From Candidatus Saccharibacteria bacterium oral taxon 488 (GTDB lineage Bacteria > Patescibacteriota > Saccharimonadia > Saccharimonadales > Saccharimonadaceae): a stretch of 64,000 nucleotides of DNA. Position numbers and translations under genes: made by a program. Below the pieces are notes generated by a model. The model did no database searches. It was given only the letters and a program-made list of their open reading frames with translations, and had not been told where the DNA came from. How positions within the stretch are numbered: position 1 is the stretch's first letter; every line of letters starts with the position of its first letter. Shown here piece by piece: positions 1 to 64,000 of the stretch. The stretch is from positions 62,001 through 126,000 of the forward strand of contig CP047919.1 of the NCBI GenBank assembly GCA_010202465.1. Direction: 5' to 3'.

Positions 1-1478
1 AGGCGATTGCCAAAGAGCTGCGTGGCCGCCAGGAGTTTAGCGAGGTCAGTGTGGCTGGGCCAGGCTTTATCAATGTGAAATTGAGCGATCAAGCGGTGCT
101 TGAGTCGTTGAAAGTGCGACCAGCCACCAATCGTTCAGGTCAAACGGTCGTTATTGAGACCAACTGCCCGAATCCGTTCAAAGCCATGCACATTGGTCAC
201 GCTTTGAATGCGATTTTGGCAGACACCATGGCGAACTTACTGGCGGTGGACGGCGCGGCGGTACACCGGGTCAGTTACCACGGTGATGTCGGTACGCATG
301 TCGGCAAGAGTATGTGGGCGATTCTTCGCGAAATTGACGGCGATGTCAGCAAATTAAACGCTATTCCGGCTGATAAGCGCAACGAGTTTATGAGCCGTAT
401 GTACGTTGAAGGGGCGCGGGCAGCCAAGGAATCACCAGAGGCACGGGTGAAAATTGATGAGCTGGCCAAGCAATCGTTTGTGTTGGACGATCCGCTGTAC
501 AAGCAGGTGTACGAGATTTGTAAGGCCTGGAGCTTTGATGAAATTGACGCCAATGTGGCGCGGCTGGGAAATGTGCCAATTGAGCGGCGTTATGTCGAGA
601 GCGAGACTGAAGTACCAGGCAAGGCCTTGATCAAAGAAAAAACCCCAGAGATCTTTACCAAGTCGGATGGCGCATATATCTTCAAGGGTAGCCAGTATGG
701 TGCGTTTGATAATGTGTTTATCGGTTCGCACGGCAACGGGCTGTATGGCGCACACGACATGGGGCTGATTCAGTTGAAACATCAGGATTATCCGAACTTA
801 GATTTGTCAGTTACCGTCAATGGCGAAGAGCAGGCGGCGTATTTCCGCGGGGTGATCGCTGCTAGTGAACTCGCAATCCTAGAGCTGAAAGGTAAATTAT
901 TTAATTATGCGACTGGACTAGTTAAACTAACGACTGGTAAAATGAGTTCGCGTACTGGCGAGGTGATTACCATTGATTGGTTGTTTAACGAGTTCAAAAA
1001 AGCCATCAAGCAAGCTGGCGGCGAGCCGACCGACGAAGTAGTGGCGGGCGCGTTGCGCTATCAATTCCTGAAGGTAAAAATCGGTAGCGACGTAGTGTTT
1101 GACATTAACGACGCGGTTAGTTTGACGGGTAACACTGGTAGCTACCTGCAATATGCACACGCTCGGGCGCGAGGAATTTTGGCAAAATCTGAGCAAGCAG
1201 TTGCATTTCCGACAGAATTGTTCGACGAAGATCGGCTGTTAGTCAGGAAAATGAGTGAATACGCCGAGGCGGTTAACCGCGCTACCGAAAGTTTGGAGCC
1301 GCATCATGTCTGCGCCTACCTGTTTGAGCTGGCGCAAGAATTCAACCGCTACTACGAGAAAAACCAAGTTGTCGGCAGCGATAAAGAAGCGCACCGCGTC
1401 GGTTTGGTGGCAGTGTACGCGGATATTTTGAAGGCGGGACTCACCATTCTTGGTATCGTTGCCCCTGATAAATTGTAA
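1..1478 (+). CDS. argS: Arginyl-tRNA synthetase, 5'-truncated by the window edge
   Basis: Class I aminoacyl-tRNA synthetase that charges tRNA-Arg in the cytoplasm. The reading frame is open from base 3, so the N-terminal Add-1 domain is mostly outside the window; a GTG at 51 is internal, not the start. Visible are the ATP-binding HIGH motif in NPFKAMHIGHALN (about base 165-205), a KMSS-type loop (GKMSSRTGEV, near base 940) and the alpha-helical anticodon-binding domain with the family's conserved C-terminal pattern FNRYYEKN. The gene ends with TAA at 1476-1478. The stop lies inside the promoter region of the next gene. Identification is secure from motifs. Confidence 0.96.
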   Translation, partial: AIAKELRGRQEFSEVSVAGPGFINVKLSDQAVLESLKVRPATNRSGQTVVIETNCPNPFKAMHIGHALNAILADTMANLLAVDGAAVHRVSYHGDVGTHVGKSMWAILREIDGDVSKLNAIPADKRNEFMSRMYVEGARAAKESPEARVKIDELAKQSFVLDDPLYKQVYEICKAWSFDEIDANVARLGNVPIERRYVESETEVPGKALIKEKTPEIFTKSDGAYIFKGSQYGAFDNVFIGSHGNGLYGAHDMGLIQLKHQDYPNLDLSVTVNGEEQAAYFRGVIAASELAILELKGKLFNYATGLVKLTTGKMSSRTGEVITIDWLFNEFKKAIKQAGGEPTDEVVAGALRYQFLKVKIGSDVVFDINDAVSLTGNTGSYLQYAHARARGILAKSEQAVAFPTELFDEDRLLVRKMSEYAEAVNRATESLEPHHVCAYLFELAQEFNRYYEKNQVVGSDKEAHRVGLVAVYADILKAGLTILGIVAPDKL

Positions 1479-1501
1479 AATATTAGTAAATATTGTATGA
1501 T
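1473..1501 (+). promoter_or_regulatory. Sigma-70 promoter overlapping the argS stop
   Basis: A -35 element TTGTAA (1473-1478) is separated by exactly 17 nt from a -10 element TATGAT (1496-1501). The ATG of the next gene at 1511 lies 9 nt beyond the -10, so the predicted transcript has almost no 5' leader. The -35 overlaps the argS stop codon. Confidence 0.65.
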
Positions 1502-1510
1502 ACAGCAGAG

Positions 1511-2581
1511 ATGGAAGAGCATCTTTCTGCTAATTTGATGACGCCTAAACGGCAATTAGTTAAGGCTGAGCCAGGACTACGACGTGAACTTTTATTAGAC
1601 TCGCAGCAGCTGAAGTTGATTCGTGTGGTGTATGAACAGTCTCCGCAGACGTATGATGCTGCAACGAAGGCGGCAGTTAATATAGCACAGGTGGTGCGAC
1701 AAACGGTGGATTTTGCTCCGACTTCGGCTGATTCACCGCTACTCAATGCAGTTGAAGTTGCCAATCGTGAGGCTACAAACTGTTTTGGCCATGTCATTAT
1801 TGCCTCAGAATGTCTGGAGCAGCTCGGCATTGAGCATTTTGTCAGTTATGCGAATCAGCACGCCATGGTGACACTATTTGATCGGAGCAGTGAGCGAGCT
1901 TTTTTGCTGGATGTAGCGACGGAGGAGTTGTGCTGTGATATGACTGGCGTAATTGGCAGCGGTGCGCCCAACCCGCTTGACCAGTTGGCGATGGGTGAGT
2001 TGCGGGCAGTGAATGCGTTTTTTTCAGAGGAACTCTTGAAACGACTACCGCCGTCGATTGATAGGCAAAAGTTTATGAGCTCAAGGCCATGGCTGTCATT
2101 TGATGCTATTGATGCGGCACAATCTCACGAATATAAGCCCCGAAATCGGATATTACAGTTCTTAACATTACCCTCAGTACCGGGGCGTATGTTGTTGATT
2201 CAGCAGTATAATGCTGCCCGACGAGCGGGGTCGGGCGACATTGAAGCAGCAAGTGAAGAGCTGTCAGAATTATCAGGGATATATCTTGATGTTGATTCGC
2301 GAAATGGCCTGAAAGAAGTTGATGAGTTGTGCCGTCGGCTAATATCGGCGGGAAAATATGACGAAGCAATTGATTTGGCGACTATGGTGGACGAGAGCTT
2401 GGTTCCAGACGACAAATCGAAAAATAAGCTATTTTTGCCAGATGTCATGCGAAAAATTGCCAAACAGAAGGGCGACAAGAGACTTGCCCAAGAAGCCATT
2501 GCACTATATGAGGCGAAACCGCCAAATAGCCTGCGCAACGGCAAGCTTGCTGCAGCCATAAAACTTTTAGATAATTTGTAA
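1511..2581 (+). CDS. Unknown protein with transglutaminase-like core and helical C-terminus
   Basis: 356 residues, family not recognised. An in-frame TTG at 1493 would put the start inside the -10 promoter element, so ATG 1511 is preferred. Residues about 85-135 have the spacing of a transglutaminase/SirB1-like cysteine fold: a Cys in ATNCFGH, a His in NQHAMVTL and an Asp in AFLLDV, in the Cys-His-Asp order of that superfamily. The C-terminal third is rich in helix-repeat sequence (SAGKYDEAIDLA, RLAQEAIALYEA) resembling TPR units. No signal peptide or membrane segment is seen. The catalytic assignment is inference from three short motifs. It is followed 46 nt later by mscL, which has its own promoter. 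Confidence 0.6.
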   Translation: MEEHLSANLMTPKRQLVKAEPGLRRELLLDSQQLKLIRVVYEQSPQTYDAATKAAVNIAQVVRQTVDFAPTSADSPLLNAVEVANREATNCFGHVIIASECLEQLGIEHFVSYANQHAMVTLFDRSSERAFLLDVATEELCCDMTGVIGSGAPNPLDQLAMGELRAVNAFFSEELLKRLPPSIDRQKFMSSRPWLSFDAIDAAQSHEYKPRNRILQFLTLPSVPGRMLLIQQYNAARRAGSGDIEAASEELSELSGIYLDVDSRNGLKEVDELCRRLISAGKYDEAIDLATMVDESLVPDDKSKNKLFLPDVMRKIAKQKGDKRLAQEAIALYEAKPPNSLRNGKLAAAIKLLDNL

Positions 2582-2591
2582 AGTTTTATGC

Positions 2592-2597
2592 TACAAT
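2592..2597 (+). promoter_or_regulatory. Extended -10 promoter of mscL
   Basis: TGC followed by TACAAT (2592-2597) forms an extended -10. The start codon is 30 nt downstream and preceded by AAAGGAG, so mscL is a leadered, Shine-Dalgarno gene, unlike many neighbours. Confidence 0.5.
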
Positions 2598-2627
2598 CAA
2601 GGTACTACTTAACATAAAGGAGTTTTT

Positions 2628-3062
2628 ATGGCAGAGAAAAAAGTAGCCAAGAAGGCGACTACTAAACAGACGACTACTAAGAAATCAATTGTGAAAAAAC
2701 CAAGCGTGGCGGCACTGAAAGAAAAGGCAGCAGCAGTCAAAGGTCATGGCGGTGGTTTCATGACGTTTATTCGCGAGCAGGGTGTGGTTGGCCTGGCTGT
2801 CGGTCTGGCAATCGGTACAGCGGCTGGCGATACCGTCAAGAAATTAGTGACGGCGTTCATCGACCCGCTGGTGCAGTTGATTGTCGGCTCGCAGGAAGGT
2901 CTGCAGGCGGCATCATTCTCTGTTGAAATTGCCGGTCGTAAGGGTGAGTTTCTGTACGGCGCGTTTGTTAGCTCGCTCATCACTTTGTTGGCGGTGGCCT
3001 TTGTGGTGTATGCGATTATTCACTTCTTGAAGCTGGATAAATTAGACAAGAAAAAAGACTAA
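2628..3062 (+). CDS. mscL: Large-conductance mechanosensitive channel MscL
   Basis: Inner-membrane channel that opens under turgor and protects against osmotic downshock. 144 residues, of which about the first 40 are a Lys/Ala/Thr-rich, probably cytosolic tail not found in most MscL proteins. The core starts at GFMTFIREQGVVGLAVG, the conserved N-terminal helix and first transmembrane segment with its Gly/Ala-rich pore-lining face. A second transmembrane helix lies at about 108-130 (SSLITLLAVAFVVYAIIHF), followed by a basic/acidic C-terminal end. A strong AAAGGAG lies 5 nt upstream of the ATG. A rho-independent terminator follows directly, so the gene is monocistronic. Confidence 0.9.
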   Translation: MAEKKVAKKATTKQTTTKKSIVKKPSVAALKEKAAAVKGHGGGFMTFIREQGVVGLAVGLAIGTAAGDTVKKLVTAFIDPLVQLIVGSQEGLQAASFSVEIAGRKGEFLYGAFVSSLITLLAVAFVVYAIIHFLKLDKLDKKKD

Positions 3063-3079
3063 TTGGGCCTTAAAAACAG

Positions 3080-3108
3080 ATCCGCCGGATAAATGACGGC
3101 GGATTTTT
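3080..3108 (+). terminator. Rho-independent terminator after mscL
   Basis: Perfect 8-bp stem ATCCGCCG (3080-3087) / CGGCGGAT (3097-3104) with a 9-nt loop, followed by a T run to 3108. The A run at 3072-3076 on the other side could let it also act for the convergent pyrH transcript. Confidence 0.85.
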
Positions 3109-3174
3109 ATATGAAACGGTTTATGCTAGAACAAGGCGTACCGCTCCTAGCGCGAGAGTATGGTGCTTAGTGGG

Positions 3175-3879
3175 CTAGGAAATTAGTGTGCCGACCGTCT
3201 CGCCGCGAGCGGCCCGGGCGATGTTGCCGTCGGTGAGCAGGTCGCAGATGATGACCGGTTTGTTCTCCTCGGCGGCCAGTCCAATGGCGGCCTTGTCCAT
3301 AACAGTGATGTCAGGATTGGTGAGGATTTGGTCGTAGTTAAGATGGTCAAATTTAACGGCGTCAGGGAATTTAGCTGGGTCTTTGTCGTATACACCGTCG
3401 ACTTTCGTCGTTTTGATCACAACGTCGCACTGCATCTCGAGGGCGAGGTTGAGAGCGGCGGTGTCGGTAGTCAGGAAGGGCCGGCCAGTGCCGCAGGCAA
3501 CGATGACGATGCGGCCCTTCTTGATATGACTAAGGGCGCGGCGGAAGGTGTATTGGTCGATGAATTGATTAATCTCGACGGTGGACAGGGCGCGGGTCGG
3601 TAGGTCAGCGTCGTTGAATACATCGGCTAGAGCGATGGCGTTCATTAGAGTAGAGAGCATGCCGATATTGTGGGCTGAGACAGGCTGGATGCCATGCCCC
3701 ATGATTTGGTTGCCGCGGACGTAATTGCCGCCGCCGACCATGATGACGACTTCGGCGCCGCTGCTCAAGGCCGGTTTGATTTGTTCGGCGATCCAACGAG
3801 CCCGCTTAGGATCGAAGCCGCTGGCGAACTCGCCCTGGAGCTGCTCGCCGGATAATTTGAGAAGGATACGTTTTGCCAT
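3175..3879 (-). CDS. pyrH: UMP kinase
   Basis: Amino-acid-kinase-fold enzyme that phosphorylates UMP to UDP in pyrimidine nucleotide supply. 234 residues, close to the usual 235-245. It begins MAKRILLKLSGEQLQG, the family's N-terminal phosphate-binding strand-loop, and carries VVIMVGGGNYVRG, the Gly-rich loop, and KTTKVDGVYDKDPAKF typical of PyrH. An upstream in-frame extension exists, but the start at 3877-3879 is preferred: an extended -10 (TGC-TACACT, complement of 3886-3891) ends 6 nt before this ATG, predicting a leaderless mRNA. It is divergent from orn and convergent with mscL. Confidence 0.95.
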   Translation of the reverse strand: MAKRILLKLSGEQLQGEFASGFDPKRARWIAEQIKPALSSGAEVVIMVGGGNYVRGNQIMGHGIQPVSAHNIGMLSTLMNAIALADVFNDADLPTRALSTVEINQFIDQYTFRRALSHIKKGRIVIVACGTGRPFLTTDTAALNLALEMQCDVVIKTTKVDGVYDKDPAKFPDAVKFDHLNYDQILTNPDITVMDKAAIGLAAEENKPVIICDLLTDGNIARAARGETVGTLIS

Positions 3880-3922
3880 AACTTTAGTGTAGCATGCTGC
3901 AAGGAAGTGGTAAAATAGAAAC

Positions 3923-4477
3923 ATGAAAGCGAAATTCAAGCCACAACGAATTTTATGGCTGGATATGGAAATGACCGGGCTAGATCCGGTGGAGGATTTT
4001 CCGATTGAGGTGGCGATGATTGTGACCGACTGGGGGTTTACGGAAATTGCTCATTTTGAGGGTGCAGCGCACTGGTGTAGCAAGAAAATGCAAGCACGAT
4101 TTGATAAGAATAAATCATTTTGGTATGGCGATGGTGCGGCTGCGCGTGAGCAGTTGATGGCGCAAAACAAAGCCACCAAGACAACCAAGGCGCAGCTCGA
4201 GCGCGATATCTTGGCATTTCTGGATGAGTATTTTGATGATGCACCAATTTTATTGGCGGGCAATTCAATTCATCAAGACCGGCGCTTTATCGACCATTGG
4301 TTCAAGAAATTTTCGAAACGCCTCCACTACCGGATGCTAGATGTCAGTGCCTGGAAAGTGGTGTTTGAGGGCAAATACGGCAAAAAGTTCGCTAAGCCAG
4401 AGGATCATCGAGCGCTGGAGGACATCCGCGGTAGTATTCAAGAATTACAATATTATTTGAAGAAGGTGAAAAGCTAG
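3923..4477 (+). CDS. orn: Oligoribonuclease
   Basis: DEDDh-family 3'-5' exoribonuclease that degrades 2-5 nt RNA (nanoRNA) left by other nucleases. 184 residues, the normal length. Exo I motif is WLDMEMTGLD, Exo II is AGNSIHQDRRF, and Exo III contains the catalytic His/Asp pair in DHRALEDIRGS. An extended -10 (TGG-TAAAAT, 3911-3916) ends exactly 6 nt before the ATG with no Shine-Dalgarno, so a leaderless transcript is expected. It complements pnp and RNase J elsewhere in the window in RNA turnover. Confidence 0.95.
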   Translation: MKAKFKPQRILWLDMEMTGLDPVEDFPIEVAMIVTDWGFTEIAHFEGAAHWCSKKMQARFDKNKSFWYGDGAAAREQLMAQNKATKTTKAQLERDILAFLDEYFDDAPILLAGNSIHQDRRFIDHWFKKFSKRLHYRMLDVSAWKVVFEGKYGKKFAKPEDHRALEDIRGSIQELQYYLKKVKS

Positions 4478-4513
4478 GTTTACCAGTCGGCATATTCACG
4501 GCTGCTGAGTTAT

Positions 4514-4540
4514 TTGACAAGAGTGTACTTATCTGATAAT
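4514..4540 (+). promoter_or_regulatory. Promoter of the TPR-like gene
   Basis: TTGACA (4514-4519) and GATAAT (4535-4540) with a short 15-nt spacer. AAGGAG follows before the ATG at 4564, so this gene is expected to have a conventional leader of about 16 nt. Confidence 0.5.
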
Positions 4541-4563
4541 CTCCTGAGAAAAGGAGTTGGAAA

Positions 4564-5277
4564 ATGCATGCAGTAAGTTCTGAGTTACAGCAATATATGA
4601 CCGGGCTAACGAATGAGATTTCGCGCGGTCATTTTGATGAGGCTGTGCGGCTTGGCGAGAAAGCGCTGATAATGGAGGAGCTGCATGGTGAGGGTAACGA
4701 GTCACTACTAGGGGAGGTGTACCGCAATATGGCCGCCGTAAGTGATCGTTTGGGCCGAACTGACGCGGCGCTTAACTATATCGATCAGGCATATGACATC
4801 CATGATATAGCAACTAACAATGACCCCGGGATTGAGACGCTACGCGAGCGGTCAGCCACGGCATCGTATGTTGGTGTGTTTGCTTTAAAGGCGTATCTGT
4901 TAGCGGAGGGTCGGGATGAAGCGTTGGCGGACAAGGCGCGGCTCATGACGCGGCAGGCCGAGCAGGACATGGCAAAAGTAAACCAGCTTTCTAAAGAAGA
5001 GGACGCTGACCAGTACGAGATAAATATGGCATCCCGCTGGGGTATGGTTGAAAGTCTAGTGGGTGACAAGCAGCGAGGCTTGGCGCTGGCGGGCCGGGCA
5101 ATTCGATTGGCTCGGCAATCAGAGCGGGATCAACAAAAGGGCTTGACTGGGCGAGATGTTCTCAGGGCGCGAACACGAGCGGCGCTTCGTGGTATGGCGG
5201 CCGTGGCGGTAAATGCTGCGAGCCGATTTGGCGCGACGCGGGGCATGGCTGAGAAAATTGCTCTCAAGACATTGTGA
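4564..5277 (+). CDS. Unknown TPR-like soluble protein
   Basis: 237 residues, family not recognised. The N-terminal half shows tetratricopeptide-type helix pairs (GHFDEAVRLGEKALIM, EVYRNMAAVSDRLGRTDAA, LNYIDQAYDI), so it is probably a protein-interaction scaffold. No signal peptide or membrane helix is evident, although the C-terminal 30 residues are Ala/Arg-rich. AAGGAG precedes the ATG. The next gene starts 15 nt after the stop but has its own -10. Confidence 0.6.
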   Translation: MHAVSSELQQYMTGLTNEISRGHFDEAVRLGEKALIMEELHGEGNESLLGEVYRNMAAVSDRLGRTDAALNYIDQAYDIHDIATNNDPGIETLRERSATASYVGVFALKAYLLAEGRDEALADKARLMTRQAEQDMAKVNQLSKEEDADQYEINMASRWGMVESLVGDKQRGLALAGRAIRLARQSERDQQKGLTGRDVLRARTRAALRGMAAVAVNAASRFGATRGMAEKIALKTL

Positions 5278-5292
5278 TTGTATACTGAGAGC

Positions 5293-5628
5293 ATGACCCA
5301 TAAACAATTTGAAGAGTTTATCCTGAGTTTGCCCGGTGTGTGGCTGGATTATCCGTTTGGCGAGGATGTTGCGGTGTATAAGTTTGGTAAGAATAATGAC
5401 GGCGCAGGGAAGATGGTAGCCCTGGTGGCTGAGGGCTCGAAGCCGCTCAGGGTTAGTCTGAAGTGCGACCCACTACTGGCTGAGAATCTCCGCGAGAAGT
5501 ACGAGACGGTGCTGCCGGGGTATCATCTGAATAAGAAGCATTGGAATACCATCATTTGCTCGGGGCAATTGAGTGATGAAGAAATTTTTGATTTGGTGCG
5601 GCTAAGTTATCAGCTGGTGGCGGAGTGA
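5293..5628 (+). CDS. MmcQ/YjbR-family protein
   Basis: 111 residues matching the YjbR/MmcQ fold (double-wing, CyaY-like; proposed DNA binding): it begins MTHKQFEEFILSLPGV, then DYPFGEDVAVYKFG, KMVALV, SLKCDPLLAENLREKY and PGYHLNKKHWNTI, all characteristic of the family. A TTG at 5278 would extend it, but that overlaps TATACT (5281-5286), which lies exactly 6 nt before ATG 5293. The downstream start and a leaderless transcript are therefore preferred. The cellular role of this family is poorly defined. Confidence 0.8.
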   Translation: MTHKQFEEFILSLPGVWLDYPFGEDVAVYKFGKNNDGAGKMVALVAEGSKPLRVSLKCDPLLAENLREKYETVLPGYHLNKKHWNTIICSGQLSDEEIFDLVRLSYQLVAE

Positions 5629-5699
5629 GTAAAACAGCATAAACTGAGTGCCGGGAGAAATAGTGCTGCTCCGACCGACTTGTGCCGCATCGTGCGTGG

Positions 5700-6320
5700 T
5701 TATGACTTGTCCGAATCACCGGTGATCGCCATGAGCTGCTTGCGTACGTTGGTGAGGTCGGAAATGGTTTTCTCAAGAAAGTCAATTGTGCTTTTGCTGC
5801 GCGAACCCTCTTTGATACGATTCATCATCAAGAGCGTATCAGCCAGTTCGGTATTCATGGTGTAGGCATAGGTGTTGTCGAGGTCGGCATTGAGATAGGC
5901 CTCCTCAAATTTTTCCTCGAGTTTTGTCGGTGGGTCGAGCGCGGTGATGTTTTTGAGGTCTTTTTTGACGTCGATGTTCTGGGCGGCGGCCGGCGTCTCG
6001 ATGGACTTATTGGCAGTGGTGAGTACGGCTGTGAGCGAGCTATTAGCGTCTTGGAGCTGGCTGGATTTGAGGCGGGAAGTAAATTTCTCGGAGACGGTTT
6101 GGAGTTTTTGTAGACGAGCAATGAGGTTATTTAATGAAGGGCCGCGGGAGGCGTTTTGGGTGGCGTTGATGATAAAGGCCAGGCCGAGTAGTCCAATGAT
6201 GCCGAGAACGAGCAAGATAATTTTTGACTTTTTATCAAAGCCCTGCGGCGCTGGTGGTGCAGAAATCTGATTGAGATAATCAATACCGGTTGGCACGTCA
6301 TAGTCATCGTGTGGCTGCAT
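5700..6320 (-). CDS. Unknown membrane-anchored protein
   Basis: 206 residues. A short Pro-containing cytosolic N-terminus precedes one transmembrane helix at about 33-53 (IILLVLGIIGLLGLAFII), then a mostly helical, Gln/Lys/Asp-rich extracytoplasmic domain. It begins MQPHDDYDVPTG; a further upstream in-frame ATG exists but would start within the dnaG promoter region. It diverges from dnaG. The family is not recognised. Confidence 0.6.
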   Translation of the reverse strand: MQPHDDYDVPTGIDYLNQISAPPAPQGFDKKSKIILLVLGIIGLLGLAFIINATQNASRGPSLNNLIARLQKLQTVSEKFTSRLKSSQLQDANSSLTAVLTTANKSIETPAAAQNIDVKKDLKNITALDPPTKLEEKFEEAYLNADLDNTYAYTMNTELADTLLMMNRIKEGSRSKSTIDFLEKTISDLTNVRKQLMAITGDSDKS

Positions 6321-6374
6321 ATACCCATTAAAGCATAAACAACAACAGAGGTAAAGAGTGATATAATAAAAACC

Positions 6375-8108
6375 ATGCAAGATGCCAAGGAAGAAGTGCG
6401 GGCGCGGCTAAATATCGAGGACGTGATCGGCGAATATGTTCAGCTGAAGCGGGCGGGTCGTAATTTGAAGGGACTGAGTCCATTCACTGATGAGCGGACG
6501 CCGAGTTTTATGGTCAGTCCAGAAAAGCAGATTTGGCATGATTTTTCTTCGGGCAAGGGAGGCGATATTTTTACGTTCGTGATGCTGGTGGAGGGGATGG
6601 ATTTCCGGCAGGCGTTGGAACATTTGGCGCGCAAGGCAGGCGTGGATTTGAGTTTGTTTTCTGGTGGTGATGGGCGCACGGCCAAGCGGCGGGCGCGGGC
6701 AGGGGAGGCGCTGAAATTGGCCGCGAATTTCTATCAGCAAAATTTGGTGAAAAATTCGGCAGCACGAGAATACGCGGTGAAAAAACGGCGGCTGAATCGG
6801 CAGACGATCGGCGATTTTATCATCGGTTATGCGCCAGATCAGGGCGATGCGCTGACGAAAGCGCTGGAGAAGCGGGGATTTTCGCGCCGGGAACTGGCTG
6901 ATGCGGGGCTGGTTAATCGGTTTGGCGGCGACTTGTTTCGGGGGCGGATGATGGTGGCCTTGAGCGATAGCAGTGGCGAGGTGGTCGGCTTTACAGGGCG
7001 AATTATTCGTGATGACCCCAGGGCGCCAAAGTATCTGAACACGCCGCAGACACTGCTATTTGATAAATCGCGCCACATTTTTGGGCTGTATCAGGCGAAA
7101 GAGGCGATTCGTAAAAGTGACGCGGCGGTGATCGTCGAGGGGAATTTGGACGTAGTTAGCAGCCACCAAGCTGGCGTCAAAAACGTGGTGGCGACGGCAG
7201 GTACGGCGATGACCCTACAGCATCTGAAGGCGCTGAGCCGGCTGGCGGGGCGGATTCGTGTGGCGTTTGATGGCGACCAGGCGGGCGTGAGCGCAACAGA
7301 GCGGGCGATCAATTTGGCGCAAGAAATTGGTGTGGAATTAGAGGTGGTGAGCTTGCCGGATGGTGTGAAAGATCCAGACGAATTGATCCAAAAGGATGCG
7401 GCATTATGGCAGCTGGCGGTTGAGCGGGCGCAGCCGGCGGTGGATTGGGTAATTGCTCGGCATGCCGGGATGGAAGATTTGGCGACGGCCGAAGGCAAGC
7501 GGCGATTTTCAACAACCGCGCTGAGAATTGTGCGCGGCTTAAAAGATCCAGTGGAGCAAGAGCATTATTTGGCGGTGATTTCTAAAGAAACTGGCGCTAG
7601 TCTCGCGGCCTTGCGGGCAAAGCTTGGCGCTGAGAGATCAACGCCGCCCGCTCAGCTCAAAAAACCAAAGATTGAAAAGGCGACTCCAAGTAAACCTCGT
7701 GACGAATTAGCGGACATCATCGTCGGTCTAGCGCTTAGTCAGCCGTCGACGCGGCGCTGGGTTGGGGCGCTCGAGGCGGCAAGCTTGGACGAGCCAGCTC
7801 GAGCAGTGGTGACGTCGCTGCAGGCTGAGCCGCTACTTGACGTAGAAAAATTACCCTGTCCCTTGCAAAAATTTGAGCAGTATGTGAAAATAGTACAGTT
7901 AAAAAGTGAACGCCGCTACATGGACTGGGAGCCGGAGGCTCTGGACAGTGAAATGGCGCGTTTGGTAAAGCAATTGATACGTAAACACCGCGACACAAAA
8001 AAACAACAATTATTAGACAATTTGCGTGAGGCTGAGGAGCTCAGCGATGAGGCGCGGGCGCGCACCTTGCGGCAGCAGCTGAACGCACTGATTAAGGAGA
8101 ATGCGTGA
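6375..8108 (+). CDS. dnaG: DNA primase with degenerate zinc-binding domain
   Basis: 577-residue bacterial primase that makes RNA primers for replication. The N-terminal domain aligns with the DnaG zinc ribbon by its flanks ([39 protein letters not shown]), yet the four expected zinc ligands are replaced: Ser35, Thr38, Asp56 and Ser59 stand where Cys, His, Cys and Cys are normally found. The TOPRIM core is intact ([10 protein letters not shown], and VAFDGDQAG with the DxD). The C-terminal helicase-interaction region is divergent. TATAAT (6362-6367) is 7 nt before the ATG, so the message is predicted leaderless. The stop overlaps the GTG of rpoD, forming the classic macromolecular-synthesis pair. 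Confidence 0.95.
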
Positions 8109-9070
8109 ACAACGACCAGCAATACACCCCGACCAATGACGATCCACTCGAGCCAGATTTGACGGCGGTACATGATGACGAGGAGATAGAAGATCTCGAG
8201 GCGTTGAACGCTGGCCAGTATCTGGATGATATTTCGGACGATTCGGTGCGGTTGTATTTGCGTGAGATCGGTAAGATACCGCTGTTAAGTTCGGATGAGG
8301 AAATGGAGCTGGCGCGGCGAATCATCGAGGGCGATAAGAAGGCTAAGGACAAGATGGCTGAGGCGAACATGCGTTTGGTGGTGTCGATTGCCAAGCGGTA
8401 TTCGGGCCGTGGGTTGGATTTTCTGGACTTGATCCAGGAGGGCAATACTGGCTTGCTGCGCGCCGTGGAGAAGTTTGATCCGGACAAGGGCTTTAAGTTT
8501 TCGACCTACGCGACGTGGTGGATTCGCCAGGCGATTACCCGGGCGATCGCTGATCAGGCGCGGACGATTCGCATTCCCGTGCACATGATCGAGACGATTA
8601 ACAAGCTGGTGCGGACGCAGCGACGGCTTACCCAGGAGCTGAACCGCGAGCCGACGATGGAAGAATTGTCCAAGGAAATGGACATGGAGCCAGAAAAGAT
8701 TGAATATATCAATAAAATTCGGCAAGAGACGTCGAGTTTGGATGCTGGCATTGGGCGTGATGGTGATGAGGAAGATTCAGTGTTGGGTGATTTCATCGAG
8801 GATGAAGATACGATTTCGCCAGAAGAATCAGCGACCAATCAGCTGCTGAAGGAAAAGGTGGCTGAGGTGCTGTCGAGTCTGTCTGATCGCGAGCAAAAGA
8901 TTGTGCGCATGCGGTTTGGGCTGGACAATGGCGGCAAAAGCCATACGCTCGAGGAAGTCGGCCAGCAATTTGCTGTGACGCGCGAACGAATTCGCCAGAT
9001 TGAAGCGAAGGCTTTGGCGAAGCTACGGAAGCACAAAGACGCTAAAAAGTTATATGAGTATTTGAGCTAG
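8105..9070 (+). CDS. rpoD: Primary sigma factor RpoD
   Basis: Housekeeping sigma-70 factor of RNA polymerase, 321 residues. It has an acidic N-terminal stretch but no long region 1.1. Region 1.2 is [20 protein letters not shown], region 2 is [20 protein letters not shown] followed by [16 protein letters not shown] (the -10-recognising and melting helices), region 3 is [10 protein letters not shown], and region 4 ends in the helix-turn-helix [13 protein letters not shown] that reads the -35. The GTG start overlaps the dnaG TGA and is preceded by AAGGAG (8094-8099), so the two genes are translationally coupled. A strong terminator follows. Confidence 0.97.
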
Positions 9071-9086
9071 ATTGACGGGCGATAAT

Positions 9087-9118
9087 AAAAAGGCCAGGCG
9101 GATATGTCTGGCCTTTTT
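9087..9118. terminator. Bidirectional terminator after rpoD
   Basis: Stem GGCCAG (9092-9097) / CTGGCC (9108-9113) flanked by an A5 run on the left and a T5 run on the right, so it can stop both rpoD and the convergent kinase-like gene at 9132. Confidence 0.9.
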
Positions 9119-9131
9119 GATGCGTTGTGAC

Positions 9132-9719
9132 TCAGCACTGCTCAGGCGCCTTACAAAAATGTTCGTGGTGAGTGACGGCTTCTAACTGCGCGTATAGCTC
9201 GTCCAGTCCGTGGTCGTTCATCACAAAATAATCGGCGATGGCAATTGGTCCGCCTTTTTCCAGGTTTTCAATTTCCGACCAATCGCGTTGGTCAACTTCG
9301 CGTGGTTGCATCGGTCGCTCAGGGCGTTTGGCCATACGTTGATAACGCAGGTGTTTTGGCGTGACAACGGCGATGACGGACATTTGGCCAGGGAATTCGT
9401 GCTTGAGAATTTTATATTCACTCCAGGTATACAAGCCGTCCAGGACGATCAGTTTTTGGCCAGCGTCAATCAAGTCATGTGCGGATTTAACGACGCGCTT
9501 GACCACGAAATCTTTGCCTTCGCGTCGGCGAATTTCCTCGCGGAATTTTTGCTGATTGTCCCACGTTGGTTCAATGCCAGCTTCTTCCATGGCCTTGTAG
9601 ATGATGCCGCCAAAATAGATTTTCGGAATACCCTTTTTGGTGAAATATTCGACCGCCGAACTTTTGCCGCTACCAGCCAGACCGACGAGGGCGATAATGT
9701 TTGCATGTGGTTGTGTCAT
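9132..9719 (-). CDS. P-loop kinase of the dephospho-CoA kinase/UPF0200 type
   Basis: 195 residues. The Walker A motif GLAGSGKSS lies near the N-terminus, followed by YFGGIIYKAMEEAGIEP, LIVLDGLYTWSEYKIL and VVTPKHLRYQRMAKRPE, the order seen in UPF0200-like and dephospho-CoA-kinase-like nucleoside kinases (COG0237-like). The substrate cannot be told from sequence, and a CoA role is unproven. The ATG (9717-9719) is exactly 6 nt after an extended -10 that forms one half of a palindromic divergent promoter shared with polA. It is convergent with rpoD across a bidirectional terminator. Confidence 0.75.
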   Translation of the reverse strand: MTQPHANIIALVGLAGSGKSSAVEYFTKKGIPKIYFGGIIYKAMEEAGIEPTWDNQQKFREEIRRREGKDFVVKRVVKSAHDLIDAGQKLIVLDGLYTWSEYKILKHEFPGQMSVIAVVTPKHLRYQRMAKRPERPMQPREVDQRDWSEIENLEKGGPIAIADYFVMNDHGLDELYAQLEAVTHHEHFCKAPEQC

Positions 9720-9725
9720 GTTGTT

Positions 9726-9747
9726 AGTATAGCAAATTTGCTATACT
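9726..9747. promoter_or_regulatory. Palindromic back-to-back extended -10 promoters (kinase / polA)
   Basis: A perfect 22-bp palindrome with half-site AGTATAGCAAA. Its two ends are TATACT hexamers on opposite strands, each with the TGC extension. The polA ATG (9754) and the kinase ATG (9719) are each exactly 6 nt beyond their -10. The complete intergenic region is 34 bp. Confidence 0.8.
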
Positions 9748-9753
9748 GAGTAT

Positions 9754-12288
9754 ATGAAGCGTTTGGCGGTCATCGACGGAAAATCAGTGTTTTACCGAGG
9801 GTATTATGCCATGCCAGGTCTCAGTACGGCGGACGGTACGCCGACTGGCGGCGTGTATGGATTTGTGAGTTTGGCAATTGAGCTGATCAAGAAATTGGAG
9901 CCGGATTATGTGGCGGTGGCGTGGGACAAGCGCGGCACTAACATCCGTAAGCGGCGGGAATTATACCCAGAGTACAAGGCGGGTCGCAAGCCAGCGCCCG
10001 ATGATTTTTATCAGCAAATTCCGATTTTGATGGAACTTTTGGATGCCTTTGGCTGGCCGCTGTATGAGTTGGATGACTATGAGGCGGACGATATCATGGG
10101 TGCGTTTGCCAGGCAAGCGGAAGCGCGCGGCGTGCAAACCTGTCTGCTGACGTCGGATTTGGATGCGCTGCAATTGGTGTCGCCCCTCACCAAAGTCTAC
10201 GCCATGAAAAATGGCCTGAGGAATATCGAGGAATTTACCGCGGAATATTTTGAACAAAAATATGGCATTCGGACGGATCAGTTTTTGGATTTGAAGGCGC
10301 TGAAGGGCGATTCCAGCGACAATTTGCCGGGCGTGCCGGGCGTTGGTGAAAAGACAGCAGTGAAATTATTGCAAGCGTATGACACGCTGGACGGCGTGTA
10401 TGCGCATGTAGATGAGCAAACAGGCGCTCTACGGACAAAGCTGGAAAATGGTCGCGAGTCGGCATATTTGACCAAGCAAGTGGCGGAGCTGTGGACGGAT
10501 GCGCCAGTGGAGCTGGATTGGGAGGTGGCGGATGTTAACGACTGCGACTTTGCGCGGGTGGCGGAGATTTTGCGGAAATTGGAGTTTCATTCGCTGATTG
10601 GGCGGCTGCCAAAGACAATGCAGGCGGCGGATGAGGCAGTGGAGACGGCGGAGTTGGAATTGCCGCGCGTCGAAAATCTGCCGACTGAGCCACTGTTTGA
10701 GACAGAAAATATTATCTATATTGATCCATCGGAGCCGGACATAGTCTATATTAATTCCAAGCCTGACGTGGCGTGGCGAGCGAAGGTTAGTGAAATTGGC
10801 TGGTCGGTTTGGCAGCTGTTGGCGCAGGGCGTGGTGATCGCGGCGGATGTCAAGGAGCTGTATCATGCGCTGGACGCTCACGGTGTGACGGTGCGGTTTC
10901 ACGAGGTCTGGGATATTGGGCAGGCGGCGTTTTTGATTGATCCACTGAGGCGCGACCGTCGTTTAGCGGCGCTGGCGGGCGATTTTTCTGAGGATAATTC
11001 CGCGTTGCGGCAGTTGGCGCGGCTTCGTCAGATTTACCGCCAGCAGCAGGATTATATGGCGACGCATCAGCAGATTGCCAGGGTGCTTCACGAGTTTGAT
11101 TTTCCAGTGATTTGGCCGCTGTTTCAGATGGAAAAGCGCGGCATGAAGCTGGACACGGCGCTCCTTGAACAGATGGGTGAGGAGCTGAGGGCGGAGGTGA
11201 GCCAGCTTGAACAACAAATGTATACGATGGCTGGGCGTGAATTCAATGCCGCCAGCCCGGCACAGCTGTCTGAGGTGTTATTTACCAAACTTCAGCTGCC
11301 GACGACCGGTATCAAAAAAGGTAAAACCGGCTATTCGACGGGGCAGAAAGAGCTGGATAAGCTGCGCGGGCGACACCCGATCATTGAGCTGATTGAGCGG
11401 TATCGGGAGCTGACTAAATTGATCAGTACCTACATTGAAGCGCTGCCGAAATTGGTGGCCGAGGACGGTCGGATTCACACCACCTTTAATCAAGACGTCA
11501 CCAGCACCGGGCGGTTGAGTAGTACCAATCCCAACCTACAGAATATTCCGGTGCGCACAGAACTGGGCCGGAAGATTCGTCAGGCGTTTGTGCCCAGTCA
11601 GGGCAAGGTGTTTGTTGGTGTGGATTATTCACAATTTGAGCTGCGGCTGGCGGCGGTGTTGGCGGGTGATGAGCAGCTGATTGATGATTTTAATAGCGAC
11701 GTGGATATTCATACCAAGACGGCGGCCGAGACCTACGGCGTGCCAATGGCTGAGGTGACAAAATTGCAGCGGCGCGCGGCCAAGGTGATCAACTTTGGTG
11801 TGCTGTACGGCATGAGTCCGCACGGCTTGGCGGCAGCTACCGGCATGACCTTTACTGAGGCGAAACAGTTTATTGAACACTATTTTGCGGTACGCCAGCC
11901 AATCCGCCAGTATTTGGACACAATTTTAGTTCAAGCGCGTGAACGAGGTTTTGTCGAGACCTATTTTGGTCGGCGCCGACCAACGCCCGACGTTAAGTCG
12001 AGCAACTTTATGGTGCGTTCAGCGGCGGAGCGGGCGGCGATGAACATGCCGATTCAGGGAACGGAAGCGGATTTGATGAAGCTGGCGATGATTCGGCTGG
12101 AGGACAAGTTGGCTGGGCTGGCCGAGCCGGTTCTGCAGGTTCATGATTCGATTTTGGTGGAATGCGCGCCGGAAGACGCCGAGCAAGTCGGCGAAATCAT
12201 GCGCAGAGAAATGGAAGGCATTTGTCCGGAACTACCGATTGCGCTAAAAGTTGATGTCGGCGTGGGGTTGCACTGGGACGAGGTGTAG
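9754..12288 (+). CDS. polA: DNA polymerase I
   Basis: 844-residue family A polymerase for Okazaki-fragment processing and repair. Residues 1-270 form the 5'-3' exonuclease (VAWDKRGTNIRKRRELYPEY, DDYEADDIMGAFA, GVPGVGEKTAVKLL). The middle domain lacks the DxE proofreading motif, so no 3'-5' exonuclease is expected. The polymerase domain has motif A DYSQFELRLAAVLAGD (Asp624), motif B RRAAKVINFGVLYGM and motif C QVHDSILVE. In motif C the catalytic Asp798 is kept, but the usual following Glu is Ser799. The ATG lies 6 nt past a TATACT -10, predicting a leaderless mRNA. Confidence 0.96.
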   Translation: MKRLAVIDGKSVFYRGYYAMPGLSTADGTPTGGVYGFVSLAIELIKKLEPDYVAVAWDKRGTNIRKRRELYPEYKAGRKPAPDDFYQQIPILMELLDAFGWPLYELDDYEADDIMGAFARQAEARGVQTCLLTSDLDALQLVSPLTKVYAMKNGLRNIEEFTAEYFEQKYGIRTDQFLDLKALKGDSSDNLPGVPGVGEKTAVKLLQAYDTLDGVYAHVDEQTGALRTKLENGRESAYLTKQVAELWTDAPVELDWEVADVNDCDFARVAEILRKLEFHSLIGRLPKTMQAADEAVETAELELPRVENLPTEPLFETENIIYIDPSEPDIVYINSKPDVAWRAKVSEIGWSVWQLLAQGVVIAADVKELYHALDAHGVTVRFHEVWDIGQAAFLIDPLRRDRRLAALAGDFSEDNSALRQLARLRQIYRQQQDYMATHQQIARVLHEFDFPVIWPLFQMEKRGMKLDTALLEQMGEELRAEVSQLEQQMYTMAGREFNAASPAQLSEVLFTKLQLPTTGIKKGKTGYSTGQKELDKLRGRHPIIELIERYRELTKLISTYIEALPKLVAEDGRIHTTFNQDVTSTGRLSSTNPNLQNIPVRTELGRKIRQAFVPSQGKVFVGVDYSQFELRLAAVLAGDEQLIDDFNSDVDIHTKTAAETYGVPMAEVTKLQRRAAKVINFGVLYGMSPHGLAAATGMTFTEAKQFIEHYFAVRQPIRQYLDTILVQARERGFVETYFGRRRPTPDVKSSNFMVRSAAERAAMNMPIQGTEADLMKLAMIRLEDKLAGLAEPVLQVHDSILVECAPEDAEQVGEIMRREMEGICPELPIALKVDVGVGLHWDEV

Positions 12289-12334
12289 CCGGGGCGGTGA
12301 GTGCAAAACTGACAGAATATGGTATAATCAACCC

Positions 12335-12982
12335 ATGAGGCGTACGTATAATTCTTTTAATTCCTTTTCTCGGTTTGTGCCGATTTTACTAGTCATTATC
12401 ATCACCATCGTGACAATCGTCGCGATTATCAGTATCAGCCGGTCGATATTTGGTGGCGACGAGCAAAAACAGCAGCAGGAGACGACCGAGCAGAAAAAAA
12501 GCGACTTGCTACAAACCGACGAGAGCCGAGCGGTCAGACTGACAGTGCGTGGCCCGATTGTCGCTAATGAGAAATTCCGTTCGTATCAAATAACTATTGC
12601 GCCGTCGTCGCGGGTGATGACGACGTATGAAGGCTATGTCGAGAAGCAGCTGAACACCAAGCAGCTGAATAATAACGCCAAGGCTTATGAAGAATTGGTG
12701 TACGCACTGGATAAGCGCAAGATGATGGAGGGCCGGCAACTGAGCGATGAGCAGAATGACCTGCGCGGTATTTGTGCGACGGGCAAGGTGTATAAATTTG
12801 AATTGTTGATGAATGGAACAGCGATCAAGGCACTATGGACGTCAGATTGTGGCGGCTCCAAGGGATCAGCCGTTGCTAATGTCGAGGAAATCGTCGATAT
12901 GTTTATCAAGCAAATCCCTGACGGTAGCAAAATGGCCACCTCTATCGGGCTGTACCAGCGGGATACGCTGTTCAAGTTTTAG
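12335..12982 (+). CDS. Unknown single-pass membrane protein
   Basis: 215 residues with a hydrophobic segment at about 16-38 (FVPILLVIIITIVTIVAI) after a basic N-terminus, then a polar, Gln/Glu-rich linker and an extracytoplasmic domain containing RAVRLTVRGPIVANEKF and ICATGKVYKFELL. The extension upstream to 12251 is rejected because TGG-TATAAT (12323-12328) sits exactly 6 nt before this ATG. The family is not recognised. The mutM Shine-Dalgarno overlaps its stop, so the two are probably cotranscribed. Confidence 0.65.
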   Translation: MRRTYNSFNSFSRFVPILLVIIITIVTIVAIISISRSIFGGDEQKQQQETTEQKKSDLLQTDESRAVRLTVRGPIVANEKFRSYQITIAPSSRVMTTYEGYVEKQLNTKQLNNNAKAYEELVYALDKRKMMEGRQLSDEQNDLRGICATGKVYKFELLMNGTAIKALWTSDCGGSKGSAVANVEEIVDMFIKQIPDGSKMATSIGLYQRDTLFKF

Positions 12983-12991
12983 GAGCGTCTT

Positions 12992-13969
12992 ATGCCGGAA
13001 CTTCCCGAAGTCGAGACGGTTCGCCGCGGGTTGGCAGAGTTACTGCCGGGCCGAGTGGTGGCGCGAGTGGCAGTGTTTGACTCGCCGAAGAGTTTTCCGA
13101 ATGCGCCGGCTGATGTCGAACAATTTTTGTATGGCGCGCGCGTGACGGCGGTGCGGCGGCGGGCAAAGGTGCTGATGATTGATTTGGATACGCGCTATTC
13201 GCTGGTGGTGCATTTGAAGATGACGGGGCAGTTGGTGTTTCGCCAACGCTCTCGCCATGGCGCTCGGGTATCCCCAAAAAAATCTCGGGGCCCACGTAAA
13301 GTTGCCCACAATTTTTCTGCGGATACCGCTCGCGAGATCGACGACTTCGCTGGCGGCCATCCGAACGATAGCTTAATCGGCGAGCTGCCGGATCGGTCGA
13401 CGCGGGTGCAGATTGATTTTGTGGACGGGTCGCGGCTGTTTTTTAATGATCAGCGCAAGTTTGGCTGGGTAAAATTGCTGCCGACTGACGAAGTGAAAAA
13501 CCTGCCGTTCATGCAAAAAGTTGGGCCGGAGCCGCTTGATCCCAATACACGCGCCGAGGATTTCATCCAGCGGATTCGCCGCCGCCAGAATTCGATGATC
13601 AAGCCGGCTTTTCTTGACCAGACGGTGATCGCAGGCGTTGGTAATATTTATGCGGACGAGGCGCTGTGGGCAGCACAGATTCATCCGCAAACGCGGGTAA
13701 AAAAGGTTAATGATCAGCAGTTGAATACATTATTTAATGAGTTGCGGCGCATCTTGCAGCTCAGTATTGACCAGGGCGGCTCGACGGATAAAAATTATGT
13801 TGATGCTGAGGGCCAGAAAGGCAATTATCTGACATTTGCTCGTGTGTTTCGCCGCGAAGGCCAGGCTTGCCATCGCCACCCCGACCAAGAAATTATCAAG
13901 CTAAAAGTTGGCGGCCGCGGCACACATATTTGTCCGGTGTGCCAGAAGCCACCGATATTTGACAAATAG
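12992..13969 (+). CDS. mutM: Formamidopyrimidine-DNA glycosylase with an internal insertion
   Basis: Bifunctional glycosylase/AP lyase that removes 8-oxoguanine and FaPy. It starts with the catalytic MPELPEVE (Pro2 nucleophile, Glu3). HLKMTGQL, the helix-two-turn-helix region (LDQTVIAGVGNIYADEALW) and the zinc finger are present. The finger reads CHRH...CPVC, so one usual Cys is His. At 325 residues it is about 50 longer than typical, with extra basic sequence between residues 85 and 128. TTAGGAG overlaps the previous stop and precedes the ATG. Confidence 0.93.
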   Translation: MPELPEVETVRRGLAELLPGRVVARVAVFDSPKSFPNAPADVEQFLYGARVTAVRRRAKVLMIDLDTRYSLVVHLKMTGQLVFRQRSRHGARVSPKKSRGPRKVAHNFSADTAREIDDFAGGHPNDSLIGELPDRSTRVQIDFVDGSRLFFNDQRKFGWVKLLPTDEVKNLPFMQKVGPEPLDPNTRAEDFIQRIRRRQNSMIKPAFLDQTVIAGVGNIYADEALWAAQIHPQTRVKKVNDQQLNTLFNELRRILQLSIDQGGSTDKNYVDAEGQKGNYLTFARVFRREGQACHRHPDQEIIKLKVGGRGTHICPVCQKPPIFDK

Positions 13970-13995
13970 TGGTTTATAGTGTATGCTACAGGAAT

Positions 13996-14163
13996 ATGGC
14001 AGGAATAGATCAACCACCACGCAATGGTCAATTTGGTAAAGAGTCGGATTGGGAGTGCTCGGAGATATTGGGCGATCCAGATGACGTGGATGCTGAACTG
14101 GCGGCCCTCGTAGAGAAATCAGAGCGTATTTCTGACGTTATTCACAGATTAACGACATGTTGA
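13996..14163 (+). CDS. Unknown small acidic protein
   Basis: 55 residues from ATG 13996, with TATGCT (13982-13987) 8 nt upstream as a leaderless-type promoter. It is rich in Asp/Glu (DPDDVDAELAALVEKSE) and has no membrane segment. The last 7 nt overlap the ATG of the next gene. It may be a short translationally coupled partner, or the detached N-terminus of the following protein. The family is not recognised. Confidence 0.45.
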   Translation: MAGIDQPPRNGQFGKESDWECSEILGDPDDVDAELAALVEKSERISDVIHRLTTC

Positions 14164-14867
14164 TTAGGCATGGCGTGAACACAATTTATCAGCTGGGATT
14201 GAGTGATGAAGAGTCGTCCAAAAGAGAGGATGCTGTCTTTGAGGTCTACCGACAAGATGTAGAAAACGGTGATTTTAGCAAGCTAGATATTTCAGCTCTT
14301 GATGAGTGTCGAGGTGATAAGTTAGCACTGGCTGCGGCGATTGATTTTCAGCTACGGGTTTACCTTGCAAAGCGTATTGCGGGTGAAATATTTGTGATAA
14401 TGTGTGCGTCACCTGAGCAGGGTTCTCAACGCGTGATGGATGGCACCGATAAAACAGACATGATCGCAGACCATCTGCTGGTGCTTGATGAGACGTCCCG
14501 CTCGCCTTGGTTTGGTTTTCTCAATGAAGCACTTGGTGGTGAGGATGTTTCACCAGAACAGGTGGAGCGGGTAATGGATGCTCAGGCTGCTGCTAATAAA
14601 ACAGGCGATCCATATGAGAAATCTCGTGAGTTTTATGACCGCATATTTATGGAAACTGGCGGTGGGCTTTCTGCGGTGCAAACAGCATTGGTAGCGTATG
14701 ATATTGCTGGCCTTGCTATGAAAGAGATGACTGATCAGGCTAGTGGCGGGGAATACGCATACTGCATAGAGAAATTGCAGCGTAATGGTTTATCTAATGA
14801 GCAAATAACTACGTTGATAGCTGCATATAAAGAGATTATGCAAAAGCCGAATAACGCGGAAGAATAA
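14157..14867 (+). CDS. Unknown soluble protein
   Basis: 236 residues, acidic, helical in appearance, no signal peptide, no recognisable catalytic motif. The ATG overlaps the stop of the preceding 55-residue gene (ATGTTGA), suggesting termination-reinitiation. The family is not recognised. It may form one functional unit with the upstream small gene. Confidence 0.55.
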   Translation: MLIRHGVNTIYQLGLSDEESSKREDAVFEVYRQDVENGDFSKLDISALDECRGDKLALAAAIDFQLRVYLAKRIAGEIFVIMCASPEQGSQRVMDGTDKTDMIADHLLVLDETSRSPWFGFLNEALGGEDVSPEQVERVMDAQAAANKTGDPYEKSREFYDRIFMETGGGLSAVQTALVAYDIAGLAMKEMTDQASGGEYAYCIEKLQRNGLSNEQITTLIAAYKEIMQKPNNAEE

Positions 14868-14918
14868 GTCAGTATACCGAAAGGCATGGCTTAAGGGGGT
14901 ATTTGGTATAATTAAGTC

Positions 14919-15830
14919 GTGATATATCTCTTTTATGGCGACAACGAGTTTGAGAAACGGGCGGCGCTTGCGGCGCTGGTTGGTGATATGGAGGTAGTGC
15001 GGTGCGATGGTGAAGAACTGACGGCGGCTGGGATCTCTGAGGTAGTGATGGGGCAGAGCCTGTTCACGCTAGAGCAGGCGGTGGTCATTACTGATGCGAG
15101 TCAGAATGTGACCCTGTGGCGTGATTTGCCGGAGCTACTCAGCGGCGCGGCGACCACGGTTGTCCTTGTGGAGACAAAACTCGACAAGCGCACAAAGACG
15201 TATAAGTGGCTGCAAAGCCATGCCGAGGTAAGGAAATGCGCTCATTTCACTGAACGTCAAAAGCCGCAGCTAAGTGCGTGGTGTATTGAGCGAGCCAAGG
15301 TGCATGGGGCAGTGTTGACAGCGGCACAGGCAACAACGTTGATCGATCGGCTGGGGTTTGATCAACTGCGACTTGATCTGGTGTTGCAGCAGTTGGCGTT
15401 GGCCGGTGAATTGAATGATGAGCTAATCGATGCACTGGTGCCGCTGGCTCCGGCTGAAAGTGCGTTTGAGTTGTTTGCGGCAATGCTGGATGGCGACCGG
15501 GGAAAAGTGCGCGCAATCATTGCCTATCTCGAGGCAGAGAGTGGTGATGATGGGGCGTACCAGACGCTGGGGCTGTTAGTTTCACAATTGGTGCAGCTGA
15601 ACGCGCTGGTGCTATCTGGCGGTGACACGGGGGTGGTGGCTCGTGATTTTGCGGCCCATCCGTATGCACTGCGAAAGGTAGCACCGTATGCAGCGCGGAT
15701 GAAACCGGCGCAACTTGCGGTAATTAATTCTGCCTTGGCGCAGGCTGATGAACATATGAAGACAACCCGCGTGTCGCCGTGGTTGTTGGTTGAGGTAGCG
15801 CTGGCTGGTGTGATTAGAAGAGATCACTAA
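14919..15830 (+). CDS. holA: DNA polymerase III delta subunit
   Basis: Clamp-loader subunit that opens the beta clamp. 303 residues, slightly short of the usual 320-340. The N-terminal FYGDNEFEKRAALAAL replaces the Walker A seen in ATPase clamp-loader subunits, consistent with the non-ATPase delta. VVLVETKLDKRTKTYKWL and VLQQLALAG, followed by the C-terminal collar helices, are family features. It starts with GTG at 14919, exactly 6 nt after an extended -10 (TGG-TATAAT, 14907-14912), a leaderless GTG start. Confidence 0.9.
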   Translation: MIYLFYGDNEFEKRAALAALVGDMEVVRCDGEELTAAGISEVVMGQSLFTLEQAVVITDASQNVTLWRDLPELLSGAATTVVLVETKLDKRTKTYKWLQSHAEVRKCAHFTERQKPQLSAWCIERAKVHGAVLTAAQATTLIDRLGFDQLRLDLVLQQLALAGELNDELIDALVPLAPAESAFELFAAMLDGDRGKVRAIIAYLEAESGDDGAYQTLGLLVSQLVQLNALVLSGGDTGVVARDFAAHPYALRKVAPYAARMKPAQLAVINSALAQADEHMKTTRVSPWLLVEVALAGVIRRDH

Positions 15831-15853
15831 GTCAATATAAGCTGTTTATACAC

Positions 15854-15882
15854 TTGACAAAATAAGTATGGTATAGTACAAC
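15854..15882 (+). promoter_or_regulatory. Candidate promoter of the 15927 gene
   Basis: TTGACA (15854-15859) with TACAAC at 15877-15882 gives a 17-nt spacer. A closer TATAGT at 15872-15877 has a better hexamer but only a 12-nt spacer. The start codon is about 45 nt downstream, so this is a leadered gene. Confidence 0.4.
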
Positions 15883-15926
15883 GCAAACTACTATTAGTTT
15901 ACTAGAAAGGTAAAAAGGAATTAGCC

Positions 15927-16784
15927 ATGGTCTTCAAAGATACGGAGCTTGATACGCAGGGGTCTGATAAACAACAGTCTTTAGACGAACGGCAAAAGCA
16001 ATGGATGGAGCTGGGACTCGAGGAGAAAATGGCTAGAAAAGAAACAGAGATTAGCCGAGAAGCTATTGACAATGAGCCTGCGTTAGTGATCGCCGAGATG
16101 GCAAAGTATGTTGGTGAAGAGTGTCCTCATCTCGTTCAGATATTTGAGGAGACTAAACGTATGCAACTATCTGACAAACACCTGAGCTCATTAGCAGCAG
16201 ATATAGATATAAGGTTAAATGAAACAAGACCCGAAGAATTGCATGAGATTGCCGGGGAGATCAAGGATAACTATGATACATGGGCAGAGGGAAGGGCTGC
16301 ACCGCCAATTGGCTCAAGAGGTCCACGTGGTGACGGTTATAAAACTCAGTATTTGTATGAAAGTATGATGGGAAACGGGCTTCCTAAGGAATTTTTTGAC
16401 AAAATGGCCGTGGCATCCGTTCATTTTAATTATGTTTATCACCCAGACTCTCCGCAGAGTCAGATATATCAACAAATGCGACTTAACTCAGGGCGAGTGT
16501 CTGACATTGATGAGCTACAGGAGCAAACACTGAGAATTGCTGATGAAAGTCTTTATGATGCGGTAAAGCTGGTTATAGGGAAAAAAGAGCATGTGATTCG
16601 TGGAGTTTTTTGTGAGACGGACAATTATTACCCACAGCTCGTAACTCGGATGATAACAACGCTCGAGGTAGATAAGGGCTTGCCACAAGGGGTTCTGTTG
16701 GAGCGAGTTAATATGGATGACTTGTTCCATAGAATAAAGGAGGATCTTGGCCCGCGAACAAGCACTAGACTTTCTCGGTACTAG
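15927..16784 (+). CDS. Unknown soluble protein
   Basis: 285 residues, charged, mostly helical in appearance, with no signal peptide or transmembrane helix. An acidic N-terminal stretch (SLDERQKQWMELGLEEKMAR) looks coiled-coil-prone. The central GSRGPRGDGYKTQYLYESMM is the most distinctive segment. No known family was recognised. An AAAGG-type site lies upstream of the ATG. Confidence 0.55.
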   Translation: MVFKDTELDTQGSDKQQSLDERQKQWMELGLEEKMARKETEISREAIDNEPALVIAEMAKYVGEECPHLVQIFEETKRMQLSDKHLSSLAADIDIRLNETRPEELHEIAGEIKDNYDTWAEGRAAPPIGSRGPRGDGYKTQYLYESMMGNGLPKEFFDKMAVASVHFNYVYHPDSPQSQIYQQMRLNSGRVSDIDELQEQTLRIADESLYDAVKLVIGKKEHVIRGVFCETDNYYPQLVTRMITTLEVDKGLPQGVLLERVNMDDLFHRIKEDLGPRTSTRLSRY

Positions 16785-16799
16785 GGCTCACAAATTGTA

Positions 16800-16829
16800 A
16801 ATTACTCCCGCCAGTCGACGGGAGTAATT
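16800..16829. terminator. Convergent hairpin between the 15927 gene and rpsT
   Basis: Perfect 11-bp inverted repeat AATTACTCCCG (16800-16810) / CGGGAGTAATT (16819-16829) with an 8-nt loop. It sits between convergent genes, but the T tracts on both sides are weak. Confidence 0.65.
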
Positions 16830-16848
16830 ATTGATGCAAACTGAATGG

Positions 16849-17202
16849 CTATTTAGCTTCTTTGGCAGCTGGTTTTTTTGCGGTGGTTGATTTCGCCGTG
16901 GTTTTTGCCGCCGTCTTTGCTGGGGCTTTGGCTGCTGGCTTTTTGGTCGCTTCAAGCTTAACGCCGGCTTTTTTGGCGATAGCTGAGAGGGCACTCTTGC
17001 GCCGAGCGGCAGTGTTTTTCTTCAGCAAGTTCTTCTTAACAGCGGTGTCAAGCTCACTGTGAGCAGTGGCCAGTGTTGTGGCGCTTGGCTCGGCCATGAA
17101 GGCCTTGACAGCTGACTTGATGTCGCGCTTGATACCGATATTGCGCTCGCGGCGTTTTAGGGTTTGTTTTGCCCGTTTGATGGCGGATTTGATGATTGGC
17201 AT
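16849..17202 (-). CDS. rpsT: 30S ribosomal protein S20 with Ala/Lys-rich tail
   Basis: Ribosomal protein bS20, which binds 16S rRNA. 117 residues; the conserved helical core is PIIKSAIKRAKQTLKRRERN through AVKKNLLKKNTAARRKSAL. The last 35 residues are a low-complexity Ala/Lys/Pro/Thr tail (KPAAKAPAKTAAKTTAK) that most bS20 proteins lack. A promoter TTTACT-N17-TATAAT on the minus strand (17248-17276) and an AAAGGA site give a conventional leadered message. Confidence 0.93.
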   Translation of the reverse strand: MPIIKSAIKRAKQTLKRRERNIGIKRDIKSAVKAFMAEPSATTLATAHSELDTAVKKNLLKKNTAARRKSALSAIAKKAGVKLEATKKPAAKAPAKTAAKTTAKSTTAKKPAAKEAK

Positions 17203-17247
17203 AGATTTCCTTTACCTCTATAAATTTGTTTCGCTAATCAAGGATGG

Positions 17248-17276
17248 ATTATACAGAAAAACCCAATAAAAGTAAA
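17248..17276 (-). promoter_or_regulatory. rpsT promoter
   Basis: On the minus strand, TTTACT (complement of 17271-17276) and TATAAT (complement of 17248-17253) are 17 nt apart. The leader to the rpsT ATG is about 40 nt. Confidence 0.7.
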
Positions 17277-17302
17277 GAGTGGCTCGCATTGACGATAATC
17301 TA

Positions 17303-17331
17303 TTGACTTTCCTGAAATGCTTATGTATAAT
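17303..17331 (+). promoter_or_regulatory. Near-consensus sigma-70 promoter
   Basis: TTGACT (17303-17308), 17-nt spacer, TATAAT (17326-17331). It drives the degenerate DHH-like gene at 17373 and is back-to-back with the rpsT promoter. Confidence 0.8.
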
Positions 17332-17372
17332 GTGACTCAACGGTATAAACAAAAATAAACAGGGACACAACA

Positions 17373-19142
17373 ATGGCGAGCCAGTCACAAAAGCAGCAGA
17401 TCATTCAGAGCATCAAAGATGTGACTAATATCTTGGTGACGGTAAGCGCTGATCCATCGGTGGACGAGCTATCGGCAGCGTTGGGGCTGACAATTTTCCT
17501 CAATAAACTGGGCAAGCACGCCACGGCTGTTTTTAGTGGCAAAGTCCCGCCGGCGATTTCGTTCCTCGAGCCGGATGAGACGTTTGAGGCCACGGCGGAC
17601 AGCCTGCGTGATTTTATCATCGCGCTTGATAAGGAAAAAGCCGACCATCTGCGCTACAAGGTGGTTGATGATGCGGTGAAGATTTTTATCACGCCGTACC
17701 GGGCGACAATTACCGAGGCTGATCTAGAGTTTTCGCAGGGCGATTATAACATTGAACTGGTGCTTGCGCTTAATGTTGAGAGTCAGGATCATCTCGACAA
17801 GGCGCTGACGGCCCATGGCAAGATTTTGCATGATGCGGTGGTGTCGACGGTGACTGCTGGTATGGTGAGGAGTAGTCTCGGGACGGTTGATTGGCATGAT
17901 GATAAGGCATCAGGCGTGAGCGAGATGCTGGTTGACCTGATTGATGAGTTACGAACACCGAAAGTGACCATGGATGAGCAGATCGCAACAGCACTGCTGA
18001 CCGGTGTTGTGGCGGCGACGGAGCGGTTCAGTAATAACCTAACCTCGTCGCGGGTGATGACGTTGGCGGCAGAGCTGATGGCGGTTGGCGCGAACCAGCA
18101 ATTGATTGCTACTAAGTTGGCCGAGGGGCAGGCGATTAAAGCCGAGGAGCACTCAGAGCTAGAGCAATCAAAGCAAGCGGCCGATGCAGCTGATGATGAG
18201 ATGCACGATAATGACGGCCAGGATGGTGCTAATTTTAAGGTCGAGCGGGGAAAACGCTCAAAGCCGGCTGAGTCAAAAAGAGATGATGGCGCGTTGTCAA
18301 TCAGCCATGAGCGGCGGGGTAGCCTTGATGATGTGGCCAAGCAGACTCGGGCCGAAGAGCAGGATGCAGCGGCTCGTGTGGCTACGGCGCAGCTTGATCG
18401 CCTTCGAGCGGCGTCAGTGACGAGCGGACGGAGCAGTGCGCCATCGACATCGCAACCAATCAGTGCGTCGGTGTCGGCTGAGCCAGAAACGGCCACGCCA
18501 CTACTAGGTGGAACGTTGAACGCAACGACGGAGCGGGCGGCTGAGGATAAGCGCCGCGATCTTGACACTGATCAAAACAAGACTATCTTGCATCACGGCA
18601 CCTACGTCGGTGCGTCGCGGCCGGCCCTCGGCGAATCGCCGTTGAATGCCGCCATGGGGAAGTCTGATGAACCGCCGAGCGTTGACCCGTTTGCGACCAC
18701 CAATAAAGACGAAGCGGTCATTGCCGCGCTAAAAGAGGAGACGCAGGCGCTGGCTGACAAGCAGACTCAATCTACCTCGCTGCCATCGCTACCAGATTCT
18801 GAGCGCGACGCCCGCGCGGCAATTACCGAGGCGCTGGCTGCTGCACCGCCGCTTGAATCTGCGGCTTCGCCCGCTCCGGTAGTTTCATCTTCGCCGCTAC
18901 CGACAGTGTCGTCTGCTCCGGCTACGCTCGCTGATATTGAGTCTAATGTAATGCATGGCCTGCCACCGCTGCCTGATTTCTCTGACTTCTCAGGATCAGG
19001 TTTGCCACCGCTGCCACCAGCTCCGGTCGGTGCTGCAGACGGGGGGCTACCAGCGTTGAACACATCGCCTTCAGCACCGTCCGCCTCTACACAGCCGCGC
19101 ACCTTTAATCCGTCCCAGTTCCAGATCCCGGGGCAAAAATAG
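17373..19142 (+). CDS. Degenerate DHH-like protein with long disordered C-terminus
   Basis: 589 residues. Residues 1-265 follow the DHH/NrnA phosphoesterase layout: KDVTNILVTVSADPSVDELS then ALGLTIFLNKLGKHATAVFSG in place of the usual H-x-x-P-D-x-D segment, and LALNVESQDHLDKALT where the next metal-binding Asp is normally found. Few metal ligands remain, so phosphoesterase activity is doubtful. Residues from about 270 to the end are low-complexity, rich in Ala, Ser, Pro, Asp and Glu, with Pro-rich repeats near the C-terminus (GLPPLPDFSDFSGSGLPPLP). It could be a scaffold or nucleic-acid-binding protein. It is followed 3 nt later by truB. Confidence 0.65.
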   Translation: MASQSQKQQIIQSIKDVTNILVTVSADPSVDELSAALGLTIFLNKLGKHATAVFSGKVPPAISFLEPDETFEATADSLRDFIIALDKEKADHLRYKVVDDAVKIFITPYRATITEADLEFSQGDYNIELVLALNVESQDHLDKALTAHGKILHDAVVSTVTAGMVRSSLGTVDWHDDKASGVSEMLVDLIDELRTPKVTMDEQIATALLTGVVAATERFSNNLTSSRVMTLAAELMAVGANQQLIATKLAEGQAIKAEEHSELEQSKQAADAADDEMHDNDGQDGANFKVERGKRSKPAESKRDDGALSISHERRGSLDDVAKQTRAEEQDAAARVATAQLDRLRAASVTSGRSSAPSTSQPISASVSAEPETATPLLGGTLNATTERAAEDKRRDLDTDQNKTILHHGTYVGASRPALGESPLNAAMGKSDEPPSVDPFATTNKDEAVIAALKEETQALADKQTQSTSLPSLPDSERDARAAITEALAAAPPLESAASPAPVVSSSPLPTVSSAPATLADIESNVMHGLPPLPDFSDFSGSGLPPLPPAPVGAADGGLPALNTSPSAPSASTQPRTFNPSQFQIPGQK

Positions 19143-19145
19143 CCC

Positions 19146-19802
19146 ATGGACGAGGTGTTGCTCATTGATAAGCCGGCTGGCATGACCAGTTTCGGCGTGG
19201 TAGCGCGGCTGCGGCGAGTGCTCAGCCAGGCGGCGGGCAAGAAAGTGAAAGTTGGCCATACTGGTACGCTCGATCCGTTTGCTACGGGACTGATGATTAT
19301 TGTGACGGGCAAGAAGTGTCGCGAGGCCGATACCTTTACCAAGCTCGATAAGTGGTATGAAGCAGAAATCATGCTTGGCGAGGTATCGACGACTGGTGAT
19401 CCTGAGGGTGAACTGACTCGCGTGTCGACGCGGCAGCCATCTCGCAGTGAGGTTGAAGCGGTACTCGGTACATTGGTGGGTGAAATCAAACAACGACCGC
19501 CAGTGTTTAGCGCCATCAAGATCAATGGCCGCCGGGCCTATCAGCTGGCGCGTCAGGGTCAGCTAGTCGATATGCCGGAGCGCACCGTGTCGATCTATGC
19601 CTTGGAGCTTGTCACCTATGCGTATCCTCGCCTGGTGATTCGAGCGCATGTTTCGAGCGGTACGTACATTCGGAGCCTAGCGGTTGACATTGGTCAAAAA
19701 CTGGGAACGGGGGCCTATTGTCACCAGCTGCGCCGCCAGGCTATCGCTGAATATGACGTTGCCCAGGCAAAACCATTAGCGGATTTTGGGATTTTGTCTT
19801 GA
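19146..19802 (+). CDS. truB: tRNA pseudouridine-55 synthase
   Basis: Makes pseudouridine 55 in the T loop of tRNAs. 218 residues. It begins LLIDKPAGMTSFGVVARLRR and has the catalytic Asp in VGHTGTLDPFATGL, the family signature. KQRPPVFSAIKINGRRAYQLAR and SSGTYIRSLAVDIGQ are also diagnostic. It lacks the C-terminal PUA domain, as many short TruB proteins do. It starts 3 nt after the preceding gene and is probably cotranscribed with it. Confidence 0.95.
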   Translation: MDEVLLIDKPAGMTSFGVVARLRRVLSQAAGKKVKVGHTGTLDPFATGLMIIVTGKKCREADTFTKLDKWYEAEIMLGEVSTTGDPEGELTRVSTRQPSRSEVEAVLGTLVGEIKQRPPVFSAIKINGRRAYQLARQGQLVDMPERTVSIYALELVTYAYPRLVIRAHVSSGTYIRSLAVDIGQKLGTGAYCHQLRRQAIAEYDVAQAKPLADFGILS

Positions 19803-19819
19803 AGTGCTATTATCAAATT

Positions 19820-20314
19820 ATGGGTAGGCAGACAGGTTTTACAATCGTTGAGTTATTAATTGTGATGGTCGTGATCGCGATTTTGGCGACCATCGGTATT
19901 GTGTCATATTCAGGCGTGCACCAGGATGCTACTGATACTAAGATTCGTTCCATCGTCAAGATCGCCGGGGACGCGCTGCAGGTATATGAAACGCAGAGAC
20001 GAACGCTGCCGTCAGGACAGGGGACGTTCAATAGTGCGAATAGTGTTGACTCGCTTGTGCCGCAGTATATCCAGCCGGGGTATCGCGAGGGCGTCAGCAG
20101 CAAGAACGCGTCTGGTCCGGATGATATTTTTGTCTGGTATCCGTGCAAAGATACCTCTGGTAAGATAACAGGTATTGCGGTATTTGCGGCCCTTAATTCT
20201 GCCAAGCCGCAGGAGTCGGCTCAAGTTAACGCGGTCAAGGCGACCTGCAACATTCCGGGTGCAGCTGTGCCGACTACGGGTAGACCAGCCTATAACTACG
20301 TGCAGACCTTTTAG
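19820..20314 (+). CDS. Type IV pilin-like protein, isolated from the main pilus locus
   Basis: 164 residues starting MGRQTG followed by the class III prepilin signal FTIVELLIVMVVIAILATIG: Gly at -1, Phe at +1 and Glu at +5 of the mature protein, then the hydrophobic assembly helix. The globular C-terminal region contains two cysteines (YPCKDTSG and KATCNIPG) that could form the D-region disulfide. An extended -10 (TGC-TATTAT, 19808-19813) ends exactly 6 nt before the ATG. It lies about 17 kb from the pilus operon, and PilD at 49004 is the likely processing enzyme. Confidence 0.85.
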   Translation: MGRQTGFTIVELLIVMVVIAILATIGIVSYSGVHQDATDTKIRSIVKIAGDALQVYETQRRTLPSGQGTFNSANSVDSLVPQYIQPGYREGVSSKNASGPDDIFVWYPCKDTSGKITGIAVFAALNSAKPQESAQVNAVKATCNIPGAAVPTTGRPAYNYVQTF

Positions 20315-20366
20315 TAAATGCGGTTGATTTGCGTTTTTAGCGTAGCATTGGTATAATGACGAGGCT

Positions 20367-20633
20367 ATGATTAGCAAAGACGATAAAGCGAAAGCAATTG
20401 CTTTGACTCAGGTCAGCAAGGACGACGTTGGCAGCCCGCAGGCGCAGGTGTCGATCTTGACGGCTCGTATCAAAGAGGTCACCAAGCACCTGAAGGCGAA
20501 TAAGCACGACTTCATGGCACGTCGTGGCTTAATCCAGATGGTTGGCAAGCGTAAGCGCCTGCTCAGATACCTGGAGCGAACTGATTTTGAGAGTTATAAA
20601 GCGGTTGTGGCTGCCCTGGGTCTGCGTAAATAG
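20367..20633 (+). CDS. rpsO: 30S ribosomal protein S15
   Basis: Ribosomal protein uS15, which binds the 16S central domain. 88 residues, the normal length. DVGSPQAQVSILTARIKEVTKHL and RRGLIQMVGKRKRLLRYL are the conserved core. TGG-TATAAT (20352-20357) ends 9 nt before the ATG, so only about 3 nt of leader are predicted; a GAGG sits too close to the ATG to act as a normal Shine-Dalgarno. A terminator follows. In many bacteria rpsO precedes pnp; here pnp is 2.3 kb downstream. Confidence 0.95.
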   Translation: MISKDDKAKAIALTQVSKDDVGSPQAQVSILTARIKEVTKHLKANKHDFMARRGLIQMVGKRKRLLRYLERTDFESYKAVVAALGLRK

Positions 20634-20654
20634 TCGCGCCGGGTAGTTGTACGG

Positions 20655-20689
20655 ATATCCACCTTGATATATCACGAGGTGGGTATTTT
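20655..20689 (+). terminator. rpsO terminator
   Basis: Ten-pair stem ATATCCACCT (20655-20664) / AGGTGGGTAT (20677-20686), with one wobble, then TTTT. It lies immediately before the convergent sortase stop. Confidence 0.75.
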
Positions 20690-20692
20690 GAT

Positions 20693-21286
20693 TTAACGTG
20701 GCGTAGCTACAAAAACCGTCCGGCCGTCAGCCGCGCCGCCGAGGGTGCATGAATAGAGGGTAAGCTGTGGTTTGTTGGTTCGGCTTTCGATGTGAACGGC
20801 ATCCGGCTTGACGTCAAATAGCCGGGATATGACATAGGTATAGCGCTTGCCGCGGTAATCAATGATTATTTCATCACCAGTGCGCAACTTATCAATGTTG
20901 TAGAATGGTGATTTTTGGATGGTTTGCTGCGGTGTCAGGCCCATGATAAATCGGTGGGCCGACAAGACAAAATTACCGCCATCAACTGGATCGCCATTCT
21001 CTGGTTGGCGCCACCAGGCACCCCGCTCCATAATTTCGGCGCCGCCAGTAGCGTACGGCACGTTAATGTCAATTTTGGGGATGTAGAGACGATTCTCGGT
21101 GATGTTGGTTTCTGGCGTAGCGGCGAGAAGCTGGGTGGTTTGGTTGCGCGTTGGGTTAATGAGCTGGGCGCGAAAGAATGGACTAAGCGCCGTGATGAGT
21201 GTGTAGCCGCCACCAGCGAGCATGAGGATGGCCAGACTCATACCGAGCCATCGGCGGCGGTTTTTGGCGTGGGGTATCTGCTTCAC
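20693..21286 (-). CDS. Sortase family transpeptidase
   Basis: 197 residues. Basic N-terminus, a signal-anchor helix at about 12-35 (WLGMSLAILMLAGGGYTLI), then the sortase beta-barrel. The catalytic His is in FVLSAHRF, the Cys in LTLYSCTLGG and the Arg in GRTVFVATP. The active-site pattern resembles class D/E/F-type sortases. It starts with GTG at 21286, 7 nt after an extended -10 (TGC-TACAAT, complement of 21294-21299). No LPxTG-type substrate gene was seen in the window, so its substrates are unknown. Confidence 0.9.
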   Translation of the reverse strand: MKQIPHAKNRRRWLGMSLAILMLAGGGYTLITALSPFFRAQLINPTRNQTTQLLAATPETNITENRLYIPKIDINVPYATGGAEIMERGAWWRQPENGDPVDGGNFVLSAHRFIMGLTPQQTIQKSPFYNIDKLRTGDEIIIDYRGKRYTYVISRLFDVKPDAVHIESRTNKPQLTLYSCTLGGAADGRTVFVATPR

Positions 21287-21408
21287 TTGTTATATTGTAG
21301 CATGAGCGGGTTTTTCTGGCAGTATGGGTTGTTGCCTTACCGGAGTGAGTTGATCTATTTAGGGGTATTAAATTGACTTTTTATAGTTTTTATGCTAAAT
21401 TACAGAGT

Positions 21409-22026
21409 ATGAACGAATACGCACCGCGGGCTGATAAATTACCGCCAGATGCGGCTGAACAAGCGACAAAGATTGGTGAAGTTGTGGCTGCTGTTAAGAA
21501 GCAGCTTAGTCCGGACGGGGGACGATTAAGTGATGGCCCGCTGCATCTTGAGAAGTTGGAAGAGCCGAGCGCTGATGACCATAGCCCAAGGTTTACGAAT
21601 GCAGATGATTTTTGGAAAAACGGCATGGATCCGTCGCGAGCAAATCCGTCGCAAGACGGCTCTGATACGTCTGAAAAACTGCCGAGTAAATTTGTTAATA
21701 ATTTTTGGCAGTACTTCTTTCCGGATAAAATGTTTGAGGATGACTTATTGGGGCCAACGGTCCTAAATAAACCGCCGCGAAAACTGCTTAAAGAAACAGG
21801 AGGAGAACTCCTCACATCGGTTCAGCAGTTGTTTGGGATGTTATTTGAGGATACCAATATTGATAGCCACAAACTTGCTACCCTGGAGTCAGCAGCTGGT
21901 GAAGAGCACCTTACCGATCTTAAGGAGGCAATGTTTATGCTCTATGTGCTGGCACTACATACGGTTACTCAACAAGATGCTGCTGGGGCTGGGTGTCCGA
22001 GCGCACATGCTTATTTATGTCTGTAG
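21409..22026 (+). CDS. Unknown soluble protein
   Basis: 205 residues from ATG 21409; an upstream in-frame start at 21373 lies within the promoter TTGACT (21373-21378). Candidate -10s are TATGCT (21391-21396) and TAAATT (21396-21401, 17-nt spacer). It is charged, with a Pro/Asp-rich N-terminal half and a helical C-terminus (FMLYVLALHTVTQQD). The next gene, a Tat-like exported protein, starts 10 nt after its stop, so the two are likely one operon. The family is not recognised. Confidence 0.55.
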   Translation: MNEYAPRADKLPPDAAEQATKIGEVVAAVKKQLSPDGGRLSDGPLHLEKLEEPSADDHSPRFTNADDFWKNGMDPSRANPSQDGSDTSEKLPSKFVNNFWQYFFPDKMFEDDLLGPTVLNKPPRKLLKETGGELLTSVQQLFGMLFEDTNIDSHKLATLESAAGEEHLTDLKEAMFMLYVLALHTVTQQDAAGAGCPSAHAYLCL

Positions 22027-22035
22027 GAGCTTCAT

Positions 22036-22830
22036 ATGACGAGTCATGAACAATCGGAAAAAAAGAGTCCAATAAGTCGGCGCGGTCTATTATGTGGTGC
22101 GGTTGGGACAGCGGCGGCTATAGCTGGTGGGTTACTTATGAACTGTGGCGATGAAAGTCAACGGATACTATCGGTAGAGACGAATGCTTCAAAGCTTGAT
22201 CTTGATTGGGCGTATGAGATATATGGCCAAGCCCGTGATATGTTTCGGCAATGTATTGAGGAGGCGCCCGTGTTTACGAGTGAGATACCGCCGATATTGC
22301 CACCGCCCACGTCGGTATCTGTCTCTCGAGACGGAGGTAGGCGTGGTTTTATGACGGGGGGTGCGCTACTTCGTAAGGCCGGTCATTCTGAGCGAGCAGT
22401 GATAGGCACGGGAGTCTCTTCGGATTTGGGTGATGATAGTAGGGTGCGCGTAGCCGTCGCGTTTGAATTGTTGGCAGGTAAGCCCGAAGCTAAGATTGCT
22501 GAGCTGATGGCGGTTTGGGGAGTATCGAGGCGAGGGTTACCGACAGAACGTGCCTTTCGGGATATACTGTATGAAATTGATCCGGAAGAGCTGATGCTAT
22601 CCTTTGTGCCAGTATCTCAGAGGCAACCGACAGCGCCAACTAGTGAGCAGCCGTATGAGTGGACTGCTATGCTGCCGGGAATGGAGAGTTTTAATGTGAT
22701 ACAACAAGTCATTGGTGCGGCTGGCGGTAGCTCACCGGAGGTGTTGTTACCAACGCCAAAGGTTTTGGACCGAGTAAGTGAGCAGCTCGCTGCGGTTCGG
22801 GATGCGTTTGGTCGGGCCGGCTTCCTATAA
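22036..22830 (+). CDS. Unknown protein with twin-arginine-like signal
   Basis: 264 residues. The N-terminus has a twin-Arg pattern (SRRGLLCGAVGTAAAIAGG) followed by a hydrophobic core and LLMNCGDE, where a Cys sits at a possible but poor lipobox. The rest is an Asp/Glu-balanced soluble domain that contains a second SRDGGRRGF segment. AGGAG precedes the ATG. The family is not recognised. Export by Tat or as a lipoprotein is inference. Confidence 0.55.
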   Translation: MTSHEQSEKKSPISRRGLLCGAVGTAAAIAGGLLMNCGDESQRILSVETNASKLDLDWAYEIYGQARDMFRQCIEEAPVFTSEIPPILPPPTSVSVSRDGGRRGFMTGGALLRKAGHSERAVIGTGVSSDLGDDSRVRVAVAFELLAGKPEAKIAELMAVWGVSRRGLPTERAFRDILYEIDPEELMLSFVPVSQRQPTAPTSEQPYEWTAMLPGMESFNVIQQVIGAAGGSSPEVLLPTPKVLDRVSEQLAAVRDAFGRAGFL

Positions 22831-22847
22831 AGTATGCGGCCCTGTGA

Positions 22848-22957
22848 TATAATAGAAAGTGCGAATATAACCCGCAGACGGTGATGGATGTGTGGTGTGT
22901 TGATAGTAAACCAGCATGCATACACCTGTTACTGTCTTTGCGAGAAAGAGAGGATCT
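22848..22957 (+). promoter_or_regulatory. pnp promoter and structured leader
   Basis: TATAAT (22848-22853) is about 100 nt before the pnp ATG. The leader contains a hairpin GGTGTGT (22894-22900) / ATACACC (22920-22926). Long structured leaders upstream of pnp are autoregulatory in enterobacteria; whether this one is cannot be told from sequence. Confidence 0.5.
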
Positions 22958-25075
22958 ATGGCAATTATTAATCCAAGTGGTAAGGAGATTTTTTCGGTTA
23001 CGACGGAATTATGCGGGCGGCCGTTGACGCTGGAGGTCAACCGGGTCGGCTTCCGGACGACCGGTAGTGTGCTGGTGCGTTACGGCGATACGGTGGTTTT
23101 GGGCAGTGCTCAGGTGGGCAGCCGGCCGGTGCAGCTAGATTATTTCCCGCTGTCGATTGATTATGAAGAGCGGTTTTATGCGGCGGGTAAAATTTCTGGC
23201 TCGCGGTTTATTAAGCGCGAGGGTCGGCCGAGCGACGAGGCGGTGCTGATCGGCCGGTTGATCGACCGTCCGATTCGGCCGCTGTTTCCAAAGGGCTACC
23301 GCCAAGAAGTGCAAGTAGTGGCGACAGTCTTAAGCATGGATCCGGATTTCCGCCCGGACGTGGTGGCGATGATTGCAGCGTCGAGTGCCTTGATGCTGAC
23401 CGGCACGCCGTTTGACGGGCCGGTGGCGGGCCTGCGGGTGGGTCGTGTGAACGGCGAGTTTAAGGCCTTTTTGACGCCGGAGGAGCGTGAGCAATCTGAT
23501 TTGGATCTGGTGGTGGCTGGTATCGAGAGTGGTATCACCATGGTGGAGGCCGGCGCTCGGGAGGTGTCAGAAGAGGTGATCGTCGATGCGATGGTGTGGG
23601 CGCACCAGATGATGCAGCCAGCGATTCAGGTGCAGCGAGAGTTGGCAGCCAAAGTGGCGCCAGCCGCACAAGAATATGAATTAGTTTTACCTGATGAAGC
23701 AATTCAGCAGACGGCTGATGCGTGGGTTGATGGCAAGCTGGGCGAGAAAATTCGCCGACCATATCCGGAGCGCAACGAAATGATTAGCAATATTTGCGCT
23801 GAATTTCATGAAGCGATGGCCAAAAAACTTGGCATAGACGAAGAAGAATATAGTGAAGTTCGCAATGATTATGATGAGGCGTTCACATTGGCGCTACACA
23901 AAGATGTGCGCCGCGGTATCGTTGAGGAAGGGAAGCGCCCAGATGGCCGTGCCTTGACGGAAATCCGCCCGCTCAGCTCAGAGGTTGGCTTGCTGCCGCG
24001 AGCGCACGGTTCGAGCTTGTTTACTCGCGGGGTGACGCAGGGCATGAATATCGTGACCTTGGCACCGCTGAGTTACGCGCAGCTGGTTGATACCATGGAG
24101 GTCAACGACGGCGAACGGCGCTACATGCATCATTACAATGCGCCAGGTTATACGGTTGGTGAGGTTAAGCGGATGGGTAGCCCGGGCCGCCGCGAGATTG
24201 GCCACGGCTACTTGGCGGAGCGAGCCTTGACGCCGGTGTTGCCGAGCGAAGAAGACTTCCCGTACGCCATTCGCAGCGTTACCGAAATTATGAGCCAGAA
24301 CGGTTCGACGTCGATGGCAGCGACCTGTTCGAGCTGTCTGGCGTTGATGGATGCTGGCGTGCCTCTCTCGGCACCAGTTAGCGGTATCGCCATGGGTCTG
24401 ATGATGGACGGTGATATACCGTACGTATTGAGCGATATTGCCGATGCCGAGGACTTTGCCGGTGACATGGACTTCAAGGTGACTGGTACAGCCAAGGGCA
24501 TCACGGCGCTGCAGATGGATATGAAGGTGCATGGTTTGCCGGTGGCAGTGCTGCGCCAAGCGATTGAGCAGAGTAAGGCTGGCCGGGCATTTATCCTTGA
24601 CCATATGCTAAGTATTTTGCCAGCGCCGCGCGAAGCACTCAGCCCATACGCGCCGCGGATTGAAAAGCTAAAAATTGACCCAGATAAAATCGGCGCGGTC
24701 ATTGGCAAGGGCGGCGAGGTGATTAACAAGATCACCAGCGAGACTGGCGCCGAGGTTGATATTAAGGAAGACGGCTTGATCACCATCGCCAGCCCGAATG
24801 GCGAATCGATCGAGAAAGCTCTCAATTGGATCAAGAGCCTGGTTGAGGAGCCGGAAGTTGGCAAAATCTATGAGGGCAAGGTGGTCAGTATCAAAGATTT
24901 CGGAGCCTTCGTGAATATTCTGCCGGGAGTTGACGGGATGGTGCATATCTCGAAGCTGGCCGATCATCGCGTGGCTAAGGTGACTGATGTGGTCAAGGAA
25001 GGACAAACCGTTCGCGTGAAAATCACTGGTATTGATGAGCGCGGTAAGATTAACTTGACGATGATCGGGTTGTAA
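22958..25075 (+). CDS. pnp: Polyribonucleotide nucleotidyltransferase (PNPase)
   Basis: 3'-5' phosphorolytic exoribonuclease. 705 residues from ATG 22958, chosen over an upstream ATG at 22916 because GAGAGG lies just before it. There are two RNase PH domains: the first includes YFPLSIDYEERFYAAGKI and SRFIKREGRPSDEAVLIGRL; the second includes RPDGRALTEIRPLSSEVG and RREIGHGYLAERAL. They are followed by a KH domain (IGAVIGKGGEVINKITSETG) and an S1 domain (GKVVSIKDFGAFVNILPGVD). All parts of a standard PNPase are present. With RNase J and Orn it forms the RNA-decay set in this window. Confidence 0.97.
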   Translation: MAIINPSGKEIFSVTTELCGRPLTLEVNRVGFRTTGSVLVRYGDTVVLGSAQVGSRPVQLDYFPLSIDYEERFYAAGKISGSRFIKREGRPSDEAVLIGRLIDRPIRPLFPKGYRQEVQVVATVLSMDPDFRPDVVAMIAASSALMLTGTPFDGPVAGLRVGRVNGEFKAFLTPEEREQSDLDLVVAGIESGITMVEAGAREVSEEVIVDAMVWAHQMMQPAIQVQRELAAKVAPAAQEYELVLPDEAIQQTADAWVDGKLGEKIRRPYPERNEMISNICAEFHEAMAKKLGIDEEEYSEVRNDYDEAFTLALHKDVRRGIVEEGKRPDGRALTEIRPLSSEVGLLPRAHGSSLFTRGVTQGMNIVTLAPLSYAQLVDTMEVNDGERRYMHHYNAPGYTVGEVKRMGSPGRREIGHGYLAERALTPVLPSEEDFPYAIRSVTEIMSQNGSTSMAATCSSCLALMDAGVPLSAPVSGIAMGLMMDGDIPYVLSDIADAEDFAGDMDFKVTGTAKGITALQMDMKVHGLPVAVLRQAIEQSKAGRAFILDHMLSILPAPREALSPYAPRIEKLKIDPDKIGAVIGKGGEVINKITSETGAEVDIKEDGLITIASPNGESIEKALNWIKSLVEEPEVGKIYEGKVVSIKDFGAFVNILPGVDGMVHISKLADHRVAKVTDVVKEGQTVRVKITGIDERGKINLTMIGL

Positions 25076-25135
25076 CTTTTGCTTTTTAGCAAAGTACGCT
25101 ACAATAGGAGAATATAAGACTAATTGAGGGGGATT

Positions 25136-26014
25136 ATGGACGATAAGAATAATAAAAACGTACCACAACCGACAGCAACACCGCCAGCAGCAAATGAGCA
25201 GGCTGCTCCAGTAGTACCACAGCCAGTACCATCGGCTCCACAATCGCAGCAGCCGCTGCAGCAGGGTGTGCCAATGCAGCCCAAAAAGGGCTTGAGCAAG
25301 GGTGCGCTATGGGGTATCATCGGTGGCTCAATTGGTTTGATAGTCATTGTCGTTGGTATCGTGTTGGCAGTTATATTCCTTGGTGGGCCATCAAAGGCTG
25401 ATTACCAAGAAGCTGCTAAGGCCATGAAAGAGTTTGACGGCAACAGCCTCAACTCGGCACTCAAGTCGTCGAATGCTGATAACGCAAAGAAGCTGATTGA
25501 AGAGGCGGTGGAGCGTGCTGATACAATGATGAAAAAACTTGATGCATCAAAGATTATGCGCAACGAGGAGACCAAAAAATCTTTCGGTGAATACAAGACT
25601 GCCTACGAAAAAGTACGCCCGAATTTGCTTGCCATTGCCAGTCTGATAGGAGATATGAAGGACTTTTCTAAGAAGTGCACACCAAGCTTCTTCGGCTATG
25701 TCGGTAAGTCAGGAGACGAAGTAAAGAAGCTCTACGATGAAAAGATGAGCGACTGCTATAAGCTGCTCGATAACGTTGCCAAATCAGAACAGAAAGAAGC
25801 ACAGGACTTTGGCAAGCAAATGAAAGAGTATTACAAGTTGCTGGGTGATTACTTCGTGGCACGCGCTAATAAAGACTACACTACTCGGGTACCGCGTCTA
25901 CCGTCGGGTAGCTCAAATCCACTGGCCGGCTTTGCTAAAAAGATTCAAGAGTCAAACCTACAGAAACACGAGCGAGAATTCATCAACTTAGTGAAAGAAA
26001 AAGCTGAAAAGTAA
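25136..26014 (+). CDS. Unknown membrane-anchored protein with Pro/Gln-rich cytosolic tail
   Basis: 292 residues from ATG 25136, preceded by AGGGGG. The first 50 residues are Pro/Gln/Ala-rich and disordered, followed by one transmembrane helix at about 62-85 (IIGGSIGLIVIVVGIVLAVI) and a Lys/Asp-rich helical extracytoplasmic domain with coiled-coil character. The topology resembles other small single-pass proteins common in Patescibacteria. The family is not recognised. A strong terminator follows. Confidence 0.6.
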   Translation: MDDKNNKNVPQPTATPPAANEQAAPVVPQPVPSAPQSQQPLQQGVPMQPKKGLSKGALWGIIGGSIGLIVIVVGIVLAVIFLGGPSKADYQEAAKAMKEFDGNSLNSALKSSNADNAKKLIEEAVERADTMMKKLDASKIMRNEETKKSFGEYKTAYEKVRPNLLAIASLIGDMKDFSKKCTPSFFGYVGKSGDEVKKLYDEKMSDCYKLLDNVAKSEQKEAQDFGKQMKEYYKLLGDYFVARANKDYTTRVPRLPSGSSNPLAGFAKKIQESNLQKHEREFINLVKEKAEK

Positions 26015-26034
26015 TTTTCGCCTCAGCATCAAGC

Positions 26035-26064
26035 AAAACACCTCGCATAGTGACGAGGTGTTTT
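26035..26064 (+). terminator. Terminator abutting the next promoter
   Basis: Perfect 11-bp stem AAAACACCTCG (26035-26045) / CGAGGTGTTTT (26054-26064). The TATAAT of the following gene starts only 2 nt later at 26066, so terminator and promoter are fused into one compact element. Confidence 0.9.
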
Positions 26065-26077
26065 GTATAATAGAAAT

Positions 26078-26656
26078 ATGGATGAGGCAGCGCAACTGGA
26101 GGTTTTGGCGGCAGAGATTATCGCTGGTGATATTTGTCATGACTTGGCGCTGCAGGCGACGCAGCTGGTGATAGGTGATGGTCGGGCTGACGCAGACATT
26201 GTATTTATCGGTGAAGCGCCAGGAAAAAACGAAGATCTTCAGGGCAAACCATTCGTTGGGGCAGCTGGTACATTTCTTGACGAGATGTTAGCCGCAGCCC
26301 AGTTACGTCGTCAAGATGTCTATATCACCAATATCGTTAAATATCGGCCGCCAAACAATCGTGACCCGCTGCCGGAGGAGAAGCGCGCTTTTTGGCCGTA
26401 TTTGATGCGCCAATTGCAAATTATTCAACCAAAGGTAGTCATCACACTGGGTCGGCATAGCGGCATGGCATTTATTCCTGACTTGGCGATCTCGCGTGAT
26501 CATGGCAATCCGCGCTGGGCACAGTTCAACGGTTTGAAGTTCTTGGTGATTCCGCTGTATCATCCGGCAGCGGCGCTATATAACGGGGCGTTGCGGCAGA
26601 CGTTAATTGACGATTTTGTGCGGGCGGCGCAATTGGCCGTCCAGGCGAGCGCCTGA
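26078..26656 (+). CDS. Uracil-DNA glycosylase, family 4-like, lacking most Fe-S cysteines
   Basis: 192 residues from ATG 26078, which is exactly 6 nt after TATAAT (26066-26071). The glycosylase core is clear: IVFIGEAPGKNEDLQGKPFV is motif A, VITLGRHSG and PLYHPAAALYNGALR carry the second active-site motif. Family 4 enzymes normally hold a 4Fe-4S cluster by four Cys. Only Cys20 (DICHDL) is obvious here; the VKCRPP position is VKYRPP and the next is EKRAFWPYL. It removes uracil from DNA if active; cluster binding looks lost. Confidence 0.88.
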   Translation: MDEAAQLEVLAAEIIAGDICHDLALQATQLVIGDGRADADIVFIGEAPGKNEDLQGKPFVGAAGTFLDEMLAAAQLRRQDVYITNIVKYRPPNNRDPLPEEKRAFWPYLMRQLQIIQPKVVITLGRHSGMAFIPDLAISRDHGNPRWAQFNGLKFLVIPLYHPAAALYNGALRQTLIDDFVRAAQLAVQASA

Positions 26657-26663
26657 GCTATTT

Positions 26664-26693
26664 TTGACAAGAGCTGGCACCCCGTGCTATAAT
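26664..26693 (+). promoter_or_regulatory. RNase J promoter
   Basis: TTGACA (26664-26669), 18-nt spacer, TATAAT (26688-26693) with a TGC extension. It is one of the strongest promoters in the window and drives a leader of about 100 nt. Confidence 0.8.
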
Positions 26694-26706
26694 GAACGCA
26701 ATTGTT

Positions 26707-26748
26707 AGGGGATAGATTTGTCGTACGTTGCCCCCATGTCTATCGCCT
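26707..26748 (+). other. Hairpin in the RNase J 5' leader
   Basis: AGGGGATAGA (26707-26716) pairs with TCTATCGCCT (26739-26748) with one mismatch, forming a stem just downstream of the predicted transcription start. It may protect the 5' end or serve in autoregulation of the nuclease; this is inference. Confidence 0.5.
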
Positions 26749-26799
26749 GTCATTCTAATTTTGCAAGGTATTTATTTTTATAAAAGGAGAACAATACGC

Positions 26800-28968
26800 A
26801 TGGGCCAGAGACGACTTGCGACGCCGAAGGGCGATGATCAGTCAAAACGACCAGCTACAAAAAAAAGTAACACAGCGGTGATGAATAGCACTACTACTCG
26901 CAAGGGTGAGGTGTTTCGGGCGCAGCGGCGCACGAGTGAGAACGTTAATCTCAGGGCGTCGCAGCACGTGATCGATATTCCGGTCAACAAATCAGTTTAC
27001 AACGGCTATGGCGGCGAGCAATTTAGCGCCAAAATGCAGCCAAAACGCACTCGCGGCGGCAAACCGAAGTTGAGGATTATCCCAATCGGCGGTGTCGGCG
27101 AAATGGGTATCGGTAAAAACATGAACGCCATTGAGTATGACGATGAGATTATCATTGTGGACATGGGTTTCCTGTTTCCGGGGAGCGATTATCCAGGTAT
27201 TAATTACATCACGCCAGATATCACGTGGCTAGAAGAAAATAAGCATAAGATCAAGGCGCATGTGTTCACCCACGGGCACCTTGATCACATTGGTTCATTC
27301 CGGCACTTTATCCACCGGATTCCAGCACCGGTCTATGCATCGAAATTTACCATCGGCATGCTAGATAAGTCGCTGGCTGACGCGGATACTGATTTCCAGC
27401 CGGACTTTCGGGTGATGGACCCATTGAGCCACGAAGTTGTTCAGGTGTCGAAGCACTTTTCGGTAGAATTGGTGCGGGTGAATCACTCGATTCCAGATTC
27501 AACGGCGGTGGTGATTCGGACGCCGCTGGGCGTGGTGATTGACTCTGGTGACTGGCGATTTGAGGAAAGTCCGGTTGATGGTCAGAAGTTCGACCTCAAA
27601 CGGATGACTGAAGTGGCGTCCAAAGAAGGCGTGTTGATGTTCATGAACGAATCGACCAACTGTGAATCGGCCGGTACACATACCCACACTGAGTTTGATA
27701 TTCAATATTCCATTGGTCAGGTGATGGATAAATTTAGTAATAGTCGAGTGATTTTAAGTTGTTTCTCATCACAGGTACACCGTTTGCAATTAATTTTGGA
27801 AGAAGCGCATAAGCATGGGCGTAAGGTGGCGTTTGCCGGATTTTCGATGATTCAGAACTTGGAAGTGGCGCTGCGCTCAGGAACCATTAAGATCCCGAAA
27901 AATACCGTCATGAAGATGGAAGATATCATCAAGCTGCCGGATAGCCAGATTACCGTGGTTTGTACTGGCTCGCAGGGTGAGTTTAATGCCGTGCTAAGCC
28001 GTATGGCGACTGGCGCGCATAAATACATGAAGATCAAAGGCTCTGACGTGGTGGTGTTTAGCTCTAATCCGATTCCGGGCAATGAGAAAAACGTGGTGCG
28101 AACAGTCGATGGCTTAATGCGCGAGGGCTCTGATGTGATTCAGAATGGCAAGACGCACTTGACGGGGATCGGGCCGCTGCACTTGTCGGGTCATGGTTAC
28201 TACGACGATCACATTAAGCTGATTAATGCCTTGAACCCAACATACTATATGCCAATTCACGGTGAATTCCACATGCTGGTGCACAATGCGCGGCTGGCAG
28301 AGAAAGAGTGTGGTATTCCGAGGAAGAATATCTTTGTGTGTGACGCTGGTGACATTATTGAAATTGATATTGAACGCCAAGCCAAGAAAGCCGGTCGAAT
28401 TCAAGTTGGCGGCGTGATGTATGATGATACGGGTGCTATTGTATCCGAGGTGGTACTGAAAGACCGCATTCATATGTCTCAAGAGGGAATGTTCGTGGTG
28501 GTATTGACGGTGCAACGCGGCACCGGTCGGTTACTGACCAGCCCAGACATTATTTCCCGCGGTTTCATCTATCTGCGTGATTCCGAGGAATTGATGAATA
28601 TGATTCGTCAGTATTTGAAACAGAAGGCAGCGCGCAGTTTTGCTGGTAAGTACGACCTTGACGTGGTGAAAAAGGAAATCAAGGACGAAGTTACACATAT
28701 TTTGTACGACCAGACGCGCCGGACGCCGATTGTTATTCCGGTAATTAACGAAGTCGGCGGTTTGAAAACGGTAAAATCGACTACTGCTTCGAATGCTTCT
28801 ACTGTAAAGACACCGGTGCGTAGCAGAAAACCTGCCACCGCTTCAGCGACGGAACCGAAAATGACTCTGCCAACTATGCCGCGCCGCCGCTTCCCGCGCC
28901 GCCAGGTGCCAGACACCGAGGCGAATGACACCAAGGCTCGGGAGGTCGGTCGAGTGCGTGCGTACTAG
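26800..28968 (+). CDS. rnj: Ribonuclease J
   Basis: Endonuclease/5'-3' exonuclease of the metallo-beta-lactamase/beta-CASP family. 722 residues from ATG 26800 (AAAGGAG upstream). About 85 basic, disordered residues precede the nuclease core, which starts RIIPIGGVGEMGIGKNMNAI. The metal site is intact: FTHGHLDHIGSF (HxHxDH). beta-CASP motifs follow (SCFSSQVHRL, TGSQGE, PIHGEFHMLVHNA). The C-terminal domain ends in a low-complexity Arg/Pro tail. This longer form with an N-terminal extension resembles actinobacterial RNase J more than the Bacillus one. Confidence 0.95.
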   Translation: MGQRRLATPKGDDQSKRPATKKSNTAVMNSTTTRKGEVFRAQRRTSENVNLRASQHVIDIPVNKSVYNGYGGEQFSAKMQPKRTRGGKPKLRIIPIGGVGEMGIGKNMNAIEYDDEIIIVDMGFLFPGSDYPGINYITPDITWLEENKHKIKAHVFTHGHLDHIGSFRHFIHRIPAPVYASKFTIGMLDKSLADADTDFQPDFRVMDPLSHEVVQVSKHFSVELVRVNHSIPDSTAVVIRTPLGVVIDSGDWRFEESPVDGQKFDLKRMTEVASKEGVLMFMNESTNCESAGTHTHTEFDIQYSIGQVMDKFSNSRVILSCFSSQVHRLQLILEEAHKHGRKVAFAGFSMIQNLEVALRSGTIKIPKNTVMKMEDIIKLPDSQITVVCTGSQGEFNAVLSRMATGAHKYMKIKGSDVVVFSSNPIPGNEKNVVRTVDGLMREGSDVIQNGKTHLTGIGPLHLSGHGYYDDHIKLINALNPTYYMPIHGEFHMLVHNARLAEKECGIPRKNIFVCDAGDIIEIDIERQAKKAGRIQVGGVMYDDTGAIVSEVVLKDRIHMSQEGMFVVVLTVQRGTGRLLTSPDIISRGFIYLRDSEELMNMIRQYLKQKAARSFAGKYDLDVVKKEIKDEVTHILYDQTRRTPIVIPVINEVGGLKTVKSTTASNASTVKTPVRSRKPATASATEPKMTLPTMPRRRFPRRQVPDTEANDTKAREVGRVRAY

Positions 28969-29039
28969 CTCACGCTTGCTATTTGTTGTAAAATATGCTA
29001 CAATGTGGATGTCGGTAAAGTGATATAATAAAAACAGGT

Positions 29040-31262
29040 ATGCCAAAAAAACGAAAATCTACCCGCAAGAAATCAGTTTCCACAGCTCCAAAGCATGATG
29101 TGCCGAGCGGCTTTTGGGCGCAAGTCGGCGCGGTACTGCTCGTTGTGTTGTCGCTTCTTCTGATGGTGGCGTGGTTTGGTGTTGGTGGCCCGGTGCTGGA
29201 GTGGCTACATAAGGCGACTCTGAGCATGCTTGGTTACGCGATGTATGGGCTGCCGATTTTGCTGATATATATTGCTGTGGAGATTTTCCGGGCGGAGAAT
29301 AATCGGTTGCCGCTGGCGATGAAATTAGCAGCCATCCTCGAGGTGGTGTGGTTGTCTGGTTTGTTTGGATTATTAAAGACACCAACCCGCCCAAATGCTG
29401 GTGGATTTATCGGTGATACGGCCAATCGGGCGATGAGCGCCATGGTCGACCCGGGCATCGCTGCTTTGATATATGTGGTCCTCATCATCATCACGGCGCT
29501 ATTTATTACTCAGACGTCGCCGTTTATGGTGATCAAGAAAATCGCCGAGGCGCTCAAGCGCGACCACTCCGAGGAGGATAACAATGCGGCGGTGATGAAG
29601 AAGGCGGCTCGCGAGGATGCGGCCAGCGCCAAATCATCGAGCGACATCAAGTTGAATGCTGGCGTCCCGACCGTTGATCCCGTCACACCAAAAGATAGAA
29701 GGACGTCACCGCTGAGTAGTCTGCGCGGTAGCGTGGCGCGGGATAAGGCAGCTGAGGAGCAAGCAGCACTAGTGGCGGCACACGACCCGAACTGGCAGGC
29801 GCCGAGCCTTGATCTGCTAGAGAAAAAGCAAAGTCCAGCTGACGCTGGTGATATTCGGCAAAACGCACAGATTATTCACGATACCCTGGCAGAGTTCAAT
29901 ATTGATGTGGAGATGGAAGACGCAAATATTGGGCCGAAAGTGACGCAGTATACCTTGCGACCGCCGAGTGGTGTGAAGTTGACACGCATCACGGCGCTGG
30001 AGACGAATATTGCTTTGAATTTGGCGGCGCAGAGCCTGCGGATTGAAGCGCCAATTCCTGGACAGAAAGCCGTTGGTATTGAGGTGCCGAACCGCCGGGC
30101 CGCTGATGTGCGGCTGTATGGCGTGTTGGATTCTAAGCAGTGGAAGAATGCTCGCGAGCCGCTGAGCTTTGCGATTGGTAAGGACATCTCTGGTGAAGCA
30201 GTGGTCGGTGAGCTCAACAAAATGCCACATATGTTGATCGCTGGACAGACTGGTTCTGGTAAGTCGGTGATGATTAATACCCTACTGACCAGTTTGCTAT
30301 ATCGCAACAGCCCGAGCGATATGAAGTTGATTTTGGTTGACCCAAAGCAGGTGGAAATGGCGCCGTATGAAGACATTCCACATTTGCTGACCCCGGTGAT
30401 TACTGAGCCAGAAAAGACTATTTCGGCCTTGAAATGGGCGGTCAATGAGATGGAGCGGCGCTATAAATTACTGGCGGCGGAGAAGATCCGCGATATTAAA
30501 GGGTATAATCAACGGCTAGCTACGCGAGCTAAAAAAATCCCGGTAGCGGACGCCGATGGCAATATTCAACAGCACGAAGACGGGGCGATGCCGTACATCG
30601 TTATTGTAATTGATGAGCTAGCCGATTTGATGATGGTGGCGGCACGCGACGTCGAGGCGCTGATCGTTCGCTTGGCGCAGAAAGCGCGGGCGGTGGGCAT
30701 CCACCTGGTCTTGGCAACGCAGCGGCCAAGTGTTGACGTAATTACCGGATTGATCAAGGCGAATGTACCGGCGCGTATCGGCTTTACCGTGGCGTCGCAG
30801 GTTGACTCGCGGACCATTCTTGATCAAATTGGTGCTGAGAAGCTGCTTGGTCAGGGTGATATGCTGCTGTATACGCCGAGCATGAGTAAGCCAAAACGTA
30901 TCCAGGGCGCGTGGGTGACCGATGACGAGGTCAATAAAATTACTGATCACCTGCGGATGCAGTCGGCGCCGCAGTACAATGATGAGGTGGTGGCGCAGCC
31001 AGTACAACTAAATGGCAAGGGCGGCCTGGCAGTTGACTTTAGCGGCGGTGGTGGTGAAGACGAAGCATTTATGGACGCGGTGCGAGTGGTGATCGAGGGT
31101 GGCAAGGCCTCTACTAGCTATCTGCAGCGACGGCTACGGATTGGCTACGGCAAGGCAGCGCGACTGATTGAAGAGATGGAAGAGCGTGGCATTGTCGGTC
31201 CAGCGAACGGCTCAAAAGCTCGTGATGTTTTGGTTTCAAGTGTCGACGAGCTAGGGCAATAG
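29040..31262 (+). CDS. ftsK: DNA translocase FtsK/SpoIIIE
   Basis: Septum-associated ATP-driven DNA pump for chromosome segregation. 740 residues. The N-terminus is basic, with about four transmembrane helices up to residue 165, then a linker and the alpha/beta motor. Walker A is AGQTGSGKSVMI, followed by LVDPKQVEMAPYEDIPHLL, then Walker B IVIVIDELADLMM and LATQRPSVDVITGLIKANVP. The C-terminal gamma winged helix that reads KOPS-type sites is STSYLQRRLRIGYGKAARL. TATAAT (29024-29029) is 10 nt before the ATG with no clear Shine-Dalgarno. Confidence 0.96.
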   Translation: MPKKRKSTRKKSVSTAPKHDVPSGFWAQVGAVLLVVLSLLLMVAWFGVGGPVLEWLHKATLSMLGYAMYGLPILLIYIAVEIFRAENNRLPLAMKLAAILEVVWLSGLFGLLKTPTRPNAGGFIGDTANRAMSAMVDPGIAALIYVVLIIITALFITQTSPFMVIKKIAEALKRDHSEEDNNAAVMKKAAREDAASAKSSSDIKLNAGVPTVDPVTPKDRRTSPLSSLRGSVARDKAAEEQAALVAAHDPNWQAPSLDLLEKKQSPADAGDIRQNAQIIHDTLAEFNIDVEMEDANIGPKVTQYTLRPPSGVKLTRITALETNIALNLAAQSLRIEAPIPGQKAVGIEVPNRRAADVRLYGVLDSKQWKNAREPLSFAIGKDISGEAVVGELNKMPHMLIAGQTGSGKSVMINTLLTSLLYRNSPSDMKLILVDPKQVEMAPYEDIPHLLTPVITEPEKTISALKWAVNEMERRYKLLAAEKIRDIKGYNQRLATRAKKIPVADADGNIQQHEDGAMPYIVIVIDELADLMMVAARDVEALIVRLAQKARAVGIHLVLATQRPSVDVITGLIKANVPARIGFTVASQVDSRTILDQIGAEKLLGQGDMLLYTPSMSKPKRIQGAWVTDDEVNKITDHLRMQSAPQYNDEVVAQPVQLNGKGGLAVDFSGGGGEDEAFMDAVRVVIEGGKASTSYLQRRLRIGYGKAARLIEEMEERGIVGPANGSKARDVLVSSVDELGQ

Positions 31263-31267
31263 CTAGC

Positions 31268-31296
31268 TTGACATAATTATTTTTATAGGTTATAAT
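31268..31296 (+). promoter_or_regulatory. Consensus promoter in front of a broken gene
   Basis: TTGACA (31268-31273), exactly 17 nt, TATAAT (31291-31296): a full consensus sigma-70 promoter. It lies 6 nt after the ftsK stop and reads into the frameshifted gene at 31321. Confidence 0.85.
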
Positions 31297-31320
31297 ATTC
31301 TAAGTGAGAAATTGATTTGT

Positions 31321-32242
31321 ATGTGGAAGGATGGCTACATGGCGCACATAAGTTGTAGAAATAATGGAGAATTATCTCCTGATAGTAGAGGCGACAAGTT
31401 AAGAAAGCCTCTTGTGCTGGGGTTGCCGCGGTCACGTTAGCCGTATCGGGCATACTTGGGTATAGTCTTGGTCGGTCACACGATGTTCCGCCCGCACCAT
31501 CAGTAGAAAATACCGATGGTGGAACATCCAAAGAGTCCAATGATAATTCAAGAGCGGAAGAAATCACCTTTACCCTGCCGGAGACCGAAGGCCGTCAAGA
31601 AGCAGAGGGCTTTTTAAAGGATCCCAATATAGTCCAGTCTGCGCGCGATGTTGCTGGACGAGTTCTTACTGCTGCAGGGAAGTCGGTTGATAGTAATGCT
31701 GCTCGACTCGTTCGCCAAGATTATTATGATGATCACAATAGGCCTAAACAGCAGTCAATAACAATTACAGATGATAAGGGACACGTGGTATCGGTTGATG
31801 TTGCTCAAGGCGACAAAAGGTTTGGTGGAAGTGAGATCGCAGTAGAAGTTACCACTGATATAATTGAGGTCGGCGCAAAGAGTAGACAGACGGATCGGAT
31901 AACGTGGCGGTTGGATTTTTTGTCTCCAGAACCTATGGCACATCAGCATATCGAATCTCCAGAAGCACTACTGCCGGCTCTAGAAGGCGTGTTACCGACG
32001 AAAGTGGAATGGTCGCACAGACAGACTGCTGATGGTTGGTCGGAGACTAAGGAAATTACAATCGTTTCACCAAAGTCTGTCTCGCCATCGAGACCAGATT
32101 ATGGAGCATAGCGGCGGTACCGGCTAAGGGAGAGATTAATGGTCGGGCCGTGGAGAGTGCTAAGGTATATGATGCGGCAAAAAGCCTATTTGATCGGCTC
32201 GCGACCGATGGTGATATATCCGATATCTTGCCTTCTCAGTAA
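31321..32242 (+). pseudogene. Frameshifted membrane-anchored protein gene
   Basis: Three frames together make one plausible protein. Frame of ATG 31321 encodes MWKDGYMAHISC...SRGDKLRK and stops at 31440. The next frame, open from 31389, continues with a transmembrane segment (ASCAGVAAVTLAVSGILGYS) and runs to TAG 32109-32111. The third frame continues with AKGEINGRAVESAKVYDAAK and ends at TAA 32240-32242. Both shifts fit single-base deletions, near 31400-31415 and 32080-32110. The restored protein would be about 305 residues with one N-terminal membrane helix and no known domain. The intact promoter suggests recent decay or sequence errors. Confidence 0.7.
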
Positions 32243-32243
32243 A

Positions 32244-33053
32244 CTAACGTGCCGCCAGATATTCACCGAGTAATGTTACTTTGTGACCAGTTGAGGTAAT
32301 TTTATTGATGGCGTGATGCAATGACGGGCCGGCAGCGTCAACGGTCATGAAGAATTTGTAGTTCCATGGTTGGCCGATGATGGGTTGGGACTGGAGGCTG
32401 GTGAGGTTAATGGACTGATCGGCGAATGTGCGGAGTATTTCAAGGAGGCTGCCTGGTTGATGGGCAGTGGTCACCACAAGCGTTGCTCGATTAGCGTTAG
32501 TCACTGTGGCGGTTGGATCAAGGACGAGGAAACGAGTGATGTTGTCCTGACCGTCTTGGATGTGCCGCCTGAGAATTGGCATATTGTATAGTTGGGCAGC
32601 GGTTTCACCGGCGATGGCTGCCAGGTGTGGTGAACCCTGTTGCTTGATGAATTCGACAGCGCCAGCGGTATCAAAATATTCAATTTGTGCAGCTTGCGGT
32701 AGGCGTTCTTGGAGAAAACGCTGACATTGTGACAAGGCGACAGGATGTGAATAGACAGCGGTAATGTCTTCAAGTTTTGTGCCCAGATTGGTGATGAGTG
32801 TTTGTTGAATGGTAAGTGTTACTTCCCCGACGATGGGAGCACTGCAGGATTCAATGTGACGGTAAGTTTCGTTGATGGTGCCGTAAATGGTATTTTCCAC
32901 TGCCACGACAACGGCGTCGGCCTTACTGCGAGCATAGGTTTGAAAGACATCGCCAAAGGTCATGCACGGAACAATGGTGATGTCAGATCCATACCATTGT
33001 TTTGCCGCTTGTTCGTGAAATGACCCAGCTTGTCCTTGAATGGCGATACGCAT
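32244..33053 (-). CDS. pheA: Prephenate dehydratase with ACT domain
   Basis: Converts prephenate to phenylpyruvate in phenylalanine synthesis. 269 residues. It begins MRIAIQGQAGSFHEQAAKQW, has VVAVENTIYGTINETY, and carries the catalytic Thr-Arg-Phe in DNITRFLVL. The C-terminal ACT domain includes PGSLLEILRTFADQSINL, but the Phe-binding ESRP motif reads LQSQP, so feedback inhibition may differ. TGC-TACAAT (complement of 33061-33066) lies 7 nt before the ATG. No other aromatic-pathway gene is nearby. Confidence 0.93.
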   Translation of the reverse strand: MRIAIQGQAGSFHEQAAKQWYGSDITIVPCMTFGDVFQTYARSKADAVVVAVENTIYGTINETYRHIESCSAPIVGEVTLTIQQTLITNLGTKLEDITAVYSHPVALSQCQRFLQERLPQAAQIEYFDTAGAVEFIKQQGSPHLAAIAGETAAQLYNMPILRRHIQDGQDNITRFLVLDPTATVTNANRATLVVTTAHQPGSLLEILRTFADQSINLTSLQSQPIIGQPWNYKFFMTVDAAGPSLHHAINKITSTGHKVTLLGEYLAAR

Positions 33054-33090
33054 GGACCCTATTGTAGCATGGTCTGGCGGGGTGCATCAC

Positions 33091-33119
33091 TGGACTTTTG
33101 CATTAGATTACCGTATAAT
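33091..33119 (+). promoter_or_regulatory. Promoter of the rpsF-ssb-rpsR operon
   Basis: TGGACT (33091-33096), 17-nt spacer, TATAAT (33114-33119). The predicted start near 33126 leaves a leader of about 65 nt. Confidence 0.7.
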
Positions 33120-33130
33120 ACGGAGGAATA

Positions 33131-33174
33131 ATAACCTAAGGTTATGTGCGATAACATAACCATCCGTAATGGAT
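33131..33174 (+). promoter_or_regulatory. Structured leader of rpsF, candidate S6:S18 regulatory element
   Basis: An 8-bp hairpin GGTTATGT (33140-33147) / ACATAACC (33154-33161) is followed by ATCCG and a second small hairpin ATCC...GGAT (33162-33174) next to the AAAGGAGG site. ATAACC at 33131-33136 could pair alternatively with the same GGTTAT. Leaders of rpsF operons in many bacteria bind the S6:S18 complex through a CCG-containing bulge. A CCG follows the stem here, but a match to that motif was not proved. Confidence 0.45.
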
Positions 33175-33189
33175 TCCAAAGGAGGAAAC

Positions 33190-33549
33190 ATGAACGAATA
33201 CGAACTGACTGTTCTTATTCACCCAGATTTGGAAGCAAATTTGGATACGGCCCTAGACAAGGTCCGGTCGCTTGTCACTACCAATGGTGGCGAAATTACT
33301 AAAGAAGACAATTGGGGCAAGAAAAAGCTAGCCTATGCAATTCGTCGTGAAGACTTTGCGGTGTATGTTTACTTTGAGGTGAAGTTGCCAAGCAGTGCGC
33401 CGCTCAAGATATCAAATGTTCTGAATATCACCGACGAGGTGCTTCGTTATTTGTTGGTTAAGACCGACGAGAAGACACGTCGAGCGCTTGCTGAGCAGAA
33501 AGAGCGCGAAGCTAAGGTCGCTACCGAGGCGGCTGATAAAGAAGCCTAA
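33190..33549 (+). CDS. rpsF: 30S ribosomal protein S6
   Basis: Ribosomal protein bS6, partner of bS18 in the 30S platform. 119 residues from ATG 33190, directly after AAAGGAGG; an upstream in-frame ATG at 33169 is inside the leader structure. NEYELTVLIHPDL and NWGKKKLAYAIRREDFAVYVYF are core motifs. The C-terminal tail is acidic/Ala-rich (KVATEAADKEA). First gene of rpsF-ssb-rpsR. Confidence 0.95.
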   Translation: MNEYELTVLIHPDLEANLDTALDKVRSLVTTNGGEITKEDNWGKKKLAYAIRREDFAVYVYFEVKLPSSAPLKISNVLNITDEVLRYLLVKTDEKTRRALAEQKEREAKVATEAADKEA

Positions 33550-33586
33550 TATTCGACGCGATACATAATAAAAAAGGAGGGTCATC

Positions 33587-34015
33587 ATGGCACGAAGTAT
33601 CAACCAAGTTATTTTACTAGGGCGGTTAACGCGCGATCCAGAGCAGCGGACAACGCCATCAGGTCGGACAGTTGTTAGCTTTAGTATCGCGGTTGATCGT
33701 GCCGGACAGGATGATCAAGCTGATTTCTTCGACGTTACCGCGTGGGAAAAATTGGGCGAACTGGTGATGCAGTACCTGTCAAAGGGCCGCCGCGTGTTGG
33801 TGCAGGGTCGGTTGCGACAGGACAGCTGGGATGATAAAGAAACCGGCAAGCGCCGCTCGCGTATTGAAGTGACGGCGACCGATGTAACATTCCTTGACGC
33901 TCCGAGCGGCGATAGCGCGAATACAACCGCACCACGTAATACTAATACTAAGCAGGCTGAGACCGTAGCGGATATTGACGATAAGCCGATCGATCTTAGC
34001 GAGATACCGTTCTAA
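33587..34015 (+). CDS. ssb: Single-stranded DNA-binding protein
   Basis: OB-fold protein that coats ssDNA in replication and repair. 142 residues. It begins [18 protein letters not shown] and has [25 protein letters not shown] and [15 protein letters not shown] disordered linker leads to the acidic tip DLSEIPF, the partner-binding tail equivalent to the usual DDIPF. AAGGAGG precedes the ATG. It lies between rpsF and rpsR, the common bacterial arrangement. Confidence 0.96.
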
Positions 34016-34026
34016 AGGAGAACAAA

Positions 34027-34230
34027 ATGGCAAAACGATTAAAGAAGGACACCCCAACGGTTTTTGACTATAAGGATGTTAAAACATTAATGCGCTATGT
34101 TAATGCGTATGGTCAAATTGAGCCGATAGCGAAGACGGGTCTCAGTGTCAAGCAGCAGCGTAGCTTGGCAGTGGCAATCAAGCGTGCTCGGCACTTAGCA
34201 TTGCTGCCGTTTGTATCGCAAGGGCAATAA
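34027..34230 (+). CDS. rpsR: 30S ribosomal protein S18
   Basis: Ribosomal protein bS18. 67 residues: [18 protein letters not shown] and [18 protein letters not shown] are the conserved core. AAAGGAG precedes the ATG, which is 11 nt after ssb. The usual fourth gene of this operon, rplI (bL9), does not follow. Confidence 0.95.
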
Positions 34231-34508
34231 AAGTATACATTGAGGGAACTCTCTAGCCCCCGAACGTATTTATAGATAAGAAAGAGAGTCGAGTGGTCTG
34301 TGCAGGGTAAGGCACGGGCCACTGTTGTTTGTGGGCGGCTGTACAGCGTATTTTTATTTTTGATACAAGATAGTATTATGATGTTACTAAGACCACCGTG
34401 GGGTATTTGAGTAAAAAATATGTTCAGTCAGCGAGAAATACTCTACCGTCCGAAAGAATGTTAGAATTAGGTACGGTAGCTTAATAGTTATAGGAAAGGA
34501 AAAACAAT
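34231..34508 (+). other. Structured intergenic region between rpsR and efp
   Basis: No gene is supported. Two hairpins are adjacent: ACTCTCT (34248-34254) / AGAGAGT (34283-34289) with a long loop, and a strong compound stem AGTGGTC (34292-34298) plus GTGC (34300-34303) pairing with GCAC (34312-34315) plus GGCCACT (34317-34323), followed by GTTGTTT. The second is a plausible operon terminator. The rest (34330-34500) is AT-rich and should hold the efp promoter, which could not be placed with confidence. Confidence 0.5.
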
Positions 34509-35069
34509 ATGTATCAGCCGACAGATCTTAAAAAGGGTACGGTTTGTCAGATTGACGGTAAGCCATATCGCGTCATTGAATATGGACAGAAGGTTATGGG
34601 GCGTGGAGGTTCTATTGTGAACGTTAAATTGAAAAACTTACTGGATGGAAGTGTCATCCCGAAGACCTTTAAGGGTCAAGACAAAATTGAGCCAGCTGAA
34701 GTGGCTAGCAAGACTGTTCAATATTTATATCATGACGGAGATATGTTCTGCTTCATGGATCCAGAAAATTTTGAACAATTTGAATTGTCTAATGATGTGG
34801 TAGATGAGGCGAAAGATTATTTGAAAGAGGGTTGTGAGCTGAATCTCCAGGTGTTTGATGGGCGAGTGATTAATGTTGAATTACCAAAAAATCTCTATCT
34901 CGAAGTTACATATACTGAAGATGTCGTAAAGGGCGATACAACCTCAAGCGTACTTAAGGATGCAACGCTTGAGACGGGCCTTATTATTAAGGTACCAGCA
35001 TTCATTAAACAGGGCGATATTGTCAGTGTTGACACAGCGACGGGTGAATATCGAGAGCGCAAAAAATAA
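34509..35069 (+). CDS. efp: Elongation factor P
   Basis: Relieves ribosome stalling at proline stretches. 186 residues with the three beta-barrel domains of EF-P. The N-terminal domain has the loop KVMGRGGSIVNVKLKNLL, in which Arg32 occupies the tip position that is Lys in E. coli and Arg in the rhamnosylated (EarP) subfamily. The C-terminal signature is LETGLIIKVPAFIKQGDIV. AAAGGA lies upstream of the ATG. A strong terminator follows. Confidence 0.95.
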   Translation: MYQPTDLKKGTVCQIDGKPYRVIEYGQKVMGRGGSIVNVKLKNLLDGSVIPKTFKGQDKIEPAEVASKTVQYLYHDGDMFCFMDPENFEQFELSNDVVDEAKDYLKEGCELNLQVFDGRVINVELPKNLYLEVTYTEDVVKGDTTSSVLKDATLETGLIIKVPAFIKQGDIVSVDTATGEYRERKK

Positions 35070-35091
35070 CAAAGGGGTCTTCTTGTCGGAA

Positions 35092-35123
35092 GCGTCGCCC
35101 AGGGTGTTCGGGCGATGCTTTTT
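35092..35123 (+). terminator. efp terminator
   Basis: Stem GCGTCGCCC (35092-35100) / GGGCGATGC (35110-35118) with one wobble pair and a 9-nt loop, followed by T5. Confidence 0.9.
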
Positions 35124-35474
35124 GTTGTTGTTAATACATCAAATAACGATAAAGAGTGGAGCAAGAGTTTAGGTATTGATGCTAAAAATACAACGTAATA
35201 TATGTATAGCTGGTGGGGTGTTTTTGGTGATACATACGACAACTGTTTTCATGAAAATTATGGGTCTATTTGCGATAATGGTGAGAGTATCCTTGGCCAC
35301 TACAGAGGTAAATATAACTATTGATGTATAAATTACACTGGTGTGTAGTATACAACGTTGTATTTTAGTTAACGTAGAATTAACGATAGCGAAGATCGGC
35401 CTATAGGTAAAAGTAAGAATAATTATTGATGTATTTATAACAGCAGTTCTACTATCACAATAGGTCACTAGTGA
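35124..35474. repeat. AT-rich gene-free stretch with imperfect direct repeats
   Basis: About 350 nt without a supported gene. The core TATTGATG recurs at 35174-35181, 35319-35326 and 35424-35431. Around the last two copies an imperfect repeat of about 105 bp can be followed (AGGTAAA...TATTGATGTAT in both). A 99-codon open frame on the minus strand (35169-35468) mirrors the repeats as Ile/Thr/Val-rich sequence and is probably not a gene. Confidence 0.5.
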
Positions 35475-35503
35475 TTGAGAAAAATATGTATTCAGGCTAC
35501 AAT
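35475..35503 (+). promoter_or_regulatory. tlyA promoter
   Basis: TTGAGA (35475-35480), 17-nt spacer, TACAAT (35498-35503). An ATG overlapping the -10 (35502) is excluded as a start. Confidence 0.65.
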
Positions 35504-35513
35504 GAGAAGTGAC

Positions 35514-36233
35514 ATGAAGCAGCGATTAGATAAAATGATACTAGAACGTGGGTTGGTTGAATCGCGTTCAGAAGCAGAGAATTGGATAGGCTTAGGGCAA
35601 GTCATGGTCAATGGTAGGGTGGCGACGCGTCCCGGATGTTTCGTTAATGATACAGCAGACATTACATTGCTGACTCGTGAGCGGTACGTTTCGCGTGCAG
35701 GCCTCAAACTAGCGAGTGTGGCGGATAGTTTTCGGTTGGACTTTCAGGGGAAAACAGTGCTGGACATAGGGTCGAGTACTGGTGGATTTACTGATTTTGC
35801 GCTGCGTCATGGCGCCCGACGCGTGTATGCTGTTGATGTGGGCACGAATCAGTTGCATCATCGACTGCGTGACGATCGGCGTATAATATTACACGAAAAG
35901 ACAGACATTCGTGACTTTGAGCTTGATTGTCCACCAGACATTATCGTGGGAGACGTGTCATTTATTAGTCTGCGCGACATTCTACCACACGTTGCAAAAC
36001 GGCTGATGGGCAGTGCGACGGTGCTTGTAGCAATGGTAAAACCGCAGTTTGAGGCAGGGCGTCATTTGGTACAAAAGGGTGTTGTAAAAAATGCTGCTAT
36101 ACGACGAAAGATCCTGACCGATTTTGAGCAATGGGCAAAACAGTATTTTGTAGTTCTTGATAAAAAGGATAGCACCGTCGCTGGCAGTAAGGGTAACGTT
36201 GAGCGCTTCTATAAGCTACAACTGAAAAAATAA
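35514..36233 (+). CDS. tlyA: TlyA-family rRNA 2'-O-methyltransferase
   Basis: 239 residues: an N-terminal S4 RNA-binding domain (RLDKMILERGLVESRSEAEN, GQVMVNGRV) fused to an FtsJ/RrmJ-type SAM methyltransferase (KTVLDIGSSTGGFTDFALRH, VYAVDVGTNQL, DIIVGDVSFISLRDI, VKPQFEAGR). TlyA methylates 16S and 23S rRNA in mycobacteria; older annotations call it hemolysin. The start ATG 35514 is chosen because two earlier in-frame starts lie within or before the promoter's -10, which ends 10 nt upstream. Confidence 0.93.
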   Translation: MKQRLDKMILERGLVESRSEAENWIGLGQVMVNGRVATRPGCFVNDTADITLLTRERYVSRAGLKLASVADSFRLDFQGKTVLDIGSSTGGFTDFALRHGARRVYAVDVGTNQLHHRLRDDRRIILHEKTDIRDFELDCPPDIIVGDVSFISLRDILPHVAKRLMGSATVLVAMVKPQFEAGRHLVQKGVVKNAAIRRKILTDFEQWAKQYFVVLDKKDSTVAGSKGNVERFYKLQLKK

Positions 36234-36302
36234 CAGAGGTAATAACTGTAGTAAAAATAGCATCGTTGTATTTATGGCAACGTAGTATACTATACAATAA
36301 GG

Positions 36303-37382
36303 TTAGACATTGAACCGAAATTCGACGACATCGTTAGGTTGCATGATGTAATTTTTACCCTCAGTACGTATTTTACCCGCTTCACGGGCCTTAGCTTCTG
36401 AACCTGCGGCAACAAGGTCGTGGTAGCTAATGACTTGTGCAGCGATGAATCCGCGCTCAAAGTCTGAGTGGATGACGCCAGCAGCCTGTGGCGCCGTCCA
36501 GCCTTTATGTATTGTCCATGCTCTAACTTCCTTCTGACCTGCCGTGAGATAGCTCTGTAGACCAAGTGTGTCGTACGCGGCATGGATAAGCTGCGACAAT
36601 CCAGTTTCGGAAGCTCCGTAGCTATCAAGCAGTTCCAATGCGTCATTATTTGATAATTCTCTGAGCTCTTCTTCAAGCTTGGCACAAATAAATAATACTC
36701 GGGCTGGCGCGACGAGTTTGGTAAGCTTTTCCTGCAGGGCATGGTCGCCGAGCCCCGCCTCGTCAACATTAAATGTATAAATAATTGGCTTGGCAGTGAG
36801 TAAATGAAGATCATTAATTATCTCATATTTGATATTTTCTATGGATGCTATCGGCGTACCTGAATTAAGTGATGTCAGGAGTGTTTCAAGGTGTGTAGCG
36901 ACCTGTCGTGCCTCCGGCTTGGCTTTGGCTTCTTTTTGGAGACGAGGCAGACGATGTTCTATGGTTTGGATGTCGGCAAGGATAAGTTCGGTATTGATGA
37001 TATCAATGTCGGCTTGAGGGTTAATCGGGGTATTGTCGTGTCGTAATATATCTGAGTTTTCAAAGGCGCGAACGATGTGGATAATGGCGTCGCATTCGCG
37101 AATATTGTGCAGGAATTTATTGCCAAGCCCTTCTCCTTTTGAGGCGCCAGCTACCAATCCAGCGATGTCGACGAACGTTACGGTCGCGGGGATAATTTTT
37201 TGCGTATCATACAGTTTTGCGAGTACATCGAGCCGCTCATCGGGAACCGGTACGATGCCAGTATTCGGTTCAATGGTGGTAAACGGGTAATTAGCCGCTA
37301 GAATATTATTGTTAGTAAGTGCATTAAATATGGTCGACTTACCGACATTTGGCAGGCCGACGATTCCGATTGATAGACTCAT
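36303..37382 (-). CDS. ychF: Redox-regulated ATPase YchF
   Basis: Obg-related P-loop ATPase associated with the ribosome and oxidative stress. 359 residues, the normal length. G1 is GLPNVGKSTIFNALT, switch II is FVDIAGLVAGASKGEGLGNK, and the G4 region reads YTFNVDEAGL instead of NKxD, the change that makes this family prefer ATP. The C-terminal TGS-like domain ends YIMQPNDVVEFRFNV. An extended -10 (TGT-TATAAT, complement of 37390-37395) is 7 nt before the ATG. Confidence 0.96.
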   Translation of the reverse strand: MSLSIGIVGLPNVGKSTIFNALTNNNILAANYPFTTIEPNTGIVPVPDERLDVLAKLYDTQKIIPATVTFVDIAGLVAGASKGEGLGNKFLHNIRECDAIIHIVRAFENSDILRHDNTPINPQADIDIINTELILADIQTIEHRLPRLQKEAKAKPEARQVATHLETLLTSLNSGTPIASIENIKYEIINDLHLLTAKPIIYTFNVDEAGLGDHALQEKLTKLVAPARVLFICAKLEEELRELSNNDALELLDSYGASETGLSQLIHAAYDTLGLQSYLTAGQKEVRAWTIHKGWTAPQAAGVIHSDFERGFIAAQVISYHDLVAAGSEAKAREAGKIRTEGKNYIMQPNDVVEFRFNV

Positions 37383-37410
37383 ATCGTGTATTATAACAAA
37401 TTATACAAAC

Positions 37411-37439
37411 TTGCCTCAGTATATAATATGTATTAGAAT
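37411..37439 (+). promoter_or_regulatory. Promoter at the head of the surface-protein/pilus locus
   Basis: TTGCCT (37411-37416), 17-nt spacer, TAGAAT (37434-37439), ending 7 nt before the ATG at 37447. An additional TATAAT is at 37422-37427. Confidence 0.6.
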
Positions 37440-37446
37440 AAGCAGT

Positions 37447-37941
37447 ATGAATAAGGTTATTGTCTCGCGAATATTTATGATAGTGGGTATCGTGTTGAGT
37501 GTCGGGGCGATAGTCGCCGTTATCATGATGGTGATGGGGCGATTGCATGTTGGATTAAAAGAGCCGAGCCAAGATATCGCGCCAACCGCTAAGATGATAT
37601 GTGGCGAGGATATGATAAAAGAATATCAATCAATTATCGCTGCACCGAATGGGTATGGTCCGACAGCGCTTGAGGGGCTGGTGAAGAAGATTTCAGAGCG
37701 TGGCGGCCCGGGTGACGATACGGTGTGTCACTATGTTGTGCTTCACGATGCATCACTACGGAATGATCGCCAGCGGATTGATCAGATTCATCAAGGGTTG
37801 ATCAACTCAATGAAGATGCGCCAGGCGGTCGAGCCGTTTTATCGACTGGGTATTAATCAGGATACGGTAAAAGCACTGGTCGAGATCGGTAAGGCTGATG
37901 CGGGTGCGGGGAATAAGGATGGTACACCGGGTCAGGGCTAG
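37447..37941 (+). CDS. Unknown single-pass membrane protein at the head of the pilus locus
   Basis: 164 residues: a basic N-terminus, a transmembrane helix at about 9-32 (IFMIVGIVLSVGAIVAVIMM), and a mostly helical extracytoplasmic domain with Cys in MICGEDM and TVCHYV. It ends in a Gly/Ala/Asp-rich tail. The stop overlaps the start of the next gene, so the three genes 37447-41587 form an operon. The family is not recognised; a role in surface assembly is inferred from position only. Confidence 0.6.
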   Translation: MNKVIVSRIFMIVGIVLSVGAIVAVIMMVMGRLHVGLKEPSQDIAPTAKMICGEDMIKEYQSIIAAPNGYGPTALEGLVKKISERGGPGDDTVCHYVVLHDASLRNDRQRIDQIHQGLINSMKMRQAVEPFYRLGINQDTVKALVEIGKADAGAGNKDGTPGQG

Positions 37942-39577
37942 GGTCGGACTGCGGCTCATTATTGGCTATATGCTGGCACTTGTGATTGTCGCATCGACGT
38001 TGGCGATTATTGGTGCGGATAGAGCAGAGGCGGTGGACTGTAGCGGTTTGAGCGGTCGACGACGTTTGATGTGTATTAATGCACGCAATGATGGTGAACG
38101 GTTTGCGGTGCAATATATCTGTAAGGGCGGTGGAACGCGGTGCGGTGCGATGTGGATGTCGTCGCCTGGGACGTCGTATACGAATGATGTTATTAACACC
38201 GTTAGCTGGAATGCGACGTCATTATCACTTGACTTGAGGGGGTCGGTGAACGGCAACGGTCAGTCGCGAGCACGGGTTTGGGCGACAAATGTAACGGTTA
38301 GTCAGAATGGTCGGACATTACTGTCTGGCGGTACGCTTGATCGGGGGACGCATCCATCAGGCGCGTACCACTGGGTTGATGGCGGTAGCAGCATTCGAGT
38401 AAATGGAATTGACATATCTGGTGTAGTTGCGCCAGGAAGTTCCGGCCGTATCATTTTGCAGGTGCGGCGCTGTTTCTATAGTAGTCCAGGCGGTAGCGGT
38501 GCTTGTGCGACACAAGATGTCGAGGTGTGGATTAAGCGTGAGCAGGCGCCAAACCAATGGACTGTTGAAGGGCAATCGCGAGTGTCAATCAATGGTGGCA
38601 GTTTAGTGCAAAACACGACTGCTGCACCAGGACAGCGTGTACGATTTTTTCATTACTTGAGAAATAATTCTTCATATACAATTCCTCCCTATACTCTAAA
38701 GCGCATAGGTATTAATCAGGATGTTAATGGTACGACAACGCATCATGCGTGGGCGTCGCCGTATACGCGTAGTGCTAGCCCGTGGAATACGTTTTATGAG
38801 CCGAGCGACGTTAAGCCATATAATAATGTCTTTGGGGCTGAGGGGATCGTGACGCAGGATGATGTCGGTAAAACAGTGTGTCAAAAGATTTTATGGCTGC
38901 CGGGTGCGTGGAATACTGATGGCTGGGGGGTCTCATCGAATGCCTGTGCATCGGTGCCGTATGATTATGAGTTGCGGCCGGAGGTGCAGGCGCCAGATTA
39001 TATTAATGAAGGAACGATTGAGGTGAGTGGCGTGACCGCGCGGATTAATCATACAGGATCGACACGGTCAAATCGGGCAAATTATGCTGTGGTGCGGTTT
39101 GTGTTAAGGGGCGGTGGAAATTATACCGTGCCGGGCGGTGAGGGAGCTGTTGTGCCGTATGATAGACGTTCGCCGGGTAATTTAGTGGGCGATTGGGATT
39201 GTTATATCGCCAAGAACACGATTAAAAATAGTCGACCGGGTTTGCAGGTGGCAGATTGCACATCAAATAATTTGGCACGTAATGGCGCGGGAACAATTAT
39301 CCAGCGAGGTGGGCTGGAAATTCCGCTTGGCAAGGATAATTTGAGTGGAGTGACAATGACGACTGGTGACCAGTTGTGCTATATGACTATTGTGAGTACA
39401 TATAACCAACATGTGAATACCAGTACGTTTCGCTATGCGGTAGATTGTGCAAGAGTCGCTGGACGGCCAAAAGTTCAGTTCTGGGGGGCGGATGTGCGAG
39501 TTGGTGTCGGGATAGACGGTAGTGCGGGTAATAATAATGCGGAAGTCAGGACATCACTGACGAGGGTGAGGCGATAG
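37898..39577 (+). CDS. Large secreted surface protein
   Basis: Up to 559 residues; ATG 37898 or ATG 37919 may be used. A Sec-type signal peptide is clear (LRLIIGYMLALVIVASTLAI, probable cleavage after ADRAEA). The mature part is Gly/Ser/Asn/Thr-rich and beta-rich with about a dozen spaced Cys residues (VDCSGLS, LMCINA, YICKGGGTRCG, WDCYIAKN), typical of disulfide-bonded surface proteins. It ends KVQFWGADVRVGVGIDGSAG followed by a short basic tail. It overlaps the previous gene by 44 nt and touches the next. No sortase signal is visible. An adhesin-like function is inference. Confidence 0.65.
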   Translation: MRVRGIRMVHRVRARVGLRLIIGYMLALVIVASTLAIIGADRAEAVDCSGLSGRRRLMCINARNDGERFAVQYICKGGGTRCGAMWMSSPGTSYTNDVINTVSWNATSLSLDLRGSVNGNGQSRARVWATNVTVSQNGRTLLSGGTLDRGTHPSGAYHWVDGGSSIRVNGIDISGVVAPGSSGRIILQVRRCFYSSPGGSGACATQDVEVWIKREQAPNQWTVEGQSRVSINGGSLVQNTTAAPGQRVRFFHYLRNNSSYTIPPYTLKRIGINQDVNGTTTHHAWASPYTRSASPWNTFYEPSDVKPYNNVFGAEGIVTQDDVGKTVCQKILWLPGAWNTDGWGVSSNACASVPYDYELRPEVQAPDYINEGTIEVSGVTARINHTGSTRSNRANYAVVRFVLRGGGNYTVPGGEGAVVPYDRRSPGNLVGDWDCYIAKNTIKNSRPGLQVADCTSNNLARNGAGTIIQRGGLEIPLGKDNLSGVTMTTGDQLCYMTIVSTYNQHVNTSTFRYAVDCARVAGRPKVQFWGADVRVGVGIDGSAGNNNAEVRTSLTRVRR

Positions 39578-41587
39578 ATGGCGCTGCAGTTAAAAACCCA
39601 AAGGTGGTGGATCGGAGTCGGTGCCGTTGGGCTAGTGGTATTCGGAAGCCTTGGAGTGTATATCTGGCGTCATTATATCAGCGTAACGGCGCAAGTAGCA
39701 CCTGACGTAACTCACGTCGAGAGGGCGGTGCTAGCAGCAAGTACGACAACGCCACCGGGCGGCAGTAGTTATGACCCAGCCACGTCGTATCACATGCCGT
39801 GGGAGAAATATCCGGTTGGCGAGAGAGAGCAGATCGGCGGGACGCCAGAACGGATTAGTAGTTGGCCAACGGCCGGGGATGGTGGATCTGACTGTCGTGT
39901 GAACGCAAATGCCACGACAGTGGTCGATGGTGTTGGCGGGACATTTAATTATGGTGGGTTTACGATGATGCCATCACCGATGTCTGGTAATCGGACAGTC
40001 GGTCAGGATAAGTGTAGCGGATCGGTGTCAACATGGACGGCACCGGACGGTGAAAATAGCACATCTTCGGCAACGCCAGCACCGAGTTGGTTTGACGACG
40101 TGGTAGCGGCCAATAGCGGTGGTCTAGCGGGCGGAGCATATGTTAATCCACGAGCGTATGGTGGCTGGGCGACGGATGCTAATGCCACGACGAAAGTGCC
40201 GTTTGGTATACCTGCCCAGCGATCAGGCGCGGCTGGGGCGGCTGAGTTTGCCGAATGCGGCGGGGTCATCAAAGAGTCAGGAACATCTACGTGGGCAACT
40301 GATGGAGCGTTTCGGCAGCCGTTATATGATCAAGGCGGCCAGTCGAAGCCGCTCTGGGGTGCGCGTTGTAAGGACGAGACAAAGTTGAAAGAGACACTGA
40401 CCCGGCGTCACAATGCGCCGCAAACTGATACCAATGGTGAAAATTACGTGAAGTCGTCTGGCGTAACGCTATTTCGGCAGAAATTCCGGCTGACGAGCCA
40501 GCAGCTCGAAGAGATTCGTCAGCTGGATTTGTTGAACGACGGACGATCAGGACTATACTTGCGTTTGGCGGTTGATGATTATGCTGCGGTGTACATTAAT
40601 GGTAAGCCAGTCTTTGCCAATCCGAAAGCGTCATCTGGTGTCGAGATGAAGAGAATCATCGCGGATTATTTACGGGCTGGTGATAATGTGATTGCTCTAG
40701 AGGTGCAAGATGCGATTGCTCCAACTAGCCTCGCCAATGCTAATGCGGCTGCTCGGTGGCTGCTCGGTGTGTATGCGCCAAAGGGGTGGCAGCCGGTACC
40801 GGGGGAGCCGCGGCTGTACGGATCGTGGGCGGAATATGCCATTAGTGCACCTGGACAAATTATTTCCTCTTCGGGAGCAGGACTATCGTCTACGCCGACA
40901 GGGCGAACGGGGGCGATTGAGGCACGGCAATATAATGATCTGACGTTTCAGAACACTAACATCCCGTTTGGTAATTTTCGCGACAAGATGCCGACCGTAC
41001 GCACACCTGATGCCTATTTTACGAACACGGGAAATTTATCCGGGGCGGTGTCTATGAGTGACGTGGCCGGTGGTGTGTATCAGGCTGGCAACCTGACGAT
41101 TACCGGTGGAGAAATTAAGCGTGGCCGGCAAATTGTTATCAAATCGGGCGGCGTGGTGACTATCAAGGGTGACGTAAAGCAGGAGGGCGGTAACTATTCG
41201 GCGGCTCGGGATCTGCCGCAGTTGATTATCAGCGCTCGGCATATTATCATTGAGCCGAATGTCACGCAGCTTGATGCTTGGCTGGTGGCCAAGAATGGTA
41301 CAATCAATACCTGTGATACCATAGTTCGTGATAGTCGTCAGTGGCTGTCGGGGCTGGATGCGAAAACGTGTGAAAAACAGCTGCGGATCAACGGTCCGAT
41401 TATCGCGAAGCACCTCTTTTTGCGTCGTACCTTTACCAAGGGTGGCGATACCTCTGGCAATAATCCGGGCGAGCCAGCGGAAATATTGAATTTGCGTGCT
41501 GATGCATATTTGTGGGGAAATGAGCGGTCGAAAGAATCGGGGGCTATCAAAACGATGCATCTAAAAGAGCTACCGCCACGATTTTAA
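39578..41587 (+). CDS. Large exported membrane-anchored protein with beta-helix-like C-terminus
   Basis: 669 residues. One N-terminal signal-anchor helix (about 12-33, WWIGVGAVGLVVFGSLGVYI). The central part includes LYLRLAVDDYAAVYINGKPV and LRAGDNVIALEVQDAIA, like a ligand-binding beta-sandwich of the PA14/discoidin type. The C-terminal part (NLTITGGEIKRGRQIVIKSG, GVVTIKGDVKQEG, IEPNVTQLDAWLVAKNGTI) has the short repeated strands of a bactofilin-like or beta-helix domain. The start ATG follows the previous stop without a gap. It may work together with the preceding protein at the surface; not proved. Confidence 0.65.
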   Translation: MALQLKTQRWWIGVGAVGLVVFGSLGVYIWRHYISVTAQVAPDVTHVERAVLAASTTTPPGGSSYDPATSYHMPWEKYPVGEREQIGGTPERISSWPTAGDGGSDCRVNANATTVVDGVGGTFNYGGFTMMPSPMSGNRTVGQDKCSGSVSTWTAPDGENSTSSATPAPSWFDDVVAANSGGLAGGAYVNPRAYGGWATDANATTKVPFGIPAQRSGAAGAAEFAECGGVIKESGTSTWATDGAFRQPLYDQGGQSKPLWGARCKDETKLKETLTRRHNAPQTDTNGENYVKSSGVTLFRQKFRLTSQQLEEIRQLDLLNDGRSGLYLRLAVDDYAAVYINGKPVFANPKASSGVEMKRIIADYLRAGDNVIALEVQDAIAPTSLANANAAARWLLGVYAPKGWQPVPGEPRLYGSWAEYAISAPGQIISSSGAGLSSTPTGRTGAIEARQYNDLTFQNTNIPFGNFRDKMPTVRTPDAYFTNTGNLSGAVSMSDVAGGVYQAGNLTITGGEIKRGRQIVIKSGGVVTIKGDVKQEGGNYSAARDLPQLIISARHIIIEPNVTQLDAWLVAKNGTINTCDTIVRDSRQWLSGLDAKTCEKQLRINGPIIAKHLFLRRTFTKGGDTSGNNPGEPAEILNLRADAYLWGNERSKESGAIKTMHLKELPPRF

Positions 41588-41627
41588 GGGTTTTACATTT
41601 CGATATGCTTATGTATAATAGAATAGT

Positions 41628-42674
41628 ATGAAATTAGCTAAAGGGCTGGGCGACTTTTTCGGATTAGACATCGGGACGAATGCGGTGCGTGTCGTTCAGT
41701 TGGCACGAACGAGCAACGGATGGAATCTGCTGCACTATGGTTATGCACCTGTTGACCCGAAGGTTACGGGTAGTGATTCGCCAGAGGCGCAGCGTAAGCT
41801 TGGTGAAGTGATCATGACTGCTGTCGGACAGAGCGGTATCAAGACGCAAAATGTAGCGATTGGACTACCGTCGAGCAAGACCTTTACGGCGATTATTGAT
41901 GTGCCAAAAGTGTCAGACCAAGAGCTAAAGGCGACCATGAAATACCAGGTCGATCAGTACATTCCTATGGCGATTGAGGATGCCAAGGTTGATTGGGCGC
42001 TGCTCGGTGACAGTTTGCGCGAGCAAGGCCAGTATGAGGTGTTATTGACGAGTGCAGCGATTAGCTATGTCGAGGAGCGGCTTGAGTTCATCGAAGGTCT
42101 TGGCTTTAATGTGGTTGCTGAGGAGCCGGATCCGATCGCGATGCTTCGGGCATTAGCGCCGACTGATGGAGCGACCGCAAAGTTAGTACTAGATATGGGC
42201 GAACACTCGACCGATTTGGCGGTCATTTATGGCGATATGCCGCGGTTAGTGCGCACGGTGCCGAGCGGATTGCAGACGTTGGTGCGAGCGGCGGTGCAAA
42301 ATCTCAACGTGCAGGATGATCAGGCTCGCCAGTTTATTATCAAGTTTGGTCTGGCGCCTGACCGGCTTGAAGGGCAAGTCCTCAGGGCGATTGACGGCGT
42401 GCTGGATAACTTTGCGACCGAGCTGACCAAATCAATTAAGTTCTTTCAGACGCGCTATCCGAGTATTTCCGTGTCAGGAATTCTACTATCGGGCTTTGGC
42501 GCGGCGATACCGATGATGGATAATTATATTACTAACAAGACTGGTATACCGGCGACTACGGCTGATCCGTGGCAGCATGTTAGTCTTGGGCAGGCCGATC
42601 AGCAAAAATTAGCACCAATTGCCTCGGAGTTTGCGACGGTTGTTGGTCTAGCGCAGCGGAGGAGTGGGTCGTGA
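41628..42674 (+). CDS. pilM: Type IV pilus assembly protein PilM
   Basis: Cytoplasmic actin-like ATPase that docks PilN. 348 residues: it begins FFGLDIGTNAVRVVQLARTSNG (phosphate-1 region), with DVPKVSDQELKATMKYQVDQ and the phosphate-2/adenosine motif VLDMGEHSTDLAVIYGD and GILLSGFGAAIPMM. TATAAT (41614-41619) ends 8 nt before the ATG with no Shine-Dalgarno, so the pilus operon transcript may start nearly leaderless. The GTG of pilN overlaps its stop. Confidence 0.94.
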   Translation: MKLAKGLGDFFGLDIGTNAVRVVQLARTSNGWNLLHYGYAPVDPKVTGSDSPEAQRKLGEVIMTAVGQSGIKTQNVAIGLPSSKTFTAIIDVPKVSDQELKATMKYQVDQYIPMAIEDAKVDWALLGDSLREQGQYEVLLTSAAISYVEERLEFIEGLGFNVVAEEPDPIAMLRALAPTDGATAKLVLDMGEHSTDLAVIYGDMPRLVRTVPSGLQTLVRAAVQNLNVQDDQARQFIIKFGLAPDRLEGQVLRAIDGVLDNFATELTKSIKFFQTRYPSISVSGILLSGFGAAIPMMDNYITNKTGIPATTADPWQHVSLGQADQQKLAPIASEFATVVGLAQRRSGS

Positions 42675-43402
42675 TTGAGATTAACTTGATTCCCGATGTC
42701 AAGCGCGAGCTGCTTCGGGCAAAAATGATGCGCAACACCGTGACAGCGATGTCGATAACCGTCAGCATGATCGCGGTCGGAGTGGCGGTTGCTCTCGGCT
42801 TAATCTTTGGTGGTCAGATAGCCTTGGAGGCGCTGCATGATGGAACAATTAAGAGTAAGACGCGCGAGCTGACGTCGATTGAAGATCTCGATAAGTTAGT
42901 GACCATTCAGCATCAGCTGGCGACAATTAACAAACTATCAAGTGAGCGTCAGGCCGATTCGCGGCTATTTGACGTGATGACGGCGGTCAATCCGGTGGCG
43001 CCAAATAGTATTAAAATTGCGACGCTAAAACTCAAGCCAGAGTCACGGACAATTACTATTGAGGGATCAGCTGAGAATGGCTATATTGCGCTGGAGATAT
43101 TTAAGAAGACGATTACTAATACGACTGTGCAGACAACACAAAATGGGCAAGAGGTTAAACAGCCGCTGGCTGAGAATTTGCAGGCGGGTGAGGCCAGCTT
43201 TGGTGAAGATGCCAACGGTAAGAAGGTGTTGCGCTTCTCGTTCACGTTTACCTATCCGGCAGAATTGTTTTCGAAAACGAGTGGCTCAGTGGTGATTGCG
43301 ACGCCAAACGGTAAAGTTGATGTGACTGATTCGCGGCTGGGGGTACCAGAGAGCCTATTTGCCAAGAAGCCAAAAGACGCTTCAAATAAGGAGAAAAACT
43401 AA
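42671..43402 (+). CDS. pilN: Type IV pilus assembly protein PilN
   Basis: 243 residues. The cytoplasmic N-terminal peptide MIEINLIPDVKRELL is the conserved PilM-binding motif (INLLP-type), followed by a transmembrane helix at about 28-50 (MSITVSMIAVGVAVALGLIF) and a periplasm-facing coiled-coil/ferredoxin-like domain. It starts with GTG overlapping the pilM stop (GTGA); the stop overlaps the pilO ATG, so the genes are translationally coupled. Confidence 0.9.
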   Translation: MIEINLIPDVKRELLRAKMMRNTVTAMSITVSMIAVGVAVALGLIFGGQIALEALHDGTIKSKTRELTSIEDLDKLVTIQHQLATINKLSSERQADSRLFDVMTAVNPVAPNSIKIATLKLKPESRTITIEGSAENGYIALEIFKKTITNTTVQTTQNGQEVKQPLAENLQAGEASFGEDANGKKVLRFSFTFTYPAELFSKTSGSVVIATPNGKVDVTDSRLGVPESLFAKKPKDASNKEKN

Positions 43403-44079
43403 TGCCTGAAAATAAAGACGTTGCCATCCGTAAGCGCCAGCAGATTGATTCATCAAAGAAAACCATGTTTCTGTTCGTGGCGGGTGCGGCATTTGTTAGC
43501 GGGGTAGCGATTGTGGTGTCGTTCTTCCTCGTGCGGCAGATTTTGTTTCATGGCGCAGTTGTCCTTGCGAAGCAAGACACCATCAACACACTGGAGAATA
43601 ATAAAAAGGCGGCCGAGTCGCTCAAAGATAATGTGCGTTCACTAGAGGCGAATGAGGCGCTTAACTCAGTGAAGTTAAAGGATAGTAGTAGTCCATTGCA
43701 GACGATTCTTGATGCACTGCCGGCTAGTGCGAATGCCGATGCGCTTGGTGCATCCATCCAGAAGAAGTTCGTTAATGGCATCGCCGGTCTGTCACTAGAA
43801 AGTATCTCGGTCCACTATACGGCTAATGAGTCGGGTGCGGAGCAAGAGGACGCTGGTGATGGTCGCTCGGCGGTGAGTTTTACCATGACAGTGAGCGGCA
43901 CGTCATCGAGCCTCAAGGAGCTATTGACGCGCTTTGAAAAATCAATTCGGGTTATCAATATTACCGAGATCGAGATGCAGGCCAGCGAGGACGGCAAGAT
44001 GACGATGGATATCTCTGGCAAGGCTTATTTTGAGCCGGCGCAAAAAGTTGGATTAGGAAAGAAGGTGATCAAGCCATGA
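43402..44079 (+). CDS. pilO: PilO-like pilus alignment protein
   Basis: 225 residues: cytosolic N-terminus, one transmembrane helix at about 24-48 (LFVAGAAFVSGVAIVVSFFLV), a heptad-rich coiled coil (DTINTLENNKKAAESLKDNV) and a C-terminal ferredoxin-like domain (VSFTMTVSGTSSSLKELLTR). Sequence conservation with PilO is weak, but the topology and position after pilN fit. The start overlaps the previous stop (TAATG), and the stop overlaps the next ATG. Confidence 0.8.
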   Translation: MPENKDVAIRKRQQIDSSKKTMFLFVAGAAFVSGVAIVVSFFLVRQILFHGAVVLAKQDTINTLENNKKAAESLKDNVRSLEANEALNSVKLKDSSSPLQTILDALPASANADALGASIQKKFVNGIAGLSLESISVHYTANESGAEQEDAGDGRSAVSFTMTVSGTSSSLKELLTRFEKSIRVINITEIEMQASEDGKMTMDISGKAYFEPAQKVGLGKKVIKP

Positions 44080-44306
44080 AGAAGAGCGATATAGCAATGA
44101 TTGTGTTGATAGCCAGTCTCGGCGTTGTAGTGGCATATTTCGTTGCCAGTAGTATTCCGTTCTTGCGCGTACCATCATCGGGTGTAGAAGTACAGACGAT
44201 ATCAAAAATTAGTCCAGATATTGAGCAGCCGGATAAGGCAGTGTTTCATCGCGATGCTATTAACCCAACGGTGGAAGCAATTGTTGGTAAAGCGACTGGT
44301 AGTTAG
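44076..44306 (+). CDS. Small membrane protein between pilO and pilB
   Basis: 76 residues: a transmembrane helix at about 6-28 (IAMIVLIASLGVVVAYFVAS) and a short extracytoplasmic tail. It occupies the PilP position of the pilMNOPQ order, but shows no PilP lipoprotein signal and is much shorter. This fits an organism without an outer membrane and secretin. Specific function unknown. It overlaps pilO by 4 nt. Confidence 0.7.
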   Translation: MKKSDIAMIVLIASLGVVVAYFVASSIPFLRVPSSGVEVQTISKISPDIEQPDKAVFHRDAINPTVEAIVGKATGS

Positions 44307-44318
44307 CGCGGAGGTGAT

Positions 44319-46082
44319 ATGGCGCTACTGACGGATGATATGCAGGGAAAATTGATTGGCTTGCTGACGAGCGAGGGCTTGATTGAGCGGTCGGTTGTTA
44401 AGGAGGCGCAAAAGCGTGCCAGCGAGTTGGGTAAGCCGTTACTGTCGCTGTTGACCGAGGAGCACCTTTTGGAGAATGAATTATTGGTGCATGCGGTGGC
44501 GCAATTGTCTGGTGTGCCGTATGTTAATCTCGCAAGCAGCGTGATTGAGCAGCACATCTTGAACCTGCTGCCGGAGGATGTTGCCGAGCGATTTATGGCG
44601 GTACCGCTGGCCGAGGTGCAGGGGCGCTTGGCGGTGGCGATGATTGATGCTAATAATGTCCAGGCGGTTGATTACCTAGCAAATCGTATCCAGCGACCGC
44701 TCAAGGTATTTATGGCCTCCGAAGAAAGCATCCGTCATGTCCTTGGCCAGTACAGAACAGACTTATCATCGGTCAATGAGGCAGCGGAAGACTCGCAGCG
44801 CGAAGCACTGGATGAGTCGTCGCAGAACATTGTGACGATCGTTCAAGATTCGCCGATCTCGCGGGCGCTTAGTACAATCCTAGAGTATGCAGTAAAGAGC
44901 CATGCCTCGGACGTGCACATTGAGCCGTTAGAAAAGGCGTTGAAAATTCGCTGCCGTGTTGATGGCGTGTTGCGGGAAATTATGCAGCTACCAAAAAGTA
45001 TCGAACCAGCGCTGGTTAGCCGCATTAAAATTCTATCAAATCTCAAAATTGATGAGCATCGAATTCCGCAGGATGGCCAGTTTGCAGTCAATGTGGCTGG
45101 CAAGGACGTTGACCTGCGTATTGCGATTTCGCCGGTGGTATGGGGAGAGCAGGTGGTGATTCGTCTGCTTGATAAGACAGGTAACTCGTTTGATCTGACT
45201 GATATGGGGTATGCTGGGCGGGCACTGAGGGCTATCCAAAAAGGCATCAAGCGGCCGAGCGGAATGATTTTGACGTCTGGGCCGACCGGCTCAGGTAAGT
45301 CGACTAGTCTATATGCGCTGATCAAGGAAATTAAGGACGACTCGATCAATATTGTGACGCTGGAGGATCCGGTGGAGTACAAGATTGACGGCGTTAATCA
45401 GATCCAGGTGCATGCTGATGTTGGACTGACGTTTGCATCGGGCTTACGGTCAATCCTCCGGCAGGATCCCGACGTGGTGATGGTCGGTGAGATCCGCGAT
45501 ACCGAGACAGCGAACTTGGCGGTGCAAGCGGCATTGACCGGACATTTAGTATTTTCGACGCTGCACACTAATTCGGCAGCGGGTGTGCTACCGCGGTTGC
45601 TGGATATGGGGATTGAACCGTTTTTGATCGCTAGTACCGTGAACACCATCATTGGTCAGCGGTTAGTCAGGCGGGTGGCACCAAAATATGACTCATATCA
45701 ATCGTCACCACTTGAAACGGAGACTATTCAGTCAACGGTCGGTCACCTCCTGCCGAAAACCCAGGCTGATATACCGACCGTTTCGCAGGATTTGGGCTAC
45801 AAGGCCTTGCCATTATCTGGTCAAGCCGCTTATACTTTAGTCAGGGGCCGCGATATGCCGCAGACGCCGCAAGGTTACTCAGGACGATGTGGTTTGTACG
45901 AGGTGATGGACGTCACTGAGGAGGTTCAAAACCTGATCGTCAAGCGGGCAACGAGCGCCGAGATTCAGCGGCTCGCCATTCAGCAAGGCATGATAACGAT
46001 GCGTCAAGATGGTTATCTCAAGGCGCTCAGTGGCGTGACAACATTAGAAGAAGTAAATCGGGTAGCAGCCGATACAGCATAA
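44319..46082 (+). CDS. pilB: Pilus extension ATPase PilB/GspE
   Basis: 587 residues. The N-terminal MshEN-type domain (about 1-145, LLTEEHLLENELLVHAVAQL) precedes the secretion ATPase core: Walker A SGPTGSGKST (about 320-329), Asp box NIVTLEDPVEYKI, Walker B VVMVGEIRDTETANLAVQAA and His box FSTLHTNSA. The C-terminal region normally has a zinc-binding tetracysteine (CxxC...CxxC) just after QRLVRR. Here the first pair is replaced (RRVAPKYDSY) and the second reads GRDMPQTPQGYSGRCGLYEV, so the site is missing. GGAGG precedes the ATG. Confidence 0.94.
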   Translation: MALLTDDMQGKLIGLLTSEGLIERSVVKEAQKRASELGKPLLSLLTEEHLLENELLVHAVAQLSGVPYVNLASSVIEQHILNLLPEDVAERFMAVPLAEVQGRLAVAMIDANNVQAVDYLANRIQRPLKVFMASEESIRHVLGQYRTDLSSVNEAAEDSQREALDESSQNIVTIVQDSPISRALSTILEYAVKSHASDVHIEPLEKALKIRCRVDGVLREIMQLPKSIEPALVSRIKILSNLKIDEHRIPQDGQFAVNVAGKDVDLRIAISPVVWGEQVVIRLLDKTGNSFDLTDMGYAGRALRAIQKGIKRPSGMILTSGPTGSGKSTSLYALIKEIKDDSINIVTLEDPVEYKIDGVNQIQVHADVGLTFASGLRSILRQDPDVVMVGEIRDTETANLAVQAALTGHLVFSTLHTNSAAGVLPRLLDMGIEPFLIASTVNTIIGQRLVRRVAPKYDSYQSSPLETETIQSTVGHLLPKTQADIPTVSQDLGYKALPLSGQAAYTLVRGRDMPQTPQGYSGRCGLYEVMDVTEEVQNLIVKRATSAEIQRLAIQQGMITMRQDGYLKALSGVTTLEEVNRVAADTA

Positions 46083-46100
46083 AAGAAAAGGGGGACGATT

Positions 46101-47171
46101 ATGAACAATCAAGAATTACGCATCGAAATTTTACTCGAAGAGGTGGTTAAAAAGCGGGCCTCAGACCTTCACATTCAAGTGGGCCTGCCACCGATGCTGC
46201 GTATTGACGGAACGTTGGTCGCAGCAACGGGCACGCAGCCGCTTGATGAGGCAACCGTGGAGCGGCTGGTATTTCAGATTCTTGATGAGGATCAGCGGCA
46301 AATTTTGCTCAAAGATAAGGAGTTTGACTTTTCGTTTGCGTTCGGTACACTGGGACGATTCCGGGTGAATGCCTTTCATGAGAGGGGTAATTTGGCAGCG
46401 GCGCTGCGCTTAATTCCAAACGAGATCAAGACTGCGCAGGAGCTGGGCATGCCGCCAATTGTCAATACATTTGCCGATTTCCCACGCGGTTTGGTGTTGG
46501 TGACGGGGCCGACTGGTTCTGGTAAATCGACGACGCTGGCGGCGCTGGTCGACAAAATTAACGCCGAAAAGTCGCAGCACATCATTACTATCGAAGACCC
46601 GATTGAGTTCACGCACAAGTCAAAAAAATCAGTGGTGGTGCAGCGTGAGGTTCATTATGACACCTATTCGTTCTCAGCGGCGCTGCGCTCGAGCCTGCGC
46701 CAAGACCCAGACGTGGTGCTGATCGGTGAGATGCGCGACCTCGAGACAATCTCGGCGGCGATTACCATTGCCGAGACCGGGCACTTGGTGTTTGCGACGC
46801 TACACACCAACTCGGCGGCGCAGTCGATTGACCGTATGATCGACGTCTTCCCGCCGCATCAACAGCCGCAAATCCGGGCGCAGCTATCAAACATCCTGAT
46901 GGCAATTTGTTCGCAGCGGCTGGTGCCGTCTATCGGTGGCGGTCGGGTGGTGGCGGCCGAGATCATGATTGCTAATCCAGCGGTGCGTAACATTATTCGC
47001 GAAGGCAAGAGCCATCAGCTGGATGCCGTCATTCAGACGGGTGCTGATCAGGGTATGCAGACCATGGATCGGACGCTGGTAAATCTGGTACAAAACGGTA
47101 CGATTACCTATGATAGTGCTCGTGAGTTTGCGGTCGATCTAGCGGAGTTTGAGCGGCTTATCAGGGGATAG
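46101..47171 (+). CDS. pilT: Pilus retraction ATPase PilT
   Basis: 356 residues, close to typical PilT. The N-terminal PAS-like domain has KKRASDLHIQVGLPPMLRID. Walker A is TGPTGSGKSTTLAAL, Asp box ITIEDPIEF, Walker B VVLIGEMRDLETISAAITIA, His box FATLHTNSA, and the PilT-specific retraction motif appears as AVRNIIREGK (AIRNLIRE in model systems). AGGGGGA precedes the ATG, 18 nt after pilB. Its presence predicts retractile pili and thus twitching or DNA uptake. Confidence 0.95.
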   Translation: MNNQELRIEILLEEVVKKRASDLHIQVGLPPMLRIDGTLVAATGTQPLDEATVERLVFQILDEDQRQILLKDKEFDFSFAFGTLGRFRVNAFHERGNLAAALRLIPNEIKTAQELGMPPIVNTFADFPRGLVLVTGPTGSGKSTTLAALVDKINAEKSQHIITIEDPIEFTHKSKKSVVVQREVHYDTYSFSAALRSSLRQDPDVVLIGEMRDLETISAAITIAETGHLVFATLHTNSAAQSIDRMIDVFPPHQQPQIRAQLSNILMAICSQRLVPSIGGGRVVAAEIMIANPAVRNIIREGKSHQLDAVIQTGADQGMQTMDRTLVNLVQNGTITYDSAREFAVDLAEFERLIRG

Positions 47172-47174
47172 CGC

Positions 47175-48386
47175 ATGAAAAAATATTACTATGAGGCCAG
47201 GGATTCAGCCACGCAAAAGATTACCAAGTCGGTTGTGCAGGCTGAGAGCGAGGTCGCCGCGGCGAAATTGCTGAGCGCTCAGGGTTTCGTGCCGCTGAAA
47301 ATTGAGCTGCAGGATGAGCGTGAGGGCTTCTTTCAGCGATTGTCAAATAAAATATCGTCCAAGGACAAGATCGTCTTTACGCGGCAACTAGCGACGTTGA
47401 TTGGTGCGGGGTTGCCGCTGGCGCAGAGCATGCATACGGTACTGGAGCAGACGCAAAACAAGCGGATGCAGAGTATCATTCAGGAGATAATTTCCGATAT
47501 CGAAGGCGGTCGGCAATTATCAAGTGCGTTCGAGAAGCATCCAGAAGTATTTGACAATGTGTATGTAGCATTGGTGGCGGCCGGTGAGGTATCAGGAACG
47601 TTGGATGAAGCGCTTAAGCGCATCGCGTCACAACAAGAAAAAGATACAGCGATGCTTAGCAAAGTGCGTGGCGCCATGGTCTATCCGGCGATTGTGCTGT
47701 TAGTGATCATCGCGGTGGTGGTATTCATGCTCGTGATGGTAGTGCCGCAGGTCGAAGGACTGTATGGTAGCTTACATAAAGAGCTACCGTTTACAACGAA
47801 GGCCATGGTCAGCGTCGCTGGTTTTTTGGCGCAGTTTTGGTGGGCGTTGGTGATTTTACTTGGCATCGGTTTATATTTCTTTCAGCAGTATCTCAAAACC
47901 GAGGCTGGTATTCGCGCTAAAGATACGTTCAAGCTGAACATACCAGTGTTTGACGCCATGTTCCGCAAGCTGTACATGGCTCGTTTTACTCGTACCGGTC
48001 AAACGCTCCTTAATAGCGGGGTGGCGATGTTGGACATGCTGCGTATTACCGCTCGGGCGGTCAATAATTCAGTTATCCGTCAAGGCATTGAGCATGCTAG
48101 CGAGAAGGTGAAGGGTGGCAAGGCGCTGTCGGTGTCCTTAAAAAATGAGGATTATATCTTGCCGATGGTGCCGCAGATGATCAAGATTGGCGAACAGTCG
48201 GGTAAAATCGACGAGATGATGGGCAAGTGCGCGCAGATTTACGAAGATGAGCTGGATGAAGAGATCAAGGCGATCACGACGACCATTGAACCAGTGCTGA
48301 TGGTGGTCTTGGCGGTCGTGGCCGGCGTGATGGTGGGTGCGATAATCTTTCCAATTTATAATCTGGTCGGAGACATTAGCCTCTAG
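47175..48386 (+). CDS. pilC: Inner-membrane platform protein PilC/GspF
   Basis: 403 residues with two repeated GspF domains. First: FFQRLSNKISSKDKIVFTRQ, LATLIGAGLPLAQSMHTVLE. Second: ARFTRTGQTLLNSGVAMLDM. Transmembrane helices are at about 167-190, 220-242 and near the C-terminus (VLMVVLAVVAGVMVGAIIFP). It converts PilB/PilT motion into pilin insertion or removal. It starts 3 nt after pilT and closes the core operon. Confidence 0.95.
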   Translation: MKKYYYEARDSATQKITKSVVQAESEVAAAKLLSAQGFVPLKIELQDEREGFFQRLSNKISSKDKIVFTRQLATLIGAGLPLAQSMHTVLEQTQNKRMQSIIQEIISDIEGGRQLSSAFEKHPEVFDNVYVALVAAGEVSGTLDEALKRIASQQEKDTAMLSKVRGAMVYPAIVLLVIIAVVVFMLVMVVPQVEGLYGSLHKELPFTTKAMVSVAGFLAQFWWALVILLGIGLYFFQQYLKTEAGIRAKDTFKLNIPVFDAMFRKLYMARFTRTGQTLLNSGVAMLDMLRITARAVNNSVIRQGIEHASEKVKGGKALSVSLKNEDYILPMVPQMIKIGEQSGKIDEMMGKCAQIYEDELDEEIKAITTTIEPVLMVVLAVVAGVMVGAIIFPIYNLVGDISL

Positions 48387-48412
48387 ACAATCCATAAGCA
48401 GTACAGTATAAT
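48384..48412 (+). promoter_or_regulatory. Dedicated promoter of the pilin gene
   Basis: TAGACA (48384-48389), 17-nt spacer, TATAAT (48407-48412), overlapping the pilC stop. It allows independent high expression of the pilin. Confidence 0.65.
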
Positions 48413-48451
48413 AGCAAGAGAAAGTTAAGTCACAGAAAGGTGGGCAACTTC

Positions 48452-48925
48452 ATGGCTCAGCAAAAAGCAAATAAAGGATTCACAATCATCGAGGTCGTGT
48501 TGGTGCTGGCAATCGCTGGGCTGATATTCTTGATGGTATTCTTGGCATGGCCGGCCCTGCAGCGCAGCCAGCGCGACACACAACGACGCAGTGACGTGAC
48601 TCGGTTCGTCTCGCAGGTGAATAGTTACGCGACGAACAACAAAGGAAGTATCCCGAAAACCGATACGGGGTCGATTAATAGCTTCCTCGATTCGTATATG
48701 AAGCGTGGCAACGGTGAATTCAAGGACCCGCAGACAGGCAACAATTACAGCGTGGTAACTGGCGTCGCCCAACAGGGTTCGGCAACGACCGAGAAGATGG
48801 TATATGCCACGAGCGCTCAATGTGATGGCGAAAATATTGTTGCCAAAAGTGGTTCGCCGCGCTCGTTCGCCGTCAAGGTGCAGTTGGAAGGAAGCGGTGC
48901 GTTTTGTAAAGACAACCAAAACTAA
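48452..48925 (+). CDS. Type IV pilin, probable major pilin
   Basis: 157 residues from ATG 48452 (AAAGGTGG upstream; a GTG at 48440 overlaps that site). Prepilin signal MAQQKANKG followed by FTIIEVVLVLAIAGLIFLMV, with Gly -1, Phe +1 and Glu +5. The globular domain is short, polar and Asn/Gly-rich, and two Cys near the C-terminus (AQCDGEN, GAFCKDN) can close the D-loop. Its own promoter and strong terminator, between pilC and pilD, mark it as the likely major subunit. Confidence 0.88.
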   Translation: MAQQKANKGFTIIEVVLVLAIAGLIFLMVFLAWPALQRSQRDTQRRSDVTRFVSQVNSYATNNKGSIPKTDTGSINSFLDSYMKRGNGEFKDPQTGNNYSVVTGVAQQGSATTEKMVYATSAQCDGENIVAKSGSPRSFAVKVQLEGSGAFCKDNQN

Positions 48926-48945
48926 CCAGAGACGACACGTTGTTG

Positions 48946-48977
48946 GCAGCCTCCTGCTATCAGGGGGCTGCTTTTTT
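48946..48977 (+). terminator. Pilin terminator
   Basis: Stem GCAGCCTCCTG (48946-48956) / CAGGGGGCTGC (48961-48971) with one wobble pair and a 4-nt loop, followed by T6. Confidence 0.92.
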
Positions 48978-49003
48978 CATAATTTCTTGTTACCATTAAC
49001 AGT

Positions 49004-49870
49004 ATGATGATAGTGGCAATACTGGTGGGCGTGGCGATCCTTGGCGCGGTGGCGGGAAGTTTTATCGGTGCTCAGGTGTGGCGAGTCCGTGCTCGGCAGC
49101 TCGTTGAAGACAAGCAGGCCGGCGAACCAGTTGATACGCTGGAGCTCCGCCGCCTGAAGCCGCTGCTTAAGCCTCTCAAGGACGATCGATCGCAGTGTCT
49201 TTCCTGCGGGCACGAGCTATGCTGGTATGATTTGTTGCCGGTGGTGAGCTGGCTGGCTGCTAGAGGTCGCTGTCGGTACTGCCAGGCACCGATTGGCTGG
49301 ATGGAACTGGGGCTCGAAGTGGCGATGGCCGGGTTGTTTATGGCAGTGACGTGGCATGGCATGATGACGTTTACGGCGCCACTAGTGATAACGAAGGTTG
49401 CGATTATGTTGATGGGGCTATCGTATCTAGCGTTCCTGTTCGTGTATGACAAGCGGTGGTTTTTGCTTCCGGACGTGGCGAATTGGCCGTTCGTGATGTT
49501 GGGGGCGCTATTTGCTGGGATTCACGTAGCAACTGGCCAGCTGCCGGGCGGAGTGCTGGGGTTGATAGCGGCGGTTGTTATCCTCAGTGGCATGTACGCA
49601 TTGCTCTACGTCGTGTCGAGTGGTCGCTGGATAGGGTTCGGTGATGTCAAGCTGACACTCGGCCTCGCCCTCTTTTTAATGGATTGGCGGCTAGCATTTC
49701 TCGCGCTGTTTTTAGCGAATTTACTCGGCACGCTACTGGTACTACCGGGGATGCTTCGGGGTACAGTGCAGCGTGGAGCGCGAATCCCATTTGGGCCGCT
49801 ACTAATCGTTGGCTTTCTTATTTCGTGGTTTTTCGGCGTGAGGATCGTGGATTGGCTTATCGTGATTTGA
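49004..49870 (+). CDS. pilD: Prepilin peptidase/N-methyltransferase
   Basis: A24-family aspartic membrane peptidase that cleaves prepilins at Gly|Phe and methylates the new N-terminus. 288 residues with about eight membrane helices. The cytoplasmic zinc loop is intact (CLSCGHELCWYDLLPVVSW ... CRYCQAPIGW). The two catalytic Asp residues are in FVYDKRWFLLPD and GFGDVKL. TGT-TACCAT (48991-48996) ends 7 nt before the ATG as a possible leaderless promoter. It would process the prepilins at 48452, 49898, 51163 and 19820. Confidence 0.94.
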   Translation: MMIVAILVGVAILGAVAGSFIGAQVWRVRARQLVEDKQAGEPVDTLELRRLKPLLKPLKDDRSQCLSCGHELCWYDLLPVVSWLAARGRCRYCQAPIGWMELGLEVAMAGLFMAVTWHGMMTFTAPLVITKVAIMLMGLSYLAFLFVYDKRWFLLPDVANWPFVMLGALFAGIHVATGQLPGGVLGLIAAVVILSGMYALLYVVSSGRWIGFGDVKLTLGLALFLMDWRLAFLALFLANLLGTLLVLPGMLRGTVQRGARIPFGPLLIVGFLISWFFGVRIVDWLIVI

Positions 49871-49897
49871 TAGTGCTTATGCTATAATAATGAGCAT

Positions 49898-50635
49898 ATG
49901 AAGCGGTGGCAATCCGGGTTTACAATCGTTGAAGTGGTGTTGTTCTTGGCGATCACCGGCCTATTGACCGTTGGCTTGTTAGCTGGCGTGAGCGCTGCGC
50001 TGCGTCAACAGCAGTATCATGACGCTGTTCAATCGTTCGCCGGTTTTATTCGTGATCAGTATAGCCGAGTGATTAGTATCGAGAATGATCGGGGCGATCG
50101 CGACACGTGTCCTGTTAAGGGTGCAACAAACGATGGGGCTCGGGGCCAGTCGAATTGCGTTGTCGTTGGTCGTTATATCAAGTCGACGAATTCCGAGGCA
50201 CGTTCATTTACCGCCTATCCGCTGTACGCCCTGAAACGCTCGGGAGTGTGGACGTATAGCTATAGTGAGAGTGAGGCAAATACCTATACGGTTGGCTGGG
50301 GCGCACAGGTACGCTCGCTCACGGCAACCAATACCATTGGTAGAGAATTAGCTTTATTAATATACCGCGACCCAGATAGCGGGCAGGTTATCGTACGCAC
50401 GAATGATGCACCGTATTCACCAGCTAATATTAATAATTTTATTCGCAATATGCAGCCGAATGGCGGTATGTATACGGCTGATTTACAGCTGCGGCAGCGA
50501 GAGTTTTGTATCTATGATACTGGCTGGTCAGTTGGCCAGAGGCTGTCAGTCTTTTTGGGAGCAAAGGCCGGCTCGAGCGAGGCAGTGACGGTTGGTCATG
50601 CGACAAAGGGGTGCGATAATGAAGCGACAGCATAG
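49898..50635 (+). CDS. Prepilin-like minor pilin
   Basis: 245 residues: MKRWQSG then FTIVEVVLFLAITGLLTVGL, a class III prepilin signal with Glu +5. A long soluble domain with Cys in DTCPVKG, SNCVVVG, FCIYDT and GCDNEA follows. TGC-TATAAT (49883-49888) ends 9 nt before the ATG. First of four overlapping genes for minor components, likely the pilus-tip initiation complex. Confidence 0.85.
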   Translation: MKRWQSGFTIVEVVLFLAITGLLTVGLLAGVSAALRQQQYHDAVQSFAGFIRDQYSRVISIENDRGDRDTCPVKGATNDGARGQSNCVVVGRYIKSTNSEARSFTAYPLYALKRSGVWTYSYSESEANTYTVGWGAQVRSLTATNTIGRELALLIYRDPDSGQVIVRTNDAPYSPANINNFIRNMQPNGGMYTADLQLRQREFCIYDTGWSVGQRLSVFLGAKAGSSEAVTVGHATKGCDNEATA

Positions 50636-51179
50636 CGCGCGGGGCGACACGATCATTGAAGTGGTGATGGCGGTAGCGATGTTTAGCATGTTGGCGATTG
50701 GTATCATGGCACTTATGAATAGCGGTATTGCTATGGCGCAGCGATCATTAGAGTTGACGCTTGTGCGGCAACAGATTGATAGTCAAGCAGAAATGCTGCG
50801 CTACATTCACGACAAGTCGTCTCAGGCCGGTAGCTCATTTGCTACCCTCTGGGGCGCAATGAAAGGTCGGACTATTGACCACGCTAATTCGCTACTGAAT
50901 GTTAATCGATGTCCAGAGGCAATGCCGAGTGGGGGATTTGCCCTAGCGCCCAGCAAAAATACCTTTCAGTTGATTACTAATAAGTATGAATTATCGCCGA
51001 CATATGCCAAGATTTCAACTGCCCGGAATCCAATTTCTCAGGGCATTTCAATTCAGCTGGTGCGTGTTGAAGGCGGCCGCGCTTATGATGCGTATATTCA
51101 GGCCTGCTGGATGAGTGTGGGGACTGACCGGCCGATGACCACGGGGACGATTGTGAGGATGTATGACACGGCGGTATAG
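50619..51179 (+). CDS. Minor pilin-like protein (PilV/GspI type)
   Basis: 186 residues from ATG 50619, overlapping the previous gene by 17 nt, with AAGGGG upstream. The N-terminal helix is GDTIIEVVMAVAMFSMLAIG: Glu +5 is kept but Asp replaces the usual Phe at +1, and Gly -1 is present. Cysteines are in NRCPEAM and QACWMSV. The order in the cluster fits PilV/GspI-like minor pilins. Confidence 0.75.
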   Translation: MKRQHSARGDTIIEVVMAVAMFSMLAIGIMALMNSGIAMAQRSLELTLVRQQIDSQAEMLRYIHDKSSQAGSSFATLWGAMKGRTIDHANSLLNVNRCPEAMPSGGFALAPSKNTFQLITNKYELSPTYAKISTARNPISQGISIQLVRVEGGRAYDAYIQACWMSVGTDRPMTTGTIVRMYDTAV

Positions 51180-51897
51180 ACAATATGGATTTACCTTGGT
51201 TGAACTGATGCTGGCGATGGCATTTGTGTCGGTGTTGCTACTGGCGATTGCTACGATAGCAATCCAGGCCGGCAAGCTGTATAATCGAGGCCTCACGCTC
51301 AAAAGTATCAATCAGTCCGGCCGCGAAATTAGCGATAGCTTGCGGCGCGACTTTTTGCAGGCTAATGCTGGCAAGATAAGTGGTAATGCTAATTTGGCCG
51401 TTGTCATGGTGCAGGCGGGTGGTGCTGATCGGAGCGGCCGACTCTGCCTCGGTGACTATTCATATGTCTGGAATGTGCCAAAGGTTGTCTCTGGAGAAGT
51501 GAAGGCCGGTGCGGGTATTATTACCGAAGTTGGCGGGCCGCATTCTGGTCGTCCGATTAATTTTGCTCGAGTGATTGACCCAGATGGCATGCTGTGCCAA
51601 AAAAATGAAACAACGGGGGCGTATATGTCAACGGTCGCGACGGATAAAGTGACGCATCTTCTCAAGCCAGCCGGGTCGAATGATGTGGTGCTGGCAATTC
51701 ATCAAATGAAGGCAGCGCGAGTGGCGGGTGATAGCGGGGCAGACAGTCTGTATCGTTTGGAATTTGTCCTTGGAACCAGTCAGCTTGAGGCGGTCAATAC
51801 AGCTAACGGTACCTGTAAGCCGCCGGCGGATAACAGTGAGAATCTCGACTTTTGCGCAATAAATAGCTTTGAGATGATTGTGAGGACAAATGGATAA
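51163..51897 (+). CDS. Minor pilin-like protein (PilW/GspJ type)
   Basis: 244 residues: MTRRYRQYG then FTLVELMLAMAFVSVLLLAI, a complete prepilin signal. The soluble domain has Cys in GRLCLGDY, GMLCQKNE, NGTCKPPA and LDFCAIN. It overlaps both neighbours (17 nt upstream, 8 nt downstream), indicating strict translational coupling. Confidence 0.8.
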   Translation: MTRRYRQYGFTLVELMLAMAFVSVLLLAIATIAIQAGKLYNRGLTLKSINQSGREISDSLRRDFLQANAGKISGNANLAVVMVQAGGADRSGRLCLGDYSYVWNVPKVVSGEVKAGAGIITEVGGPHSGRPINFARVIDPDGMLCQKNETTGAYMSTVATDKVTHLLKPAGSNDVVLAIHQMKAARVAGDSGADSLYRLEFVLGTSQLEAVNTANGTCKPPADNSENLDFCAINSFEMIVRTNG

Positions 51898-53044
51898 AAT
51901 AGCGAGAAATAATCAATTAGGTGCAGTGTCGTTATTTGCAGTGATCTTTGCGACACTGCTACTAACGGTTTTGATGCTCGGCTTCATGCGGCTCATAATG
52001 GTTGATCAGCGACAGGCCCTGAATAATGAGCTGTCACAAAGTGCGTACGATGCGGCCCTGTCCGGTGTTGAAGACGCCAAGCGAGTCGTGCGTGCCTGTC
52101 AAAAAGGAGATAACGGCGGTAAGGCTTGCGAGCAGTTACGATTGCCTAATGATTGCAAAGTAGTCGCACGCGCAGGTGTCGCTGGCAATGTGGCCGCTAA
52201 CGAGACACTGATTCAGTCGCGTCGCTCAGGGGACGGTAAAGAGTTCAACCAAGCCTATACCTGTGTCAATATTACGATGGATACGGAAGATTTCCTGGTT
52301 AGCATACCCGAAGGATCATCTCGTCTCGTACCACTGAAAGCCAAAGCTGAATTTAATAAAATTGTCCTCGAGTGGTTTACTAAAGAGGATGCGAATGGCA
52401 ATGTGGCCGCTGGGCGAGTAAAAAATGCTGCCTCGGCGTCAACCTCGCTGCCAGCGTACGGTGACTGGGATGAGTCGCCGTCTCGTCCCGCACCCGCGCT
52501 ACTACGCACTCAGATGATTTTTCCAGGCGATACATTCGACCTTGCTAGTCTCGATAGCTCTCGCGTTGCGACGATGTTCCTCTATCCACGGACGCTGAGT
52601 GTCCCCGGGCCGACGAACGGAGGTGTATCGGCAATTAATCTACCACGAGCGGGCGGTGGTGGGCAGTTTAACAATGCTCCGACACCGGTGAGCTGTTCTC
52701 CAGATTTTGCGAATAGTGGCTATTCGTGCCGAGCCACAATTGATGTATCGCCTGTTACGGCTGCCGCCAGTGTTAATTCATTCTTGCGTCTGACGCCGCT
52801 ATATCGCATGTCACACGTACGAATTGCCCTATATAATGGCGCAGAACCGGTCAAGTTTGATGGTGTTCAGCCAGCGGTTGATGCGACTGGTCGTGCTAGT
52901 AATGTGTTTCGGCGGGTTGAGGCGCGCCTGCAGATAGGTGACGATTTCCCGTATCCTGAAAATGCTATCGATCTTGAGAATAGCCTCTGTAAAGACTTTT
53001 CGGTGACTGAGGGTAGTGTAACGCCGGGTAGCTGTCGGCCGTAG
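51890..53044 (+). CDS. PilX-like pilus-tip component
   Basis: 384 residues. The N-terminus, GAVSLFAVIFATLLLTVLML, is a pilin-like hydrophobic helix without the canonical Phe/Glu signature, as in PilX/GspK proteins. It continues QALNNELSQSAYDAALSGVEDAKRV, the helix typical of PilX N-termini. The large C-terminal domain contains several Cys pairs and Pro/Thr-rich stretches and could be an adhesive tip. Last gene of the pilus locus; convergent with the Xer recombinase 12 nt later. Confidence 0.75.
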   Translation: MDKIARNNQLGAVSLFAVIFATLLLTVLMLGFMRLIMVDQRQALNNELSQSAYDAALSGVEDAKRVVRACQKGDNGGKACEQLRLPNDCKVVARAGVAGNVAANETLIQSRRSGDGKEFNQAYTCVNITMDTEDFLVSIPEGSSRLVPLKAKAEFNKIVLEWFTKEDANGNVAAGRVKNAASASTSLPAYGDWDESPSRPAPALLRTQMIFPGDTFDLASLDSSRVATMFLYPRTLSVPGPTNGGVSAINLPRAGGGGQFNNAPTPVSCSPDFANSGYSCRATIDVSPVTAAASVNSFLRLTPLYRMSHVRIALYNGAEPVKFDGVQPAVDATGRASNVFRRVEARLQIGDDFPYPENAIDLENSLCKDFSVTEGSVTPGSCRP

Positions 53045-53056
53045 TGTCTTAGGGGT

Positions 53057-53977
53057 CTATCTCGTATCACTGTGAAAGCGCTCGTGGACGTCTTTGAGGT
53101 GCTGGTCGGTGACGTGTGTGTAAATCTGGGTCGTGGCGATATTGCTATGACCGAGCATCGATTGTACCGCCCGTAGGTCCGCTCCATTCATCAGAAGGTC
53201 GGTGGCAAAGCTATGACGCATAGTGTGCGGGCTAACGTGCTTGGTGATGCCAGCAAGTCGGGCGTAGTGCGACACCATTCGCTGGATTGAGCGAGCACCC
53301 AGCCGACGATAATCGCCAGAAACTGATGGTTTTGTTAGGCGCCTGCTATAGCTGATGAATAGAGCCGGCAAGCTGTCACTTCGCGCATCAAGGTAGTTTT
53401 TGACGTGCTCGGCAGCGGACATTGAAACGAATACCGGCCGGTCTTTCTGGCCCTTGCCGCGTACCATAAACTCGCGTCGAGCGAGATTGATGTGGTCACG
53501 ATTCAAGTTAACAAGCTCCGACACGCGCAGTCCGCTCGAAAACAAAAGCTCAATGATTGCTCGGTCGCGAAGGCCCGGTTCATTGTCCAGCGGGATCTGC
53601 TCAATTAGTCGTACCACCTCGTCGTAGTGAAGAAATGTGACTTGTTTGCGAACGGTTTTTGGTAGGGTAATCTTGTCGGCTGCCAGTGATGAGATGTCTC
53701 GTTGTGATAAATACGTCAATAATCCACGCAGGGCGATCAAGTGATAGTTTTGTGTGATTAACAACAATTCTTCACCGGTGTTGCTATTTTTATAACGGTT
53801 TAACCAGAGGCGATATTTACGAATTGTCTCTGATGTTATTTTTGCAACATCAATATCACCAGCAAAATCAATGAAGCGTTCAAGGTATAATTTGTAGTTC
53901 TCAATGGTGCGAGGGCTGCGTCCGCCCTCAACTTCTAGGTGCTCCAGGAAATCTGCTAATGCTTCAGAAAGATACAT
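53057..53977 (-). CDS. xerD: Tyrosine recombinase XerC/XerD-like
   Basis: Resolves chromosome dimers at dif together with FtsK. 306 residues. The N-terminal SAM-like domain has GRSPRTIENYKLYLERFIDF. The catalytic domain has Arg in LFSSGLRVSELVNL, Lys in GKGQKDRPV, HTMRHSFATDLL (His and Arg), His in LGHSNIATTQ and the Tyr nucleophile in IYTHV. TGT-TAAAAT (complement of 53984-53989) lies exactly 6 nt before the ATG. Only one Xer gene is in this window; C or D cannot be decided. Confidence 0.93.
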   Translation of the reverse strand: MYLSEALADFLEHLEVEGGRSPRTIENYKLYLERFIDFAGDIDVAKITSETIRKYRLWLNRYKNSNTGEELLLITQNYHLIALRGLLTYLSQRDISSLAADKITLPKTVRKQVTFLHYDEVVRLIEQIPLDNEPGLRDRAIIELLFSSGLRVSELVNLNRDHINLARREFMVRGKGQKDRPVFVSMSAAEHVKNYLDARSDSLPALFISYSRRLTKPSVSGDYRRLGARSIQRMVSHYARLAGITKHVSPHTMRHSFATDLLMNGADLRAVQSMLGHSNIATTQIYTHVTDQHLKDVHERFHSDTR

Positions 53978-54027
53978 GATTTAATTTTAACAACATCTAT
54001 ACCGTTTATCAAATGGCTAGTTTTTGT

Positions 54028-54033
54028 TATGAT
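54028..54033 (+). promoter_or_regulatory. Extended -10 of ndk
   Basis: TGT-TATGAT at 54028-54033, about 27 nt upstream of the ndk start, which has AAGGAGG. Confidence 0.45.
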
Positions 54034-54060
54034 GAAGAAAATAATACACGAAGGAGGCGT

Positions 54061-54588
54061 ATGACCGAATCAAAAGAGAAGAACATGTGTGGCATTGAAC
54101 GAACACTGATTGTGTTCAAGCCTGATGCAGTACAGCGGGGGATCGTCGGCGAAATCTTGCAGCGGTTTGAGCGTGTTGGTCTCAAGATTATCGGTGTCAA
54201 GATGGTAGCTCCGGGTCGTGAGCATTACTTTGCGCACTACGAAACGATTGGCAAGATGGTGACCCGTCGTGGTGAAGAAATTTTTGACATGACGCTTGAT
54301 ATGATGATGGACGGGCCGGTTATCGCTATGGTTCTTGAAGGAGTTGAAGCGGTTGCCGTGGTGCGTAAAATTGTTGGCCCAACCGAGCCAAAGTCTGCCG
54401 ATATGGGTACGATTCGTGGTGACTATTCGCATGTTAGCTTTGGCTACGCCAACGAGTGCCAGAAGGGTGTGCCGAATTTGATTCACGCATCGGGTGATCC
54501 TGACGAGGCAACGCAAGAAGTCGCCCACTGGTTTAAACCCGAAGAGTTGATGGATTATGCGACGTTAAACGAGAAGTTTACTCGGTAG
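54061..54588 (+). CDS. ndk: Nucleoside diphosphate kinase
   Basis: Transfers the gamma-phosphate between NTPs and NDPs. 175 residues from ATG 54061 (AAGGAGG upstream; the earlier ATG at 54013 precedes the promoter). RTLIVFKPDAVQRGIVGEIL is the core N-terminus, TIRGDYSHV the nucleotide loop, and NLIHASGD contains the phospho-accepting His. It is about 30 residues longer than usual: an N-terminal extension, and extra residues between the TIRGDY and NLIHAS motifs. A strong terminator follows. Confidence 0.94.
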   Translation: MTESKEKNMCGIERTLIVFKPDAVQRGIVGEILQRFERVGLKIIGVKMVAPGREHYFAHYETIGKMVTRRGEEIFDMTLDMMMDGPVIAMVLEGVEAVAVVRKIVGPTEPKSADMGTIRGDYSHVSFGYANECQKGVPNLIHASGDPDEATQEVAHWFKPEELMDYATLNEKFTR

Positions 54589-54605
54589 CATTGTCGCGAC
54601 CGACG

Positions 54606-54639
54606 ACCACCCGTGTTATAATTAACACGGGTGGTTTTT
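54606..54639 (+). terminator. ndk terminator containing an extended -10
   Basis: Perfect 13-bp stem ACCACCCGTGTTA (54606-54618) / TAACACGGGTGGT (54623-54635), then T5. TGT-TATAAT (54617-54622) sits across the loop, so the same bases may act as the promoter of the downstream tRNA-Arg operon. Confidence 0.88.
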
Positions 54640-54645
54640 ATGTGC

Positions 54646-54722
54646 GCCTCGGTAGCTCAACTGGATAGAGCAGATCCGTCCTAAGGATAAGGTTGTAGGT
54701 TCGACTCCTGCCCGGGGTACCA
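54646..54722 (+). tRNA. tRNA-Arg (anticodon CCT)
   Basis: 77 nt with encoded CCA. Acceptor GCCTCGG / CCGGGGT with two wobble pairs, D arm GCTC/GAGC, anticodon stem GATCC/GGATA (one mismatch at 27-43), loop GTCCTAA with anticodon CCT, T arm GTAGG/CCTGC with TTCGACT loop. It decodes AGG. A protein gene starts 8 nt after its 3' end. Confidence 0.93.
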
Positions 54723-54729
54723 AAGCATT

Positions 54730-55263
54730 ATGACGAAGAAAGCCAAATCAACCAAAGCATTTGATGGTCAGCGCGATGGCGAGGAGCTGTTGTTCGTGTT
54801 TCGTCGACATATTATTGCCATGCGCAAGGGTTTTTACTTACTGCTCGTTCCGATGACGATTGGCGCGCTACCATATCTTATTTGGCAGGATAATCTCAAT
54901 CTTTTATGGGTATTTCTCGGTAGCTTCATCTTTGGGCTCGTTCTGTTCAGCTATCATTTTTTAATGTGGTTCTACACATATTACATTGTAACGAACCAGC
55001 GACTTCGCCAGATAACGCAGCATGGTTTTTTTGGTAAGGATGTAATTGAACTTAAACTAGCGAAAGTCCAGAATATCAGCTACGTTGTGCCTGGTTTTAC
55101 GGGCGAAATGTTCAAATTTGGTACAATAGTTATTCAGACGTTTGTCGGGGACCTTGTCATTAAAAATGTCGAGCACCCAGATGAGATTTATAATAAGCTG
55201 CAAGATGCGGTGGACCTCGCTGCTGAAAGGAGTGATCATGCTAAAGAAGACAACGAAGGTTAA
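54730..55263 (+). CDS. PH-domain (YdbS-like) membrane protein
   Basis: 177 residues: two transmembrane helices at about 34-52 and 57-80 (FYLLLVPMTIGALPYLIW, LGSFIFGLVLFSYHFLMW), then a bacterial PH-like domain: YYIVTNQRLRQITQHGFFGKD, ELKLAKVQNISYVVPG, FGTIVIQTF. The function of this family is unclear. The ATG is only 8 nt after the CCA end of tRNA-Arg and has no Shine-Dalgarno, so its mRNA 5' end may be generated by tRNA processing. Confidence 0.8.
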   Translation: MTKKAKSTKAFDGQRDGEELLFVFRRHIIAMRKGFYLLLVPMTIGALPYLIWQDNLNLLWVFLGSFIFGLVLFSYHFLMWFYTYYIVTNQRLRQITQHGFFGKDVIELKLAKVQNISYVVPGFTGEMFKFGTIVIQTFVGDLVIKNVEHPDEIYNKLQDAVDLAAERSDHAKEDNEG

Positions 55264-56260
55264 GAAAAAGGACAAACGCTCACTGCCGTCACGGATTACC
55301 AATGACACGGTCGCGGAGCATCGCGAAAAGGTGCTGGCTGGTGGGCGCAAACACAAATACCCGATACAATACTCCAAACATAAACTAGTCTGGAACACGG
55401 TATTTATTAGTATTGCTGGACTCGTGACGGTGATTGTCCTATTATATCTGCAACTCTATGTCTGGAAGGACACAAGCGATTTAGCATATCGTATTACCAA
55501 AATTTTGCCGCTACCGGCCGGTTCAGTTGAAGGGGAATTTGTGCGCTATAGTGATTATTTACTATATAACCGCGGTAATATGGCGGTGCTTAAGACTCAG
55601 GGTCAAGATCAGGCGGGTGATAAAGTTGCTTTTCAGCGGCAGCGGGCCATGAACCAGGCGGTGCAGGACGCATATGTGCGTAAGCTAGCGAGAGAAAGGG
55701 GTATATCAGTTGATGATCGAAAAGTTGATGAAGAGATGGACCGCCAGCAAAAGGATGCCGGCCTGTCAAAAGAAGCCTACCGTTCGGCGGTAAAAGATAT
55801 GATTGGCTGGTCGCTTGATGAGGCGCGTGATGGTATCAGGGCATCGCTGCTGCGCTGGGAAGTGTCGTTTGTTGTTGACAAAGCGGCGGCCAACCTTGTT
55901 AAGGAAGTTGAAGCACAGCTCAAGGCCGGTAAATCGTTGACCGATGTCGCGGCGGCGTTAGGCGAACGAGTACAAGTAATGCCAGAGACTGTTGTTCCGA
56001 AGACCAACAAAGACGGTGGCTTGACCGAGGCGGCGATTAAAACTGCAGATGGTACGATTTCTGGGGTTATTAAGCCGCTCGGTGGCGATGGCTACTACTT
56101 TGTTCAGCCACGCTCACGGGATAACGGTTCAATCACCTACTCATACCTCAAGATTCCATTGACGACATTTAAAGCTAATTTTGATAAGTTGATCAATGAC
56201 AAGAAAGTTACCTATTACGTTCATCTTGATCAGCCAGCCGAACAAAAGTCTGGTGAGTAG
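55238..56260 (+). CDS. Membrane-anchored SurA/PrsA-like foldase
   Basis: 340 residues from ATG 55238, overlapping the previous gene by 26 nt with GAAAGGAG upstream. A basic cytosolic N-terminus precedes a transmembrane helix at about 50-72 (VFISIAGLVTVIVLLYLQLY). The extracytoplasmic part has a SurA-N-like helical segment (VQDAYVRKLARERGISVDDR ... VDEEMDRQQKDAGLSKEAYR) and a parvulin-like segment (LKAGKSLTDVAAALGERVQV ... GGLTEAAIKTADGTISGVIK). The peptidyl-prolyl isomerase core is short, so chaperone function is likelier than catalysis. Confidence 0.75.
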   Translation: MLKKTTKVKKKDKRSLPSRITNDTVAEHREKVLAGGRKHKYPIQYSKHKLVWNTVFISIAGLVTVIVLLYLQLYVWKDTSDLAYRITKILPLPAGSVEGEFVRYSDYLLYNRGNMAVLKTQGQDQAGDKVAFQRQRAMNQAVQDAYVRKLARERGISVDDRKVDEEMDRQQKDAGLSKEAYRSAVKDMIGWSLDEARDGIRASLLRWEVSFVVDKAAANLVKEVEAQLKAGKSLTDVAAALGERVQVMPETVVPKTNKDGGLTEAAIKTADGTISGVIKPLGGDGYYFVQPRSRDNGSITYSYLKIPLTTFKANFDKLINDKKVTYYVHLDQPAEQKSGE

Positions 56261-56313
56261 AAATAGCCTCCGGCCTGCTCGTCATCATCTTTGCGAAAGC
56301 CTCACTCATCTGC

Positions 56314-56319
56314 TATAAT
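56314..56319 (+). promoter_or_regulatory. Extended -10 of the tRNA-Thr operon
   Basis: TGC-TATAAT (56314-56319) ends 14 nt before the mature 5' end of tRNA-Thr. Confidence 0.65.
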
Positions 56320-56333
56320 TCTTGGGGAGACAT

Positions 56334-56409
56334 GCCGCTGTAGCTCAGTTGGTAGAGCGGCGCTTTCGTAAAGCGTAGGTCACCGGTTCGAATCCGGTCA
56401 GCGGCTCCA
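56334..56409 (+). tRNA. tRNA-Thr (anticodon CGT)
   Basis: 76 nt with encoded CCA. Acceptor GCCGCTG / CAGCGGC, D arm GCTC/GAGC, anticodon loop TTCGTAA (CGT), T arm CCGG with TTCGAAT loop. The discriminator is T, so the mature 3' end is UCCA; this matches the UGGA of the candidate T-box upstream of thrS. It decodes ACG. Confidence 0.95.
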
Positions 56410-56416
56410 GAACAGC

Positions 56417-56794
56417 ATGAAGAACCATATTACAAACACATTACGACAGATAATGAAAGACCGCTGGCTACTTGGTCTTGTTATTGTTAATATCTTACTA
56501 GCGTCAATAATTATTATCTCCTTTGCTGTTACTATCAAGCCTAAAGAAACCCAAGTTATTGTTCAGCATAGTGCATTTAGTGTGACGGGGCTTTATCGTG
56601 GTCACTGGTATTCGCTTTGGACGTATGGCGTGTTGCAGCTTATGATTACGGTTGGGCACATCATATTGAGCGCTAAGCTTGCTGTGGTACAGCGTCGAGA
56701 CTTAGCACTGGCACTTCTTTGGCTCACAATCGCTATATCAGTTATACTAGCACTGTTTGCTTACTCAATAATCGTAATCGCGTCGGTGGTGTAG
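56417..56794 (+). CDS. Unknown three-helix membrane protein
   Basis: 125 residues, mostly hydrophobic, with helices at about 17-38, 70-88 and 98-122 (LLGLVIVNILLASIIIISF, YGVLQLMITVGHIILSAKL, LLWLTIAISVILALFAYSII). The ATG is 8 nt after the CCA of tRNA-Thr without a Shine-Dalgarno. It lies 4 nt upstream of the GT2 glycosyltransferase and may be its membrane partner. The family is not recognised. Confidence 0.7.
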   Translation: MKNHITNTLRQIMKDRWLLGLVIVNILLASIIIISFAVTIKPKETQVIVQHSAFSVTGLYRGHWYSLWTYGVLQLMITVGHIILSAKLAVVQRRDLALALLWLTIAISVILALFAYSIIVIASVV

Positions 56795-56798
56795 AATT

Positions 56799-58484
56799 AT
56801 GGATATAGAAATACCACTTGGTAAACGAAAGCCGCTCTATCGATTTCTAGAGATTCTGCCGGGTCTGTTGAGCTATGGTGCAATTATTCTTCTTGTCATA
56901 TTGTCGATTTTTAGTCCACTGCTTGCGTCACTCTATCTGCTTATTATCATCCTGTCGATGATGGTGCGCGTGGTTGGCATTACCTATCATATGGTCGCTG
57001 GCCGTGCCAGGATGGATAAGGCGTGTCTGATCAATTGGCATGCGCGTCTTGAAGATCTCGAAGATCCGCAGGCGGTATATGCACGTATTCGTGACCAGCG
57101 ACAGAAGGAGGTCGGCTTTGCAGAGCACAAAGAAAACTTACGTCTCATTGCTTCTGCACAGCCAGGGTTTTTCCCGAAACCATCTGAAATTTATAATGCA
57201 GTCATCATGCCAGCCTATAATGAGAGCATTGAGGTAATCGAACCAGCCATTCAAGCAGTAATCGCTACTACGTATGATAAAAAGCGTATGATTATGGTAT
57301 TTGCGTATGAAGAGCGAGGCGGTAAGGATATCGACACGACCGCCAAGACACTGCAAAAACGCTATGGCAAGTATTTTCACGCCTTTCATATCGTCAAGCA
57401 TCCAAAAGACATTCCGAATGAGGTGATCGGCAAGGGTGGCAATATTACACATGCCGGGCGCTGGCTGAAGGGGTGGCTCAAGGAGCAGCATATTCCGTAC
57501 GGTAATGTTATTGTCACGACGATGGACTGTGATAATAAGCCACATGAAACCTACTTTGACTACCTGACATACGAATATATCGTCCGCGAGGATCGTAAGC
57601 ACTACTCGTATCAACCAGTCTGCCTATTCACTAGTAACATCTGGGACGTGCCGGCGCCGATGCGTGTGGTCGCGACGGGTAACTCATTCTGGAATATTAT
57701 TAGCTCAATGCGCCCTCATTCGCTACGTAATTTTGCTTCACATGCTCAGCCGATGGATGCGCTCGTTGAGATGGACTTCTGGAGTGTTCGAACGATCGTC
57801 GAAGACGGCCACCAGTATTGGCGCAGCTACTTCTATTTTGGTGGTAACTACGGGGTCGTGCCGCTCCATGTACCAATTTATCAAGACGCGGTATTGTCAG
57901 CTACGTATATAAAAACGCTCAAAGCGCAGTTTATCCAGTTTCGTCGTTGGGCGTATGGGGCATCTGATGTTGCGTATGTTGGTGAACGGGTCTTTACTAA
58001 GCAGCGTAATGTACCATTTTGGGCTGGTTTCTCACGGTTTGTGCGGCTACTTGATGGAAATGTGACGTTAGCCTGCAATTCGGTTCTAGTTGCTTTTGGT
58101 GGCTGGGTGCCGCTTATTGTTAATGCCGAAGCAGCTCGTAGTGTCGCCGCGCATCAATTGCCTGATACGGTGAGTACGCTGCAGCAAATTGCGTTGATTG
58201 GTATGGCGATAGCGATTTTTAGTGCTTTCAAGATTTTACCACCGCGTCCAGTTCGCTACACGCGACGTCGAAGTGTCTGGATGCTTTTACAGTGGGTGCT
58301 GATGCCAGTGACGTCTATTGTCTATAGCTCTGCTGCGGCGTTTGCCGCGCAGACTCGCCTGTTAGTCGGGCGATATCTCGATAAGTTTGACGTCACCGAA
58401 AAAGCCACAGCGGCGATTAACGCTCGCCAGAGGGCGGCTGCACGTAAACGGTCGAAGACCTCCCGCCGCGTCGTCGAGAAGTGA
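56799..58484 (+). CDS. Membrane glycosyltransferase family 2
   Basis: 561 residues. Two N-terminal membrane helices (about 22-60), then a GT-A domain: AVIMPAYNESIEVIEPAIQA, IVKHPKDIPNEVIGKGGNIT, the DxD-type VTTMDCDNKPH and acceptor-site motif QFRRWAYGASDV (QxxRW-like) of processive enzymes. C-terminal membrane helices and a Lys/Arg-rich tail follow. It is similar in layout to cellulose/hyaluronan-synthase-type GT2 enzymes; the sugar is unknown. Its last 68 bp overlap the 3' end of nrdR on the other strand. Confidence 0.85.
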   Translation: MDIEIPLGKRKPLYRFLEILPGLLSYGAIILLVILSIFSPLLASLYLLIIILSMMVRVVGITYHMVAGRARMDKACLINWHARLEDLEDPQAVYARIRDQRQKEVGFAEHKENLRLIASAQPGFFPKPSEIYNAVIMPAYNESIEVIEPAIQAVIATTYDKKRMIMVFAYEERGGKDIDTTAKTLQKRYGKYFHAFHIVKHPKDIPNEVIGKGGNITHAGRWLKGWLKEQHIPYGNVIVTTMDCDNKPHETYFDYLTYEYIVREDRKHYSYQPVCLFTSNIWDVPAPMRVVATGNSFWNIISSMRPHSLRNFASHAQPMDALVEMDFWSVRTIVEDGHQYWRSYFYFGGNYGVVPLHVPIYQDAVLSATYIKTLKAQFIQFRRWAYGASDVAYVGERVFTKQRNVPFWAGFSRFVRLLDGNVTLACNSVLVAFGGWVPLIVNAEAARSVAAHQLPDTVSTLQQIALIGMAIAIFSAFKILPPRPVRYTRRRSVWMLLQWVLMPVTSIVYSSAAAFAAQTRLLVGRYLDKFDVTEKATAAINARQRAAARKRSKTSRRVVEK

Positions 58485-58885
58485 TGAGGCGGTGCTGAGC
58501 GGCATACTGGAGTGCCGCTATTGGATCGTAGCGTTGGAGAATCATGTGTGTTATTTGAGTGATGATTTGCGTAGATAGCGGCTTACCTTGCTTGATAATC
58601 TGTTGCTGCACAGTTTGTGCAAGGAAGTAGCTATCATGTGCTGCAGCATGCTTATTATGTTGAAAGCTACGGCTAATGCTTATGATGAGCTTTCCTAAAT
58701 TGAAAGGGGTGGTTGACCCGTCGTGTGTTAGCACCATGCGCCCGTCTAGCGTAGCCTGTTCGTATGTCGTAAAGACTGCGCCACATTCTGGACAGGCCCG
58801 TCGCCGCCAGACGCTGGGGTGTTTCGTGTGCTTGCGGGAGTTTTTTTGTAGTAGTTTTATCGTGAAAACAATTTATACAAATCAT
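58417..58885 (-). pseudogene. nrdR: NrdR transcriptional repressor, frameshifted at an A7 tract
   Basis: Zinc-ribbon/ATP-cone repressor of ribonucleotide reductase genes. From ATG 58883-58885 the frame encodes MICINCFHDKTTTK, then runs out of register at seven A (T7 at 58841-58847 on the plus strand). Removing one A continues into NSRKHTKHPSVWRRRACPEC, AVFTTYEQ and the ATP-cone MVLTHDGSTTPFNLGKL, ending at 58417. Both CxxC pairs and the ATP cone are then complete, about 155 residues, the normal size. It may be a pseudogene, a sequencing error, or a gene expressed through slippage at A7. The 3' end overlaps the convergent glycosyltransferase. Confidence 0.85.
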
Positions 58886-58948
58886 ATCAATATATTGACA
58901 TATCGCTATAAAAAATACTAGTGGAAAAGTATATAAAAATGTGTAAAA

Positions 58949-58984
58949 TAGAAAAAACTAAAAACCCTCCGCACTGCGAGGGTT
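58949..58984 (-). terminator. tRNA-Val terminator
   Basis: AACCCTC (58963-58969) / GAGGGTT (58978-58984). Read on the minus strand, the hairpin is followed by an interrupted T tract from the A-rich 58949-58962. Confidence 0.8.
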
Positions 58985-58995
58985 GTATGCAATAA

Positions 58996-59072
58996 TGGTG
59001 GGCAATAGAGGATTCGAACCTCTCACCTCTTCAACGTCAATGAAGCGCTCTAGCCAAATGAGCTAATCGCCC
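58996..59072 (-). tRNA. tRNA-Val (anticodon GAC)
   Basis: 77 nt on the minus strand with encoded CCA. Acceptor GGGCGAT / ATTGCCC (one wobble), D arm GCTC/GAGC, anticodon stem CTTCA/TGAAG with loop TTGACGT (GAC), T arm GAGAG/CTCTA-type with TTCGAAT. It decodes GTC and GTT. An extended -10 TGC-TATTAT lies about 11 nt upstream on the minus strand. Confidence 0.94.
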
Positions 59073-59220
59073 GACTATTGTCAATAATAGCAGGAATTAG
59101 TGGTGAATGCAATTACCTCTTGCGGAGAGCGTAGGGGTTGGCCGTCATGTCGTTCTTGGTGTAGTATTACGGATCCGCTACCTAGTCCATGCGTCGTAAG
59201 GGTTGCCCGGAACTTTTAAC

Positions 59221-59395
59221 TATGATACGGTGAGAATAGCAAGGACAGAGACTAACCACCTCTCGAGCAACGTGAAAGCGGTTGCGGCGCACGAAACCAG
59301 CCGGAGCAAGAGTCATCGCCAAGGTGGAACCTCCTGGCTCGTCCCCAGGACCGAGGCACGCACGCTATACGCGTTGGGCGTGCTTTTATAATCAC
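59221..59395 (+). promoter_or_regulatory. Candidate T-box leader of thrS
   Basis: The leader contains AAGGTGGAACC (59321-59331), which matches the T-box core. Its bulge TGGA (59325-59328) is complementary to the UCCA end of the tRNA-Thr in this window. The antiterminator arm is TCCTGG (59332-59337) / CCAGGA (59345-59350) with GCC..GG / CCGAGGC around it. It shares bases with a terminator GCACGC+ACGC (59356-59365) / GCGT+GCGTGC (59371-59383) followed by T4. Upstream is a hairpin GCAAC / GTTGC (59267-59285). A possible start is TATGAT 59221-59226. Stem I would be short; no specifier could be fixed (ACC and ACG both occur). Confidence 0.6.
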
Positions 59396-59409
59396 TTAAA
59401 GGAGGTTTT

Positions 59410-61221
59410 ATGAGCGAAGATAAACTCTATGCAATGCGACACAGCCTGGCGCATATTATGGCGGCGGCTGTGCAGCGGGTATGGCCAGACGCCAAGTTTG
59501 GAGTTGGTCCGGTTATTGAACATGGGTTTTATTACGATATTGATCTTGGTGAAACGAAGATCAGTGAGCAGCAGTTTAATAAAATTGAAAAGGTAATGCG
59601 ACGAATCATTGCCGAAAAGCAAGACTTTGTGTGCACAAAATGCCCAATTGATGAAGCAATTCAATGGGCCAAAGATAGCCATCAGCCATATAAAGAAGAA
59701 CTTCTTAATGACCTAAAACGTGCCGGGACAACGGTAGCAAAAGATCTGGACGCTGCAGAAATGGGTACAATTGCCGAAGGTGATAGCGCGCTCGATGAAG
59801 TTTCGTTTTATACCAACGGGTCGTTTAAGGATCTGTGTCGTGGACCGCATGTTGCAAATACCAGCGAGGTTGGTGCGTTTAAGCTGATGCGGGTTGCAGG
59901 TGCCTACTGGCGAGGCAATGAAAAGAATCCTCAGATGCAGCGACTATACGGTGTGGCTTTTGCCACGCAGGAAGAGCTGGATGAATATTTGGAGAAATTA
60001 GAGCTGGCCAAACAACGTGATCATCGAAAGTTAGGCAGAGAACTTGATCTATATACGACCTCACCATTAGTGGGTGTCGGTTTGCCATTATTTACACCTC
60101 GTGGAACTGTCTTGCGCGATATCGTGGCCCAATACTCAAATCAGCTGCGTCAGAGGTTTGGTTTTGAAAAAGTCTGGACGCCGCATATTACTAAAAAGGA
60201 CCTGTATGAAACGTCGGGTCACTGGGCTAAATTTGGCGAAGAACTGTTTCTGGTTAAAAGCCAGGAAACCAGTGATGAAATGGCGTTAAAGCCGATGAAC
60301 TGCCCGCACCATACGCAGATTTTTGCTTCACAACCTCGTAGCTACCGCGATATGCCGGTGCGCTATTTAGAGACAACCACTGATTATCGTGACGAGAAAA
60401 CCGGTGAGCTTGGCGGCCTGAATCGTGTGCGCTCGCTGACCCAGGATGACAGCCATGTCTTTTGTCGCCCAGACCAAATTGAACAAGAAATCAATAATTT
60501 ATTGTCTGCTGCCCAGGAATTGTACGGTACTATTGATATGAAACTGCGGGTTCGACTCAGTTATCGTGATGATTCTGATGCATATTTGGGCGAACGTGAA
60601 TTGTGGGCTTCTGCACAAAATCAGTTGAAATCAGCAGTTGAAAAAGTTGGCTTGGACTATTTCGAGCAGGAAGGTGAGGCTGCTTTTTACGGACCAAAAA
60701 TTGACTTTATGGCGACTGACGCTATTGGCCGTGAGCACCAAGTCGCGACGGTGCAACTGGACTTCGTGCAGCCGCAACGGTTCGGCTTGGAGTATACAGA
60801 GAATGATGGTAATTTTACAACACCCGTAATGATTCACTGTGCGCTGCTCGGGTCGATTGAACGATTCTTGAGTGTCTTCATTGAACACACGGGTGGTTGG
60901 TTCCCGTTTTGGGCGGCGCCAGAACAAGTACGTATTCTAACGATTAATGACACTGTCTCAGACTACGTTGATGAAATTACATCGATTTTATCAGAGGTGA
61001 CCTTAATGAAACCAATAAAATACAACGATGTAAGATTTACAATAGATAGTCGTAATGAATCCCTTGGGAAAAAGATTCGTGAGGCGACTGTTGTAAAAAT
61101 ACCAATACAGATTATTGTTGGGCCAAAGGATCAGATAGCACGTGTCGTAAGTATCAGGACGCATGCGGGTGAAGAGCAAATTCCGCTTGAACAGCTAGCT
61201 GAATATATACGGGGACTGTAA
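59410..61221 (+). CDS. thrS: Threonyl-tRNA synthetase without TGS domain
   Basis: 603 residues. It starts directly in the editing domain (LYAMRHSLAHIMAAAV with HxxxH), skipping the about 60-residue TGS domain of standard bacterial ThrRS. The class II core is complete: motif 2 YLETTTDYRDEKTGELGGLN RV (Arg), zinc ligands Cys in LKPMNCPHHT, His in QDDSHVFC and His in VMIHCALLGSIERF (motif 3). The anticodon-binding domain ends the protein. AAAGGAGG precedes the ATG, 15 nt after the leader terminator. Confidence 0.95.
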   Translation: MSEDKLYAMRHSLAHIMAAAVQRVWPDAKFGVGPVIEHGFYYDIDLGETKISEQQFNKIEKVMRRIIAEKQDFVCTKCPIDEAIQWAKDSHQPYKEELLNDLKRAGTTVAKDLDAAEMGTIAEGDSALDEVSFYTNGSFKDLCRGPHVANTSEVGAFKLMRVAGAYWRGNEKNPQMQRLYGVAFATQEELDEYLEKLELAKQRDHRKLGRELDLYTTSPLVGVGLPLFTPRGTVLRDIVAQYSNQLRQRFGFEKVWTPHITKKDLYETSGHWAKFGEELFLVKSQETSDEMALKPMNCPHHTQIFASQPRSYRDMPVRYLETTTDYRDEKTGELGGLNRVRSLTQDDSHVFCRPDQIEQEINNLLSAAQELYGTIDMKLRVRLSYRDDSDAYLGERELWASAQNQLKSAVEKVGLDYFEQEGEAAFYGPKIDFMATDAIGREHQVATVQLDFVQPQRFGLEYTENDGNFTTPVMIHCALLGSIERFLSVFIEHTGGWFPFWAAPEQVRILTINDTVSDYVDEITSILSEVTLMKPIKYNDVRFTIDSRNESLGKKIREATVVKIPIQIIVGPKDQIARVVSIRTHAGEEQIPLEQLAEYIRGL

Positions 61222-61225
61222 TCTT

Positions 61226-61824
61226 GTGCGTAGGCTAAGAATTGCAATTGATATTGACGATGTTTTAGCAGAAAATGCAATCGGGTTCGTGGCATTTAGT
61301 AATGAACGGTGGGGCACACGATTGAGGGTTGATGACTATAGCGAACATTGGTCAGAAATGTGGCATGTTGATAGCGAGGAGGCAGAACGGCGTGCTCATG
61401 TCTTTCACGACTCTGGTGCGATAAAGGGATATGCTCATATAGGGGGGCGGAGGAGGTGCTTAGAAACATGTCGCAGGTGCATCATCTCATGGTGGCTACT
61501 TCGCGTCGCTTGCAGGTGCAAAGCGATACACTGCTTTGGATCGAGGAGCATTTTCCAGGGGTTTTCGCCAGTTCTGCGGTCTACTTCTCTGGCCTATGGG
61601 ATACGGTGCACGAGGACTCTCATAAACTGACAAAAACAGAGTTAATCACGCAAATTAATGCTGATGTTTTAATTGATAATCAGTTGAAACACTGTTTAGC
61701 TGTTTCCGAGACTGGTCGTAATGCCATCTTATTTGGTGATTATACTTGGAATAGAGCAGATAGTTTGCCGGATAGAGTGGTGCGATGCCATTCGTGGTCA
61801 GAAGTGGAGGTGGAAATTGAGTGA
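61226..61824 (+). pseudogene. HAD-family 5'-nucleotidase (NT5C-like), frameshifted at a G6 tract
   Basis: From GTG 61226 the protein begins RRLRIAIDIDDVLAENAIGF, with the DxD nucleophile motif of NT5C-type HAD phosphatases. The frame is lost at six G (61442-61447). One additional G would continue as AEEVLRNMSQVHHLMVATSR, then DVLIDNQLKHCLAV and end at 61824, giving about 199 residues, the normal length with all HAD motifs. It would dephosphorylate (deoxy)nucleotides if expressed. It may be decay, error or slippage. It lies 4 nt after thrS and overlaps the next gene. Confidence 0.8.
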
Positions 61825-62140
61825 ATTGCCAATAGCTAGCTTGCGAGACCGGATCTATATTCTCATGGCGCAGCTACCTGACGACAAGGTGACGACGTAC
61901 GGTGACTTGGCAGCACTGTCTGGACACCCGCACGCAGCACGAATTGTGGGCGGGATAGCGCATGGTGGCCCAGAGAATTTGCCGTGGCATCGCCTAGTGA
62001 ACGCGAAAGGTGGCTTGGCGGTAGGTTTTCCGGGTGGGCAAGGTGTGCAAAGGCAGCTACTTGAACAAGATGGTATTTATTGCGATGAAAGGTGGCGGAT
62101 AATTGATTTTGAGGAACGACGATGGCGGCCGAAACTATAA
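61817..62140 (+). CDS. Alkyltransferase-like protein (ATL)
   Basis: 107 residues from TTG 61817, with GGAGG 6 nt upstream. It matches the C-terminal DNA-binding domain of O6-alkylguanine transferases: MAQLPDDKVTTYGDLAALSG, RIVGGIAHGGPENLPWHRLV. The acceptor Cys of the PCHR motif is Trp (PWHR), so it flags O6-alkylguanine for other repair instead of removing it, as ATL proteins do. An upstream extension to 61721 is in an overlapping frame of the nucleotidase gene and is rejected. It overlaps both neighbours. Confidence 0.88.
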   Translation: MSELPIASLRDRIYILMAQLPDDKVTTYGDLAALSGHPHAARIVGGIAHGGPENLPWHRLVNAKGGLAVGFPGGQGVQRQLLEQDGIYCDERWRIIDFEERRWRPKL

Positions 62141-63006
62141 AAGCAAAATTACCCCTAGTTGTTATCGCGGGGCCGACTGCTAGTGGTAAGACCTCACTAG
62201 CGATTCGTCTGGCAAAACAATATAATGGCGAAATAATTTGTGCCGATAGCAGAACAATATATCGAGACATGGATATTGGTACGGCAAAGCCAACTATGGC
62301 TGAGCGAGAAGCCGTGCCCCATTGGGGCCTTGATTTGGTCAGCCCGGGCGAGACATTTAGCGCCGCACAGTTTAAGGAGTATGCTCTGCAAAAAATAAGT
62401 GAAATTCGCTCTCGGGGGTGTTTACCATTTCTTGTCGGCGGCACGGGTCTCTATATCGATGCAGTAATTTTTAATTTTCAATTTGGAGCTCCTCCTGATC
62501 CTAGTTTACGGCATGAGCTAGAAAAAAGGACAGTAGTCGAACTACAATATTATTGTTATAAATACAACAGAAAATTACCAGAGAATAACAAGAATAAGCG
62601 CTATCTTATACGTGCTATTGAACAAAAAAATAAAAATAACAGATATGAATTTATGATTAGAGATAATAGTATCGCTGTAGGTATAGCAACGAATAAGGAA
62701 ATATTGCGAACAAGAATTGTGCTCAGGTCTGAACAATTATTTTTAAATAATGTTGTGAGTGAAGCAATGTTGTTAGCCCGAAAATATGGCTGGGATAATG
62801 AGGCTATGACGGGTAATGTCTATCCGTTGGTCCGAGAGTTTTTGAATAGAAATATTACCGAAAATGAATTAAAGCGGCAATTTGTTATAGCTGATTGGCG
62901 GTTGGCGAAGCGACAGATGACGTGGTTGCGGCGTAACCCGTTTATCATGTGGGCGACGCTTGACTCTGCTGAACACTATTTGTCACAACTTTTGGCTCGG
63001 GCGTAA
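62122..63006 (+). CDS. miaA: tRNA dimethylallyltransferase
   Basis: Adds dimethylallyl to A37 of tRNAs reading UNN codons. 294 residues: P-loop VVIAGPTASGKTSLAIRLAK, ICADSRTIYRDMDIGTAKPT, HWGLDLVSPGETFSAAQFKE, LVGGTGLYIDAV. The middle (about 62510-62790) is markedly AT-rich and Asn/Lys-rich (KYNRKLPENNKNKRYLIRAI), unlike the flanks. The catalytic N-terminal part is conserved. The start overlaps the ATL gene by 19 nt. Confidence 0.94.
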   Translation: MAAETIKAKLPLVVIAGPTASGKTSLAIRLAKQYNGEIICADSRTIYRDMDIGTAKPTMAEREAVPHWGLDLVSPGETFSAAQFKEYALQKISEIRSRGCLPFLVGGTGLYIDAVIFNFQFGAPPDPSLRHELEKRTVVELQYYCYKYNRKLPENNKNKRYLIRAIEQKNKNNRYEFMIRDNSIAVGIATNKEILRTRIVLRSEQLFLNNVVSEAMLLARKYGWDNEAMTGNVYPLVREFLNRNITENELKRQFVIADWRLAKRQMTWLRRNPFIMWATLDSAEHYLSQLLARA

Positions 63007-63030
63007 AATTTATGGTACAATTTTTAATAC

Positions 63031-63621
63031 ATGATTGATGCGCTGTTCGGCTCAAAAACGAGGGTGAAGTTACTACACCTGTTTTTAGCGAACCCTGAAA
63101 AATCGTTTTATGTTAGAGAGATTACGCGATTGATCGGCGAGCAAATTAACTCGGTACGGCGTGAACTATCAAATATGCTCAGAGTCGGAGTCATTGTTTC
63201 GAATAATTATGACAATAAATTGTATTACGCTGCGAATCAGCAGTATGCATACTTCACGCCACTAAAGATGATTTTTGCTGATGAGCGACCGAGTGGGCAA
63301 ACCGACCATAACAAAAAGAACAGTATACCGTGGGTGGGCGATATTGCTCGGCTGTCCGGGCTGAAGATCGCTATAGTTGCCGGTGCGTTAGTGCGTGGAT
63401 CGACGAGTCGGGTTGATATACTGTTAGTTGGTCGACTATCGGAGTCGAGAGTTGGTGTCGCCATTAAGAAAATTGAAAAAGCCGAGGGGAGAGAGCTGAA
63501 TTATGCTGTAATGAGCTATGATGATTTTTACTATCGTCTGAGCGTTAGAGATAAGTTTGTGATGGAAATAATGAATAGTAAGCACTCGGTTGTGGTAGAC
63601 GCAGAGAGCATACTAGGATAA
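63031..63621 (+). CDS. Winged-helix protein with degenerate nucleotidyltransferase domain
   Basis: 196 residues. Residues 1-75 are a winged helix-turn-helix (FYVREITRLIGEQINSVRRE). The C-terminal half resembles an MNT/NTase fold (IVAGALVRGSTSRVDILLVG), but the GS...DxD catalytic signature is incomplete. It is probably a transcriptional regulator of the type seen in many Patescibacteria. TGG-TACAAT (63016-63021) ends 9 nt before the ATG. The next gene starts 10 nt downstream. Confidence 0.7.
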   Translation: MIDALFGSKTRVKLLHLFLANPEKSFYVREITRLIGEQINSVRRELSNMLRVGVIVSNNYDNKLYYAANQQYAYFTPLKMIFADERPSGQTDHNKKNSIPWVGDIARLSGLKIAIVAGALVRGSTSRVDILLVGRLSESRVGVAIKKIEKAEGRELNYAVMSYDDFYYRLSVRDKFVMEIMNSKHSVVVDAESILG

Positions 63622-63631
63622 GGAGACGTAT

Positions 63632-64000
63632 ATGTTTGAAGTAGAATACAAAGGTGCAAATAATGTTATTTTTACAACGAAAATGGTAAAAATCGCGTTT
63701 GATCCAGCGTTATCGCTGGTTGGTCTTAAGGATAATCTCGGGGGGCAGGATGTTGAGATATTGTCAGAGGATAGATTTGCCGCAAGTAATGTAACACCAC
63801 GGTTACTCTTCAGCGGTCCGGGTGAATACGAGGTCGGCGACGTATCTCTGAAAGGGGTGGCAGCCTGGCGACACATTGATACGGAAACTGATGTTAAAAA
63901 ATCAACGATTTACCGTTTAACAATTGGCGGTGTGCGTGTTGTGGTTATAGGTAACGTTGCCCCAAAATTGTCAGAGTCTCAGCTAGAGGAGATTGGTGTC
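63632..64000 (+). CDS. MBL-fold protein, 3'-truncated by the window edge
   Basis: 123 codons visible from ATG 63632 (AAGGAGA upstream), open at the window end. It resembles the lactamase_B_3 branch of the metallo-beta-lactamase fold: VEYKGANNVIFTTKMVKIAF at the start and LFSGPGEYEVGDVSLKGV later. The segment that should hold HxHxDH reads DVEILSEDRFAASNV, so the usual zinc ligands are absent in the visible part. Enzymatic activity is therefore doubtful. Probably cotranscribed with the winged-helix gene. Confidence 0.65.
   Translation, partial: MFEVEYKGANNVIFTTKMVKIAFDPALSLVGLKDNLGGQDVEILSEDRFAASNVTPRLLFSGPGEYEVGDVSLKGVAAWRHIDTETDVKKSTIYRLTIGGVRVVVIGNVAPKLSESQLEEIGV

Follow-up and report, generated by a model that had tools for sequence, protein, structure and literature searches.

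Leaderless-type gene starts with -10 boxes at a preferred distance from the start codon in Saccharibacteria

Results

About one fifth of Saccharibacteria genes appear to have a promoter so near that the start codon itself would form the 5' end of the mRNA, leaving no ribosome-binding site ahead of it. Leaderless initiation is a known, minority mode of starting bacterial protein synthesis. The DNA studied here, a stretch of 64 kb referred to as the window, comes from a saccharibacterium, a small and probably host-dependent bacterium, and our literature search found no report of leaderless genes in Saccharibacteria. An initial annotation of the window had described leaderless-type gene starts and had interpreted them as one of two initiation classes, the other being led by Shine-Dalgarno (SD) sites. 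The observation is confirmed and the interpretation is supported by the sequence comparisons reported below. The -10 boxes are listed with the gap (nucleotides between box and start codon), the TGn extension where present and the number of ortholog rows (relatives) carrying a box.

3886..3891, minus strand: TACACT (TGn), gap 6 to pyrH ATG 3879; box in 5/5 rows
3911..3916, plus strand: TAAAAT (TGn), gap 6 to orn ATG 3923; 14/20 rows
5281..5286, plus strand: TATACT, gap 6 to YjbR-family gene ATG 5293; 15/44 rows
9726..9731, minus strand: TATACT (TGn), gap 6 to AAA_18 kinase-like gene ATG 9719; 21/22 rows
9742..9747, plus strand: TATACT (TGn), gap 6 to polA ATG 9754; 48/59 rows, 34 at gap exactly 6
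12323..12328, plus strand: TATAAT (TGn), gap 6 to gene ATG 12335; 2/3 rows
14907..14912, plus strand: TATAAT (TGn), gap 6 to holA GTG 14919; 29/43 rows, GTG start in 11/43
19808..19813, plus strand: TATTAT (TGn), gap 6 to pilin ATG 19820; 3/3 rows
26066..26071, plus strand: TATAAT, gap 6 to udg ATG 26078; box absent in 2/2 rows
53984..53989, minus strand: TAAAAT (TGn), gap 6 to xer ATG 53977; 1/1 row
6362..6367, plus strand: TATAAT (TGn), gap 7 to dnaG ATG 6375; 34/49 rows, 26 at gap 6
21294..21299, minus strand: TACAAT (TGn), gap 7 to sortase GTG 21286; 2/2 rows
33061..33066, minus strand: TACAAT (TGn), gap 7 to pheA ATG 33053; no ortholog rows
37390..37395, minus strand: TATAAT (TGn), gap 7 to ychF ATG 37382; 1/2 rows
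37434..37439, plus strand: TAGAAT, gap 7 to gene ATG 37447; no ortholog rows
48991..48996, plus strand: weak box TACCAT (TGn), gap 7 to pilD ATG 49004; 1/1 row
41614..41619, plus strand: TATAAT, gap 8 to pilM ATG 41628; 2/2 rows at gap 5-9
20352..20357, plus strand: TATAAT (TGn), gap 9 to rpsO ATG 20367; 18/25 rows at gap 7-9, 4 rows at gap 10
49883..49888, plus strand: TATAAT (TGn), gap 9 to gene ATG 49898; 1/1 row
63016..63021, plus strand: TACAAT (TGn), gap 9 to gene ATG 63031; no ortholog rows
1496..1501, plus strand: TATGAT, gap 9 to gene ATG 1511; 1/1 row
35498..35503, plus strand: TACAAT, gap 10 to tlyA ATG 35514; 1/2 rows, at gap 6
29024..29029, plus strand: TATAAT (TGn), gap 10 to ftsK ATG 29040; no ortholog rows

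The TAnnnT hexamer was found at the claimed gap in 23/23 genes (10 at gap 6, 6 at gap 7 and 7 at gaps 8-10). These genes had been said to lack SD sites and often to carry the TGn extension; an SD match of at least 4 nt occurred in 0/23 and the extension in 17/23. The base at -1 was C or T in all 10 gap-6 genes. The genes cited as having strong SD sites were tested as a set of nine, without rpsR, and 8/9 had an SD match; the exception was ndk as tested at 54085, and its likelier start at 54061 is preceded by GAAGGAGG.

When gene starts were called blind to the motif, a box (T1, A2 and T6 fixed, with at least one further match to TATAAT) stood at gap 5-9 in 13/46 window genes, compared to 85/1667 internal ATGs of the near relative G001. 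TAnnnT-ATG pairs with a long open reading frame numbered 9 at gap 6, 18 at gap 7, 16 at gap 10 and 11 at gap 1 in the window. A stretch of this size cannot by itself give a sharp peak, but the peak is clear in relatives. A genome-wide spacing plot had been named beforehand as a check able to refute the observation and, run on relatives, it peaked at 6-7 nt and left the observation standing. Without gene calls, 282 boxes lay at gap 6 and 162 at gap 7, against about 36 expected (here, in the TGn counts and in the initiator counts other than those across 51 genomes, L001 and L081-L084 were left out and repeated contexts were counted once). With motif-blind gene calls, 40/316 genes of the relative G165 had a box at gap 6 against a mean of 6.3 at gaps 12-40, and 43/291 genes of G001 against a mean of 8.6; G001 yielded few calls relative to its length, probably owing to frameshifts in the assembly. 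The spacing plot also dips at gap 5, which was set aside because CTG shows the same dip.

The share of genes with a box was about 20-25%, compared to 2.5-9% in controls. Chance boxes are not negligible, which counts against the signal: they precede 5.1% of internal ATGs in G001 and 2.5% in G165, and in G001 they stand at 8.6% of upstream positions after shifting. Could AT-rich upstream DNA, with its many candidate boxes, simply yield a TAnnnT before any gene? TAnnnT is indeed common whatever the gap, and the window itself gives low counts, but this explanation is refuted by the spacing peaks in relatives, seen with and without gene calls, by the conservation at orthologs, and by forward box counts exceeding the reversed control in 50/50 genomes behind the searched loci; we give it practically no credence.

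The conservation was examined with 49 window genes, 10 of which had no ortholog row; rows were dropped when the match began after residue 6, when less than half of the query was reached or when no start codon lay within 4 codons, and for most genes near polA both L001 and L085, which are the same genome, were counted. Boxes were kept at orthologous starts in the relatives, whereas orthologs of SD-type genes were without a box. SD sites were scarce among the rows of boxed genes (7/59 for polA and 0/22 for the AAA_18 kinase). Counting against conservation are the orthologs without a box for the YjbR-family gene (29/44), dnaG (15/49) and udg (2/2), together with the mixed state of fpg, for which 28 orthologs of 58 were boxed and 20 had an SD site.

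Two back-to-back -10 boxes make up a 22-bp palindrome that separates polA from the 9719 kinase gene. As a conserved element it was rejected, as it was absent in 8/8 placeable orthologous divergent regions; of 20 rows in which both genes occur, 12 could not be assigned a divergent arrangement within 200 bp.

At gap 6 in relatives, a pyrimidine preceded the ATG in 255/282 cases compared to 405/691 controls; elsewhere it did so at 103/170 SD starts and 4720/8815 boxless ATGs. Across 51 genomes, the pyrimidine form at gap 6 numbered 1369 against 225 in the control (six times) and the purine form 301 against 213 (1.4 times), the former standing above the latter in 51/51 genomes. This pyrimidine-A step would place the transcript +1 on the A of AUG and, as sequence evidence, speaks for a 5' end on the start codon. 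No such signature was present at gaps 7 and 8 in relatives. At gap 9 it was weak (p = 0.048), the 7th nucleotide being A in 48% against 28%, and a similar A bias at gap 12 (0.47 against 0.27, n = 38) counts against it.

These features bear on whether the boxes, taken as true promoters, instead give transcripts that begin 1-5 nt before the AUG, with very short leaders. Such leaders would fit the excess at gaps 8, 9 and 10 (91, 94 and 61 against 36), the retention of gaps 8-10 by rpsO orthologs and the A at the 7th nucleotide of gap 9. As a general account they seem unlikely to us, since gap 6, the largest class, has its pyrimidine-A step exactly on the AUG and the boxes are aligned to the AUG at a single preferred distance. 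Grouping gaps 8-10 with the rest, as first proposed, was too strong; they are a weaker class, for which a leader of 1-4 nt is equally likely, and at gap 7, too, the 5' end may lie on the AUG or close to it.

The TGn extension was present at 228/534 boxes in relatives compared to 104/691 controls, and a faint -35 was seen at 17 bp. S1 binds AU-rich leaders, and a protein of about 360 residues with four S1 domains is encoded in the 12 genomes examined, as would suit a TATAAT-like element acting in leadered mRNAs as an AU-rich translation enhancer (an S1-binding site) and not as a promoter. However, neither a fixed hexamer at a one-base-exact distance nor the TGn extension, the faint -35 and the tie to the pyrimidine-A step would be expected of an AU-rich tract, and we regard this possibility as very improbable.

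The claim of two classes was borne out by the way in which box and SD site shun each other (Fisher p = 3.7e-7 for 207 non-operon genes of G165; p = 0.0015 for 151 of G001; genes without an upstream neighbour in their stretch were left out) and by the prevalence of SD sites inside operons, with 68/109 genes having an SD site and 11/109 a box in G165, and 41/81 and 14/81 in G001. Against this, at same-strand gaps of 31-80 nt the boxed genes were 17/38 in G001 and 5/40 in G165, a difference that makes the operon pattern not uniform. Genes with neither signal were numerous (122/316 in G165 and 106/270 in G001), in part through start-call errors, so that there are perhaps more than two initiation classes. 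SD sites are largely unused in SD-independent organisms of the Bacteroidetes type; here, by contrast, SD matches are common (130/316 G165 genes and 99/270 G001 genes) and the 16S tail carried CCUCC in 4/4 genes read, the anti-SD being intact.

Regarding GTG starts, holA and sortase have their boxes at the claimed gaps, although an aggregate excess of GTG at gap 6, sought in relatives, was not found (30 against 26; 112 against 188 in the control). In the motif-blind G165 calls, GTG began 4/64 boxed genes and 8/126 SD genes, the same share. An early view, by which leaderless genes could not start with GTG, was softened, the GTG share being alike in both groups and GTG occurring in 11/43 holA orthologs.

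Discussion

Spacing, box type, the gap-6 initiator signature, conservation, SD avoidance and the intact anti-SD are all features of the DNA itself. Their best explanation, and very probably the right one, is that -10 promoters are set on or a few nucleotides from the start codon and that the resulting mRNAs are taken up by a leaderless route, beside an SD class. For the driving of transcription by the boxes, the 5' ends at AUG and the mode of ribosome binding, we infer the following. About one fifth of genes would have -10 promoters of the sigma-70 type, often in the extended form (TGnTAnnnT) and in most cases lacking a -35 box, whose position would make RNA polymerase start on the start codon or a few nucleotides away. 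At gap 6, the pyrimidine-A step would fix +1 as the A of AUG. The SD-less mRNAs would then follow the leaderless route, in which the 5'-terminal AUG may be directly recognised by 70S ribosomes or by 30S-IF2-fMet-tRNA, and the same ribosomes would serve the remaining class by ordinary SD initiation.

It is conceivable, although we lean somewhat against it, that this is an ancient lineage-wide leaderless trait, shared by Saccharibacteria with several further lineages of Patescibacteria, in which the pyrimidine-AUG initiator is strict and 5' ends are practically AUG-only, unlike mycobacteria; 30/116 phylum genomes were considered, taken from both ends of the list of ratios and not at random, and for other Patescibacteria, with 20-80 kb per group being thin for a spacing plot, only whole-genome pattern counts were used. 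Under such a trait, small genomes could set divergent leaderless genes only 34-47 bp apart.

If about one fifth of Saccharibacteria genes are leaderless, many starts would be misplaced by gene finders that rely on SD sites, and constructs meant for these epibionts, which are hard to grow, should reproduce the distance from promoter to AUG and not an SD site. The pyrimidine-AUG step and the missing GTG signal provide simple testable rules.

Sigma-70 extended -10 promoters have a pyrimidine-purine start about 7 nt downstream. The saccharibacterial boxes resemble them in TGnTATAAT, in mostly lacking a -35 and in that start, and differ in that +1 of the main class would be the start codon itself. 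A scan of 50 kb of E. coli gave no 6-nt peak. An unannotated Rhodococcus stretch had too few boxes for a spacing to be judged.

The leaderless mechanism is known from Actinobacteria and Deinococcus-Thermus, according to the part of Zheng et al. (2011, PMC3160421) drawn on here, which describes a TAnnnT some 12 nt upstream of the start codon in up to 46% of Deinococcus-Thermus genes and a leaderless share averaging 19% in Actinobacteria. As far as that part goes, the distance of about 12 nt is alike in Saccharibacteria, whereas the Deinococcus-Thermus box is no more than the TAnnnT core, set in GC-rich DNA, and the saccharibacterial box is TATAAT-like with TGn and found at about 20-25% of genes. 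Thermus thermophilus pTT27 gave the same 6-nt peak (12 at gap 6 against 1.6), with GTG also raised for stronger boxes (4 against 0.7), whereas in Saccharibacteria GTG is not raised. In mycobacteria, a 5'-end ATG or GTG suffices, as established by RNA-seq and reporters in the sections consulted of Shell et al. (2015, PMC4633059). Within the compass of these sources, mycobacteria and Actinobacteria are similar in having leaderless and SD-led genes side by side at a comparable share, and mycobacteria differ in that GTG works at the 5' end, whereas the saccharibacterial starts, known from sequence, carry no aggregate GTG signal. If the leaderless reading is true, a branch of the candidate phyla radiation would join Actinobacteria and Deinococcus-Thermus for the study of leaderless translation.

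Spacing of -10 boxes and start codons

The initial annotation had assigned about two dozen genes of the window to leaderless-type starts, with a TAnnnT (-10) hexamer close to the start codon, and others to Shine-Dalgarno (SD) starts. The hexamer was indeed present at the proposed gap (the nt between its end and the start codon) in 23/23 of the former genes, none of which carried an SD match of at least 4 nt (0/23). The TGn extension described as common occurred in 17/23, and C or T preceded the start codon in all ten gap-6 genes. Among nine SD contrast genes (rpsR excluded), eight had an SD match; ndk was scored at 54085, but the likelier start at 54061 has a clear SD.

Profile searches supported pyrH (AA_kinase), orn (RNase_T), 5293 (YjbR), 9719 (AAA_18), holA (DNA_pol3_delta_C), the pilin (N_methyl), udg (UDG), xer (Phage_integrase), dnaG, sortase, YchF, PilM, S15 and the TlyA subfamily (numerical names are start codon positions); all other gene names are those of the initial annotation, made from sequence alone. 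pheA scored below the cut-off, 37447, 49004 (pilD) and 63031 had no NCBIfam match and 12335 no Pfam match. Profiles also supported a sigma-70 with regions 1.2 to 4.

The spacing plot that had been proposed as a check was carried out on relatives and peaked at 6-7 nt with and without gene calls. Counting TATAAT followed by an ATG that opens at least 100 codons, without gene calls, gap 6 occurred 12 times in the related loci L001-L005 and 41 times in L006-L080, where gaps 7 and 8 occurred 32 and 26 times and most other gaps 0-6 times. With boxes of at least 5/6 matches in the window and relatives, again without gene calls, there were 282 cases at gap 6, 162 at gap 7 (161 in a second count), 91 at gap 8, 94 at gap 9 and 61 at gap 10, compared to a mean of 36 for gaps 12-30. 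Genome-wide tests were done mainly on the near relative OX335598.1, a Candidatus Saccharibacteria genome (400 of 702 kb), and on G165, to which locus L003 belongs (400 kb from a contig of 541 kb). With starts picked from codon usage only, TAnnnT stood at gap 6 in 43/291 and 40/316 starts, respectively (means for gaps 12-40, 8.6 and 6.3). A control on 150 kb of Thermus thermophilus also peaked at gap 6 (12 vs 1.6), and 50 kb of E. coli gave no gap-6 peak (2 vs 3.6).

Promoter type and predicted 5' ends

TGn preceded 228/534 boxes at gaps 6-8 and 104/691 control boxes. As the initial annotation had noted, a clear -35 is mostly wanting: only a faint signal was detected at a 17-bp spacer (at least 5/6 matches in 4.7% vs about 0.5% at other spacers; at least 4/6 in 12% vs 4-5%).

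At gap 6, a pyrimidine preceded the ATG in 255/282 cases compared to 405/691 ATGs with distant boxes (p = 8e-25); it was found at 103/170 SD starts and 4720/8815 boxless ATGs. Across 51 genomes of the class, TATAATN5YATG occurred 1369 times (reversed control, 225) and TATAATN5RATG 301 times (213), the former being the more frequent in 51/51 genomes. Since sigma-70 transcription usually starts at a pyrimidine-purine step about 7 nt past the -10 box, +1 is likely the A of the AUG in gap-6 genes. Base counts in the window and relatives gave no such signature at gap 7 or 8. At gap 9 it was weak (41/94, p = 0.048; seventh nt A in 48% vs 28%) and would fit a 3-nt leader, as for rpsO; a comparable A bias was seen at gap 12 (47% vs 27%, n = 38).

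At rpsO (window 20352-20369), the box lies 8-10 nt from the ATG, not 6-7, in 19/25 ortholog rows, which would fit a preference for leaders of about 3 nt.

Two classes of starts and their genomic context

Boxed starts (gap 5-9; T1, A2 and T6 fixed and at least one further match to TATAAT) made up 73/270 (27%) in OX335598.1, where controls gave 85/1667 (internal ATG) and 72/833 (shifted upstream), and 68/316 (22%) in G165 (internal ATG, 45/1769). In agreement with two initiation classes, box and SD were mutually exclusive (p = 0.0015 and 3.7e-7, respectively); 106/270 and 122/316 starts had neither.

Starts by genomic context (OX335598.1; G165)
Divergent genes, boxed: 27/62; 27/70
Same strand, >80 nt, boxed: 15/89; 25/97
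Same strand, 31-80 nt, boxed: 17/38; 5/40
Same strand, <=30 nt, boxed: 14/81; 11/109
Same strand, <=30 nt, SD match: 41/81; 68/109

Only 34 bp (9720-9753) separate polA from the divergent kinase-like gene 9719. A perfect 22-bp palindrome therein, AGTATAGCAAATTTGCTATACT, supplies the back-to-back -10 boxes of both genes, whose predicted promoters must overlap; the palindrome was found in 0/8 placeable orthologous regions. Divergent pairs boxed on both sides also occur in the window at 3880-3922 (43 bp) and 37383-37446 (64 bp) and in G165, where 18 divergent pairs lie less than 150 bp apart, at 35, 47, 82 and 127 bp (L167, L161, L171 and L170). Leaderless starts may allow very close divergent promoters.

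Conservation at orthologs

Conservation was measured as a box at gap 5-9 in ortholog rows, which were lacking for 10 of 49 window genes.

Boxes and SD matches in ortholog rows
polA: boxed 48/59 (gap exactly 6 in 34), SD 7
kinase: boxed 21/22, SD 0
dnaG: boxed 34/49, SD 5
holA: boxed 29/43, SD 8
truB: boxed 22/33, SD 3
orn: boxed 14/20, SD 2
rpsO: boxed 18/25 (mostly gap 8-9; 4 further rows at gap 10), SD 4
pyrH: boxed 5/5, SD 0
17202 gene (SD-type): boxed 4/45, SD 38/45
rpoD (SD-type): boxed 0/10, SD 6/10
pnp (SD-type): boxed 0/11, SD 8/11

Several genes speak against a simple rule: YjbR-family orthologs were boxed in just 15/44 rows, fpg was mixed (28 boxed and 20 SD of 58 rows), udg was boxed in 0/2, and mscL has an SD in the window yet is boxed in 2/5 ortholog rows. 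truB has no box in the window though it is boxed in relatives. This pattern indicates that genes switch class, boxed or SD, between orthologs. Spacing peak, conservation and SD exclusion bear out the two-class reading in outline, at the level of sequence, gaps 7-10 and GTG starts being less settled.

A stretch like ACAGAGGTAAAGAGTG lies 5' of the dnaG -10 box in the window (6340-6367), L002, L004, L005 and L030; it is perhaps the divergent neighbour's box or a regulator site.

Breadth across the class and phylum

Among the 80 best-matching related loci, 69 carry the label Saccharibacteria, Saccharimonadia(les) or TM7, and the remaining 11 a different group name or none. OX335598.1, 84% identical to the window in polA, adjoins it in a polA tree that comprised the window, 24 of these loci and 21 others. 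TATAATN6-8ATG exceeded the reversed control in 50/50 genomes behind searched loci; the ratio was above 1.5 in 130/147 genomes of the class (1 or lower in 3 genomes) and in 74/116 phylum-sample genomes (1 or lower in 19 genomes). Among 30 phylum genomes, chosen non-randomly, gaps 6-8 exceeded gaps 16-18 in 26, with p < 0.05 in 23; G104, G053, G063 and G085 had no excess and the difference was not significant in G044, G032 and G076. In the polA tree, none of the 21 chosen genomes with this gene fell within the Saccharibacteria clade (p < 0.05 in 15/21). The box finding in Saccharibacteria is real.

Ribosomal components

The 16S tail was GGAUUACCUCCUUUCUA in 4/4 genes examined (16S obtained for 4/5 genomes), which indicates that SD pairing is available on these ribosomes. 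In L081-L084 the 3' tail reads GGAUUACCUCC in 4/4 genes; the usual form is GGAUCACCUCC. IF3_C and S1 domains were present in 12/12 Saccharibacteria genomes, in which bS21 is strongly diverged: it passed the Pfam cut-off in only 2, with a weak match in 8 and none in 2. No ribosomal specialisation for leaderless mRNA was seen in the 16S tail, IF3_C, S1 or bS21.

In OX335598.1 the open frames are short, 87 aa for IF3 (172-200 aa in other genomes) and 93 aa for the S1 domain at C1:20985-21200 (mostly 660-740 aa elsewhere); this assembly probably carries frameshifts.

Comparison with known systems

We found no report of leaderless genes in Saccharibacteria, TM7, Patescibacteria or the candidate phyla radiation, nor one in the SD literature on Saccharibacteria, Patescibacteria and the radiation, in a search that covered few subscription papers or preprints, so that earlier notice is possible. 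The accessible portions of PMC7441243 and PMC10434106 cite the GeneMarkS-2 paper and hold nothing more on leaderless genes; the relevant matches in excerpts of PMC6851277 and PMC12641178 were the citation of a protein-secretion tool and a mention of YchF, respectively. PMC10783764 does not mention Saccharibacteria and related groups. Zheng et al. 2011 (PMC3160421) give leaderless averages of 19% in Actinobacteria and 39% in Deinococcus-Thermus, with no mention of TM7 in the sections available.

No gap-6 excess was observed for GTG (30 vs a mean of 26), TTG (23 vs 30) or CTG (21 vs 24), and TATAATN5YGTG occurred 112 times in the 51 genomes (control, 188). Whereas mycobacteria, according to the available part of PMC4633059, use both ATG and GTG at leaderless starts, the aggregate gap-6 signal in Saccharibacteria holds for ATG and is absent for GTG; an occasional leaderless GTG, for instance at holA, is plausible. 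Leaderless-type initiation is a known mode, and the sequence evidence predicts that it is both widespread and conserved among Saccharibacteria.
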